From the NCBI GenBank assembly GCA_020002185.1, contig CM034542.1:55991280-56055279 (forward strand): a DNA stretch of 64,000 bases. Direction: 5' to 3'. A program made the translations under genes and the position numbers. Of this stretch, positions 1-64,000 are shown one piece after another. Position 1 is the first letter of the stretch. Each line of letters starts with the position of its first letter. Source of the DNA: Paraescarpia echinospica (Eukaryota; Annelida; Polychaeta; Sabellida; Siboglinidae). Under the pieces are notes generated by a model. It saw only the letters and a program-made list of their open reading frames with translations. It searched no databases and had not been told where the DNA came from.

Positions 1-2101
1 ATGAAACAGTGAACGGATCATATCTACACCCAACCAACAGTGTCCTGTGAAACTGACATACTGCACCTGCATGGATATATGAAATAGTGAATGGATCATA
101 TCTACACCCAGCCAACAGTGTCCTGTGAAACTGACATACTGCACTTGCATGGATATATGAAATAGTGAATGGATCATATCTACACCCAGCCAACAGTGTC
201 CTGTGAAACTGACATACTGCACCTGCATGGATATATGAAACAGTGAACGGATCATATCTACACCCAGCCAACAGTGTCCTGTGAAACTGACATGCTGCAC
301 CTACATGGATATATGAAACAGTGAACGGATCATATCTGCACCCAACCAACAGTGTCCTGTGAAACTGACATACTGCACCTGCATGGATATATGAAACAGT
401 GAATGGATCATATCTACACCCAGCCAACAGTGTCCTGTGAAACTGACATGCTGCACTTGCATGGATATATGAAACAGTGAACGGATCATATCTACACCCA
501 ACCAACAGTCTCCTGTGAAACTGACATACTGCACTTGCATGGATATATGAAACAGTGAACGGATCATATCTACACCCAACCAACAGTCTCCTGTGAAACT
601 GACATACTGCACTTGCATGGATATATGAAACAGTGAACGGATCATATCTACACCCAACCAACAGTGTCCTGTGAAACTGACATACTGCACTTGCATGGAT
701 ATATGAAACAGTGAACGGATCATATCTACACCCAACCAACAGTGTCCTGTGAAACTGACATACTGCACCTGCATGGATAAATGAAACAGTGAACGGATCA
801 TATCTACACCCAACCAACAGTGTCCTGTGAAACTGACATACTGCACCTGCATGGATATATGAAACATTGAACGGATCATATCTACACCCAACCAACAGTG
901 TCCTGTGAAACTGACATACTGCACCTGCATGGATATATGAAACAGTGAATGGATCATATCTGCACCCAGCCAACAGTGTCCTGTGAAACTTACATACTGC
1001 ACCTGCATGGATATATGAAACATTGAACGGATCATATCTACACCCAACCAACTGTGTCCTGTGAAACTAACATACTGCACCTGCATGGATATATGAAACA
1101 GTGAAAGGATCATATCTGCACCCAGCCAACAGTGTCCTGTGAAACTGACATACTGCACCTGCATGGATATATGAAACAGTGAATGGATCATATCTGCACC
1201 CAGCCAACAGTGTCCTGTGAAACTGACATACTGCACCTGCATGGATATATGAAACAGTGAACGGATCATATCTACACCCAGCCAACAGTGTCCTGTGAAA
1301 CTGACATACTGCACCTGCATGGATATATGAAACAGTGAACATATCATATCTACACCCAGCCAACAGTGAACAGATCATATCTACACCCAGCCAACAGTGT
1401 CCTGTGAAACTGACGTACTGCACCTGCATGGATATATGAAACAGTGAACAGATCATATCTACACCCAGCCAACAGTGAACAGATCATATCTACACCCAGC
1501 CAACAGTGTCCTGTGAAACTGACGTACTGCACCTGCATGGATATATGAAATAGTGAACGGATCATATCTACACCCAACCAACAGTGTCCTGTGAAACTGA
1601 CATACTGCACCTGCATGGATATATGAAACAGTGAACTGATCATATCTACACCCAACCAACAGTGTCCTGTGAAACTGACATACTGCACTTGCATGGATAT
1701 ATGAAACAGTGAACGGATCATATCTGCACCCAGCCAACAGTGTCCTGTGAAACTGACATACTGCACTTGCATGGATATATGAAACAGTGAACTGATCATA
1801 TTTACACCCAACCAACAGTGTCCTGTGAAACTGACATACTGCACTTGCATGGATATATGAAACAGTGAACGGATCATATCTGCACCCAACCAACAGTGTC
1901 CTGTGAAACTGACATACTGCACTTGCATGGATATATGAAACAGTGAACGGATCATATCTACACCCAGCCAACAGTGTCCTGTGAAACTGACATACTGCAC
2001 TTGCATGGATATACGAAACAGGAACTGATCATATCTACACCCAACCAACAGTGTCCTGTGAAACTGACATACTGCACTTGCATGGATATATGAAACAGTC
2101 A
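1..2101. repeat. 78-bp satellite array, left block
   Basis: About 27 head-to-tail copies of a 78-bp unit (core tcctgtgaaactgacata followed by catggatatatgaaac). Because 78 is 26 codons, several frames stay open for hundreds of codons, but the resulting proteins are only a 26-residue period and differ between frames, so they are not genes. Two shortened units (about 32 bp between neighbouring gtgaaca motifs) lie at about 1334-1500 and recur at about 5450-5616. The array starts before the window. Confidence 0.95.
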
Positions 2102-3070
2102 ACGGTCATTAAAGGTCAAATAACTAGGTCATGTCAAGGTCACATCGTACTAGGACAACGTTTTTGGGTTATAGCTTTTTATTTTACCTCAATATCTTCC
2201 TTACAACAGATTATGTAATGTATGCCTATATTCAGTGCCACATGGTGGCAGCACAAGATCACAAGAAATGGACATGAATCCTGTACTGCCGTGCAATGGT
2301 AAAAGTGTGCAAATGACAATAAAGTGCTTTTGAGATATCGGACACAACATGTTTTTGTTTTGTGCACTTGTGCATTTTACGGCTCGGCATTTATTCACAA
2401 TTGCATGAACTACTTGACTATGGGTATTTATAAGAATGACTGGTACTCCGGATTTTACAGTGTTTGGTGACTTAGTGTCACTTACTCCCTTTTGTCATTT
2501 TATTAGGTGATCAATATCAAAACAATTCTATGACAAAAGGAAGCAGGTGCTACTAAGTCATGTCAGAACAAACTATAACTGGAGATGGCAAAATTATGTT
2601 GAAAAATGACAGTACACAATCGTTAAAACACAATTTGAATCAGTAAATTGATTTACTGTTGGTATCGCCTAAGAGGCGCGTGTTGTTCCCTGTAGTGACT
2701 GACAGCTGGATTAAATGACATTATGTGTTCCGTTATCTTTCATTTCCTTCGTTGCTCAGTTTGTGGGGGGGAACATGTTTACCTCATATGTCACGAGGCC
2801 GAGTGATCGCGTTTTCCACGTAGCTCATTGCAGCCATGACCATCTTGTTGCTGGTGTAGCCCAATTTAGCAAGGAATCGCTTGCAAACGAACACATCTTG
2901 CCCACTCTCAGTTGGTAGCTCGTAATAGTGACTGCAAGTGTGAGTGTAAATGCCTTCAATCTCGTCTCACGGATGTTTTGTAGGTGCTTTGATGTTGCTT
3001 CCAATCCAAGCCCAATGTGCATCACAGGCCATGCTCCAAAACTGTGCAAAACTCCGCCTTCTTCCTTTAT
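2102..3070. other. Unique DNA interrupting the 78-bp satellite
   Basis: About 970 bp of non-repetitive sequence between the left satellite block and the assembly gap. On the minus strand an open frame of about 80 codons runs from the gap to 2825, but it has no start in known sequence and I recognise no family in it. It could be part of an insertion whose other end lies in the gap. The missing first SEC63 exon was looked for here and not seen. Confidence 0.5.
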
Positions 3071-4070
3071 NNNNNNNNNNNNNNNNNNNNNNNNNNNNNN
3101 NNNNNNNNNNNNNNNNNNNNNNNNNNNNNNNNNNNNNNNNNNNNNNNNNNNNNNNNNNNNNNNNNNNNNNNNNNNNNNNNNNNNNNNNNNNNNNNNNNNN
3201 NNNNNNNNNNNNNNNNNNNNNNNNNNNNNNNNNNNNNNNNNNNNNNNNNNNNNNNNNNNNNNNNNNNNNNNNNNNNNNNNNNNNNNNNNNNNNNNNNNNN
3301 NNNNNNNNNNNNNNNNNNNNNNNNNNNNNNNNNNNNNNNNNNNNNNNNNNNNNNNNNNNNNNNNNNNNNNNNNNNNNNNNNNNNNNNNNNNNNNNNNNNN
3401 NNNNNNNNNNNNNNNNNNNNNNNNNNNNNNNNNNNNNNNNNNNNNNNNNNNNNNNNNNNNNNNNNNNNNNNNNNNNNNNNNNNNNNNNNNNNNNNNNNNN
3501 NNNNNNNNNNNNNNNNNNNNNNNNNNNNNNNNNNNNNNNNNNNNNNNNNNNNNNNNNNNNNNNNNNNNNNNNNNNNNNNNNNNNNNNNNNNNNNNNNNNN
3601 NNNNNNNNNNNNNNNNNNNNNNNNNNNNNNNNNNNNNNNNNNNNNNNNNNNNNNNNNNNNNNNNNNNNNNNNNNNNNNNNNNNNNNNNNNNNNNNNNNNN
3701 NNNNNNNNNNNNNNNNNNNNNNNNNNNNNNNNNNNNNNNNNNNNNNNNNNNNNNNNNNNNNNNNNNNNNNNNNNNNNNNNNNNNNNNNNNNNNNNNNNNN
3801 NNNNNNNNNNNNNNNNNNNNNNNNNNNNNNNNNNNNNNNNNNNNNNNNNNNNNNNNNNNNNNNNNNNNNNNNNNNNNNNNNNNNNNNNNNNNNNNNNNNN
3901 NNNNNNNNNNNNNNNNNNNNNNNNNNNNNNNNNNNNNNNNNNNNNNNNNNNNNNNNNNNNNNNNNNNNNNNNNNNNNNNNNNNNNNNNNNNNNNNNNNNN
4001 NNNNNNNNNNNNNNNNNNNNNNNNNNNNNNNNNNNNNNNNNNNNNNNNNNNNNNNNNNNNNNNNNNNNNN
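3071..4070. other. Assembly gap (1000 N)
   Basis: Exactly 1000 N, a conventional placeholder, so the true distance is unknown. The sequence resumes in the middle of a 78-bp satellite unit. All frames crossing the gap are meaningless. The first coding exon of SEC63 could lie here or left of the window. Confidence 0.99.
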
Positions 4071-7000
4071 ACCAACAGTGTCCTGTGAAACTGACATACT
4101 GCACTTGCATGGATATATGAAACAGTGAACTGATCATATCTACACCCAGCCAACAGTGTCCTGTGAAACTGACATACTGCACTTGCATGGATATATGAAA
4201 CAGTGAACGGATCATATCTACACCCAACCAACAGTGTCCTGTGAAACTGACATACTGCACCTGCATGGATATATGAAATAGTGAATGGATCATATCTACA
4301 CCCAGCCAACAGTGTCCTGTGAAACTGACATACTGCACTTGCATGGATATATGAAATAGTGAATGGATCATATCTACACCCAGCCAACAGTGTCCTGTGA
4401 AACTGACATACTGCACCTGCATGGATATATGAAACAGTGAACGGATCATATCTACACCCAGCCAACAGTGTCCTGTGAAACTGACATGCTGCACCTGCAT
4501 GGATATATGAAACAGTGAACGGATCATATCTGCACCCAACCAACAGTGTCCTGTGAAACTGACATACTGCACCTGCATGGATATATGAAACAGTGAATGG
4601 ATCATATCTACACCCAGCCAACAGTGTCCTGTGAAACTGACATGCTGCACTTGCATGGATATATGAAACAGTGAACGGATCATATCTACACCCAACCAAC
4701 AGTCTCCTGTGAAACTGACATACTGCACTTGCATGGATATATGAAACAGTGAACGGATCATATCTACACCCAACCAACAGTGTCCTGTGAAACTGACATA
4801 CTGCACTTGCATGGATATATGAAACAGTGAACGGATCATATCTACACCCAACCAACAGTGTCCTGTGAAACTGACATACTGCACTTGCATGGATATATGA
4901 AACAGTGAACGGATCATATCTACACCCAACCAACAGTGTCCTGTGAAACTGACATACTGCACCTGCATGGATATATGAAACATTGAACGGATCATATCTA
5001 CACCCAACCAACAGTGTCCTGTGAAACTGACATACTGCACCTGCATGGATATATGAAACAGTGAATGGATCATATCTGCACCCAGCCAACAGTGTCCTGT
5101 GAAACTTACATACTGCACCTGCATGGATATATGAAACATTGAACGGATCATATCTACACCCAACCAACTGTGTCCTGTGAAACTAACATACTGCACCTGC
5201 ATGGATATATGAAACAGTGAATGGATCATATCTGCACCCAGCCAACAGTGTCCTGTGAAACTGACATACTGCACCTGCATGGATATATGAAACAGTGAAT
5301 GGATCATATCTGCACCCAGCCAACAGTGTCCTGTGAAACTGACATACTGCACCTGCATGGATATATGAAACAGTGAACGGATCATATCTACACCCAGCCA
5401 ACAGTGTCCTGTGAAACTGACATACTGCACCTGCATGGATATATGAAACAGTGAACATATCATATCTACACCCAGCCAACAGTGAACAGATCATATCTAC
5501 ACCCAGCCAACAGTGTCCTGTGAAACTGACGTACTGCACCTGCATGGATATATGAAACAGTGAACAGATCATATCTACACCCAGCCAACAGTGAACAGAT
5601 CATATCTACACCCAGCCAACAGTGTCCTGTGAAACTGACGTACTGCACCTGCATGGATATATGAAATAGTGAACGGATCATATCTACACCCAACCAACAG
5701 TGTCCTGTGAAACTGACATACTGCACCTGCATGGATATATGAAACAGTGAATGGATCATATCTACACCCAGCCAACAGTGTCCTGTGAAACTGACATACT
5801 GCACTTGCATGGATATATGAAACAGTGAACGGATCATATCTGTACCCAACCAACAGTGTCCTGTGAAACTGACATACTGCACCTGCATGGATATATGAAA
5901 TAGTGAATGGATCATATCTACACCCAGCCAACAGTGTCCTGTGAAACTGACATACTGCACTTGCATGGATATATGAAATAGTGAATGGATCATATCTACA
6001 CCCAGCCAACAGTGTCCTGTGAAACTGACATACTGCACCTGCATGGATATATGAAACAGTGAACGGATCATATCTACACCCAGCCAACAGTGTCCTGTGA
6101 AACTGACATGCTGCACCTACATGGATATATGAAACAGTGAACGGATCATATCTGCACCCAACCAACAGTGTCCTGTGAAACTGACATACTGCACCTGCAT
6201 GGATATATGAAACAGTGAATGGATCATATCTACACCCAGCCAACAGTGTCCTGTGAAACTGACATACTGCACTTGCATGGATATATGAAACAGTGAACGG
6301 ATCATATCTACACCCAACCAACAGTGTCCTGTGAAACTGACATACTGCACTTGCATGGATATATGAAACAGTGAACGGATCATATCTACACCCAACCAAC
6401 AGTGTCCTGTGAAACTGACATACTGCACCTGCATGGATAAATGAAACAGTGAACGGATCATATCTACACCCAACCAACAGTGTCCTGTGAAACTGACATA
6501 CTGCACCTGCATGGATATATGAAACAGTGAATGGATCATATCTACACCCAACCAACAGTGTCCTGTGAAACTGACATACTGCACCTGCATGGATATATGA
6601 AACAGTGAACGGATCATATCTACACCCAACCAACAGTGTCCTGTGAAACTGACATACTGCACCTGCATGGATATATGAAACAGTGAATGGATCATATCTG
6701 CACCCAACCAACAGTGTCCTGTGAAACTGACATACTGCACCTGCATGGATATATGAAACAGTGAATGGATCATATCTACACCCAGCCAACAGTGTCCTGT
6801 GAAACTGACATACTGCACTTGCATGGATATATGAAACAGTGAATGGATCATATCTACACCCAACCAACAGTGTCCTGTGAAACTGACATACTGCACTTGC
6901 ATGGATATATGAAACAGTGAACGGATCATATCTGCACCCAACCAACAGTGTCCTGTGAAACTGACATACTGCACCTGCATGGATATATGAAATAGTGAAT

Positions 7001-7812
7001 GGATCATATCTACACCCAGCCAACAGTGTCCTGTGAAACTGACATACTGCACTTGCATGGATATATGAAATAGTGAATGGATCATATCTACACCCAGCCA
7101 ACAGTGTCCTGTGAAACTGACATACTGCACCTGCATGGATATATGAAACAGTGAACGGATCATATCTACACCCAGCCAACAGTGTCCTGTGAAACTGACA
7201 TGCTGCACCTACATGGATATATGAAACAGTGAACGGATCATATCTGCACCCAACCAACAGTGTCCTGTGAAACTGACATACTGCACCTGCATGGATATAT
7301 GAAACAGTGAATGGATCATATCTACACCCAGCCAACAGTGTCCTGTGAAACTGACATACTGCACTTGCATGGATATATGAAACAGTGAACGGATCATATC
7401 TACACCCAACCAACAGTGTCCTGTGAAACTGACATACTGCACTTGCATGGATATATGAAACAGTGAACGGATCATATCTACACCCAACCAACAGTGTCCT
7501 GTGAATCTGACATACTGCACCTGCATGGATATATGAAACAGTGAACGGATCATATCTACACCCAACCAACAGTGTCCTGTGAAACTGACATACTGCACTT
7601 GCATGGATATATGAAACAGTGAACGGATCATATCTACACCCAACCAACAGTGTCCTGTGAAACTGACATACTGCACCTGCATGGATAAATGAAACAGTGA
7701 ACGGATCATATCTACACCCAACCAACAGTGTCCTGTGAAACTGACATACTGCACCTGCATGGATATATGAAACAGTGAACGGATCATATTTACACCCAAC
7801 CAACAGTGTCCT
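4071..7812. repeat. 78-bp satellite array, right block
   Basis: About 48 copies of the same 78-bp unit. It has higher-order structure: a variant unit with ctacatgg at about 6116 recurs at about 7208, 1092 bp or 14 units later, and also at about 298. The stretch around 5183-5572 repeats 1067-1456 at the protein level without change. The array ends abruptly at about 7812, about 350 bp before the first visible SEC63 exon. Confidence 0.95.
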
Positions 7813-8163
7813 GGGAACATTAGCACACAGAATACTTTGACTCCATGAATGACTTGGTTAATGCTTGACATGTTACACAACTCTATTCTGGTATTTGTAA
7901 GATTTTTTCATTGAAGTCTGAGAAAACAAGTGAGAATTTAAAAATTAGGGGAGTTGGTACATGGAATGACCCTAATGTCTACACATTTTGGAATTTGAAA
8001 CAAGTCTGCGGTTAAAAGTACACATTAGGCAGAGCAGTGTGTTACTAACTTACTACCAGCTGTGGAACAAAATATGAACATCTCCAAAATGTTTAGAATT
8101 ATTACGATTGAATGTGTGTTTAGTTTGTTAGATTTGAAGTGCTGACTGTGATTGTTTTTGCAG
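7813..8163 (+). other. Intron flank before first visible SEC63 exon
   Basis: AT-rich unique DNA ending in a T-rich tract and the acceptor gtttttgcag. No coding similarity to the SEC63 N-terminal membrane segment is visible. Confidence 0.6.
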
Positions 8164-8269
8164 AAGACCCCGAGAAATCAAGACGAGTGTGTCAGTGCGA
8201 CCCTTGCAAAATGAAGAAACAAAAACTGAAATCTAAAGAGCCAATTAATCGGCTTAAACGGCGAGCCAT
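8164..8269 (+). CDS. SEC63: SEC63 visible exon 1
   Basis: Encodes a basic, Cys-containing cytosolic stretch (DPEKSRRVCQCDPCK...) that follows the first membrane helix in SEC63 proteins. Begins in codon position 2, so an upstream exon must supply one base. Acceptor ttttgcag, donor AT|gtaagt. Confidence 0.9.
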
Positions 8270-11200
8270 GTAAGTCACAGTGCACGACTTCTACATATTT
8301 GTATAGAATATCAATGATGCAACCTTGTGCCTCTATGTTTGTTGTCTTCTTTACATGTTTTATAATCTTAGTACTACCGTTTTATTATGTGATCAAGAGC
8401 TTTGGATAAATTAAATAACTTATTTTAAAGGTTAATTGATTGAGTTAAATTAATTTTCTGTGGCCTCGTAGTAGTCAGTGAAACATATTTAACAAGGATA
8501 ACTGCCAAAAGTCTAACGTAGCTAAAGACATAGTTATGTTTTGTTTATCCGTATTATGATGCTGATGTAGTAAACAAACAAGTACTACACAAGTACTACA
8601 CAACTTGTCAGTTATTTTGTTGTAATTGACATAAACTGTTTGCCTAAGATGTTTTAGGTAACTATAGATTGTAAGTCAGGTCCCGACGTTAACTCCCAGA
8701 ATGGTAGGACAAGTGCTAATTCACATTTACTTGTCCCAACATAAATATACTTGTCCCACCAACATTGTATTAAACAGAATGCTTGTGTTATCGCATACTG
8801 TAACAGTACAAACTACTACTGGCGTTTACTACGATCGCGATGTGCTGTTGAACGGTTTTTCTTAATGAAGAATGACAAAAATGCATCAACTTCAAAGTTT
8901 TTACCCTAACATCGTTCTTCTGCCTAGTGACTAAAATGTTTTTAAAAAAGTACTACTGGCACCGTCTGGTGGCGATGTTGGAATTAGTCTCACGGTGAAA
9001 TGAAAGCAGTGGGCGATGTTGCATGTGTGCAAGATCGAACTGCATGGTAGCTTCCATTAAAATTTGATATTATGTCAACGATTTAAATATTTCAATCGTT
9101 TTACTATAATACCATCCCAATAAACAGTATACATGTATATATTGCAACTTATTCAACTTGTCCCATTGGACAAGTTTCCTGGAAAATGTACTTGCCTGAC
9201 ATGGGTAACTACTTGTCCTGGACAAGCGTTAATGTCGAGCCCTGTAAGTACAGTATATTTTTAGAATGTATAAATTCCGGTTTCTTGGCTTGATCATATT
9301 CGGTGATGAAAAGCAAGTTAATTGGGGTGGGAGCAATGTGTAATAATATTAATATTATTAATGTGTTAATTTGTGTTTTTGTTTTGTTTAGTAAAAGCGG
9401 CCTGCTCATTGGTTGGGCCCTACTAGTGGTGGTCGCTTATAAAGCCTCACAGGTGGAACTCGATTTTGCTGAGTTCGACCCATACAACGAATTACAGATT
9501 GATAGGGTGAGTGATACATTTGTGCTTCTGGTAATGACATTATCATCACCTGGGTTTGTTGGTGGGAAACAGAGCTCTAATAGGAGGTAATTAGGTTCTC
9601 GTTAACACTCCGTCTATTGATCAACATGAAGTGGCATTGGTGTAGATAAGAACATACTCATTTGTTCGTTTGAAGATGATACTACCCAGGTACATACAAG
9701 ATTGTCACAGATCACTAGCTGACTGTGAAAGCTGGTGTGGATTGATTAAACACAATTTCCAGTAATCTGAAGGGGCAGACCACACAGTGTGCACCCGCAA
9801 TGAGACAGTTGAGAAATGTTCCCATTTGTCTTAGAACTCTATTTTTATTAAAGCTGCCTCCTCGGCTGGTTCAGTCCGTCCAGTTCTTTTGTTTCCCGTA
9901 TATACATGGTGTGTGAAATTGGAAGTAGCGTAAGAAATGTCTGCAATCAGTTTAATAAAAAGTGCAGTCGAACCTCGCTTTATGGTCACCTCGATAATAC
10001 AGTCACCTCGCAATTAAGGTCACCCTTGGACAGTGCCAAATTATTTTTGTAACTGTAAAATATAGGAAACTAGTCCTGCTAATAAGGTCACCTCGTTATT
10101 CGGGTCACTTTTGCGCTGTCCCACTGGTGACCTTAATAGGGAGGTTCCATTTGCAGAAACAACCTGACATGTTGATGTACATAGTGGACACTAACTAGGT
10201 TAGCTTTTCTGCAAAATGAACCTTAAAATCAGACGAGCGAATAAATGACTTGAGAAGGCACCTTAAAATGTTGTAGAATTGTTGTTTATTATTTAGACGC
10301 TCTTACTGTGCCTTCGCTGCCTGTGGTGCCATCGACTGCACATGTTTTGTTTTCGTTTGCCTTCAGGGAGCAACGAGTAGACAAATTAAGAAAGCATATC
10401 ACAAATTGAGTATCATCTTCCATCCGGACAAAGACACGGGAGATTCACAGAAGTTCATGAAAATCACAAAAGCGTATAAAGCGTGAGTTGAGAATATGAC
10501 TTTATTGGCACCTCTTAATGTTTTAGATGCCAAACACCTACAAATGTCCAGACATCCTAATCGTCTGGGTCCGTCTTTCAGGTTGGACTTATGCAGGTGG
10601 CGTCATCTCCTGGGCACTTATGTAACTTGTGTGATTGGATTCTTTAGTGTATCTGCTGCGCACCAGGGGTATTTGTCATATGGTTTTGTATTGGACATTT
10701 TTGAATGAATGCTTTTTGAAAATATCAACTAACAAAGAGTGCGTAGGTCTACAAAGCACTCTCTCAAACACACCCATTCAGACAGCATATCGCATTTCAG
10801 ATTTCTAATTTAAAAGTTGCTTAGTATATTTAGAATTGTCTTTTACGTAATTAAATTATCGTTAAAATGAGTGCAACTTGCAATGTTAGGAAACAAAGTA
10901 CAAAAAAGTCTAGGCTAGCGCTGGTTTAGCCACATTACCTTTATGACTGGCAATGACCGATGCTGGTGTAAACAATGCTTTGTGAATGTGAGCACTGTCC
11001 AGAGTCCTTGCTCTCGTTCCGCCCAAGGCACAGCTGTATTATAAGATCCACCACTGCAGCCATGGTCTTTAGCAATGCTGTCAAATGTTTGACGGTATAA
11101 CAAATTACCTTGATGTCTTTCCATTATGGAATATTATATGCACTATCGTTTTATCAGGCAGACGACAGTTAAGTTTGCCTGCCATCCATAGCCAACGTGT

Positions 11201-14200
11201 CACAAGACTGCTTATTGGGTGCATAATTAATGACCCACGCCAATCACATGAGCGGGTACAAATGAGCAGTGCATACATGTCATCATATACACATGGCTGT
11301 GTTTTAGTCGCCATTGTTTAATTAGTTATAACAAAAATGCAACAAAACAAACATTGATTTAAATAAATATCAAATAAAAAGATTACGCTTCAGGGTTGTC
11401 CTATTTTTCTAGGTAAGGTAAAGTTACTAGAAACATGATGGTGGTCAGTCGTATTGAAACCAGTGGGCCAGTAAAATATGAAACTGGTGGCCCGAACTGG
11501 CCCGACAGCCTCAAAGAAGGCGTTAATGTGTTAATGTTGAGGCGTGGTTTACACTGCCTGGCAGGTCACTGTAACTGGTTATTTGGACTGGCTTGATGAA
11601 CGGTCATTTAAAACAACTCCAATGGAGGTGGGCAGTGAATAATCCAGTGATACACTGCTAATAACATCAATAACAGTAACCATAATAATGTTTCACCAAA
11701 CTAGTTCCAGCCGTATCAGCGGGTGTACTGTGTGTATGAGGCATTATTTTTGTGACGAGTATGTCACCATTTGAATGGAATTAAAACAAAACAAATGGTT
11801 GGCAGTTCGGTTACCAATACCTGAACAGTTGCCAATACCTGAACAGTTGCCAATACCTGAACAAGTAATCACAGCATACAATCTGAGTATTGTGTGGAGC
11901 ACATTGGCATGGAGACTAGAGTGTCAGACTCAAATGAAAGAACGTGAGTTTAAATCCTGTGCTGCCGTTTCAAACCTTGGGCAAGTTTCTTCACTCTACG
12001 TTGCTCCAGTTCACTCAGCTGTATGAATGAGTACCTGGCTATAGACAATGGTGAATATTTGTGTATGAGTTGTCTTTGTGCATTAATGGCATGGCTGAAA
12101 GCTTCACAGAGAAGTCGATGGTGTTCGAATGAACAGATTTGCCAGGGATAAAGTATAAAGACTGAATATGGTGCTATATAAGAACTTACCTTTACAAACT
12201 TGTGTGGTGTTGTAGTTTGACAGACGAGGAGGCCCGCAAAAACTGGGAAGAGTACGGCAACCCCGACGGACCAGGGGGTAGGTTGTTTGTGACCAGTTAA
12301 GGGACGGGATGGGTCAAATTTCACTTTTTGACTCGGAAACTAAACATTTAAGAGATTGTGAAGTGTGTCAATGTCTACATGGTGGATTTGTTTTTAGAAT
12401 ATTTCAACAAGTTTTTACATGTCATGGTGGCCGTCTTTCATTTCAAGTGACATGAGCCACATTCGGTATCTACTTGTCATAGCTGTCCCAAAATTGGTAT
12501 GCAGGTACCTGATATGATCCCAAGGTATTTTTATCAGTTTTTTTTACCAGATATCTTGGTGTTGGCCTAGATTCATGGCTGATGAATGTTCCATGGCAAC
12601 TGAAATTATCAAAAATACACGAGGCATACAGTGTGATTCATTTTGTAGGTGAAATTTGATATTATCAGGAGTCAACATTTTATGGTGGTCACATTATGGG
12701 AACAATTAGTTTTCGCTAATTGTTACTCACTGACTACAGACGCATGTGGCTCCCTCTTGAGGCTTAACATACATTCATTTCAAAAGACAGTCAATTCCTG
12801 TCCTGCTGTGGATTTTTGCAATGGACACAAGGACAAGGCAGTAATAAAAAAATAGCTTCATAACAAAAGCAAACAAATGGCATAACAGTGTCAAGCGAGG
12901 ACAGTGTCAAGTAGTGTGACAACACTAAACAGTGGCTCCACCTGATGGGTAAACTAAAACAAATTGTCCTAAATTAGCTTGGTATATCTGTTTAAAAAAA
13001 AAATCAAAACGTCATTTATGTGAGTATTTTCTCTGACTGGATAGGCACATTATTTACATAGCTAAACTAATTACATTTAAGCCAATTGTAGTTAATGTTC
13101 TTCGTTTGTTTTATAACTTGTCAACTTAAAAACATTTAGACTTAGTTTGTACATTACATTATTTATGTGATTTCTTCAACTTTATTTCAGCCACCCATTT
13201 TGGAATAGCATTGCCCAAGTGGATTGTTGAAAAACAGAACTCAGTATGGGTAAGTGAAACAGTTTGCAAAAATCACTTCATGTTTGTATGCAGTTTTGTT
13301 GTATTTTTTAATGGTTAAGATATGGTACTTTAACTGACATCTTTCTGCATTGTCACAGTATTACCAGAAATGTTTACAGTTTGTGTCGCTTATTGAAAAT
13401 GTGGCAGTGCCACGTGTTCATTTCAAATCATTGCCAATTGTTAACATTTCTGAGTACAACACTGAGCAGAAAGTCCTATTCCACAGATATATCAGTGATT
13501 ATGAACACACTAGCTGTTGCATGGTGAGAAAAGATTCATATTTTCTAACTGAAGTAGCCTCTAGATTAGAGAGATTACACTATACCCACGTATAGCCTCA
13601 ATATTGTACAATGTCACCCTGGCATTTGTTGCTTAGTAACCGTGCCAGAAATAGCATGCACTCATCCCGTCAGCCACCCTGAATGCTGACGTTCCATTTG
13701 CACCCCAAATCTCCATACCAGATACCACCAGGGCAAACATTTCTTGATGGAGATATACACGGACATAAACAAAGACAAAAACCTACACTGTGTTATAGTA
13801 TAGATGTGACAACAGCTACAACTTCCACCTCCAAAGCAGAGTCACACAGGGAATTACCAATTTCTTCTCTGACTTAGACAAATATTATCCTTGTAACATA
13901 TCAAGTCCACATTTTTGTTTCCAACGTCTTTGGAAATGGTTAAATTCACAGATGTAAGTAGCACAGATTAGAAATAGGTGTTCCTCTCATTCTTTGTTAG
14001 GTGCAGCTGAGATGACTACTGAATTTTGCTGTGACCTAATAGTTCTGTTTGTGATGCGACCTAACTAGTTCTGTTTGTGATGCGACCTAACTAGTTCTGT
14101 TTGTGATGCGACCTAACTAATTCTTTTTGTGATGCGACCTAACTAGTTCTGTTTGTGATGCGACCTAACTAGTTCTGTTTGTGATGCGACCTAACTAGTT

Positions 14201-17200
14201 CTGTTTGTGATGCGACCTAACTAGTTCTGTTTGTGACGCGACCTAACTAGTACTGTTTGTGATGCGACCTAACTAGTACTGTTTGTGATGCGACCTAACT
14301 AGTACTGTTTGTGATGCGACCTAACTAGTACTGTTTGTGATGCGACCTAACTAGTTCTGTTTGTGACGCGACCTAACTAGTACTGTTTGTGATGCGACCT
14401 AACTAGTACTGTTTGTGATGCGACCTAACTAGTACTGTTTGTGATGCGACCTAACTAGTACTGTTTGTGATGCGACCTAACTAGTTCTGTTTGTGATGCG
14501 ACCTAACTAGTACTGTTTGTGATGCGACCTAACTAGTACTGTTTGTGATGCGACCTAACTAGTTCTGTTTGTGATGCGACCTAACTAGTTCTGTTTGTGA
14601 TGTGACCTAACTAGTTCTGTTTGTGATGCGACCTAACTAGTTCTGTTTGTGACGCGACCTAACTTGTTCTGTTTGTGATGCGACCTAACTAGTACTGTTT
14701 GTGATGCGACCTAACTAGTTCTGTTTGTGATGTGACTTAACTAGTACTGTTTGTGATGCGACCTAACTAGTTCGGTTTTTGATGCGAACTAACTAGTACT
14801 GTTTGTGTGTGCCAGGTCCTTGGCTTGTACGCGCTGGTCTTCATGGTTATTCTGCCAGTTGCTGTGGTAAGTACGTTGTTGTGTTTTTGTTTTGCACCAA
14901 AGGCAGGTGTGTATTTGATGTGTTTTCCACATCAGAATCAGTTTATCCAATTAAAAATTAATTCAAAGAATTAATATAATATGTTGTGATACTTGTAATG
15001 TTAACTGCCTGTATTGGTTCCAGGGCATCTTATGAGTTGTTGAATATTAACCACCTGTGCTGGTTCCAGGGCACCTGGTGGTATATGTAATGTTAACCAC
15101 TTGTGTTCATTCCAGGGCACCCAGTGGTATAAGTAATACTGACTGACTATGCTGGTTCCATGGCACCTAGTGATATGTGTGATGTTGACTAAATATGCTG
15201 CTTCCATGGCACCTGGTGGTATTTGTAATGTTGACTGGCTATGCTAGTTCCTGGGCACCTGGTGGTATGTGTAATGTTGACTGGCTATGCTGGTTCCAGG
15301 GCACCTGGTGGTACAGGTCAATCAAGTACAGTGCCGAGCAGATTCTGATGGACACGACTCAGCTATACTTCATCTTTCTCCACAAGACGCCGAATATGAT
15401 GCTCAAACGTATGTTGTCAAAGTGTGAATACGCACAAATATATCAGAATCATTTACCAAACCTTGTCTGAATGCTAAATTTCCTGTCTGTTGAAATTGTT
15501 CATGACGGTGTATAATAAAGGTAAGTTCTTATACAACGCAGTATCCAGTCCTCAGGACTGCTCAAAGCGCTTTACACTTTACTCCCTGGCAGACCTGTTC
15601 AATCAAACACCATCTCAACTTCTCTGGGAAGCATTCAGTCATCATGCAATAAATGCACGAAGACTAGTCCTACACAAATATCCACCACTGTCTATAGCCA
15701 GGTACTCATTTGTACAGCTGAGTGAACTGAAGCAACGTAGAGTAAACAAACTTGCCCAAGGTTTGTAAACATTGATCTTTAAGCAGCTGTTTTATAGTAA
15801 TTTTTTTCAAGATGACATCAGTGTAGATATTGATTACGTTGTAAAAACCTGAAACGTTACCAAATATATAAAACATATCTTATTAATCTTGATTATTACG
15901 TAATGTGTCATATACACCATCTATGACAAAATGCTTTTCTGAAACTGCTCTGTAAGCAAAATAGAAGTTGTCAGAAGTTAATCAAATGTCATACTTGGAG
16001 GGAAATAATTTCAGACAATATTAGCCATTTTTTCCTTTGGAACCTATTGGTTTGTGTGTGACTACAGTTTCGCGTAGAAAACTGATGGGTCAGTATGCTT
16101 GTCCCAGCCCCTCTGAAATGTTGGATAACCCACTGCATCCTGCTTTGTCTGAGCTGCATGGCTAATTAAATGTCTACAGTAATGTCTGATAATTTATTAA
16201 CACAAAATAAGTTAATTGCTTACACTTTGCAAGTTTAACTGGTATTAAAAACAAAAAATCCACAGTGCCTTTATAAATGCAATTAATGATTATAAATATG
16301 AAAATTTAAGAGTAACTACATTCGATGCACTAACTGATAATAGCTACTCTGAATACCTAAATAATAATCTGATTTAAACAAATAGTGTATCTTGAGCCGT
16401 TGTTTCCTTCATTCATAACACATCGCACTGTAACTTTGCTGGAAAACTTAAAAAATTGTCCACTTATTAGAGGGGCATCTGCATCCGGAAACAATTGGTA
16501 GACTGAGAAGCTGTCTGCACCTAACAGCTGTTGATTTGCTTGTAGCTCAAAGACTAACATGTTGCATGCTGATGTAGAACTTGAGGAGCAGAGTGTGGCA
16601 GTGGCTACAGGTTCGAACTCTCGACCGACAGAACCCAGATTTGAATCCTGTGCTGTGGTGTTCTAACCTTGGACAAGTTCGTTCACTCTACATTGCTCCA
16701 GTTCACTCAACTCTATAAATGAGAACTTGGCTATAGATGTTGGTGCATACTTGTGTACGAATAGTCTTTGTGCATTAACTGCAGCATAGCTGAATGCTTC
16801 CCAGAGAAGGCGAGAAGTGTAAAGCACTTTGAGCAGTCCTGAGGATTAAATACCGCGCTACATACGAACTTACCTTTATTGTAAATGGACACAGTTTAGC
16901 CCATGATTATATCAGTACTTCTGCAAATGAGAAAAAAATTGTCATGTGTCAGCAGCCCTGCAAGTTGAGAATTTGACGCAGAGATAGTGATTGAGACAGT
17001 TCTGCTTCAGGTGTGCTCATGGTGCTGGCTGCGTCCTTTGAGTTCAACCGCCAGTACAACCAGGAGGTAGTAGAGAGACCCTCTGACAACGAACAGATCC
17101 CACGGGTAAGTAATGGTGACGCGTCATAGTAAAGTGAAACATCACTGTTACAGTAACCCTCGGGACCGGCCAAAGGGGACCAGAATGGTGAGGAGACCAT

Positions 17201-20200
17201 ATTAGCGAGACTACAGGTGTATTCCTATTTTTTATTTTTACAGAAATAATTTGGGACTGTCCTAGGGTGAGCTTATTTACGAGGTAGTATTAGTCATAAC
17301 CTCACAAGAAGCTGGTTTCGATTCTGAATATTTCCTCATCAGAATGGTTTAATTTATTGATAACATGTATGAAGTGACTGTAGTCACTGTGCGATGTATC
17401 GGTCACATGTAATGTCGGTGTGTCACAAACGCATGTTTCTTGCAGCTGATGAAGAATCTGCCATACCTGAACGAGAAGAACAAGGAGCGCCCCCTATGTT
17501 TCCTGTACAGCATCAAGGCTCGATGCCTCATCCATTCACATCTGTCTCGTCTCGAACTGCCCCAGAATACCCTCGAGCCAGGTGAGTCTAGACACCATGC
17601 CGGGGTAGTAACAACAGAACATAGAGCGTGGTTAGAGTACCAGATTCTTAGTCGAGATATTCCGATTTCGAATCCTGTGCTGCTGTTTCAAACCTTGGGC
17701 AAGTTCGTTCACTCTACGTTGCTCTTGTTCACTCGGCTGTATGAATGAGTACCTGGCTATAGACTGATTTATATTTGTGTACAAATAGTCTTTGTGCAGT
17801 AAGTGTGGCTGAATGCTTCCCAGAGAGGTTGTGATGGTGTTTGATTGAACAGGTCTGCCAGAGAGAAGTGTAAACTGCTTTGAGCAGTCCTAAGGATTGG
17901 TTACTGCACTATATAAGAACTTAGCTTTACTTTTTTTACGTCAATATAGTGGGTTTATCAAGTTTTGATAGTTGGTCAGCTGGTTTATATAGTCTCCAAG
18001 TTCCCGAGCCAATATGATATACTCACTTTGGCTACAAAGTGAAATAATAAGTATTACTATATTTGCATAATAAAGTCTGTAGAAGTTCACAAAACTAAAT
18101 TGTTTACCAAACAAGAGTCATACAGTAATACAGGTGGGAAAACAATGATGTTATTAATCTGCTGTTATTTAATTACAACATAATCAATTACTGAGTAACT
18201 GTAGTACATCAAATGCAAAATGCTGCTTTTGTTATTCATTTTGATTTTGAAATTATACCATAGTTGATTTAATTTATGTAATTGCAGCAGTTAGTGTTAT
18301 TTGTAGTATTGTATTACAGTGCAACACGCTTACAACGAACACGTATACCGTATTATGTGTCATCTAAATAAATGTTACACAATAAAATATCTTTGCATTT
18401 GATAGACACCTGGCGAATAGTTTAAAAACTGTCACATACATCATTGCCACCTAGCGGGCAAACGTGTACACGCATATAACAAATTCATGGATACTACGAA
18501 CTTGTTAGCTACCCACAAAGTAGTTCGTTATAAGCATGTTGCACTGTACCTGAAAAACTCTAAAACACCATGTGATAAATTATGTGCCATGTTGTATAAC
18601 TAGTGTGTTGTCGCATGACAGAATCTCACTGCTACTGTGAAGAAGTCTTTTTATTTTACATACTTACTGCCTATTAGCTTACTGGCGTTTTGGGCAGTAA
18701 CAAAATTCCTCCACGCCGGTCTAACTCTTGCTAACCTCTTGAGGGTACCCAGCTTTGTCCTGCTTCCTTCATCTCCGCTTCCACTGTTCACTGCCAGGTT
18801 GTTTTTAGACTTCGTCTCTTCCTTTTCCTTTCATGGGACCAGCACACTACAATTATTGTGACTGATTTGACATAAATATCTGCCCTGGTGGTTTCAGACA
18901 AGGACTACTGCCTCAAGAAGTGTCTGTATCTGCTCAATGAGATGATCAACATTGTGGCTCAGCTGGTCACAATGGCCCACGCAGGCAGAGGTGAGGTTAC
19001 ACACACTGACATGCTGAGAGGACGTTTTGCACAACTGAGTGTAGGAAATAAATAGGTTCATTGAAGCTACTCTCAATTAATAGAGTACTTCTGTTGCAGA
19101 AGCCATTGTCCAAATCACAGCTTGGCTAGGTGCCTTGCCATAAAAGGAAGCAGTCTGTTCCTAGTTTTTCATTTATTAATTAATATAGTGTGTTCTTAAA
19201 ACTATACTAATTATGTTGAAGGTATACTGCCTACCAAATTCTTCAGTGTAGCGCCGTGGTGCAGTGGCTAGAGCTTCGGACTCTCAACCGAGAGAACCCG
19301 GGTTCGAATCCTGTGCGGCGGTGTCGAACCTTGGGCAAGTTCGTTTATTATACGTTGCTCCAGTTCACTCGGCTGTATGAATGAGTACCTGGCTGTAGAC
19401 AGTGGTGGATATTTGTGTACGAATAGTGTTGGCTGGTTGCTTCCCAGAGAAGTTGAGATGGTGTTCGATTGAACAGGTCTGCCAGGGAGTAAAGTGTAAA
19501 GCGCTTTGAGCAGTCCTGAGGACTGGATACTGCGCTATATAAGAACTTACCTTTACCTTTTCAAATTCTATTTAGTAAACCCGTAACAACATATGCAATT
19601 TGGAACATACGCCCCGGAGCATGTTCAATAGTAAACAAAACATCCAGTTTCAAAGCAAGCTTTATTGGTAATAATGCCGAGGCAGCAGCCGAGATGAGCT
19701 GAATTGATATTCAACAGTGTCTCATTTTCCCACGTTCTACATGGCAGACTTCCTGTTACAAATTACTGTGCTGGCGGGTAGAGGAACAGACTAGGTCCCT
19801 TTAAGATCCTAGATCTTCTTTGTGGTAGCTTGGCTGTGTTGTCTTTGATACAGTAAGAGAGAGTATGGTGTTTGTGTCAGTTTAGTGGCTGTGTTGTGTG
19901 TGTGACGTGATGACTGACAGCGTGGTGTTAGTGTTAATGATGGTATTGTTTATGACACTAACTGACAGCGTGGTGTTAGTGTTAATGATGGTATTGTTTA
20001 TGACACTAACTGACAGCGTGGTGTTAGCGTTGATGGCGGTGTTGTTTATGACACTAACTGACAGCGTGGTGTTAGTGTTAATGATTGTATTGTTTATGAC
20101 ACTAACTGACAGCGTGGTGTTAGTGTTAATGATGGTATTGTTTATGACACTAACTGACAACGTGGTGTTAGCGTTGATGGCGGTGTTGTTTATGACACTA

Positions 20201-23200
20201 ACTGACAGCGTGGTGTTAGTGTTAATGATTGTATTGTTTATGACACTAACTGACAGCGTGGTGTTAGTGTTAATGATGGTATTGTTTATGACACTAACTG
20301 ACAACGTGGTGTTAGCGTTGATGGCGGTGTTGTTTATGACACTAACTGACAGCGTGGTGTTAGTGTTAATGATGGTATTGTTTATGACACTAACTGACAA
20401 CGTGGTGTTAGCGTTGATGGCGGTGTTGTTTATGACACTAACTGACAGCGTGGTGTTAGTGTTAATGATTGTATTGTTTATGACACTAACTGACAGCGTG
20501 GTGTTAGTGTTGATGATGGTATTGTTTATGACACTAACTGACAGCGTGGTGTTAGCGTTGATGGTGGTGTTGTTTATGACACTAACTGACAGCGTGGTGT
20601 TAGTGTTAATGATGGTATTGTTTATGACACTAAGTGACAGCGTGGTGTTAGTGTTAATGATGGTATTGTTTATGACACTAACTGACAGTGTGGTGTTAGT
20701 GTTAATGAGGGTATTGTTTATGACACTAACTGACAACGTGGTGTTAGCGTTGATGGTGGTGTTTATGATGATGAGTGACCGCGTGGGGTTAGTGTTAATG
20801 AGGGTATTGTTTATGACACTAACTGACAGCGTGGTGTTAGTGTTAATGATGGTATTGTTTATGACACTAACTGACAGCGTGGTGTTAGTGTTAATGAGGG
20901 TATTGTTTATGACACTAACTGACAGCGTGGTGTTAGTGTTAATGAGGGTATTGTTTATGACACTAACTGACAGCGGGTGTTAGCGTTGATGGTGGTGTTG
21001 TTTATGATGATGAGTGACCGCGTGGTGTTGTAGTGTCGAAGATGCCGCGTCTGACGACGGTGGAGAACATAATGAAAGTGAGTCAGATGGTGGTGCAGGC
21101 TCTGTGGGACAACAAGAGCTCTCTGCTCCAACTACCCCATATCTCGGAGGATCAACTCCGACACTTTGTCACACGCAAGGTACTCACATTCTTTGTCAAT
21201 GGTTACTTCAATGGGCACTGTCATTTTAACTAAATATCACTCAAAGCAATGTACAGTGCTACATGAAACCGATGTCATTCATAACTTATGGACAGTAAAA
21301 ACATTGATATCAGATAAAATTACTTTTGTTTGGGGAAGAAGGGGTTCAGAGGCAGTTTCACCGGGCGTCGGACATCGATAGTTTACATTTCAGACTGATA
21401 CTGGTAATATATTTATATCATCATATCGATGTTTACACACGTCCGTCGGAGAAGGCGGTAGGGCCGAGGCCATATGAAAGTAATTTTGTCTAATATTGGA
21501 CATCAACGTTCTGAGATGATCCCTAACCATGATCTCATTTCATAATTGTTTTACATTTTGTAATTAACTGTGGGCCTAATTTTAGTTAATTTTATTTACT
21601 TATTTATGAAAAAAATTTGATTTTAATTAATAATTTATTAATAATTTCATTTTACACACAGACACACCCATGCTGACATAATCATAGCAGAATGTTAACT
21701 TTCTTCCCCACACTCCCAATAAACTGAACTTGTAATGTTTGGCAGGCAGCAGTTGGAGGTGTGCTTTATGGGTGATACCGTGTGTATGCCAACCATGTCT
21801 GGTTCAATAAAATCGCATGGTCAGTTTTTTTTTTGCTTAATGGTTATTGATTTCTGCAAAATGAAAAATTACATTGAGATATTCATCATCTCTCCTGTTA
21901 GAAATTCTTTGAATCCTGCTAGACTGTCTCCTTGACCAAATCAGACCCAGTATCCCAGTCCATATGTGGCAATTTTGTACAGGGGATTTTAACAAGTCAC
22001 TGTTGATTTCAGCGGAATATTCGTAACATCCGCCAGCTGGTCAGTATGCGAGAGGACGAACGCAGGGCACTGCTGCGCACCTTGGCGGACGACGAGTACA
22101 ATAATGTGATGAACGTGTGCGCCAACCTGCCCTACATCGAGATGGACGTCAAGACCGAAGGTGGGTCTAGTCTCGAGGCAGTTATGCTGAATGGTGCCCT
22201 CGTTCTGGCACGCCTACTACACCTAATACTAGTAGCCAACTTGTAATAGTTCTTTTTCATTTTGTAGTAAATTTCATAGGTCACTCATTGTGATGTCAGG
22301 TGACCCATTGTCCAATTAATGGCACTGTTGAGTAGAGCTCTTCAATTTCCTCTTTCCATCAGCTCAGCTATTTCCAATGTTCCTGCAAATAAACAATGTT
22401 GAATTTAGGAAACTGAGCCTAAATATGAGTTAACTAATTTAACACTGTTCAGATTAATTCAGTTTAGATATTGGATTATGGGACTTATCACCAAGTGTAC
22501 AGCTGGCTAAATGGAAAAGAAATACAAGAGAACCTTGTTATGTTGATTCAGTCAGACTAAAATCCCAATCCATTACTTTGGCCAACTTTTAATTTGCTTC
22601 TACGTAATTACCTGTATGCATTGGTCATATACAGTGCACTCCAGATAACTCGAACTCACATAAGTTGATTTTTGCTAAGTTAAGTCAAACTTTTCCTTGG
22701 TCCTGGGCAAAGGTCCCAATAAGGGGACCTTCTGATAACTTTCTATTTAACAGAAATTCCACTTATCAGTATTGTTGTGGGTCCCTGGAAGTTCAACCTT
22801 ATTCAGAATGCACTGTATGTTTTCCTTTATTCTTTCTCTAATAATTAATGTTGGATATGATTATACATATGGGCCATTCTCGTGAAAAGTGTACAGTAAA
22901 AATAACGTGTAAAGTAACATATCAAAAATAAATGTTTAATTTGTATGTTTTTTAGCGAGTACTATAAATATAAAATGTGCTATTCATATGAAGCAGTGCA
23001 ACTTAATCTTATCTATTATTTGGTTTAAAAAAATATATTCATGGATAAAAACAGATGTAAACTAGAGTGCAGATTTGCTGGTGTCCAAAATTTGTGCTTC
23101 GCAAAATTCCGTGGCAACACAGTATTGTGTACTTTTTAACAAACCTAAAACTTTTACATTGAATGATGACATGCCAGTCAGATTTACTAACAACCATAGC

Positions 23201-26200
23201 TTATCTGAATGTCCAAGTCTCACATTTTCATGTTTCAATTCAAATAAATTAGGAAACGGGGACTTTTCAAAAACAGCTGACTGGAATTTGGAAAGGGAAA
23301 ACATGTAGACACACAGACCCAATCTGAAATATGCCCAAGTCCCAGATTTCAAAAAACTAATATCCACGGCCAGGTTAATCCTCTTGCTATGGTTCCATAT
23401 ACTGATATATTAATGTGCATTTCGTTCACCGCATGTCAAATACAGGACAATACAGTTTTATTAACTAAAAAGGCAAGACCCTTGCTTAGTAGAAGAGGCT
23501 TGACATACCCAGTCCCAGCTGGCACCAATTGCTTACTTACAATGTCATTGTTTGAATCGACTCACCTCGGAATCTGACATGTTGACTGTGTGTGTGACGT
23601 CAACGGTCTTCGCATGGTTTACTGCTCGTGCATGAATATTTATTATACTCGGGGTGCATAATTAATCATCCACGTGGCAACAAGCTCAAAATGATTCGCG
23701 CAAACACAATTGTTTATTGGCTTTTTGTGCAGATAACACCCAAATTATGCATAAACAGACAAAAGTAGCAGAGAAAGTACTTACGGGAAATTATCATGTT
23801 TTGATACAGTATATCTCGAATGTATATTAGCTGACAAAGAATCGCTTTAACCAACTGATCTCTTGGCTACTAGCCAACTGATCTCTTGGCTACTAGCCAA
23901 CTGATCTCTTGGCTACTAGCCAACTGATCTCTTGGCTACTAGCCAACTGATCTCTTGGCTACTAGCCAACTTGTGTCGTGACAATTAGCCAATTCAAACA
24001 ATATTCCGCATACAATACCGATCGTTCTTCCCAGACACCACTAGGGTGTAGAGCGCCCCCTACCTACAGAACTTATAACTCTGGACAGTCTGGAATCCTT
24101 CCTTCAGACAGGGCCTCCAGAAAATCTTCCATAGAAAAATGAAACAAAAACATTACAATACTGCAATGTACATTTTTCACACTGGATGTTGGAAGTTGTG
24201 TTTTTATTTTTGCTTCCCTCTTCTGCGAAGCACTCGGTACGTTAGTACTTCAACAGGAGGCCCGTACTTGAATGAAGAAGAAGAATTTGCAGTGAAGAGT
24301 GTTTGAGCTGTGGTTGTTTTCTCCAGTCATTGATGAGGAGGACCCAACCATCACTGCGGGGTCGATTGTCACGGTGACGGTGCGACTAAAGAGACAGAAC
24401 ATGGCCGTGTTATTGAACCTGGAGGGGAAGATGGAGAAGACAGAGGAAGTCGCCGTGGAGGATGTGGAGGAGGAAGAGGAGGAGAAAGAGGCCACGGAGG
24501 AACAGGTACGTCTTCCCTCTCTTCATGTCTTCCTTCTCAGCTCACTAAAATCTATTATTTCTTGCTATTTCTGTAGAGTTTTGTGAGATTTCCCGAGCTC
24601 ATGTCTTGGGTTATTGTGTTTTCTTTGGCAGGTTAATCAAACGGTTAATCTGTTTTATTACAGTGTAGTCATTGATATGTGTTTGTCAAATGTTTTGTTT
24701 GATTTTGCCTTAATAACAATTTGTTATATTTTCTAAAATTGTATATAAAATAACCTGAGTGAAATGCAGAAAGACATCCATATAGTGAATGCACAACTAT
24801 ACAACCATGAGCACACGTGCGAATGCACACACGAACGCGCGCACACACACACACACACACAGGACACTTCCGTATTGCAGTGTTAAGATTGTGACACAGT
24901 GACACGTCTGTAATGACATGGTAACATTGGTTGATGCGTCGTGACACAGGTGGCGGCGAGGAAGCCGAAGGTCTGGGAGAAGCAGAAGAAGAAGAAAGGT
25001 AAAGCAAAGTCAGGCAAGAAGAAGCCAGTGAAGGCAGTGGTTCCTGTGAAGAAGCCAATGACAGTAACCACCCTCACCCCCACTGGAACCCCCTCCGCCT
25101 CAGGCGATAAGGAGGAGGCCAAGGACAGCAATCCGCCCACCCCAAATGGGGTAAGTACCCCTCACCATCCCTAACACCCTTGGTCTCGAATCCATTTACC
25201 CCAAATGGGATAAGTACACCTCACCACTCTAACACCTTTGGTCTGCAATCCGTCCACCCCAAATGGGGTAAGTACCCCTCACCACCCTAACTCCCTTGAT
25301 CTCCAATCTGTCCACCTCAAATGGGGTAAGTATCCCCTCACCACCCCTAACACCCTTGGTCTCCAGTCCATCCACCCCAAACATGGTAAGTAGGATGGTA
25401 GAGCTGAGCAGTTAGTACGGGCAATGATACTACCTGTACATACTTGTGAAGTGTCTAGTGTGAAACAGTGCAGGTTGTTTCCAGTATTACAATTCATTAT
25501 TTGATGTAAAAGTGGTGTGAATTCTGTCTGGTACTGTTGACAGATCGTGTGCATCTGTTTAGTCATATTCATGTATGTTTTGGGTTTTGCTTGTAAATGT
25601 TTCGGTAATGTAGTTGTAATCCTTCAAAACTTCTCATTTATTAAACAATTTCGCAATTGTCAATTTGTTATTATAAAACAATGTATTAATAATGCAGTTT
25701 TAGTCACTTTCACGCTGTAGTGTCCTTACCTCAGCGGGGTGTACCACGAGTCCTATATGTAATCCGCCAAAGTAAACTGGGTATTTAGTTGCACAGGCCT
25801 ATTCTGCACTAGAGCCAAAAATAGCCATCTAAGTCATGTGACATAAATTTTTTGATTTTGGCAGAAATGCAAACATTATAACCTCATCTTCCAATGTCCA
25901 GTTTATTTTCCTCGGCAATCAACCCAAAACTAATAAAAAAACATTAATTTACAAACCCACAGATTAAAAAACAGACAATATCAGTTAAAATGACCTTGTA
26001 TCACAAGATGTTGCATTTTTAAAGCTTGCTTAAATTTTTGCAATAAATAAAAAACTACTGAAGTATTTCAACAAATGAGGTATGATTTTAAAGCTCGTGA
26101 TCTGCGGAATCCAAAACAGCAAAAAATCTGTTTCACAATTTTGCGACTTAAACCCACTTTACTGTGGCAGGTGAACTTATATAAGAACTTACCTTGAAGC

Positions 26201-29200
26201 GCAGTGACTCAGTAGCTACAGTTTCGGACTCTCGAGCAAGAGAACCTGAGTTTGAATCCTTGGGCAAGTTCGTACACTCCACCGTTTGTGAATGAGTACC
26301 TGGTTATAGACAGTGGTGGATATTTGTGAACGAATAGTCTTCGCGCAATAATTGCAGTGTGGCTGGATGCTTCCCAGAGAAGTCGAGATGGTGTTCGATT
26401 GAACAGGTCTGCCAGGGAGTAAAGCGCTTTGAGCAGTCCTGAGGACTGGATACTGCGCTGTATAAGAACTCACCTTTATGTTTACCTTTTCCCCAGGGTG
26501 TGCCGCGGCAGCGTAAGGGCCATCACCGCGCGTCCTTCAACGGGTCCACCGACGACGACTCAGACACTGACAGCGCCTACAGCGACAGCGCGGACGAACT
26601 CGCCGAGCAGGTGAAACAGCAGCAGTCTGACAACAATGATGAAGATGACGAGGACGATTGGATGAAGTTCCAGGAGGAAGCAAAGAAGGAGAATATGCTG
26701 GAGTCAAAGTCGAAGGAGACCCACATCGTACACTGCCCCTACTACCCCGCTGTCAGTGTAGTAGTTGTAATCATAATTATACATTTCTGTAACGCCTATA
26801 TCCTCAGGAATACGAGCTCAGTGGAGTTGTTGTAATCATAGTAATAAATTTCTATAGAGCCTGCACCCTCGGGAGTCTGAGCTCAGAGGAGCAATGTACA
26901 GGAATCATATAGAGTCTGAGCAGGAGTTCCGAGGAGCTACATGCAGGAATTATAAGGCAAAGACGTGAACACGGACACACACAGGTTATTGTTAGAGCAA
27001 GGGACTGCAAGTACGACTGTTGACTGTAAACTCTGTAGTAGTTGTATATGAATGTTTTTAAATGTTATTAGTGACTGACACTGATTGTAGGAGTTGCACA
27101 TCAACTATGATTACTGATAATATGATTACAATTGTTGTATATGAAGTTTGATTAGGTGCTGTAGATGAAGTATGACTTGTTGTATACGATGTATGAGTAG
27201 TTAATATAGTTGTAGATTAAGTAAGACTTGTAGATGAAGTATGATGGTGACTTTAGTAGTTCTTGTTGTAGATGAACTATGACTGTTGTTGTAGATGAAT
27301 TATGCGTGGTGGTGACTAGTAGTTGTATATGAAGTATGAGTGGTTGTGGATGTAGTTGTAGATGAAATGTGAGTGGTGGTGACTGTAGTAGTTGTAGATG
27401 AAATATGAGTGGTGGTGACAGTAGTAGTTGTTGTAGATGAAGTATGAGTTGTGGTGACTGTAATAGTTGTTGTAGATGAAGTATGAGTGGTGGTGACAGT
27501 AGTAGTTGTTGTAGATGAAGTATGAGTGATGGTGACTGTAGTAGTTGTTGTAGATGAAGTATGAGTGGTGGTGACTGTAGTAGTTGTTGTAGGTGAAGTA
27601 TAAGTGGTGGTTGCTGTAGTAGTTGTAGTTGAATTGAATGGTGGTGGCTTCAGTTGTTGTTGATGAAGTATGCTTTATAGTAGTTGTTGTTGTAGATGAA
27701 ATGTGAGTGGTGGTGACTGTAGTGGTTGTTGTAGATGAAGTGTGAATGGTGGTGGCTGTAGTAGTTGTTGTAGATGAAGTATGAGTGGTGGTGACTGTAG
27801 TAGTTGTTGTAGATGAAGTATGAGTGGTGGTGACTGTAGTAATTGTTGTAGATGAAGTATGAGTGGTGACTGTAGTAGTTGTTGTAGATGAAGTATGAGT
27901 GGTGGTGACTGTAGTTGTTGTTGTAGATGAAGTAAGAGGGGGGGTTGACTGTAGTAGTTGTTGTAGATGAAGTATGAGTGATGGTGACTGTAATAGTTGT
28001 TGTAGATGAAGTATTAGTGGTGGTGACTGTAGTAGTTGTTATAGATGAAGTATTAGTGGTGGTGACTGTAGTAGTTGTTATAGATGAAGTATGAGTGGTG
28101 GTGACTGTAGTAGTTGTTGTAGATGAAGTATGAGTGGTTGTGACTGTAGTATGAGTGATGGTGACTGTAATAGTTGTTGTAGATGAAGTATGAGTGGTGG
28201 TGACTGTAGTAGTTGTAGATGAAGTATGAGTGGTGGTGACTGTAGTAGTTGTAGATGAAGTATGAGTGGTGGTGACTGTAGTAGTTGTTGTAGATGAAGT
28301 ATGAGTGGTGGTGACTGTAGTAGTTGTTGTAGATGAAGTATGAGTGGTTGTGACTGTAGTAGTTGTAGATGAAGTATGAGTGGTGGTGACTGTAGTAGTT
28401 GTTGTAGATGAAGTATGAGTGGTGGTGACTGTAGTAGTTGCTGTAGATGAAGTATGAGTGGTGGTGACTGTAGTAGTTGTAGATGAAGTATGAGTGGCGG
28501 TGACTAGTAGTTGTTGTAGATGAAGTATGAGTGGTGGTGACTGTAGTTGTTGTAGATGAAGTATGAGTGGTGGTGACTGTAGTAGTTGTTGTAGATGAAG
28601 TATGAGTGGTGGTGACTGTAGTTGTTGTTGTAGATGAAGTATGAGTGGTGGTGACTGTAGTAGTTGTTGTAGATGAAGTATGAGTGATGGTGACTGTAAT
28701 AGTTGTTGTAGATGAAATATTAGTGGTGGTGACTGTAGTAGTTGTTATAGATGAAGTATTAGTGGTGGTGACTGTAGTAGTTGTTATAGATGAAGTATGA
28801 GTGGTGGTGACTGTAGTAGTTGTTGTAGATGAAGTATGAGTGGTTGTGACTGTAGTATGAGTGATGGTGACTGTAATAGTTGTAGATGAAGTATGAGTGG
28901 TGGTGACTGTAGTAGTTGTAGATGAAGTATGAGTGGTGGTGACTGTAGTAGTTGTAGATGAAGTATGAGTGGTGGTGACTGTAGTAGTTGTTGTAGATGA
29001 AGTATGAGTGGTTGTGACTGTAGTAGTTGTAGATGAAGTATGAGTGGTGGTGACTGTAGTAGTTGTTGTAGATGAAGTATGAGTGGTGGTGACTGTAGTA
29101 GTTGTAGATGAAGTATGAGTGGCGGTGACTAGTAGTTGTTGTAGATGAAGTATGAGTGGTGGTGACTGTAGTTGTTGTAAATGAAGTATGAGTGGTGGTG

Positions 29201-32200
29201 ACTAGTAGTTGTAGATGAAGTATGATGGTGACTTTAGTAGTTCTTGTTGTAGATGAACTATGACTGTTGTTGTAGATGAATTATGCGTGGTGGTGACTAG
29301 TAGTTGTATATGAAGTATGAGTGGTTGTGGATGTAGTTGTAGATGAAATGTGAGTGGTGGTGACTGTAGTAGTTGTAGATGAAATATGAGTGGTGGTGAC
29401 AGTAGTAGTTGTTGTAGATGAAGTATGAGCGGTGGTGACTGTAATAGTTGTTGTAGATGAAGTATGAGTGGTGGTGACAGTAGTAGTTGTTGTAGATGAA
29501 GTATGAGTGATGGTGACTGTAGTAGTTGTTGTAGATGAAGTATGAGTGGTGGTGACTGTAGTAGTTGTTGTAGGTGAAGTATAAGTGGTGGTTGCTGTAG
29601 TAGTTGTAGTTGAATTGAATGGTGGTGGCTTCAGTTGTTGTTGTTGATGAAGTATGCTTTATAGTAGTTGTTGTAGATGAAATGTGAGTGGTGGTGACTG
29701 TAGTGGTTGTTGTAGATGAAGTGTGAATGGTGGTGGCTGTAGTAGTTGTTGTAGATGAAGTATGAGTGGTGGTGACTGTAGTAGTTGTAGATGAAGTATG
29801 AGTGGTGGTGACTGTAGTAGTTGTTGTAGATGAAGTATGAGTGGTGACTGTAGTAGTTGTTGTAGATGAAGTATGAGTGGTGGTGACTGTAGTTGTTGTT
29901 GTAGATGAAGTAAGAGGGGGGGTTGACTGTAGTAGTTGTAGATGAAGTATGAGTGATGGTGACTGTAATAGTTGTTGTAGATGAAGTATTAGTGGTGGTG
30001 ACTGTAGTAGTTGTTATAGATGAAGTATTAGTGGTGGTGACTGTAGTAGTTGTTATAGATGAAGTATGAGTGGTGGTGACTGTAGTAGTTGTTGTAGATG
30101 AAGTATGAGTGGTTGTGACTGTAGTATGAGTGATGGTGACTGTAATAGTTGTTGTAGATGAAGTATGAGTGGTGGTGACTGTAGTAGTTGTAGATGAAGT
30201 ATGAGTGGTGGTGACTGTAGTAGTTGTAGATGAAGTATGAGTGGTGGTGACTGTAGTAGTTGTTGTAGATGAAGTATGAGTGGTGGTGACTGTAGTAGTT
30301 GTTGTAGATGAAGTATGAGTGGTTGTGACTGTAGTAGTTGTAGATGAAGTATGAGTGGTGGTGACTGTAGTAGTTGTTGTAGATGAAGTATGAGTGGTGG
30401 TGACTGTAGTAGTTGTTGTAGATGAAGTATGAGTGGTGGTGACTGTAGTAGTTGTAGATGAAGTATGAGTGGCGGTGACTAGTAGTTGTTGTAGATGAAG
30501 TATGAGTGGTGGTGACTGTAGTTGTTGTAGATGAAGTATGAGTGGTGGTGACTGTAGTAGTTGTTGTAGATGAAGTATGAGTGGTGGTGACTGTAGTTGT
30601 TGTTGTAGATGAAGTATGAGTGGTGGTGACTGTAGTAGTTGTTGTAGATGAAGTATGAGTGATGGTGACTGTAATAGTTGTTGTAGATGAAATATTAGTG
30701 GTGGTGACTGTAGTAGTTGTTATAGATGAAGTATTAGTGGTGGTGACTGTAGTAGTTGTTATAGATGAAGTATGAGTGGTGGTGACTGTAGTAGTTGTAG
30801 ATGAAGTATGAGTGGTTGTGACTGTAGTATGAGTGATGGTGACTGTAATAGTTGTTGTAGATGAAGTATGAGTGGTGGTGACTGTAGTAGTTGTAGATGA
30901 AGTATGAGTGGTGGTGACTGTAGTAGTTGTAGATGAAGTATGAGTGGTGGTGACTGTAGTAGTTGTTGTAGATGAAGTATGAGTGGTGGTGACTGTAGTA
31001 GTTGTAGATGAAGTATGAGTGGTGGTGACTGTAGTAGTTGTTGTAGATGAAGTATGAGTGGTGGTGACCGTAGTAGTTGTTGTAGATGAAGTATGAGTGG
31101 TGGTGACTGTAGTAGTTGTAAATGAAGTATGAGTGGTGGTGACTAGTAGTTGTAGATGAAGTATGAGTGGTGGTGACTGTAGTAGTTGTAGATGAAGTAT
31201 GAGTGGTTGTGACTAGTAGTTGTTGTAGATGAAGTATGAGTGGTGGTGACTGTAGTAGTTGTAGATGAAGTATGAGTGGTGGTGACTGTAGTAGTTGTAG
31301 ATGAAGTATGAGTGGTGGTGACTGTAGTAGTTGTTGTAGATGAAGTATGAGTGGTGGTGACTGTAGTAGTTGTTGTAGATGAAGTATGAGTGGTGGTGAC
31401 TGTAGTAGTTGTTGTTGTAGATGAAGTATGAGTGGTGGTGGCTCTACGTGGCCGACAAGAAGAACCAGTTGCTCATCTCCGCGCCACTCCAAGTCTGCAG
31501 TCTCAAGTCAGAGGAAGAGGTTAGTTTACTTTTGCAATTTTACAATCCTTGTGTGTCGCTCTTGATGATAAAGCATAATTTTATTTACAGGAATTAAAAG
31601 TGTATTAAAACAAAGTTTTTTATGTAGAAGTAATGATTCAAAAACTGCTGTGTTTTAAGCTAATTATATACAATATAGCTGCTGGCCGGTACACATGTAA
31701 TCTGTTGTTCTGTTTTTGGTTTTCATATTATCTTGAATACATGATAATATTGGGAACTAGTCAAAGAGTGGAAGTGAAATATTGATTGCGAATATTAGCA
31801 GTGAAATACATCATTATTAGGCCAGTCACTAATCACATCTTCTTGTGCTTCTCTCTCCATCTGATTGGCACATCTTGTGATATTTTGTTCTTTTGAGCAG
31901 GGAATAATAACAGTAATGTGGAGATTGTATCACTGCCGTTATGTCGCGCAGCAGAATTGTAGATGTATGTGTGGTATGATGGGATAGTGGTTAGATCTTT
32001 GGGCTCTCAATTGTACATGTATGTGTGGGATGATGGGATAGTGATTCTAGATCTTTGGGCTCTCAATTGTAGATGTATGTGTGGGATGATGGGATAGTGG
32101 TTAGATCTTTGGGCTCTCAATTGTAGATGTATGTGTGGGATGATGGGATAGTGGTTAGATCTTTGGGCTCTCAATTGTGGATGTATGTGTGGGATGATGG

Positions 32201-35200
32201 GATAGTGGTTAGATCTTTGGGCTCTCAATTGTGGATGTATGTGTGGGATGATGGGATAGTGGTTAGATCTTTGGGCTCTCAATTGTAGATGTATGTGTGG
32301 GATGATGGGATAGTGGTTAGATCTTTGGGCTCTCAATTGTAGATGTATGTGTGGGATGATGGGATAGTGGGTAGATCTTTGGGCTCTCAATTGTAGATGT
32401 ATGTGTGGGATGATGGAATAGTGGTTAGATATTTGGGCTCTCAATTGTAGATGTATGTATGGGATGATGGGATAGTGGTTAGATCTTTGGGCTCTCAATT
32501 GTAAATGTATGTGTGGGATGATGGGATAGTGGTTAGATCTTTGGGCTCTCAATTGTAGATGTATGTGTGGGATGATGGGATAGTGGGTAGATCTTTGGGC
32601 TCTCAATTGTAGATGTATGAGTGGGATAGTGGTTAGATCTTTGGGCTCTCAATTGTAGATGTATGTGTGGGATGATGGGATTGTGGTTAGATCTTTGGGC
32701 TCTCAATTGTAGATGTATGTGTGGGATGATGGGATAGTTGTTAGATCTTTGGGCTCTCAATTGTAGATGTATGTGTAGGATGATGGGATAGTGGTTAGAT
32801 CTTTGGGCTCTCAATTGTAGATGTATGTGTGGGATGATGGGATAGTGGTTAGATCTTTGGGCTCTCAATTGTAAATGTATGTGTGGGATGATGGGATAGT
32901 GGTTAGATCTTTGGGCTCTCAATTGTAGATGTATGTGTGGAATGATGGGATAGTGGTTAGATCTTTGGGCTCTCAATTGTAGATGTATGTGTGGGATGAT
33001 GGGATAGTGGGTAGATCTTTGGGCTCTCAATTGTAGATGTATGAGTGGGATGATGGGATAGTGGGTAGATCTTTGGGCTCTCAATTGTAAATGTATGTGT
33101 GGGATGATGGGATAGTGGTTAGATCTTTGGGCTCTCAATTGTAGATGTATGTGTGGAATGATGGGATAGTGGTTAGATCTTTGGGCTCTCAATTGTAGAT
33201 GTATGTGTGGGATGATGGGATAGTGGTTAGATCTTTGGGCTCTCAATTGTAGATGTATGTGTGGGATGATGGGATAGTGGTTAGATCTTTGGGCTCTCAA
33301 TTGTAGATGTATGTGTGGGATGATGGGATAGTGGTTAGATCTTTGGGCTCTCAATTGTGGATGTATGTGTGGGATGATGGGATAGTGGTTAGATCTTTGG
33401 GCTCTCAATTGTGGATGTATGTGTGGGATGATGGGATAGTGGTTAGATCTTTGGGCTCTCAATTGTAGATGTATGTGTGGGATGATGGGATAGTGGTTAG
33501 ATCTTTGGGCTCTCAATTGTAGATGTATGTGTGGGATGATGGGATAGTGGTTAGATCTTTGGGCTCTCAATTGTAGATGTATGTGTGGGATGATGGGATA
33601 GTGGTTCTAGATCTTTGGGCTCTCAGTCGAGAGATTCTGGTTTTGAATCCTCCTGCTGTCATATCAAACCTTGAGCTAGTTCTTTCACGCCACAACTCTA
33701 TCAGTCCACTCTACTGTATAACTGAATACCTAGATAGTGGTTGATATTTGTGTACAAATAGTATTCATGCATTAAGTGCTGAATGCTTCTCAGAGAAGTC
33801 GCGATGGTGGAATGAACAGATCTGTCAGGAGTGAAGTGTAAAGTTGATTTTATGTGCATAATTTCAGATCCAGCTGAAGTTCTCGGCCCCGTTCAAGCCC
33901 GGTATCTATCACTACACGGTCGTGCTGCGTTCAGATTCCTATCTCGACTTTGACCAATCTCAGAACATCAAGGTACGTACTGCCAACATACAAGCATGGC
34001 CCTTGAGTGCACACGTCACTTGCCCCCAGTGTAGTTTATACATCTCTAACAATTCTACCACCAGTGATTTCTGTCTAGAATCCATGGCAGATGTCCCACA
34101 AAACTTGTATCAGTAACCAGATACATCACGTAGATTTATATACACGAACTGTCTTCTCTTCTCAAAGTATCAGGGAAATGTATTAATGTTCTTCAATGTG
34201 CTTTCATGGTTCAGTTTTTTGCTCGTTTTGTTTTAAAAGAATTTTTCTAACCAGTAACCAGTGCCACACACTACTTCATTGTTTTGTTTTGATGTTCGAA
34301 TAAACTACCAAATTATTATTGACTGCGTAGTCAACATTTGGAGAAAATTGACAAAAATTATGTAGTATAACATAATACTGTTCACTCATTAGTAATGTAA
34401 TGATTGAACAGTTTAAGGTATATGCTCCACAGAATACCGTATACCTAGATGTCAACGAGCATGATTGGCAATGGTTGGACTGAGTTACAGAGGAGTGAAG
34501 GGTAGCATAGGCCACATCTCTGTTAGTACTGAAGACATCTTAACCAGATTTGGAGTAATAATGAGTTAAATGAATAATAAACGATATGTGGAATTTGGAA
34601 TCATTTGTATTACCACGTCACTGAATGTTTCTAGTGATGGAGCAAAATTATTCTCAGCTAACAACTGAATTGTCACGAGTATTTAGCTAGAAAGCTCCTT
34701 TGGCAGATCAGGAGGTTTTGGGCAAGGATGTCTGAATTCAATGACTGTTGAGATGAGACTAGGTTTGAGGATTTTTCAAGGCGCCTTGAAAAATGCTCAA
34801 ACCTAAACAACATGCCCGGCTATCGCGTATTGCATGTGTATCGTGTGTGTATCGAGTGTGCGTCAAGTGTGTATTGAGTGTGTACCGAGGGTTTATCTAG
34901 TGTGTATCAAGTATGTATTGAGTCTGTATCGACAGTATATCGAGTGTGTATCAAGGGTGTATTGAGGGTGTATCAAGTGCATGTCTTCTAAAATGAAATA
35001 AAATGCCATTTGACAGTTTTTAATTGGCTTTAAAAGTATTGAAAAATTACTAAACAATTCACTTATTTTTAGTCTGGAGTATTGTTTAATGTATTAGGCA
35101 AAATCTGAGAAAAACAAAACTTATCTTTTTTATTCAAAACAAGCATGTATTGTCTACCCGTACTATGTTAATCCTTTGGTTCATATATGTATCACGTGTG

Positions 35201-35371
35201 TATCGCATGTGTATTGCGTCTATCTGTCCCCAGCTGGATGTGAAGGAGGCTAAGAAGGTTGAGAGCCACCCGCAGTGGGAGATCTCAGACGATGATGACG
35301 AGAAAGACGCCGATGATGAGGACGGAAGTGAATCGGATGTATCCGACTACGACGAGTCGGACGCAGACTAG
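8164..35371 (+). CDS. SEC63: Translocation protein SEC63 (ER J-protein), 5' incomplete, 18 visible exons
   Basis: SEC63 is an ER membrane J-protein that recruits and activates BiP at the Sec61 channel for protein import. Exons: 8164-8269, 9392-9506, 10367-10482, 12216-12277, 13191-13249, 14816-14866, 15300-15408, 17011-17105, 17446-17581, 18898-18990, 21034-21179, 22013-22160, 24327-24505, 24950-25150, 26497-26751, 31421-31519, 33868-33972, 35234-35371 (stop TAG). They join in frame to about 737 residues; the family is usually about 760. Missing are roughly the first 40 residues with the start codon and first membrane helix. Visible in order: a membrane helix (about residues 39-52), a lumenal J domain with HPD at 93-95, a second helix (about 152-171), the Sec63/Brl region, a Lys-rich then acidic linker, the WWWLY-VAD beta domain and an acidic tail ending YDESDAD. 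The J domain and topology are family knowledge; the exon boundaries were read from the sequence. Confidence 0.96.
8678..9244. mobile_element. Nonautonomous hAT-like element in SEC63 intron
   Basis: The ends are inverted repeats: left CAGGTCCCGACGTTAAC, right end read on the minus strand CAGGGCTCGACATTAAC, both continuing into GGACAAGT motifs. A near-identical 7-8 bp sequence around tgtaagt flanks both ends. About 567 bp, no transposase. The hAT assignment rests on the end sequence and an 8-bp-class duplication that is imperfect here. Confidence 0.7.
9392..9506 (+). CDS. SEC63: SEC63 visible exon 2 (membrane helix)
   Basis: Encodes the hydrophobic run GLLIGWALLVVVAY and the FDPYNELQID lead into the J domain. 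Acceptor tttgtttag, donor AGG|gtgagt. Frame is kept from the previous exon (AT|T). Confidence 0.95.
9965..10156. mobile_element. Short palindromic MITE (pogo-like ends)
   Basis: About 190 bp with imperfect inverted ends sharing GAACCTC and GGTCACC, plus several internal ggtcacctcg copies. No coding capacity. The pogo/Tigger affinity is inferred from the CA..CCTCG-type end; the target duplication is not clear. Confidence 0.5.
10367..10482 (+). CDS. SEC63: SEC63 visible exon 3 (J domain with HPD)
   Basis: Encodes GATSRQIKKAYHKLS...FHPDKD, helices II and III of the J domain with the HPD tripeptide needed to stimulate Hsp70 ATPase. Acceptor tgccttcag, donor GC|gtgagt. Confidence 0.97.
10483..11894. 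other. SEC63 intron, mostly unique
   Basis: Unique AT-rich DNA. The only structure seen is an 18-bp unit, ccaatacctgaacagttg, in three tandem copies at about 11812-11866. No exon is missing here: exons 3 and 4 join in frame. Confidence 0.6.
11895..12197 (+). mobile_element. tRNA-derived SINE, copy 1, abutting SEC63 exon 4
   Basis: Matches the local SINE consensus: ccttgggcaagt, a tatgaatgagtacctgg block, and the 3' end tatataagaacttacc. The tRNA-like head is diverged. The element ends 19 bp before the exon 4 acceptor and appears to supply its pyrimidine-rich tract. Confidence 0.85.
12216..12277 (+). CDS. SEC63: SEC63 visible exon 4
   Basis: Encodes LTDEEARKNWEEYGNPDG, the conserved end of the SEC63 J domain. 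Acceptor ggtgttgtag, donor GGGG|gtaggt. Confidence 0.96.
12278..13190. other. SEC63 intron, no feature seen
   Basis: AT-rich unique sequence; no repeat array or transposon end recognised. Confidence 0.5.
13191..13249 (+). CDS. SEC63: SEC63 visible exon 5
   Basis: Encodes ATHFGIALPKWIVEKQNSVW, the lumenal segment before the third membrane helix. Acceptor tttatttcag, donor TGG|gtaagt. Confidence 0.96.
13250..14030. other. SEC63 intron, unique part
   Basis: Unique sequence up to the start of the 26-bp array; short open frames here show no known family and lack splice logic. Confidence 0.5.
14031..14810 (+). repeat. 26-bp minisatellite ending at the SEC63 exon 6 acceptor
   Basis: About 30 tandem copies of a 26-bp unit built from ctagt(t/a)ctgtttgtga and tgcgacctaa. 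The last unit passes directly into the acceptor gtgtgtgccag at 14815. Each unit contains gacctaac, matching the metazoan branch-point pattern; in the last unit actaac puts the branch adenine near 14792, 23 nt before the AG. Confidence 0.95.
14816..14866 (+). CDS. SEC63: SEC63 visible exon 6 (membrane helix)
   Basis: A 17-codon exon, VLGLYALVFMVILPVAV, which is most of the third membrane helix. Acceptor gtgtgccag, donor GTG|gtaagt. The upstream minisatellite abuts it. Confidence 0.95.
14990..15314 (+). repeat. 46-bp array of duplicated exon 7 acceptors
   Basis: Seven copies with a strict 46-bp period, the last being the real exon 7 start. Boundary-equivalent positions end at 15023, 15069, 15115, 15161, 15207, 15253 and 15299 (real). 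Each copy carries ggttcca/g then ggcacctggtggta, which is intron end plus first exon bases. Copies 1-3 keep ccag; copies 4-6, nearest the real site, read ccat, ccat and cctg. Confidence 0.95.
15300..15408 (+). CDS. SEC63: SEC63 visible exon 7
   Basis: Encodes GTWWYRSIKYSAEQILMD and on to HKTPNMMLK, the start of the cytosolic Sec63/Brl region. Acceptor ggttccag, donor AAAC|gtatgt. Its first 14 bases are repeated in the upstream array. Confidence 0.96.
15519..15768 (-). mobile_element. tRNA-derived SINE, copy 2, 5' truncated
   Basis: Minus-strand copy from aaggtaagttcttata (3' end) to cttgcccaaggtttg; the tRNA-like head is absent. Confidence 0.85.
15769..16587. other. SEC63 intron, no feature seen
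   Basis: AT-rich unique sequence without recognised repeats or coding similarity. Confidence 0.5.
16588..16880 (+). mobile_element. tRNA-derived SINE, copy 3
   Basis: Head-containing copy (gtggcagtggctacagg, diverged box B gatttgaatcc) through to aacttacctttatt. It ends about 130 bp before the exon 8 acceptor. Confidence 0.85.
17011..17105 (+). CDS. SEC63: SEC63 visible exon 8
   Basis: Encodes RVLMVLAASFEFNRQYNQ and ERPSDNEQIPR of the Sec63/Brl helical region. Acceptor tctgcttcag, donor CGG|gtaagt. Confidence 0.96.
17446..17581 (+). CDS. SEC63: SEC63 visible exon 9
   Basis: Encodes LMKNLPYLNEKNKERPLC followed by YSIKARCLIHSHLSRLEL, strongly conserved SEC63 helices. Acceptor gtttcttgcag, donor CCAG|gtgagt. 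Confidence 0.96.
17615..17937 (+). mobile_element. tRNA-derived SINE, copy 4
   Basis: Head gcgtggttagagtacc, box B-like tttcgaatcc, cttgggcaagttcgtt, 3' end tatataagaacttagc plus pyrimidine tract. Confidence 0.88.
18317..18546. mobile_element. pogo-like MITE, 230 bp
   Basis: About 26-bp terminal inverted repeats, left CAGTGCAACACGCTTACA, mirrored at the right end (CAGTGCAACATGCTTATA on the minus strand). Flanked on both sides by TA, the target duplication of Tc1/mariner-pogo elements. No open frame of note. Confidence 0.85.
18898..18990 (+). CDS. SEC63: SEC63 visible exon 10
   Basis: Encodes DKDYCLKKCLYLLNEMIN and VAQLVTMAHAGR of the Sec63 helical bundle. Acceptor ggtggtttcag, donor AGAG|gtgagg. 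Confidence 0.95.
19247..19561 (+). mobile_element. tRNA-derived SINE, copy 5 (best preserved)
   Basis: About 315 bp. Intact Pol III boxes: box A tggtgcagtgg at 19257-19267 and box B gttcgaatc at 19302-19310. The body has cttgggcaagttcgtt, gtatgaatgagtacctgg and gtaaagcgctttgagcag; the 3' end is tatataagaacttacc plus a ctttacctttt tract. This copy defines the local family. Confidence 0.93.
19904..21030 (+). repeat. 48-bp minisatellite ending at the SEC63 exon 11 acceptor
   Basis: About 23 copies of a 48-bp unit (gacagcgtggtgttagtg ... tttatgacactaact). Since 48 is 16 codons, both strands stay open, but the encoded 16-residue repeats are artefacts. The array reaches the acceptor: the final unit reads gaccgcgtggtgttgtag|TGTCG, and internal units read gtggtgttag|tgtt, so the array register includes the exon boundary. 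Confidence 0.95.
21034..21179 (+). CDS. SEC63: SEC63 visible exon 11
   Basis: Encodes VSKMPRLTTVENIMKVSQ and LLQLPHISEDQLRHFVT, the hallmark LLQLPH segment of Sec63/Brl domains. Acceptor ggtgttgtag, donor AAG|gtactc. Confidence 0.96.
21180..22012. other. SEC63 intron, no clear feature
   Basis: Unique AT-rich sequence; no convincing array or transposon ends. Confidence 0.45.
22013..22160 (+). CDS. SEC63: SEC63 visible exon 12
   Basis: Encodes RNIRNIRQLVSMREDERR and NVCANLPYIEMDVKTE, the end of the helical region and start of the FN3-like part. Acceptor ttgatttcag, donor GAAG|gtgggt. Confidence 0.96.
22632..22815. mobile_element. pogo-like MITE, 184 bp
   Basis: TA-flanked element with inverted ends: left CAGTGCACTCCAGATAAC, right on the minus strand CAGTGCATTCTGAATAAG. 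No coding capacity. Confidence 0.8.
23854..23970. repeat. 23-bp tandem repeat, 5 identical copies
   Basis: Five apparently identical head-to-tail copies of a 23-bp unit (ccaactgatctcttggc plus tactag). The lack of divergence suggests recent expansion. It lies about 360 bp before exon 13. Confidence 0.93.
24327..24505 (+). CDS. SEC63: SEC63 visible exon 13
   Basis: Encodes VIDEEDPTITAGSIVTVT and RLKRQNMAVL, the first strand set of the FN3-like domain, then a Glu-rich linker. Acceptor ttctccag, donor CAG|gtacgt. Confidence 0.95.
24846..24862. repeat. (CA)n microsatellite
   Basis: Short perfect CA dinucleotide run embedded in a CG/CA-rich stretch in the intron before exon 14. Confidence 0.85.
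24950..25150 (+). CDS. SEC63: SEC63 visible exon 14 (Lys-rich linker)
   Basis: Encodes VAARKPKVWEKQKKKKGK and a Lys/Pro/Thr-rich, presumably disordered cytosolic linker ending NPPTPNG. SEC63 proteins have a comparable basic insert. Acceptor gtgacacag, donor GGG|gtaagt. Its last 18 bases plus donor are repeated downstream. Confidence 0.93.
25133..25390 (+). repeat. 58-60 bp array of duplicated exon 14 donors
   Basis: Five units, the first being the real exon edge, each holding caccccaaatggg|gtaagt. Donor-equivalent positions are 25151 (real), 25210 (broken, ggataagt), 25268, 25326 and 25386, the last three intact. Use of a decoy would read V-S-T-P-H-H-P then stop, truncating SEC63. Confidence 0.93.
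25400..26194. other. SEC63 intron, no feature seen
   Basis: AT-rich unique DNA between the donor array and SINE copy 6. Confidence 0.5.
26195..26491 (+). mobile_element. tRNA-derived SINE, copy 6, fused to the exon 15 acceptor
   Basis: Head cagtagctacagtttcgg, internal deletion after tttgaatcc, body and 3' end tataagaactcacctt. The pyrimidine-rich 3' tail runs without a break into ccttttccccag|GGTGTG, so the SINE tail forms the polypyrimidine tract of exon 15. Confidence 0.9.
26497..26751 (+). CDS. SEC63: SEC63 visible exon 15
   Basis: Encodes an Asp/Ser-rich acidic stretch (DDDSDTDSAYSDSADEL, DEDDEDDWMKFQEEAKK) and ESKSKETHIVHCPYYPA leading into the C-terminal beta domain. Donor GCT|gtcagt is weak (gtcagt rather than gtaagt). 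Confidence 0.94.
26767..26946. repeat. Three diverged tandem copies, about 45-70 bp
   Basis: Starts at 26767, 26832 and 26902 share (g)taatcata...atttct and gagctcag motifs. Possibly an old SINE tail triplication; assignment uncertain. Confidence 0.5.
27000..31420 (+). repeat. 36/39-bp array of duplicated exon 16 acceptors
   Basis: More than 100 copies of a 36- or 39-bp unit; degenerate at the left, regular from about 27160. Each unit contains ttgttgtag|atgaagtatgag then tggtggtga. The true exon 16 starts tag|ATGAAGTATGAG then TGGTGGTGG, so every unit is a decoy acceptor plus about 20 exon-like bases. In frame, decoys read M-K-Y-E-W-W-stop. Nested higher-order copies are visible: the segment at about 27241 recurs at about 29222, and shorter blocks at about 28012, 28719, 29990 and 30690. 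Confidence 0.96.
31421..31519 (+). CDS. SEC63: SEC63 visible exon 16
   Basis: Encodes MKYEWWWLYVADKKNQLL and APLQVCSLKSEEE, the conserved WWWLY-ADR/K strand pair of the C-terminal beta domain. The acceptor is the last member of the upstream array, chosen because only it keeps the WWW codons without a stop and joins exon 15 in phase 0. Donor GAG|gttagt. Confidence 0.95.
31520..31959. other. SEC63 intron, no feature seen
   Basis: Unique AT-rich DNA before the 54-bp satellite. Confidence 0.5.
31960..33627 (+). repeat. 54-bp satellite derived from a SINE head
   Basis: About 31 copies of a 54-bp unit (gggatgatgggatagtgg, ttagatctttgggctctcaa). The last unit continues into a SINE body at ctcagtcgagagattctgg, matching the SINE head (gtggctagagcttcggactctc), so the unit is the amplified 5' end of that SINE. 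The long minus-strand open frames are artefacts (54 is 18 codons). Confidence 0.94.
33580..33852 (+). mobile_element. tRNA-derived SINE, copy 7, source of the 54-bp satellite
   Basis: Continues from the satellite through gttttgaatcc, a diverged ccttgagctagttctttc block and gcttctcagagaagtcgc to gtgaagtgtaaag. It ends about 15 bp before the exon 17 acceptor. Confidence 0.85.
33868..33972 (+). CDS. SEC63: SEC63 visible exon 17
   Basis: Encodes IQLKFSAPFKPGIYHYTV and LRSDSYLDFDQSQNIK, the conserved LRSDSY strand of the C-terminal beta domain. Acceptor ataatttcag, donor AAG|gtacgt. Confidence 0.96.
34760..34805. repeat. 46-nt near-perfect palindrome
   Basis: Two 23-nt arms with no loop and a single mismatch (34770/34795), centred on the ggc|gcc at 34782/34783; the left arm starts taggtttgag. 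It lies in the last SEC63 intron just before a GT-rich tandem stretch. Confidence 0.92.
34830..34985. repeat. Irregular GT-rich short tandem repeat
   Basis: About ten copies of a 13-16 bp motif around gtgtgtatcgagt with substitutions. Similar motifs (gtgtgtatcgcatgt) recur at 35195-35215, 20-40 bp before the exon 18 acceptor. Confidence 0.75.
35234..35371 (+). CDS. SEC63: SEC63 last exon (acidic tail, stop)
   Basis: Encodes LDVKEAKKVESHPQWEIS followed by an Asp/Glu/Ser-rich tail ending DYDESDAD and TAG at 35369-35371. An acidic C-terminus, used in yeast and mammals for Sec62 binding, is typical of SEC63. Acceptor ctgtccccag. Confidence 0.96.
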   Translation: MDVKEAKKVESHPQWEISDDDDEKDADDEDGSESDVSDYDESDAD

Positions 35372-35641
35372 GCCACGGAGGTCGCTATAACAACGGGATG
35401 TATCACGATTCAGGGCCAGTGTATGGGTTGCCGCTACATCTTCATAGCAACTGCTTTGAGTTAGGCAGTGTTATTACCATAACAATGGTACAATGTGGTG
35501 TTACTATGGAGGCAGGTTGGTTGCTATGGGAACAGGTACTTCCTGTGTGGTGTTTATGTCGTGTAGCAGACAGACATTGTGACAATGTTTGTGAAACTTA
35601 AGCGAACTGTTCTACAGCTAAATTGACTGCAAAATTTACCA

Positions 35642-35647
35642 AATAAA
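35642..35647 (+). promoter_or_regulatory. Candidate SEC63 poly(A) signal
   Basis: First AATAAA after the stop, about 270 nt downstream. Several other AATAAA motifs follow, so this is only the nearest candidate. Confidence 0.35.
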
Positions 35648-38380
35648 TTTGGCAACAACAGTGCAAGATATGTATAGAAGATTCCGAAGAGTAACTATCA
35701 ATCCAGTTATTTTAGATGTTCAGATTTATTGGTCAGTTTTGCGGTCATTGCAACCGTAAGTTGTTTCAAATTAGACGCGACTGGCATCTGCTGTCAGTGC
35801 ATATGGTTGCACACAGTGCTAATGGTATATGAAACATCGTCTGTGGCAGTTACCATATCACATGGCTTGGATTATTTTTATACTTCCGTCGTTCAGGAAA
35901 AGCTCGCACCGTAGATAAAATCTAAATACTTTGGTACTTGTTAATCATTGAGTTCCATGTAGTTGGCAGGTACTGCAGGATATGTACATGCATGTCACGT
36001 CTGCTCGTAGAAAGATAGGAGCCGCTATCCGCTCATACTTTATGGGTCACCAAAGAAAATGTGAAATTACACTAATCCAGAGATATAACATGCTTAGAAA
36101 CAATATCACAAGACCAGTGTAATAAATAAAAAAAATTAATAAGAAATTCTGAAAAGCTATAACTAGTAAAAAAAAGGTGGTATATCTTGTCCTAAATGGG
36201 AAAATACAAACAATTTGGCTGGTCACGCGACTGGTACTAAGATATAGAACAAACCATTTGTTCAGCCAGCGAGTGATGCAGGTGTAGCAGGTTGTTATTG
36301 GACTAGTGAAGCCTTCAAGTAAAGGTAAATTTTATACGTGCGACGGCATTGCAGTTTTGTACAGATTAGTTTTAACAAATTGGGCTGAAATTGCCATCCA
36401 CTCTGCCAGTTGGTGGCTCAGTCGCATGCCGAGTGGTACCAACACATGCCAGGCGGTGCCAGCTGGAGGTGCCAGCAGACATCAGATAGGTATTTAGGGT
36501 CTGCCATATATCTTTCTTGTAAATTTATGATTTGAAATGATGCTCCACAATCATTTCGATAAATTAAGCATTTAATTGTTAAAGTTGTTTCGATGTTAAA
36601 TATTTTTCTTTTGGGGTTTAGAATTTTATCGTGGTTCGGTAGAGAGTAGACCAAATGTGTGAATTGCTTAGGGGGTCCACCCAAGATTCCGTAGTTGCAG
36701 TGACAGCATGAATTCTATTTATTTAAATTAAATGAAAAACTGTTATCTGTTTACATTGTCATGTTTCCTTAATATTCCAACCGATTATTTATTCTTCGAG
36801 ATGATGTTGACTGCATTGGCAGTCACACCTCAAAACAAGTCCTAAATAACTTAGGAGAATAACTTCTGTAGTGTTACAACCAAAGTATAATCGATTATGT
36901 AATATTCAAGAATGAGTGTTTTTGAAAGATGCTGTGTGGGAAAACATATTCAGTGGCGATTTATGTATCAGTTGGACACAGCGATGAACTAGTCTAGGTA
37001 ACACAACATATTCAAGGTGATGCAGCTGCTGCCATCTTGTGTTCAGTTCATAAACTACCTGGGTTCACTCCAACCTGTCATCTCATCGTCATGGTTTGAG
37101 TTGTCAGTCGTAAATGACTAGTTATGAGGAACTTCTATTGTAGGATAAAGTTACCGTGTCTGTGACTCTGTGTATGTCTGATGTGTAACTGTCGTCATTA
37201 TGTTGAGAAATGTTATTTTTAATTAAGCTTTTTCCAGTTAAGACTGAGCGTTATTGCTTTGCCGACTGATTGATGGCGCCACCTCTGACAGTGACACTAA
37301 GCATTGTTACAGTAGTATTAACTGCATAAGAATGTGTGTTCCGACCAGTCTGCTGTGACAGTCAAAATAAGACGTCAGCACGCTCTTGTACATATGTATG
37401 ACAATTACACATAAGCAAGACAACTTGGGTTGTTTTGGGGCCTAACTTTGAATATGTTGTAGCAGAATAAAAACGTGAGCCACTCGAGCCGTTCCGCCCA
37501 CGTTTAATGTTAATTAAAGACGAAATAAACTGTTTATCTGATTGATGTATGTTGTTCAGTGTTCATATTGTTTATGTATCAATTGTTGTCGTAGTCAAAT
37601 GTACAGTTAAAACAAAGCAAGGGCATAAAATAATTTATTACGTCGGAACGATTACATCAGATTATTACATACAGAATCAGTCGAGAGACCTTTTGTACAA
37701 ATAATTCAATGTTGATATTTCCTAACTCATCACAAATCCAACTGTTCATAAAAGTTCAAATAAAATATGACAATTTACTGACATGTATGCATATATAATG
37801 TATATATATACATACATACAGCAAAACGCACTGCATATGGATCATGTGGAACAGGACCAAGTTTTATGATATTGTTAATTTATGATTTGACATTTGTGAT
37901 CTATAATGAGAAGATATAATGTACAACTTAAAAGATTGTACAAACATAATTGCTCTGAATACATGACACTTCTTTAAAATTCTAAGATGACTGCCACAGA
38001 CATGAACTTGCTATAGCTGCAGTGCATTTTTACAATAAATACTGTTGTACAGTCTGTCTACCAAGTGAAGTAGAATTGTAGAAAGGAACCAAAGGACTGT
38101 TTTCACACATGGGTTTTGCCGTCATATATACAGGGCAGCATTATAACTCTGGTTATATCTTTATACATCTTAACAAAAACTATAATGCATCTGTGGGTTC
38201 CGCAGCAGATGTGATCAATAAAGGTAGTGATAATGTGTCATCGACAAGGGATAGTCTCGTAAGATGTCCTACTAGTACAAACCCCCCAATGCTTGGTGCA
38301 ATACGTGTAATTGGTCACGTTATCATTTTTCACTTGCTAGGTAACGGAACTGTAGCTATTTATTTTCCCTGCTATACATG

Positions 38381-38635
38381 GTGACAACCAACCCTTCCCA
38401 TGTATTATTTCATGTATTGACAACCAACCCTTCCCATGTATTATTTCATGTATTGACAACCAACCCTTCCCATGTATTATTTCATGTATTGACAACCAAC
38501 CCTTCCCATGTATTATTTCATGTATTGACAACCAACCCTTCCCATGTATTATTTCATTTATTGACAACCAACCCTTCCCATGTATTATTTCATGTATTGA
38601 CAACCAACCCTTCCCATGTATTATTTCATGTATTC
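38381..38635. repeat. 36-bp tandem repeat, 7 near-identical copies
   Basis: Seven copies of a 36-bp unit (caacccttcccatgtatt plus atttcatgtattgacaac); one has ttt for tgt. The 12-codon period keeps frames open on both strands but there is no gene. Low divergence implies recent expansion. Confidence 0.95.
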
Positions 38636-38845
38636 TGGGATGTAGCAAAATTATGGTACCCCCCTAAATTTACCAATCAAATGAATAGATCTTGCCTTAA
38701 GGTTTCCTGATGTAGGGACATCTTTGAAATCCCCATTTAACCTGCACTGTGTTACATGCTTATGGATGGATATAAGAGTAACCAAGTGCCAATATGATCC
38801 TTATAGCGAGCATCCATTGTGTAGCTGAATATCTGCACCAATATA

Positions 38846-38992
38846 CAGTAAACCTCGGATGTAACAAACTGCTTGGGAGCGGCCAATTTATATATCTAAA
38901 ACTTACTGTGTAATAAAAAATTGGGATCAGTTCATTTATTCGGTATAAGCAAAATTGGTTATAAGCGAATTCATTATTTCTAAGGTTTACTG
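38846..38992. mobile_element. pogo-like MITE, 147 bp, downstream of IST1
   Basis: TA-flanked, inverted ends CAGTAAACCTCGGATG and (minus strand) CAGTAAACCTTAGAAAT. It contains an AATAAA on the minus strand (38935-38940), about 165 nt past the IST1 stop, which could act as a poly(A) signal. Confidence 0.82.
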
Positions 38993-39103
38993 TAATTATT
39001 CATGCTTCAGTATCTTTCATTGGCCTACCTTACAATTATAACGCAGCTTTAAGCACAGATACATTCAATAGTTTGTCCACAGAGCAGCCGATTCCACAAT
39101 GAA

Positions 39104-39397
39104 TCATTTTCTTTTCTTGAGTTCTTCAAATCGCTTCGTCAGATCGTCGAAGTCGGAGTCAGAACCAACCGACGTGTTACCGGGCGCAATACTGTTTGAC
39201 GGTACGTTTGGAAGTTCGGGAAGGTCCATGTGGGAGTTGTTTGTATTTCCCGGGGCGGTGGGGCCTGATGGTGGTGGTGGGGGGTTGAACCCCACTGGAG
39301 GGGGCAGGGGGTTGAAGCCGATGTTTGGGGGTTGCGTCATTCCAGGCATGGCTACGCCTCCAAGCGGGGGTATGTACGAGGCTGGAGCGGGGGGCTG
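39104..39397 (-). CDS. IST1: IST1 exon 4 (Pro-rich linker, MIM, stop)
   Basis: Starts after tttttcag with QPPAPASYIPPLGGVAMPG, runs through Pro-rich repeats (FNPLPPPVGFNPPPPPSG) and ends with the MIT-interacting helix DFDDLTKRFEELKKRK and TGA. A cag|CAG choice at the acceptor leaves one Gln optional. Confidence 0.94.
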   Translation of the reverse strand, partial: QPPAPASYIPPLGGVAMPGMTQPPNIGFNPLPPPVGFNPPPPPSGPTAPGNTNNSHMDLPELPNVPSNSIAPGNTSVGSDSDFDDLTKRFEELKKRK

Positions 39398-42300
39398 CTG
39401 AAAAATGAAGGTGTCCATTATGAGATATAGTAGTACAGTTGTAATAAAAAACATTGTTTATTCACAATAAACCTTATAAAATAAACGTTTGGTTTTCCTA
39501 AAGTCCACAAGTTTAAAACAGAAATATATATAGTTTGCATGTCTGCATCCAGGAATGCATGGATGTATGTGCATTACAGCCATTATGTGAAAATGAAAAA
39601 TGCAACAGGCCAGTTACCCTTTCAAAACATGTAATACGTATAGTTTTATCAGCTGTCATAATAAAAACATTGTGGACAGTGACAAAAACAGTCAGTTATA
39701 TTGGTGTTATGCAATGATGTAAGAAAGCTGTGAACAGCTTTAAATATTCATAGAAAACTATATTTCATTTGCGTGGAGATCTGTGGAACATTGGCCCCAG
39801 TACAGGTACAGGGACGAAATGTCATCAAAGACCACCATAAGGCTACCAAACATCACATTGAACAGCAGACAAACTCTTAACTTCATTGACTGCTTGCGGG
39901 AAGATGTGGGACAGGACATACAAACAGCATTGACAGAAAGTAGCTTATAGAAAGAGCAGAATCCAACACCACTGGCCGACATGGTAGATGGAATAAATAA
40001 AAAAATATATAATACAGTCTGTCCATATAGATATATGTAATTTCCACGTACATTGACGGCGGGCGGGGGGTACATGAACGTCTCTTTCTTCTCATCTGTT
40101 GGCTGTATGGGGGGAGCGAGATCAGATAAGTCAATGAGTCCACCTCCTCCACTGAAATCTTCCCCTGCTTCCACTGCATCCGGTTCTGCGTCAAACGGAA
40201 CGTCGTAAGTCTTGGCGATCGCATCCAGGTATTTGTCAACCAGAGTTTTTGGAGGTGCCTGAAACAAAATAAAGTGTAAATAAAATATGTAGGAATTCAT
40301 GGAAATGATTTCCATGAGCAATGCCTTTAGAAAAAGGCAAACCAAATATCAGCATCAGATATGAAATATCTAACAGCAATCATCAGTTCACATCTTTCTG
40401 CAAAATAACATCTTATAGCCAAAATAAATGCATAATATTATGGACAATCTGAGTGTACACAATTCTGCACAATCAACTTATTGGTTGTACTCTTGCTACT
40501 ATGGTTGTTAATCACCCGATATACTCTATTACCCTGAAGAGCTACTTCTGTTTGCTTCTTCCACCAAGGAACTACAAGCTTTACTCAACATGTTACTACC
40601 ATGGGTGTGAGCACGATGTTCAATATAATGCTGGTAAATTCCTGATCATGTACTCTGATTCTAGAAACTCAAATCTTGCCAGGGAAATGACATTAGGAGG
40701 AAAGTAGTTAAACTTTGCCATGTGTTGTAAATACCTTGGACGTATCATTTGTAATTTAATGACTTATCGGATGAGGCTAACACTGAAGCCAAAGTGACAC
40801 TTCTGTATGACAAGAGTAACATGTTACATCAAAAATTTCCCCTTTGCTCTAAGCTAGTAATGCATCAGACCTGAGGCCGAGTACATTTTTATGAGTACGA
40901 GTACTTTGACGATGGACGAGTACATTGCTAAAAGCTGAGTACGAGTACATTATCACGAGTACGAGTACAAGTACATTTTTGTAAATATAAATATTAAATA
41001 ATAACGTATCGTAAAATCGACAATTTAGTGGATCTCTCTGCAATGTAGGCATGTGGTATCACTGTGATGATATATCTAGGGGCAATATTTCATCACCGAC
41101 CAACTAGGCACACGTAAACCAATCATAAAGTACGATTGACATTTGAGAAAAAAACTTAGCCAATCAAGTTGATATCTGTCTTTAATGATCACAAATGAGT
41201 GGGTAAAAGAGACTGACCAGTGGATACCCCCAGCCAATCATTTGAACTTTGCTGGTTGTCTCCAGGTTAAGCATGTAAAACAAAGCAACCAACAGGATGA
41301 TTTGTTACCTGGCATCCCACTGGCTACATGTCTTTGTTTAGCATTTCTCTTATCTCTGCTCTGTCAGTGTGTGTTCTCTCTGACCTAGACTATCATGCCA
41401 CATGGCTTCACTGGTGTCACACTAAGTTGGCACTGGATTATATTAGTGTAGGGTGACTTCTGACTTGAGCCACCTTACTTCTACAGAGGAAGACTGGCAG
41501 TTCTTGTTCTTAGCAGTTAGCACTGTCGGCCAGTGCCAAGTGGCATGGTCTCCAGACTACATTAAATGCATTCCCTGTCTAACAGGTGGGTTAACTGCTA
41601 CTAGTAGTTGGCTCTTTATGGACATCCTGGTGGCTTGATTAAACTGTTTTATGGCCTGAACTGATAGCCTACAATTATTGTTTGCTTAACAGGGTGTTTC
41701 TGACTGGGGAAAGATGCTGCCTGTTGCCATGTTAGGGTATCATAGTCATGGACTCATGGCTATCAGAGAATGAGGATGTACTATGTGTAGGGATGGCAAG
41801 GTGGCATTCTATGTGAAATAACAAAGTATTAAAAAAAATAGTTGAGCATTTCAATATTTCAGGAAAGTTTGATTTTATAACTGCAAATAAATTAATTGTT
41901 CCCAGTATATATTGAGAAAGTACTCAGATGTACTCGTAAAATCTGAGTACAATGAGTATGAGTACCAGTACGAGTACATGACCCATAAGTTTTATGAGTA
42001 CGAGTACTTCAAAAATGTACTCGAGTACTTCCGCCCCAGGTCTGTAATGCATATTTCAGTAATATTTATGTGTGCTCTACAATATGTTTACTAAGTATTG
42101 CTAATATGAACACATGTAAAATGTGTCATCATAAAGGCTATTTTTAGGATAATGATTAAAATTGGCATCTCTCAACCCCATTATTCATCTGGAACAATGT
42201 AACTAGCAACATGTATTGTACAACAAAACTGCGGCATCAGTTGGTCCTGGCTTTGTATCAGTTTTAAATGTACTGTTTTTATTGATGTATTTATTTTTAT

Positions 42301-44052
42301 ATGGACATACTGTTTGTCTGAAGAAAAAAAAATTTCTTATTATTAATACGCTGATGCATGTCTACACAACAATCATGTTTTAATTGTATCTTATTTGAAT
42401 ACACCTCATGTTGGTGTTTGCTTATTGTCAAAGAATTGTAAACAGTGTCTAAGATGTCACTCAAGCAGTATTCATGGTCAGACCAGTAATACCCAGTGCA
42501 GTTTTTTTGTAATTACATCTGGTCTTGAAATTGTTCTTCTTCAAAACAATTTGCTATAATTCAGTAAAGATTGAATCAAACAATGCCTGGACCCTGCATG
42601 TGCATATTGTGCTGCCTTGATACTTGTATTTCAGTTGATGATGCATTTTCATACTAGTCCTAGGAAAATTGTATTTAGTTTTTGCATTTCCTTTGCAACA
42701 TTTTCATGTTACCTGCACGCCAAGTTTGTGCATGACTTTCTCGTTGACATTATCGAGTGTGTTTGTACGGCAACACTGAGCAAACTCCTTGCTGTATTTC
42801 AGTGTCAGTTGATCAGCTACGATTTTCAGTTCAGGTACTTCGGCCTGGAGTCTTGGTGCTGCCCACAACAGCGTGGCGATTGGTTCCTCGAGGCCTTCAT
42901 CCAGCTCTCTGTAAATGAAATAGTTTCCCAGGTAAAGGTCAGCATTCATGATGTACACACTGGTTTTTAAGTTATTTTCATTAAATTAAAAATCTGAGTT
43001 GCTGGCGATTTCTGGCTTGATGATGTCGTCCCACGTTTTTTTAATGATTTGATTTTTACCAAAGGTTACGTCAATTGGATATCGTTAAATGTTGCATAAG
43101 AATTCCACATTTTATTGGTTAATTGTGTTATAATTGTAAACAAGGTTAAACTTACTGTTCTAAAAAGTTAGTCTAACTGGCTATAATGTCTGAATCTGAT
43201 GCAAGCGTGTGAAATCTCTCGATCTGTTACTATTTAAAGTCTCCTGCTCATTTTTAAACCCATTTTGGAATGTTATTACTAAGATCCCGAGTCATCAAAG
43301 ATTGCAGGTTGAAATCATGGTGGGTCAAAATCGTCTTCTTTCCGTAGCTGTCTACAAAAATGTGGTTGATTATTCTGGCATTAACACTGGGAGTTTAGAC
43401 AATGAGATCCCAGCTCAGTGAGTCTACTACAAGTTTTTTTCCATGTGGGATCATTTACTTCCCCTGTCACATTCACCAGATAGAAGGGATGAACAGCTTA
43501 TAATGTTTCTTCTGAAAGACATATAGGCAACATAGGGTGAACGAAATTGCCCAAGTTTCAACACGGCGGTGGATAACGGTAGGTGGTAATGAACTACCAA
43601 TCGGTTGGCACTGCCACTAGACTGGTTCCTCTAATCGACAGCCTGGCACTCTGACTATTCGACCACATCGCCCCACAAATCACATACATACATGTATGTA
43701 TCCAACTGAGGAAGTAAACATATTTTTTTTTTATTTAATAAGTTAATATTCAGTAAATAATTTAGTTACGAATTAACACTAACTTCGTTGACTGGATCAG
43801 TCCCATCCTGGCTAGAAGCAGATCACAGTACATCTCAACGAGTTCCATCGCCTCGACAACATAATCCTCCCTGATGATGTGTTCGACTCGTATCCTCGCG
43901 CGGTCCTCCTTGCCTGCTGCCAAGTACTCCGAGATTTCTCGGCGGGCTTTCACCGTCAACTCCGTTTTCTTTTTTTCCAGTAACTTTAGTCGGTTTATTG
44001 CCAATCGCAGATTTGTCGTCAGCTTCTGGTATTTTGGACCCGCGCTAAACAT
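39104..44052 (-). CDS. IST1: IST1 homologue, ESCRT-III-like protein, complete, 4 exons
   Basis: IST1 is an ESCRT-III-like protein that binds CHMP1 and recruits VPS4/MIT-domain proteins in cytokinesis and endosomal tubule scission. Exons in transcript order: 44052-43784, 42908-42713, 40258-40052, 39397-39104. They join in frame to 321 residues plus TGA; human IST1 is about 365, the difference lying in the Pro-rich linker. Residues 1-155 are the Ist1 helical domain: NLRLAINRLKLLEKKKTE, RIRVEHIIREDYVVEAME, CDLLLARMGLIQ, ATLLWAAPRLQAEVPELK and NEKVMHKLGVQ are near-invariant in the family. A Pro/Gly-rich linker follows, then the C-terminal MIT-interacting motif DFDDLTKRFEELKKRK. The ATG is chosen because it opens directly on the conserved domain. 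The gene is divergent from MDN1 and convergent with SEC63. Confidence 0.96.
40052..40258 (-). CDS. IST1: IST1 exon 3
   Basis: Encodes APPKTLVDKYLDAIAKTY, the last helix of the Ist1 domain, then an acidic Gly-rich linker with GGGLIDLSDLAPPIQP. Acceptor tttgtttcag, donor AAT|gtacgt. Confidence 0.95.
40866..42044. mobile_element. Nonautonomous hAT element with perfect 8-bp target duplication
   Basis: Inverted ends CAGACCTGAGGCCGAGTA (left) and CAGACCTGGGGCGGAAGT (right, minus strand). Direct duplications TAATGCAT lie at 40858-40865 and 42045-42052; an 8-bp duplication is the hAT hallmark. Subterminal regions are dense in gagtacgagtac repeats on both sides. 1179 bp, no transposase; it sits in IST1 intron 2. 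Confidence 0.93.
42053..42712. other. IST1 intron, no feature seen
   Basis: AT-rich unique sequence between the hAT element and IST1 exon 2. Confidence 0.5.
42713..42908 (-). CDS. IST1: IST1 exon 2
   Basis: Encodes KELDEGLEEPIATLLWAA and the LKIVADQL-LKYSKEF helices. Acceptor atttacag, donor CAG|gtaaca. Confidence 0.96.
43262..43676 (-). mobile_element. Second SINE family, minus-strand copy
   Basis: Read on the minus strand: a tRNA-like head ggggcgatgtggtcgaat, agtcagagtgccaggctg, then gtagactcactgagctgg and a conserved tail with atttcaacctgcaatctt. The same order occurs in the copy at 45184-46480. It shares the cttgggcaa block with the first SINE family. Confidence 0.85.
43784..44052 (-). 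CDS. IST1: IST1 exon 1 (start codon)
   Basis: ATG at 44052-44050, MFSAGPKYQKLTTNLRL and on to ARMGLIQST: the N-terminal helices that form the hairpin core of ESCRT-III-like folds. Donor AA|gttagt. Confidence 0.96.
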
Positions 44053-44783
44053 GTTTCTAGGCTATCGTACGATAATTCTGGCGCAAACGTGCTGCTGTGT
44101 GGTTTTCAAAAAGTCATATGATGGTGACCAAATGACTCAACAACGACAAAAATGTTTTGATTGTGACCGGAAGTTGTAGTCCCGCAACATATACCGTAAA
44201 TTCAGAATTTAGGTATTAGCGTTAGTTAAGTCGGTTTTTGGTTTGGTTTGACCAGAACATATATTTTCCATAAACCTAAATTGGATTCTTTCCATGCATT
44301 ACGAATATATGTGTTTTAGTTATCTAAAGAAAACATAGTTATTCGTTAGAATGATATGGTATTTTGATCGGCATAAAAATAAACCAAATATGCGTTTACA
44401 CATCAAATGACTTATACACCCAGGTAACAAATCCAAAATCAATTACATATCTAAGTTTACGGTGGATACCTATGTGTCGGTTGCTAGCACGAGTGCCATG
44501 TAACATTGTATTATTCATTGACGAGCCCATCTTGATTGCTTTAATGACTGTGGACATGTACATGGCTGTACGCATTGCCGTAAAATATGAGGAGATAGAT
44601 GGTGGCGCCACCTAGTGAAGTCTCTATAATCAAAGCTAATGTTTCGACACGTGATTTTCTCGCGAAGACGCACGTGGTGAGATAGAAGCGATGGCAGGTT
44701 CATGATCCTGACACACTATTCCGTAATCTGTGCTGACGCCGTTCGGTTAACCATTTAGCTGTATTTAACCTAAAGGCACCGAG
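44053..44783. promoter_or_regulatory. Shared 5' region of divergent IST1 and MDN1
   Basis: 731 bp between the two start codons, containing both 5' UTRs. No TATA box at a convincing place. Free of the satellites and transposons seen in most other non-coding DNA here. The bidirectional promoter role is inferred from gene arrangement only. Confidence 0.6.
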
Positions 44784-44891
44784 ATGACAGAGCAAACTCA
44801 ACAGGTTTTGGACGTATCAAAGTCTCTGGAAACGTTGTGCAAGAAAAACGAAAAATGCTCTTCCGAACTGCAAGGATTTTTAGCCAAGCAG
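44784..44891 (+). CDS. MDN1: MDN1 exon 1 (start codon)
   Basis: MTEQTQQVLDVSKSLETL followed by KNEKCSSELQGFLAKQ; the K-NEK-SELxxFLAKQ pattern is conserved in animal midasins. Donor CAG|gtttgt. Confidence 0.92.
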
Positions 44892-47800
44892 GTTTGTGAT
44901 GATGTGGAGTAAGTAATCTGTCATAAATGCGCGTGGATCGTTCAAGTTGTCGGTTGACATGATCGTGCGACAACTGTCGTCTCATCAGATTCGAGAAAAC
45001 TGTGTTGGTGGTGATGAACATTTGAGCGATAATACAGTATATTTGATGGTTTCACCCTTTTCTAAATCGAAATTTCTAAATTGACAATTGAGTGATCAAA
45101 TTGATCAGCTGGGGTGTCAATGGTTTCGGTCCATCACGGTTTCGGCACAAGAGACATTGTAGGAATGGTCAAGTGAACCCGTGAGGCATGGTCATGGTGG
45201 TCGAGCAGTCAGAGTGCTGGACTGTCGATCGGGAGTCGGATGTTTCGGCCCCTGACGGGTTCGGCCCATGGGGCCGAACAATCCGTTCGCGCAGCCGGTT
45301 AACTATGACCTGCTTGCGTTCGCGTGGGCCGAATCAACCGTTTCTGTAAGCGTTGTCGGCGGTGAAGTAGGCCGAACCATCCGTCCTCCTTCTGTTTAGA
45401 AATATGACTTTTGCGACCTTAGTTACTGCGGAAATCGAAGTATTTGATTTGATAAATGTTTAAATAATTCATATATTGCATGCTACTATTTTGACTTGCG
45501 TATTTTTGGTAAATATTATATATTTACGCGTAATGTGTCAATGTATAGCTTGCAATAATAATTATATTTATTCTGGAAAGGAGACACATTCGTCATCATC
45601 ATACAACCCTTGAAAAATCGTTACAATAGAGCTGTGAAATTTAGAATAACACCTCCATCAATGCGTCTTTGAAAAGTGTAGTCACGCATTTTATCTGTTC
45701 AATCGACATCAACTACATAAAGGGAGTGAGGACATTGCATGTGCTCACATCGTGTGCTCTGTTACCGTGTTTGTTTAGCTTACTGCTAGGATACTTTGCA
45801 ACAAACAAACAAATATCACACATACAAGCAATCCAGGTAAGAGTGCGAGTTCAAACAAACCAACAAACAATAAAGCGGTGGTAGGTAATTTATTGTGAAA
45901 CATCAAAAACAATCTTCAAAAGCAACGTGCCGAATCAAACGCAGTGGGCTGAGGCAGGACTGACGTGACCGCTGCTTTGATAATTATCAATGGGCACGTC
46001 AAATTTTCGGTGAAGTGGGCCGAAACATCCGTCGGCGCTGGATCAGCATGGGCCGAAACATCCGACCTTGCATAGCGGATTTTTGTTACGTGGGCCGAAC
46101 CATCCGTCGGCGTGGGCCGAAACATCCGGGCCGAACCATCCGTCTGCGTGGGCCGAACACGTCGGGGGCCGAACCATCCGGGACCCTGTCGATCAGAGGA
46201 AACGGGGTTCGAATCCTGGTGACGGTGTTGGCTGATCAGTGGTTCGGCACTAGTACTGGCTGCCTTATCGAAACTTGGGCAATTTTGTTCACCCTATGTT
46301 GCTTGTTGTCTTTCGGAAGAGACACTGTAAAACTCGTAGACTCACTGAGCTGGGATTTCATTCTCTAAACTCCCATGGCATAGCTTTAATGCCACAATTA
46401 TCAACCATGTTATTGTGGGCAGCTACGAAATGAAGAAGATTTCAGCCCACCGTGATTTCAGCTTGCAGTCTTTGGTGAAAAACTCCCATTGACGTTAATG
46501 TCCAAAAATGGACACTGCCAATTATTAGTAGAAAAAGAACCCACTTTTTTGTTAATTGTGATTGGCAAAAAAATGTGCCCGCATGCAAAACCCACTGTTT
46601 TATATGTTTTTATGCATAATGCTCAACTTTCTAATTAACCTGGTGTCGCCCTGTGAATTACTAAATACTAGATAGCATGATTAGATACTAGACAATATAC
46701 TTGAGGTTTCACAACTGTTATGCTGCACAGATCTTTGGTGGTGATTTTATAATGTTTTTCCTAATGACATAGAGTAGTGTATGTTTTCCTCAGATATGGA
46801 CCCCAAATGACCGACAGGCCTTGCTTGACCAGTTATGTAACCTGCTGGTTCGACCGGACTGCACCTTGGATGTCTCTCACGCATTCTGCGGGCTGCAACT
46901 GGACTTGCTCCGCAGAGCCGAGGCCCAGGTTTACCAGAATGGACACTTGAACTTCCTGCGACATCAGAAGTTTTGCATCACTCTCAGTAAAACACTGGCT
47001 CTGTCGGCTGAAAACAAAAGGTAGCTTCTCCGTTCAGTTATTCAGTGTGTTGTCAAGTCGTGATTGTTGTAAAATGGATATTTGCTTATAACTCTAAAAT
47101 GCACTGTGCACACCAGTTCGAGCTGTTTGTTGTGGTAATTTTTGTTTGTTAATGTCACAAAGTCTGATAGTTTTTAGAGTAAATCATTTTATAATATATA
47201 TCAATAAATCGTGTATTTCCAACACCAAACATTATGAATTTTAATTATAATAAAATACAATTTATAACGTGCAAAACGAAAGAATAATATATCGACAATA
47301 GTGTGTTGGAAAGAGGGTGATTGAAGTATAATACGTTTATAGGATTCACTACTAATACACTATTATTCTAACACAATGACTCACAATCAACATTGGTTTC
47401 TTTCATTAACCCGACTGGAAATCTATGAAGAAGGAGCATTAAAACTTGAGGTTTTAAAACCGTCTGTTCGATCTATTTTGCAACGAGTGTAGGTTTGGTT
47501 TCAATGCCTGAAATTGTTTTGCCCTTGCAGATTTTCTGTGAAATATTTACACAATACACCAGCTTTCTACAAAGAACAGGATACTGACCAGCCCATTACA
47601 AAGAAGGCCAAGAAAGTAAGTTTTTTCTGCTGCTATAAATACAAAATGTGTCTTGATATCTGAAGTGTGCACTGGATGATCAGCCTTAACAACTGGTTAT
47701 ATTTTGTAGTGTTGCAATTTATATGTAATCATACATACCATAAAATTCTAATTAGCGTACTTGCCCTAATTAGCGTACACCCCCATTTTTTGTGATGTCG

Positions 47801-50800
47801 GGAATCCGTAATGCAGTGTCCTCTCCCCGGATATAAAATTACTGCGACATTGGACAATCTTTTTACATAACATTTTTTCACACATATCTGGAGTCTTTGC
47901 AGCGTTCTTGTATCCTCTTGACCACACGTGAATATATAAATAGCTGGTAACACTAAGCAACCTACATTAATAGTACTAAACACGTAGTATATTCGATCAA
48001 ATGTTTGATCGAAATGTGAATGTGTCCAACTCAGACGACCCGCTTACTTGGCGTACGTCCTTAGCACGCTCAAACAGTGAGAAGATGTGCCACCTGGCGA
48101 ATATACTGCTATGTTAGTGTTTCCCCTGGGTAAAATGATGGGCGAGGTGGCAGGGATGGGCTATGCGAGTGCCGCAGGCGCGAAGCATTGCTAGGGGGGT
48201 CTGAGGGCATGCTGCCACGTAATTTTTTTTTAAACTAGCTTTAAAATGGTGCATTCTGAAGTATTTTTTAACCTTTACTCTTGAATATAGAGGGGAAGAT
48301 ATAAAACAACGAGACACTACTTGTAGATGTGGTAATCATGATTGATAAAAGTCAGTAATCATGACTGTTTCATCGGTACTTGGTTGTGGTTATGTTTTTC
48401 TTGCACTAACCTATGCTTTGTTACCACGCTGACAGAGACAGAAAAAAGTAAAAGGTACATTCTTATATAGTGCAGGACTGCTCAAAGCGCTTTACACTTC
48501 ACTCCCTGGCAGACCTGTTCAGTCGAACACCATCTCGACATCCAGTGGTATCATCTGAAGACTCTTTCATCATCACCTTTAAATTATTATAATATTATGA
48601 TAAATTGGTGGTTTATGTTCCAAAGATTATATTTTATTTGTTGCTAACATGCTATGCAATTAATTATACAGTCATTTCTGGAATGCCACAAAAGTATGTT
48701 TCTATTAATCGCAAGAACGTTTCTCAAATTGTGTCCTTTTTATAAAACAGTATAAGTTGTTTAGTATATCCAATTTCTGTGCAAACATATCGTTGTCTAA
48801 CCCAAGTTATTGATAACCCATTAGTATACACGGTTTTGGGCAGTAGGCGTCTTTTATGAGATGTGAACTTCGGTGGTTTATATTCCTAAGTACTTCACTC
48901 AAATCAACTTTCCCAAAAGTTTGTTTGCACAACTTTGTCAGAATATGTATTATATAAATATATCTTACAAATCACATTCCTTATTTTGCTATAAAAAAAC
49001 GGCATAGAACATTAGTTGAATAGACTTATCAAAAACGCTGACCGGACGCCACACTAAAGTCGTTCTACCTAGTTTCTGATTTATCCTTTAAGCGGTACTG
49101 ACACACATTAGTCGGAACTATTATAGTGTTCCATTTTTCAGTTTGCTCACTGGGTGGCGGCACCATTTCATTGTGAATCGAACATGCGGTTGTCGACACA
49201 CGATTTGGATATCTGTTGTATTGCTTTACTAGCAACCTGTCTAACGTGGGACTAGACATAATTTTTAAGAACCATAGCATTGCGTCAAAGGGACACAGCG
49301 AAATGTGAAAAACTGTGTCCGTTGTACGTGGTGAAACTTGATTAAACTGCATCCCGCCTCGGAAAACCACGTAATATCGCCCCAAAACGGCGTCAGCGCA
49401 AACACTGATTAGGCAAAACTTAAGTTATAACTGCAAAATCGAGATGGGTTCGATTGATTAAGTGCCCCGTTTGCTTGACTGCGATTGATGCCGGATTTGC
49501 TTGCTGGCGTCATCGTCCACTTGCTCGCCGGTGAACGATGCCAGACTCGCCGTAGTCCGCTTGCTTGCTGCTCGAAATCTCGGCGAATGGGGAAGTAGAT
49601 GCATCTTCAGATACAAGCATTGAGACCATTTTAATTGACTTAAGATAAATAACGGTCCCCTGGAAATCAGGTTAGCCACATCCACCAGATGATGCTGTAC
49701 ATGCGGTAGATACATGACGTAGACGTCGGTGATTAAAAATTTCAGATAACATACAACTTAATTACTTACAGTGGATTACGTTGCTTGTGTAGGACACCGT
49801 TACTTATACAGTGATCGTTTGTACATCGGGTGGAATTAGTCAGGTGCAGTTAAGTCTGCTCTTGCATCATGTCTATTTAAATTTTGGTGTACGCTTAATA
49901 GGGACGATTTTTTTGACATATTTTAGCATCTCAAATATTTGTCAAGCGTAGTGTATGCTAATTAGAATGAATACGATATATGCTATGTTTGTTTTATGTG
50001 GATGCAACTTTTTTGAATATTAACAATGGAAGGTAACAGATTAATTGTTCTGTACTGACTTACAAAATAAAGAACATTTTACTAGATGATATATTAATGT
50101 GTAACAATTTGTTTTGTAAATGACTTAGCCTGTTTATCATTTTATTAAACAGCAGTTATCTGTGTTCATGCTTGCACACGTGCACACACACACACGCACA
50201 CACATTCTGTTACAATGTAAGATTACATTTGATGTCAATACGGAGTATGATATTCTGAGTTTGTTATAATTCTTCATTATTTTCATTGTACACTATATAT
50301 AGTAGGGTAACATTTATTTGTGTTAGTGACAGACTGATAGATTGTTCTACTTGCTTCCAGAGTCGAGACAAGAGCCGACCAAAGCTGAGAGAAGTCGTGC
50401 AGGCTGTTCATAGGTTCCTGCTGCAGATGTGCCCGGAGCTCAGAGAACTGTGGGATTGGAGTGACTTTCTTGTCTTTCTTCAGAGTGCCAATGTTCACAC
50501 ACGATGGTAAATTATACTTTGAGTGTATGTTTTGCAATACACTAAGTTCTGTACTAGACCTGCAAAATCTGACCTTTTTTTATTGTAAAACAATAATAAA
50601 AAATTCAAACTATAGAAAATGCTACCACAACGGTGTGGTAATAATATATGATGGCAGTTGTGAGTTGAATCATGATCACATTTCTAGAAATACTAAAACT
50701 GATTTCCTCCAAAAAAGTCAATGGAAATTAAAAGATGATTAAAGTATATCAAGTTGATTAAAACAAATAAATTAAAATGAACAAATATGTTCACCATGTG

Positions 50801-53800
50801 TACAGTTAGACATGTGCACATCTTCAATACCGGGCCATAGAAATGGGACATCAGCATCACTAAATAAAAGTGCAAAAAACACCCAAAAGATGTTTCTTTG
50901 TAAAGCTTAGAGCCTAAAATATGTGTACCGTTAATGTCAATAATACCCAAAATGTTTTCACTTGTTTTTTAAACCCTGTTTTGCTCTCGGATCACGTTTG
51001 TTACATGGCTTCCATTAAGCAACATTTACTTAGTACGAAAATAACTTATTCTCATGAAGTTTGTTTTGTGTGTGCTGACTGGAAACACAAAAAACTGGAG
51101 AAAGTTTTTACAAAAATATTTGTGGAAACTAATTTATACAATTTCAAACTCAATTATTCATACCAATGTGAATATAGAGTAAACAAAATATTTCCAACTG
51201 TTTTAAAATTTCGCATTCATAGCACATAGTGAACAATGTGTGTGCATTTGTGTATAATTGTGTAAGTTACGCTGAAACTATGAAAAGTATTGCCCAGTAT
51301 TGAAGACGAGCACACACGTAATGGAGTGCAGTGGCTAGAGCATCGGAATCTCAATCAAGAGAACCCAGGCTCAAATCCTGTGCTGCCCTTTCAATTCAAA
51401 TCTTGCTGCCCTTTCAAGTTTGTTCACCCTACATTTCTCCAATTCACTCAGCTGTATGAATGCGGAATTGGCTATAGACAGTGGTGGATATTTGTGTACA
51501 AATAGTTTTCGCACATTAATTGCAGCAAGGCTGAATGCTTCCCAGAGAAGTCAAGATGGTGTTCGATTGAACAGGTCTGCCAGGGAGTAAAGTGTAAAGT
51601 GCTTTGAGCTGTCCAAAGGACTGGATACTTCACTATGGAAGAACTTATCTTTATAATGCCACCGACTGTTGCCCTAGCGTGTCTGTCTGTTGCAGGCACG
51701 CAGTTCATAGTGTCGCCCTCCTCCTGGATATGGCACCCCCACGAGTCTCCGCCCTCCGACAGAAGTACTTCACCCCGCAGGAAGAGCGCGACCTCAGCCT
51801 CAGGTGTGCACAAAGTGGTTTGGCTAGATCACAATCAGAATTTTGTGCGTGTCCTCCATCGAGCGTTGCCTTTGCCACTAATGGTGACACCATTCTACTT
51901 GTTCTGAATTGCATTACCATTGCTGCATGACATCTCGTAAATAAACCTTTCCCGCATGCAGTTGTCACTTTAGAAATGTTTCCTTATGTTTTTGTCATAA
52001 AGAAACACTCCTGTGGCCAGAATTTCAACAAAATATACAACAGAATGCACAAAAGCACCACGTGTTTGGCATCCATTTTTTGATGGCTTGTTGGAGCTGT
52101 TGCTAGGCAACAGGTCACATGATGGATAGTTCAGTTGTTGCTATGGCTGCTCATGTTTTATTTTACTTACAACTGCTCATGTGAATAATGAAAGGCAAAC
52201 TCTGGCAGTCACAACGTGTTTGCATACTTCATTCATAATCTGGTTTTCACGTTTCACCGGGACTTATATCTTAGTAAAATACTTAACTTTCACACAACAG
52301 ATTTATTGAGAGATTTCATATTTGAATTTGTGCCATTTTTATCGCCATGCATAGAAATGTTTAGTATTAAAAAAATTATAACTAAACATGTTTTATTTGA
52401 TGGAGCACAGGTACGACCAGGCAGTTGAAAAGGCTTGTGGGAAGGCTCTGTTGCTAAGCAACCCTGCAGGAGGTGCATGGCAGGAGGGGGAGAAACGGTC
52501 ACACACGATGAAGGGGGTAGTTGACTTGGACTTGAGCGAGGGTGTCATGGCTGTGTGCGGAGTACTGCTGCCCAAGATGACCACTCAGGGGGACACAGCA
52601 CATGTGAGTGACCAAACTTGTACTTTCTTCTTCCTCCTTATGTAGAGGGGGCAACTTCACTTTGTTTGATCCCCCGTCCCATCAAAGTTGATTTGTTTCT
52701 GGTAACTGAAGTGCAGAGCAAAGGCATGCTTGTGCTGATTAAAGTAATTATTGTAATAATCAAAGTCTTACTTGTCTTAATAAAATTTTACTTGTCCCAT
52801 AAACATACTACCGGTACTTGTCACAGTGACATTCTACTTGTCACAATGGTGTCATGCTTGTTTTGTCAATGTTGTACTTGTCCTGGTGATGTCTTACTTA
52901 TTCCAGTGATGTACTTGTCTTACAAACATCGTAATTGTCTTTCCAACGTCCTACTTCTACCAACATCATATTTGTCCTACCAACATCCTACTTGTCCTAT
53001 CAACGTCCTATCAACGTCCTACTTGTCCTACCAACATTCCACTTGTCCTAGCGACATCATAAACACTCAGATTGCAGTACTTGACAAAAGGCCTTCTTAG
53101 CACTGTCTCTTCTGAGAACAAAGCAGGCATTTTATTATGGACTTCCTGGCGTATGCTGGGGCAGCCTGGGATATGGGTGCCAACAAAGACCAATGGCCTA
53201 AGCTAACCCATTAACCTGTCAGTGCTTCATTAAACGGATTAACCATTTCAGTACGACAGGCCGGTTATTCAGCATTGATGATATCTGCTATTCAAATCGT
53301 TTTTACGCATAATTATCCACTACATGGAGCCACTTGTTGTGTACTGTTGTCAAGGCAAATAAATGAGCTAGTCAGTAGTGGTCATCGTTTATTATCGCTC
53401 AATAATAGTTTACGGAGATTTTCGCGGTTTTTAATGATGGATTATCAAAATCTGCGGTGGCCACAATGGCGGACGGCATTAACTTCAACTAGCGATTTAC
53501 CACCGTGTGTTTTGGACAGATTATTTGATAGTTTTAGCGAAGAATCTTTGTCGGATGTTGACAATCGACACAATAATGATCTCGGCAAACTTAGTATACA
53601 ACTATGTTCAGCAACTGCAAAAACGTTGAAATCTTGGTGGCCATTTTGGATTACTGGTTACCATGACGACGGAATGTAAAATGTTATGGCTCATTTTACT
53701 CACTGATTATCATACTTTCCGAAAATATATAACATTCATAAAATTCATTTTTGTTGCTCAAATCTTGACTTGAAGTTGGGTAGTCCATTGTCTTGGATAT

Positions 53801-56800
53801 TCACTGGGAACGCAGTATTCAGGGGTCACAGCTGGTCAGGGCTGTAGTATTGAAATGGTTAAAGGGCTGTTGTTTGTTTCAGTGGATTTTCATTGGAGTT
53901 TTATAGCACATCGATGTGCAGAAACTTAATAAGTCACAACAAAACAGCTATTGTTGCCGATTTGAATTAGAATTGAGTTAGAATTGAATACAATGAATTG
54001 AATTGGAATTGATCCTTATTTGTGAGTATATTGGATTGAATTGAATTGGAATTAATCATTGGTAAATACACACAAATTGAATAGTGAATTTAACCTAGGT
54101 CTGCTACCAATATTCTACTTGTCCTTTCAACACCCTACTTTTCCTACTGACGTCCTACTTGTCTTGTTGCCAGCATAAGACGTCCCTGCTGCTGTCAGTG
54201 CCATCAACGCGCCGTAACATGCACAGTCTGGCCCTGGCAGTGGCCTCGGGCCACCCCGTCCTGTTGGAGGGGCCGGTGGGGTGTGGGAAGACAGCCCTTG
54301 TAGAACACCTCGCCCTCCTGACGGGGCGCGTCACAGCGCCCCACCTACTCAAGGTGCAGCTGGGAGACCAGACCGACAGCAAGGTGGGTGCCCACGGTAC
54401 AGAACAGGATATTTAACAAGATTTAACAGGATATTTAACATGATTTAATAGTATATTTAACAAGATTTAACAGGATATTTAACATGATTTAAAGGGAGGC
54501 AGTCTGTTCGTTTACCCGAAATTAGTCGGCTTAGTAAATTGTAACAGGAAGTCTGTTGGGTTGAACGTGGGAAAATGGGACATTGGTGAACATCAAAGGG
54601 TATTGCAGTTAACGTAGCATGACCCGGCTGTGTTGCCATTAAGGCGTGTTTTGAAACTGGATGTTTTGTTTATTATTTGAACCTGTTACGGAATCAAACC
54701 TTCCAAATTGTGAATGTTGTTACGGGATTACTAAACACAATTTGGGGGGCAGCATACTTTCAACATAGTTTGTATTGTCTTAAATATGTTAATTAATAAA
54801 CGAAACCCTAGGAATAGACAACCTCCTTTTAATTGTATATTTAATTTAATAAGATAGCTACAGTGTGTGTGTGTACGTGCGTGCTTGCGTGTGTGCATTG
54901 ACCTGTCACAGCAAATTGGGTATTAAGTTACCAAACTGTTAAATTGAGTTTTTTTCTGTTTTGGATGTCACAGATCACAAGCTTTAAAATTATAACCTCA
55001 TTTGTTAAAATATCTTCAGCAGTTTTTGATGTATTGCTAAAACTGAAGCAAAGGTAGAAATGTGACATTTTGAGTAACGAGGTCGTTTGATGATATTGCA
55101 TTTTGTTGTTTAATTTGTGGGTTATTGAATGTACTTTATTACTATTGGATTATTTTTCAAGGAGAATAAACTGGACAATAAACGTGTTGAGATTATAAGG
55201 TGTGCATTTCTGCCAAAATCACAAAACTGCTGTTTTTGGCATATGTGCAGAGTAGACCAGTGCGACTTAGTGTCCAATTCCCTGTGGCAGGGCATGTATA
55301 TTAAGGCCACATGTGGCACGTACAATTTTGTTGTTTTAACAAAATATTTAAAGTGTGTCTGCCATATTGTGATAGCTTTGTATGTTGACAGTTGGTTAAG
55401 TTCCTTTTTATAACAGTTGCATGCGTCTACTCGAAATAGCCTTTATTCTTCAATCATTGATGACCGTTTTCGGAAGAGAGACAAAATTGTGTTTGGAAGA
55501 AAACATCTCTGAAAGTAGTTATGCTTATCAAATAGGCTTTTGAGTGATGTATTTAGCATATTTCTACTCTACACATCTGGTAGAAAACATTAAAAATCAT
55601 CACAAGTTTATATAAAATATATCTAAGAAGATGGTTTGGTAGTGGTTTGTGTGTAGGATTAGTTAATATTGTGTGACTCATCAGCTCGTGCTGTCCACTA
55701 CAGGCCCTGCTGGGGACATATCGGTGCACGGATGTCCCTGGTCAGTTTGAGTGGCAGGCAGGAAGTCTCACCCAGGCAGTGACCGCTGGTCATTGGATCC
55801 TACTGGAGGACCTTGACTATGCCCCCATGGATGTCGTGTCCATGCTCGTACCTCTCCTCGAGGGTAATACCCTCTCTGTGCCCGGGCACGGTGATGTCAT
55901 CAAGGCCGCTCCTGGATTCAGGTTGTTTGCCACTCAGAGGTAAATTATGACAAGTTTGTGTCAAAATATCTGATACTATTGTGCGTTTGATGCGTTAGGA
56001 AGTTGCAGATTGTGAAAAACTAAGAAAAATAAAAGCTAAAACATTGGATTATTTTATGGTAAGATGCTGGAATTGTAATAAGTAATCCAACTGTTCACAG
56101 ACAGTGATGTGGCTGACTCCATACAAAGGTTCTACTGCAGTACATACTGTGTGGAATCATTATGTTAAATATGTACATACCTTGCAAACATAAGATAATA
56201 TTAAATGTTCTTGGTGGTATTGGTAAAAGTTTCATAAATTCATTAAAGATTATTTATGTTTCTTTTCTCTTACTGTAGTTTGGAATGAAGCTGGCCTCGG
56301 TATGGTCCTCAATTTATTTCTTTTCCCTTCACTGCTGCCATTAAATCACGATTGTTTTTTTGATCGTCCGTTGTGTTTTGCCAGGCTGATGAGGAGTGAG
56401 TTTGGTTGGTACAGGACTCGTAGCTCAGGGTCTGACATCTTGGAGCGAATGTGGACAAAGATTTGTGTCGAACCGCTGTCCCGGGCAGAATTACAGCAGG
56501 TCTGTGATTGGTTGATTTCAGGGAATAAATAATAATTTCTGTATCCTGATAGATTGATATTACTGACAACATTTAATACGATATACAAAGCTTTCTTCCC
56601 CAGATAGCAAATAAACAAGGAATCATTTGGCTAACAAGTCTTAGCAGTGTTTCATCATTACAAAGTATTTTCCTTTGTGTTGCTGCTTTCAAGGTGTTTA
56701 CTTTTAAACTATGTAACAAATTGATTTTTTTAATGATAAATGGTCTTGATTTTGTAAACATTTCAGACAATAACTTGGAGAAGTGTAAACCAATAACAAC

Positions 56801-59800
56801 TTGCCCTGTCTCCAAATAATGACATGCCATTTCTCCAAATAATGACTTGCCCTCTCCAAATAACGACTTGCAATGTCTCCAGATAACAACTTACCCTGTC
56901 TTCAAATAACAACTTGTCGTGTCTTCAAATAATGACATAATCACTGTCCAAATGACCACTTGCCCTCTCTACAAACAATGACATGCCTTATCTCCAAATA
57001 ACAACTTGCCCTGTCTCCAAATAACAACTTGCCCTTTCTATAAATAACGACTTACCCTCTCTCCAAATAACAACTTTCTCTCTAAATAACAACTTGCCCT
57101 GTCTCCAAATAACAACCTACCCTGTCTCCAAATAATAACTTGCCCTGTCTCCAAATAACAACTTGCCATGTCACCAAATAACAACTTGCCATGTCTCCAA
57201 ATAACAACTTGCCATGTCACCAAATAACAACTTGCCGTGTCTCCAAATAACAACTTGCCGTATCTCCAAATAACTACTTGCCGTGTGTTTCCATCTGGTT
57301 GCAGGTGATTGTCTACAAGTACCCTCAGTTGACCACTGTGGTGGACAGACTACTGGACATCTACTTCCTGCTGTCAGCTGGACGTCATGACACGTCCAGT
57401 GATGCAACACTAGAGGTCGAGTCCGACACTGACATTGGCAAATTCTTGACCCGAGATGGTCGACTTATCTCCACTAGGTATGACTTATTATTTTTTAGTA
57501 TTATCTAGTACACGTTTTATATATAAATTTTCCACCATTCTTTACTGATTTATTAACGTTATATCTTTAGTGATTATCTTTGGTGTGGTAGTAACACTGC
57601 ATTGTGGTAGTAACACAGCGGTGTGGTAGTAACACAGCGGTGTGGTAGTAACACTGCGGTGTGGTAGTAACACAGCGGTGTGGTAGTAACACAGCGGTGT
57701 GGTAGTAACACTGCGGTGTGGTAGTAACACAGCGGTGTGGTAGTAACACAGCGGTGTGGTAGTAACACAGCGGTGTGGTAGTAACACTGCGGTCTGGTAG
57801 TAACACTGCATTGTGGTGGTAACACAGCGGTGTGGTGGTAACACAGCGGTGTGGTGGTAACACTGCGGTGTGGTAGTAACAGCGGTGTGGTAGTAACACT
57901 GCGGTGTGGTAGTAACACTGCGGTGTGGTAGTAACACTGCGGTGTGGTAGTAACACAGCGGTGTGGTAGTAACACAGTGGTGTGGTAATAACACAGCGGT
58001 GTGGTAGTAACACAGCGGTGTGGTAGTAACACAGCGGTGTGGTAGTAACACTGCATTGTGGTAGTAACACTGCGGTGTGGTAGTAACACTGCGGTGTGGT
58101 AATAACACAGCGGTCTGGTAGTAACACAGCGGTGTGGTAGTAACACAGCCGTGTGGTAGTAACACAGCGGTCTGGTAGTAACACAGTGGTCTGGTAGTAA
58201 CACTGCGGTGTGGTAGTAACACAGTGGTCTGGTAGTAACACTGCGGTGTGGTAGTAACACAGCGGTGTGGTAGTAACACTGCGTTGTGGTAGTAACACAG
58301 CGGTCTGGTAGTAACACAGCGGTGTGGTAGTAACACAGCGGTGTGGTAGTAACACAGCGGTGTGGTAATAACACAGCGGTGTGGTAGTAACACTGCATTG
58401 TGTTGTAACACAGCGGTGTGGTAATAACACAGCGGTGTGGTAGTAACACAGCGGTCTGGTAGTAACACTGCGGTGTGGTAGTAACACAGCGGTGTGGTAG
58501 TAACACTGCGTTGTGGTAGTAACACTGCGGTTTGGTAGTAACACAGCGGTGTGGTAGTAACACTGCGTTGTGGTAGTAACACTGCGTTGTGGTAGTAACA
58601 CTGCGGTGTGGTAGTAACACTGCGGTGTGGTAGTAACACAGCGGTGTGGTAGTAACACAGCGGTGTGGTAGTAACACAGCGGTGTGGTAGTAACACAGCG
58701 GTCAGGTAGTAACACAGCGGTGTGGTAATAACACAGCGGTGTGGTAATAACACAGCGGTGTGGTAGTAACACTGCATTGTGGTAGTAACACTGCGGTGTG
58801 GTAGTAACACAGCGGTCTGGTAGTAACACTGCGGTGTGGTAGTAACACAGCGGTGTGGTAGTAACACTGCGGTGTGGTAGTAACACTGCGGTCTGGTAGT
58901 AACACAGCGGTGTGGTAGTAACACTGCGGTGTGGTAGTAACACTGCGGTGTGGTAGTAACACAGCGGTGTGGTAGTAACACAGTGGTGTGTAGTAACACA
59001 GCGGTGTGGTAGTAACACAGCGGTGTGGTAGTAACACAGCAGTGTGGTAGTAACATAGCGGTGTGGCGGTAACACTGCGGTGTGGCGGTAACACAGCGGT
59101 AACACAGCGGTGTGGCGGTAACACTGCGGTGTGGCGGTAACACTGCGGTGTGGCGGTAACACTGCGGTGTGGCCGTAACACAGCGGTGTGGTGGTAACAC
59201 AGCGGTGTGGCGGTAACACTGCGGTGTGGCGGTAACACTGCGGTGTGGCGGTAACACAGCGGTGTGGCGGTAACACAGCGGTGTGGCGGTAACACTGCGG
59301 TGTGGCGGTAACACTGCGGTGTGGCCGTAACACAGCGGTGTGGCGGTAACACAGCGGTCTGGTAGTAACACAGCAGTCTGGTAGTAACACAGGTGTGTGT
59401 GATGTGTCGTAATGTAGTGAGTAGTTTGTAGTGCATGTGCTTCACTCTGTTGCTTTCAGCTGCGACCACCAGCTAGCCCCCTCACAGGGGCGAAAAGGTA
59501 CACAAGTGCACAAGCCTCCCCTGCTGGTATATAGCCTCTCCATAGACAAGACTCTAGCATGATCTCCTTGTGGTACACTGCGGTAACTGGGCACATCGCG
59601 GCCCCAGGCTAAGATGCCAGGGATCTAGGAGAAGGACAACTCTGATTCCAAACCTGGGTAGAAGTAGCTCATTAGCCTTGGCAGGCAGTGGGTCTAGGAG
59701 AAGGAAAACTCTTGACTTCAAAACCATAGATGCTGAACCCAGGCGTAGGTGAATAACCTGGCCAACTCGGGCAACCTGAGTAGGGTAGTGGGAACACTGG

Positions 59801-62800
59801 TGGAGGAAATTCCATCTAAAGACGGACGAGTCAAATTCATTGTCCAACAGCGACCACAACCCAGTCAGCCAGTGGCGCGGCGACGGAAACAACAGCCAAC
59901 GAAAGAACATGATGAGCACAATGACAAGCACCAGGGATGAAGGCCCTGATACATGATGAGCACAATGACAAGCACCAGGGATGAAGGCCCTGATACATGA
60001 TGAGCACAATGACAAGCACCAGGGATGAAGGCCCTGATACATGATGAGCACAGTGACAAGCACCAGGGATGAAGGCCCTGATACATGATGAGCACAATGA
60101 CAAGCACCAGGGATGAAGGCCCTGATACATGATGAGCACAGTGACAAGCACCAGGGATGAAGGCCCTGATACATGATGAGCACAGTGACAAGCACCAGGG
60201 ATGAAGGCCCTGATACATGATGAGCACAGTGACAAGCACCAGGGATGAAGGCCCTGATACATGATGAGCACAATGACAAGCACCAGGGATGAAGGCCCTG
60301 ATACATGATGAGCACAATGACAAGCACCAGGGATGAAGGCCCTGATACATGATGAGCACAATGACAAGCACCAGGGATGAAGGCCCTGATACATGATGAG
60401 CACAGTGACAAGCACCAGGGATGAAGGCCCTGATACATGATGAGCACAATGACAAGCACCAGGGATGAAGGCCCTGATACATGATGAGCACAGTGACAAG
60501 CACCAGGGATGAAGGCCCTGATACATGATGAGCACAGTGACAAGCACCAGGGATGAAGGCCCTGATACATGATGAGCACAATGACAAGCACCAGGGATGA
60601 AGGCCCTGATACATGATGAGCACAATGACAAGCACCAGCGATGAAGGCCCTGATACATGATGAGCACAATGACAAGCACCAGGGATGAAGGCCCTGATAC
60701 ATGATGAGCACAGTGACAAGCACCAGCGATGAAGGCCCTGATACCGAAGGTGACTGCAGCAATGTGGACATTATTATGGACATTCCAGTACCCAGATGGT
60801 GGTAAAGCACAGATAGATCATATTCTTGTTGGGAAGAAGTGGATCAACTGTGTCAGAGATGCAGCCGCATACAGCTCTTTCATGTCAGTTGGCTCAGACC
60901 ACTCAATACTATCAACTGTCATTAGATTGAGTCTCAGAGCTCCAAAGAAAACACCATCTGCTAGACTGAATGTCTATTGGAGATCCATGAAGAATGATGA
61001 CAACTTGCAAAGGAACTTCACACTTGGACTCAAGAACAAATATGATATTCTGTGCAAAGATATAGAGGACACGGTTAAGAAATAAAATTGCCTAGTGAAA
61101 GCTAATCACCAAGTAGTTAAAGGATACCACCAAGAAAGAAGAAAACACTGAAAAGACTCATTCTGCCTGATGACCCAGATGTTTGACAAGCAAGAAAAGA
61201 TGTAATTAAGAACGTACCAAACTCGAAGGAAACTCTTGCTTATGCATGCAAGCAAACAGGAGAGAAATACTACTCTACACTCCTCTGAGTGTGAACTCTC
61301 ACATAGTCAAGGTGACTCGACAAGCTTGTACAGTTATAAATCATGTAACCGAACAAACCAGATAGAGTGATTGAAATTGATTTGGATATCAGCCCTGAAA
61401 ACTTCACTTTAATCGAAATGGATGAAGTGCTTAAGAAACTCAAATATGGAAAAACAGGTGGACTGGATGGAATTCCACCAAAAGTCTGGAAGTTGGATGA
61501 ATTCAAATCAGCACTACTGGAACTTTGTAATCATACCTTCAATAATCTGGTAAAGCCTGATGCTTTCACAAAAAGTGGGATAGTACTCCTTACCAAGAAA
61601 GGAAATCTCCCACTGGCAACAAACTATCTAGGTATCAGCTTGACACCAATAGCAGCTAAGATTTATAATCGTCTCTTACTAAATGACGATGCAAACCTGC
61701 CATTGAACCTCTTCTGAGATGGAATCAAAATGGCTTTCTCACAAGTCGATCTACAACTGGCCACATATTAGCTCTGTGCAAAACTGTTGAAGAAGCAGAT
61801 GTCAACAACTTGCCTGTAGTACCGTCATTTCTAGATTTCAAAAATGCCCACGGATCCAAATATCATAGCGAAATATGGACCCCCACCTATGAGATTAGTA
61901 AATGCCCTAATGTGTATATAATTGGATTTGTACCCACTGGTCCAAATATCACCAGGTCCATATTTCATATGACACCGGTATCTAGGTTCCTGGATGCACA
62001 GTGCAAGCAAGGAAGTTCACCCAACGCATTGCCCTAGCCAGGCAAACATGCAACAAGCTAATCCATGTATGGAAGGCAAACATAAGAAGAACCCTTAAAT
62101 TGTTGATCTTCAGTGCCACCGTTGAAAATATACTGTTGTACGGAGCAGATACCTGGACCCTCACGAAAGAAATAGAAAAAAACTAGATGGAAGTTACACC
62201 AGAATGTTAAGAAAGTGCCAAATGTCCACCGGATCAACAGGCTTACAAATGAAGAACTATGTGGACATGTAGACAACCTCACACACAAGATTCACAGGAG
62301 GCGCCTACAACTAGCTGGCCACTGCTATCGTAGACCGAAGAACCAGTGTCAGTATTCATCTTGTGGACACACACATGGCAAGAAAAACAGAGGGAAACAA
62401 GAAAACATACACCAAGTTGATCTGCGAAAACCTCGGTATTGAAGAAACAGACCTTCCATCCCTGATGAACGATCGACCCATACGGAAAAGGCTCATCTAT
62501 GCTCCGGCCCCGGCTGACCGATGATGATGGTTATCTCTGTATCTTTTTAAAAATTTAATATATTGTCATATATTAGTTGATTATCATAATTTTACAAAAC
62601 TTCAATTTTTTGCATTTATAATTATGCATTTTAAGCACCTCTGAATGGATTTATCTAGATTTATGGTGCTATATAATTATTATTGTGACATTAGAATGAT
62701 TGAAGCTGCAGTTGTTACTACTAATATTACATTTTATGTATCATGCCCGATCCGAGTAATTTTAGTAGGGCGATTTACAGTGGTGTGCACATGATTACGT

Positions 62801-63325
62801 CATAATAGGATATTTTTAATTTACTAAATTCCAAATGTCCACAGTTATCAGATTTGTTGCACAGAAACATGCTGTTATATTACTGATATAATAATAGTAA
62901 TAAATGAACTTGTAAAGTGCCATAAATCTAGACGAAAGTCCATTCGGAGGTGCTAAACAATGCAATAACAAAAGGATGAAATACATAAGTACTAAACCTG
63001 GTTAATGAAATAAATGATAATAAATAAATTGGCTAAAAACGTGGCACATATAGGCAAGGTAATTATGTTGTGTGTATATATATAAATGCAAATTAGCGGA
63101 ATGAATAGTGATAACATTAACATGACACAATGACTTATGTGGTGCAGGGACCTGATGAAGTGGTGCGGGCGGATCGTGCGGTGCTTTGAGGCGAGCGCAC
63201 CATCTGCTGCCAACCTGGTCTACCAGGAGGCCCTCGACTGCTTCTGTGCGTGTCTGCCTCACTCCAGACAGAGACAACCCTTGGCTGAGGCCATCGCTGT
63301 CAGACTCAACCTCTCTAGAGCCACG
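44784..63325 (+). CDS. MDN1: Midasin (MDN1), N-terminal 593 codons in 11 exons, continues beyond window
   Basis: Midasin is a giant dynein-like AAA+ ATPase (about 5,500 residues) in the nucleolus and nucleoplasm that strips assembly factors from pre-60S ribosomes. Exons: 44784-44891, 46794-47020, 47531-47615, 50361-50506, 51696-51803, 52411-52603, 54174-54383, 55704-55939, 56385-56499, 57305-57477, 63148-63325. They sum to 1779 nt in one frame. The N-terminal domain (residues 1-289) aligns in order with animal midasins (LQGFLAKQIWTPNDRQ; ELRELWDWSDF; VMAVCGVLLP). AAA1 follows with Walker A GPVGCGKT at 322-329, LLKVQLGDQTDSK, CTDVPGQFEW, Walker B WILLEDLD at 390-397 and APGFRLFATQR. The start is the ATG of exon 1, after gaccgag. 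The remaining AAA modules and MIDAS domain lie right of the window. Confidence 0.95.
45184..46480 (+). mobile_element. Second SINE family, plus-strand copy split by a DNA transposon
   Basis: Head gtggtcgagcagtcagag at the left; box B-like ggttcgaatcctgg after the insertion; then cttgggcaattttgttc, gtagactcactgagctgg and the tail to about 46480. Interrupted between 45230 and 46186. Confidence 0.88.
45231..46185. mobile_element. Mutator-like nonautonomous element nested in a SINE, 9-bp target duplication
   Basis: 955 bp flanked by CTGTCGATC on both sides (45222-45230 and 46186-46194), in the middle of a SINE that reads correctly once the insert and one copy are removed. Inverted ends about 36 bp: CGGATGTTTCGGCCCCTG left, CGGATGGTTCGGCCCCCG right on the minus strand. 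Many internal gggccgaaccatccg motifs. A 9-bp duplication is typical of Mutator-like elements. No transposase. Confidence 0.88.
46794..47020 (+). CDS. MDN1: MDN1 exon 2
   Basis: Encodes IWTPNDRQALLDQLCNLL through to SKTLALSAENK. Acceptor ttttcctcag, donor AAAAG|gtagct. Confidence 0.94.
47531..47615 (+). CDS. MDN1: MDN1 exon 3
   Basis: Encodes RFSVKYLHNTPAFYKEQ and QPITKKAKK, matching the ALRYFKDTSPVF-type segment of midasin. Acceptor gcccttgcag, donor AAA|gtaagt. Confidence 0.92.
47746..49967. mobile_element. Probable 2.2-kb DNA transposon remnant in MDN1 intron 3
   Basis: Inverted terminal motifs: TTCTAATTAGCGTAC then CCTAATTAGCGTACACC on the left, and on the right (minus strand) TTCTAATTAGCATAC then CCTATTAAGCGTACACC. 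Inside are two minus-strand open frames (49065-49385, 106 codons; 49458-49715, 85 codons) that I do not recognise, and an inserted SINE fragment. Superfamily not determined; target duplication not clear. Confidence 0.55.
48451..48543 (-). mobile_element. tRNA-derived SINE, copy 8, 3' fragment
   Basis: Minus-strand fragment of the first SINE family: aaaggtacattcttatat, gctcaaagcgctttacac, cctggcagacctgttc. Nested in the larger element. Confidence 0.85.
50361..50506 (+). CDS. MDN1: MDN1 exon 4
   Basis: Encodes SRDKSRPKLREVVQAVHR and CPELRELWDWSDFLVFL; the FRELWDWS motif is diagnostic for animal midasin. Acceptor ttgcttccag, donor CGATG|gtaaat. Confidence 0.95.
50507..51317. other. MDN1 intron 4, unique part
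   Basis: AT-rich unique sequence; no recognised element before SINE copy 9. Confidence 0.5.
51318..51658 (+). mobile_element. tRNA-derived SINE, copy 9, close to MDN1 exon 5
   Basis: Head ggagtgcagtggctagagc, internal partial duplication of the tgctgccctttcaa block, body, 3' end gaagaacttatctttat. It ends 37 bp before the exon 5 acceptor. Confidence 0.9.
51696..51803 (+). CDS. MDN1: MDN1 exon 5
   Basis: Encodes WHAVHSVALLLDMAPPRV and LRQKYFTPQEERDLSLR. Acceptor gtctgttgcag, donor CTCAG|gtgtgc. Confidence 0.92.
51804..52410. other. MDN1 intron 5, no feature seen
   Basis: Unique AT-rich sequence; no repeat recognised. Confidence 0.5.
52411..52603 (+). CDS. MDN1: MDN1 exon 6
   Basis: Encodes RYDQAVEKACGKALLLSN and DLSEGVMAVCGVLLPK; the VTAVCGVVLP-type motif precedes AAA1 in midasins. 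Acceptor atggagcacag, donor CAT|gtgagt. Confidence 0.94.
52770..53070 (+). repeat. About 20-bp pyrimidine-rich array, left part
   Basis: Irregular copies of a unit around tcctacttgtcctaccaaca. The same unit reappears at 54097-54160, directly before the MDN1 exon 7 acceptor, so one array seems to have been split by the sequence between. Confidence 0.8.
53243..53858. mobile_element. TTAA-flanked nonautonomous element (piggyBac/Kolobok type)
   Basis: Inverted ends CCATTTCAGTACGACAGG and (minus strand) CCATTTCAATACTACAGC, each directly bordered by TTAA (53239-53242 and 53859-53862). 616 bp. It contains a 134-codon plus-strand frame (53275-53679, with LMMDYQNLRWPQWRTALT) that I do not recognise as a transposase. 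Confidence 0.82.
54097..54160 (+). repeat. About 20-bp array, right part, abutting MDN1 exon 7
   Basis: Three units (attctacttgtcctttcaac and relatives) running into cctacttgtcttgttgccag|CATAAG. It forms the polypyrimidine tract of exon 7. Confidence 0.82.
54174..54383 (+). CDS. MDN1: MDN1 exon 7 (AAA1 Walker A)
   Basis: Encodes LALAVASGHPVLLEGPVG with Walker A GPVGCGKT, then TGRVTAPHLLKVQLGDQTD. Nucleotide-binding Lys and Thr are intact. Acceptor cttgttgccag, donor AAG|gtgggt. Confidence 0.97.
54403..54495. repeat. 32-bp tandem repeat, about 3 copies
   Basis: AT-rich unit aacaggatatttaacat plus gatttaa repeated from 20 bp after the exon 7 donor. Confidence 0.85.
54496..55703. other. MDN1 intron 7, mostly unique
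   Basis: AT-rich sequence with a short (GT)n run at about 54863-54875; no transposon ends or coding similarity recognised. Confidence 0.5.
55704..55939 (+). CDS. MDN1: MDN1 exon 8 (AAA1 Walker B)
   Basis: Encodes LLGTYRCTDVPGQFEWQ, the Walker B strand HWILLEDLDYAPMDVVSML, and VPGHGDVIKAAPGFRLFAT with the midasin FATxR motif. Acceptor ccactacag, donor CAGAG|gtaaat. Confidence 0.97.
55940..56384. other. MDN1 intron 8, no feature seen
   Basis: Unique AT-rich sequence. Confidence 0.5.
56385..56499 (+). CDS. MDN1: MDN1 exon 9
   Basis: Encodes RLMRSEFGWYRTRSSGSD and WTKICVEPLSRAELQQ, the sensor/lid part of AAA1. Acceptor gttttgccag, donor CAGCAG|gtctgt. Confidence 0.93.
56795..57288 (+). repeat. 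About 23-bp array ending just before MDN1 exon 10
   Basis: About 21 copies of a unit around cttgccctgtctccaaataa. The array stops about 16 bp before the exon 10 acceptor, whose region cttgccgtgtgtttccatc resembles the unit. Confidence 0.92.
57305..57477 (+). CDS. MDN1: MDN1 exon 10
   Basis: Encodes VIVYKYPQLTTVVDRLLD and LTRDGRLIST, the C-terminal lid of AAA1. Acceptor catctggttgcag, donor ACTAG|gtatga. Confidence 0.94.
57580..59395. repeat. 19-bp satellite, about 95 copies, in MDN1 intron 10
   Basis: Unit cggtgtggtagtaacacag, with cag/ctg alternating as acacagcgg or acactgcgg. Two domains: tggtagtaac units at 57580-59060 and tggcggtaac units at about 59065-59345. Long minus-strand frames encoding His/Thr/Cys-rich repeats are artefacts. 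Confidence 0.95.
59460..62530 (+). mobile_element. Degenerate APE-type non-LTR retrotransposon (LINE) in MDN1 intron 10
   Basis: Broken ORF pieces in order: the end of an APE endonuclease (QIDHILVGKKW ... SVGSDHSIL) at about 60800-60910; reverse transcriptase fragments (MDEVLKKLKYGKTGGLDGIP, SFLDFKNAHGS) at about 61420-61850; then the C-terminal segment (LLYGADTWTLTKEIEKN, HRRRLQLAGHC) to about 62310. The catalytic YxDD region is lost between about 61925 and 62000, and there are many stops and frame changes. The 3' end is a short gatgatgatgg run. Clade not resolved; the C-terminus resembles the craniofacial development protein 2-like endonuclease-RT elements common in marine invertebrates. 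Confidence 0.88.
59908..60748 (+). repeat. 44-bp satellite inside the LINE
   Basis: About 19 copies of a 44-bp unit (gatgagcacaatgacaagca, ccagggatgaaggccctg). Flanked on both sides by LINE sequence, so it expanded within the element. Because 44 is not a multiple of 3, all three frames cycle through the array; minus-strand frames are artefacts. Confidence 0.95.
62531..63147. other. MDN1 intron 10, right part
   Basis: AT-rich unique sequence up to the exon 11 acceptor; no element recognised. Confidence 0.5.
63148..63325 (+). CDS. MDN1: MDN1 exon 11 (last in window)
   Basis: Encodes RDLMKWCGRIVRCFEAS and NLVYQEALDCFCACLP, ending EAIAVRLNLSRAT; the L-KWCxRI...FQEALDCF pattern is midasin-specific. 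Acceptor atgtggtgcag, donor ACG|gtgagt. Its last bases and donor are repeated downstream. Confidence 0.95.
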
Positions 63326-64000
63326 GTGAGTTCGGGTAGAGCAGGGCAGGGTGAGATAGGGTAGGGCGGGGTAAGATGTGCTATGTCTCACCAGGGTTGT
63401 GGTGAGTTAGGGTAGGATGGGGCGTCCTTGTGCGCCAGGGGGTGTTGCTGATTTCATCAGTCTGTGTACCCCATGGCAGATCGCCTGACGAAATTTGGAG
63501 TATAAGCCCAGCCAATAATATCGCTTGCCGGTCAGTTCCGGTGGTCTTCATGGAATGTTTGGGCAGTAGACGTAATTATATATTTATAAGCAACACCACT
63601 CAATGGCTCGTGAGAATGGTCAAATGGGTAATTATACTGGGTTTCCTGGAATTGGGCGCGGGTCAGACAGATGTCTGCACTGTTCTCACGGGTGGTATGG
63701 CAAGAGATCTGCCAGGGTAGTGTACTTACTAACACCCCCTGGCTTGTGAGGATATGGTGGGGCAAGACGGTGTCAACCTCACCAAAGCCACGGTGAGTTA
63801 GGGTAGGGCGGGGAAAGACAGGGGCAACCTCAGAGCCACTGTGAGTTATGGTGGGGTGGGGCAAGATGGGCTCAACCCGATCCGGGTCATGATGAGTTAG
63901 GGTAGGGTGGGGTGAAGTGGGCTTATCCTCACAACGGCCATGGTGAGTTAGGGTAGGATGGGTACAGATGGGCTTAATCTCACCAGGGCCACAGTGAGTT
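63302..64000 (+). repeat. 48-51 bp array of duplicated MDN1 exon 11 donors
   Basis: Units contain ctcaacctc...gagccacg|gtgagtt followed by agggtagggcgggg. Donor-equivalent positions: 63326 (real), 63402, 63793, 63841, about 63892 (broken, gatgagtt), 63943 and 63994. A MITE interrupts the array at 63434-63743, and it runs past the window edge. Confidence 0.92.
63434..63743. mobile_element. 310-bp MITE inside the donor array
   Basis: Inverted ends gccagggggtgtt at 63434-63446 and its complement at 63731-63743. CTTGTG directly flanks both sides (63427-63432 and 63743-63748). No coding capacity; superfamily not assigned. Confidence 0.75.

Follow-up and report, generated by a model that had tools for sequence, protein, structure and literature searches.

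In the siboglinid annelid Paraescarpia echinospica, minisatellite arrays sit at the splice junctions of two protein-coding genes. Within the window, as we call the whole 64,000-nucleotide stretch of DNA that was analysed, arrays, or copies of them in degenerate form, were found at 11 of the 62 junctions: seven in SEC63 and four in MDN1. At five of these eleven (15300, 21034, 25150, 31421 and 63325) the repeat unit contains the junction itself together with 11-26 exonic bases; at the other six (14816, 26751, 35234, 54174, 54383 and 57305) there is adjacency only, with the match ending 1-19 bases before the exon. The arrays are of a known kind, the mirage minisatellites, found here densely packed in a phylum other than that of amphioxus. 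Taken as a whole, they are probably best explained as mirage-type minisatellites whose decoy splice sites are tolerated or weakened according to the order in which they are transcribed.

Genes and junctions in the window

Three genes were mapped (Table 1) by tblastn with human sequences, and with PDB and Pfam matches for SEC63 and MDN1. They comprise 62 junctions: 35 in SEC63, 21 in MDN1 and 6 in IST1. The two array-bearing genes had been called neighbouring; they are not immediate neighbours, IST1 sitting between them on the opposite strand. The SEC63 and MDN1 models were built by hand from the reading frame and the GT/AG signals. The former comprises 736 codons and is open through every junction, the latter (11 exons) comprises 593 codons and is open throughout, and neither has an inner stop. 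The part coding for the first 41 residues of SEC63 was searched for in the window and not found, so that the exon numbers originally given for this gene are at least one too low. Positions 1-7817, ahead of the first SEC63 exon that the window contains, are taken up by a 78-bp satellite interrupted by 1000 N, and the N-terminal coding part could lie inside this gap.

The protein predicted for SEC63 shares 91% identity with that of Ridgeia piscesae (classed in Siboglinidae, Annelida) and 89% with that of Lamellibrachia satsuma, both vestimentiferan tubeworms, against 61% with that of the annelid Owenia and 53% with that of Branchiostoma floridae; these values point to a vestimentiferan or a close relative, and not to amphioxus. 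When the SEC63 and MDN1 models are aligned with the proteins of relatives, the exon junctions are mostly colinear and gap-free, and the Lamellibrachia protein is gap-free at the SEC63 junctions. Between SEC63 exons 5 and 6 (acceptor 14816) the Capitella model has one additional residue exactly at the junction, where the window is matched by Ridgeia, Lamellibrachia and Owenia; between exons 13 and 14 there are gaps nearby in the alignment. In the SEC63 model of Ridgeia (P0001) some 20 residues are scrambled after the junction of exons 6 and 7 (acceptor 15300), precisely at the exon that in the window bears the 46-bp array. A reading of this odd segment as translated array was rejected (shuffle P 0.34), and the segment was left out of the evidence. 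In MDN1, the junctions of exons 3 and 4, 5 and 6, and 6 and 7 (acceptor 54174) fall in poorly conserved stretches, and those from exons 7 and 8 to exons 10 and 11 are well conserved. The donor at 63325 rests on the frame, the splice signal and a conserved LNLSR edge, the next exon lying beyond the window.

Arrays at the junctions

Tandem Repeats Finder (TRF) returned 56 rows, which we merged by hand into 23 arrays from base 8164 onwards, 22 of them inside the three genes; the 78-bp satellite was excluded from this count. Arrays make up 27% of the intron DNA of the genes (12,717 of 46,416 bp). A TRF array lies within 25 bp of 8 of the 62 junctions, six in SEC63 and two in MDN1, and of none of the 6 junctions in IST1. 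Three further junctions (MDN1 54174, MDN1 63325 and SEC63 35234) were recognised by alignment of the unit and not by TRF distance. Unit-to-junction local alignment was run at 14 chosen junctions among the 62; at 24327 and 33868, where the arrays lie further off, and at 57477 it gave chance-level matches only.

The original prediction named eight junctions as a minimum, and the count of 11 bears this out: all eight carry arrays or degenerate copies, although at 54174 and 63325 these are only degenerate or interrupted, and donors 26751 in SEC63 and 54383 in MDN1 and acceptor 35234 in SEC63 come in addition. Units containing exon-edge bases plus the splice site had been claimed for four junctions. 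We found five, four of them strong. The weak one is acceptor 21034, which the 48-bp unit crosses by alignment with a gap, reaching 11 exonic bases. Both kinds of boundary are spanned, the donors at 25150 and 63325 and the acceptors at 15300, 21034 and 31421. The units differ in sequence and length, as expected of the separate events that had been proposed; they vary in length between 11 and 65 bp where they accompany junctions, a wider range than the 20 to 60 bp first given.

Table 1. Genes and junction-associated arrays in the window
Feature	Positions	Strand	Description
SEC63	8164..35371	+	18 coding exons within the window; PDB and Pfam matches, tblastn
IST1	39110..44052	-	4 exons; Pfam Ist1, E 9.5e-61
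MDN1 (midasin)	44784..64000	+	coding exons 1-11; gene continues past the window end
SEC63 acceptor 14816	14033..14815	+	26-bp array, TRF 29.8 copies, ends at 14807, 9 bp before the acceptor
SEC63 acceptor 15300	14994..15313	+	46-bp array, 7 copies, spans the acceptor; 14 exonic bases in unit
SEC63 acceptor 21034	19913..21044	+	48-bp array; TRF end 21029, 5 bp from the acceptor
SEC63 donor 25150	25129..25392	+	58-bp array, 5 copies, spans the donor; 22 exonic bases in unit
SEC63 donor 26751	26753..26891	+	65-bp two-copy duplication beginning 2 bases beyond the donor
SEC63 acceptor 31421	27288..31446	+	36/39-bp array, spans the acceptor; 26 exonic bases in unit
SEC63 acceptor 35234	35188..35214	+	degenerate weak 11-bp copies, ending 19 bp before the acceptor; main array 34827-34979
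MDN1 acceptor 54174	54104..54163	+	20-bp copies in degenerate form that stop 10 bp short of the acceptor; unit is that of array 52912-53058
MDN1 donor 54383	54403..54492	+	22-bp array beginning 20 bp past the donor
MDN1 acceptor 57305	56792..57286	+	23-bp array ending 19 bp before the acceptor
MDN1 donor 63325	63306..64000	+	donor and copies: weak copy at 63382, unrelated stretch, 51-bp array 63749-64000

The array at acceptor 14816 contains 28 CTAAC motifs, and its sole CAG is the real acceptor. Donor 63325 is itself a copy of the 51-bp unit, which includes 20 exonic bases, and the TRF array begins 424 bp further on; the weak second copy, 76 bp on from the copy at the donor, has 12 mismatches in 31 bases, a level unmatched in 200 random array-free stretches. 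Within the array at 31421, at 27200-31162, a block of about 1.98 kb has itself been duplicated as a second-order repeat, the two copies being 97.5% identical.

This near-duplicate, together with the 1000 N in the upstream satellite, is what might point to an assembler that inflated or misplaced repeats. We consider such an artefact very improbable: in most of the arrays that were measured the units have diverged from one another, the coding exons are intact, and unrelated units occur at separate junctions. Array copy numbers could still be wrong despite the intact exons and diverged units.

Other repeats were noted in the window. At 31955-33700 lies a 54-bp array. By eye its units resemble the initial part of a tRNA-derived short interspersed element, and a B-box-like stretch comes next; ARAGORN found no tRNA genes and Rfam no RNAs in the window. 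A 44-bp array at 59907-60744, in an MDN1 intron, sits in what by eye appears to be a decayed LINE open frame, and Pfam returned no family for the frame flanking it. A dispersed repeat with CTGGCAGACCTGTTCA is present in six copies in both orientations (15586, 17846, 19470, 26400, 48506 and 51568). A 19-mer of a repeat seen in the window matched 12 bacterial records, which were taken from their titles as chance matches, and had no match in viral contigs.

Exon edges as the likely source of the copies

The peptides encoded at the copied exon edges recur in other animals. GTWWYRS (after 15300) and EWWW(L/V)Y (EWWWLY after 31421) are present in Owenia and Capitella proteins, as is the edge peptide TPNG, and LN(I/L)(S/T)(K/R), beside donor 63325, is found in Owenia, Mactra and three others. 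The edge VSKM at 21034 is shared with the two tubeworms and only in part with Capitella and Owenia. Because the copied coding edges are mostly found in the proteins of relatives, the exon edge is likely to be the origin of the copied sequence and the array its copy.

Placement of the arrays relative to chance

In a genome rich in minisatellites duplications may be seeded anywhere, a few of them landing on junctions by plain chance. The large share of arrays in the intron DNA favours this explanation, and so does the choice of the window, which was noticed for this very feature. All placement P values given here are conditional on that choice. We used two null models. In the first, whole arrays were placed randomly in 8164-64000 with up to 35 exonic bases allowed. 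Within 25 bp of a junction, 8 of the 23 arrays were seen against 1.86 expected (P = 2.9e-4); with arrays of score at least 100 the figures are 8 of 18 against 1.49 (P = 4.4e-5), and with score at least 150, 8 of 15 against 1.27 (P = 1e-5). Within 10 bp, 6 of 23 were seen against 1.39 expected (P = 0.002), and within 50 bp, 8 of 23 against 2.63 (P = 0.003). In the second model, one unit was seeded in array-free genic DNA for each of 22 arrays, giving 8 of 22 against 2.16 expected within 25 bp (P = 7e-4) and 6 against 1.58 within 10 bp (P = 0.0036). Over the score cuts and both nulls, chance has to account for 8 arrays within 25 bp where 1.3-2.2 are expected (P 1e-5 to 7e-4), 6 within 10 bp where 1.0-1.6 are expected (P 2e-4 to 4e-3) and, under the first null, 8 within 50 bp where 1.8-2.6 are expected (P 1e-4 to 3e-3).

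Random seeding under the second model yields 0.78 units spanning a junction with at least 10 exonic bases. The statement in the original prediction that chance adjacency cannot produce such units was thus too strong. The five spanning arrays observed still exceed this figure: P = 0.04 for three, 0.006 for the four strong cases and 7e-4 for all five.

A test independent of TRF used 24-base windows placed over the junctions. A local copy was found for 4 of 62 (15300, 25150, 31421 and 63325), acceptor 21034 not being picked up, compared with 2 of 66 for the wholly exonic edge and 1 of 674 for the exon interior. In intron DNA, the windows with local copies numbered 6, 8, 10, 8, 9, 11 and 12 of 61 at 0, 12, 24, 50, 100, 200 and 300 bp from the junction; there is no rise towards the junctions (6 of 61 at 0 bp against 12 of 61 at 300 bp). 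This flat rate speaks for chance, but we think that it partly reflects long junction-anchored arrays that fill the farther windows. We read these results as a local excess of arrays at junctions that is real within the window, and regard plain chance as a rather unlikely explanation of the whole.

The excess might instead arise from seeding directed to junctions, if some feature of splice junctions in germline chromatin or in transcription starts duplications. Candidate causes are pausing, R-loops, nucleosome edges and the step in base composition. The occurrence of arrays at both donors and acceptors, their unrelated units and the two-copy duplication that begins 2 bp from donor 26751 are in line with such seeding, as is the local excess itself. 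An identical pattern would be produced by retention of arrays that carry splice signals; moreover, the units share no motif by eye, and the 6 junctions of IST1 have no array. We hold directed seeding to be unlikely. The shared seeding mechanism of the original prediction is something that we infer at most, retention of signal-carrying arrays explaining the same picture. Seeding driven by DNA structure, such as G-quadruplexes at splice sites (PMC9065059, available in part), was dropped as a candidate on the grounds that the units are unrelated in composition by eye.

Decoy splice sites inside the arrays

Arrays that span a junction contain additional copies of its splice site. We scored these decoys with matrices derived from the other real junctions (fewer than 30 sites), the five spanning ones being left out. 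Donor 25150 has a score of 11.0 and its decoys 3.8, 11.0, 11.0 and 9.3, so that two of four equal the real donor. Donor 63325 scores 8.6 and its decoys 8.9, 8.6, 5.7, 1.7 and 8.9, three of five equalling or exceeding it. The dinucleotide GT is kept in three of four decoys at 25150 and in four of five at 63325.

At the acceptors the decoys are mostly lower. Acceptor 15300 scores 11.8 and none of its six decoys (8.5, 7.7, 7.7, 3.6, 0.9 and 2.8) reaches it; AG is kept in the three distal ones and lost in the three nearest the real site. None of the 22 decoys at acceptor 21034 (score 5.3) reaches it, the best scoring 2.6. The array at 31421 holds 106 copies, including the real site, with at most 4 mismatches in the 25 bases across the acceptor. 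The 105 decoys have a median of 1.8, and 5 of them score at or above the 4.3 of the real site; AG is kept in 102 of the 106 copies (101 of the 105 decoys). The real acceptors at 31421 and 21034 are themselves weak compared with the median of 11.3 for real acceptors. Reading on from the copies at 31421 meets a stop within nine codons in 104 of 106 cases, the open ones being the real site and a degenerate copy at 27158.

New here is that several decoy donors equal the real site, and that decoy acceptors are mostly weaker or broken. Decoy acceptors are transcribed before the real site and decoy donors after it, so this pattern is the one expected from selection against early decoys. We infer such selection from two donors and three acceptors.

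These observations fit the following scheme. A short local tandem duplication would have included an exon-intron junction or begun right beside one, and the array would then have grown towards the intron. The last copy, at the exon edge, would remain the real splice site, since the protein depends on it, and splicing would use this copy alone, the other copies being intronic decoys. Decoy donors may be tolerated because transcription reaches them only once the real donor has been passed; decoy acceptors, which come ahead of the real acceptor in the transcript, may have been weakened by selection. Arrays near junctions would survive mainly when their unit supplies the signals required there. 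Divergence of the edge unit is inconsistent among arrays: the last unit stands at 0.85 against a mean of 0.968 for the middle units at 14816, at 0.83 against 0.948 at 21034 and at 0.87 against 0.864 at 57305, and a low last unit (0.84 against 0.928) also occurs in one of the four arrays compared that lie away from junctions.

Comparison with known systems

Mirages are known in amphioxus from Adh3, the globins BflGb6 and BflGb9, TnC and PGBD5, according to the available portions of two reports (PMC3087553, PMC3902484). The comparison with amphioxus Adh in the original prediction was right about the class of minisatellite. The tubeworm arrays resemble those accounts in that exon-intron boundaries, 5' as well as 3', are copied in tandem in the manner of a minisatellite, and in that AG or GT persists in many of the units, though not in all. 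They differ in their host, an annelid and not a cephalochordate; in their number, with eleven junctions in two genes, five of them truly spanned; and in the size of one array, which reaches 4.1 kb with about 105 decoys. Units of 11-65 bp compare with 10-72 bp in amphioxus Adh3 and 150-160 bp in the amphioxus globins, as given in the same portions. Regular splicing of Adh3 and the globins is there reported as undisturbed (PMC3087553).

The authors of the globin study proposed for mirages an intron gain after the Rogers model (PMC3087553, from the portion available), in which tandem copies made the introns. For the tubeworm genes this origin is hardly credible. The units do carry donor or acceptor signals, and potato RdRp, in the accessible part of its description, provides a precedent in which a duplication likewise crosses an intron-exon boundary carrying splice signals (PMC4974935). 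But the five spanning units aligned to one intron end only, and, compared with potato RdRp, our models contain no new intron and the arrays stand at one end of the intron.

Human segmental duplications also have minisatellites, some of them located at exon-intron boundaries, with units averaging about 30 bp (PMC2812944, in the excerpts available). In the human case expansion gives rise to new introns or to alternative splicing among paralogues of recent origin, whereas the tubeworm coding sequence aligns with single proteins of relatives. Among annelids, intron 1 of the earthworm metallothionein gene also contains minisatellites, with mean monomers of 178 and 181 bp; the available part of that report describes no splice sites inside the arrays (PMC12783039) and mentions fourth-exon duplications that are absent from the transcript. 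In the Ridgeia genome paper, as far as its accessible text goes, tandem repeats appear as an annotation step and are not mentioned at splice sites. Judged by titles and the beginnings of abstracts, we saw no report of such arrays in annelids among the matches listed from open PubMed Central.

Implications

The presence of mirages in a tubeworm suggests that amphioxus may not be alone in this process. A broader version, in which junctions are preferred starts of tandem duplication across Bilateria, mirages are the trace of this general process and a first-transcribed rule picks the survivors (decoy donors being harmless and acceptors disarmed), strikes us as unlikely. Each array amounts to a natural experiment that sets near-copies, as many as about 100, beside the real site, and it bears on the choice of the exon-proximal site. 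Gene models at array-bearing junctions may be wrong. If vestimentiferans carry mirages at this density, the published tubeworm genomes would allow both the seeding bias and the tolerance of decoys to be counted.
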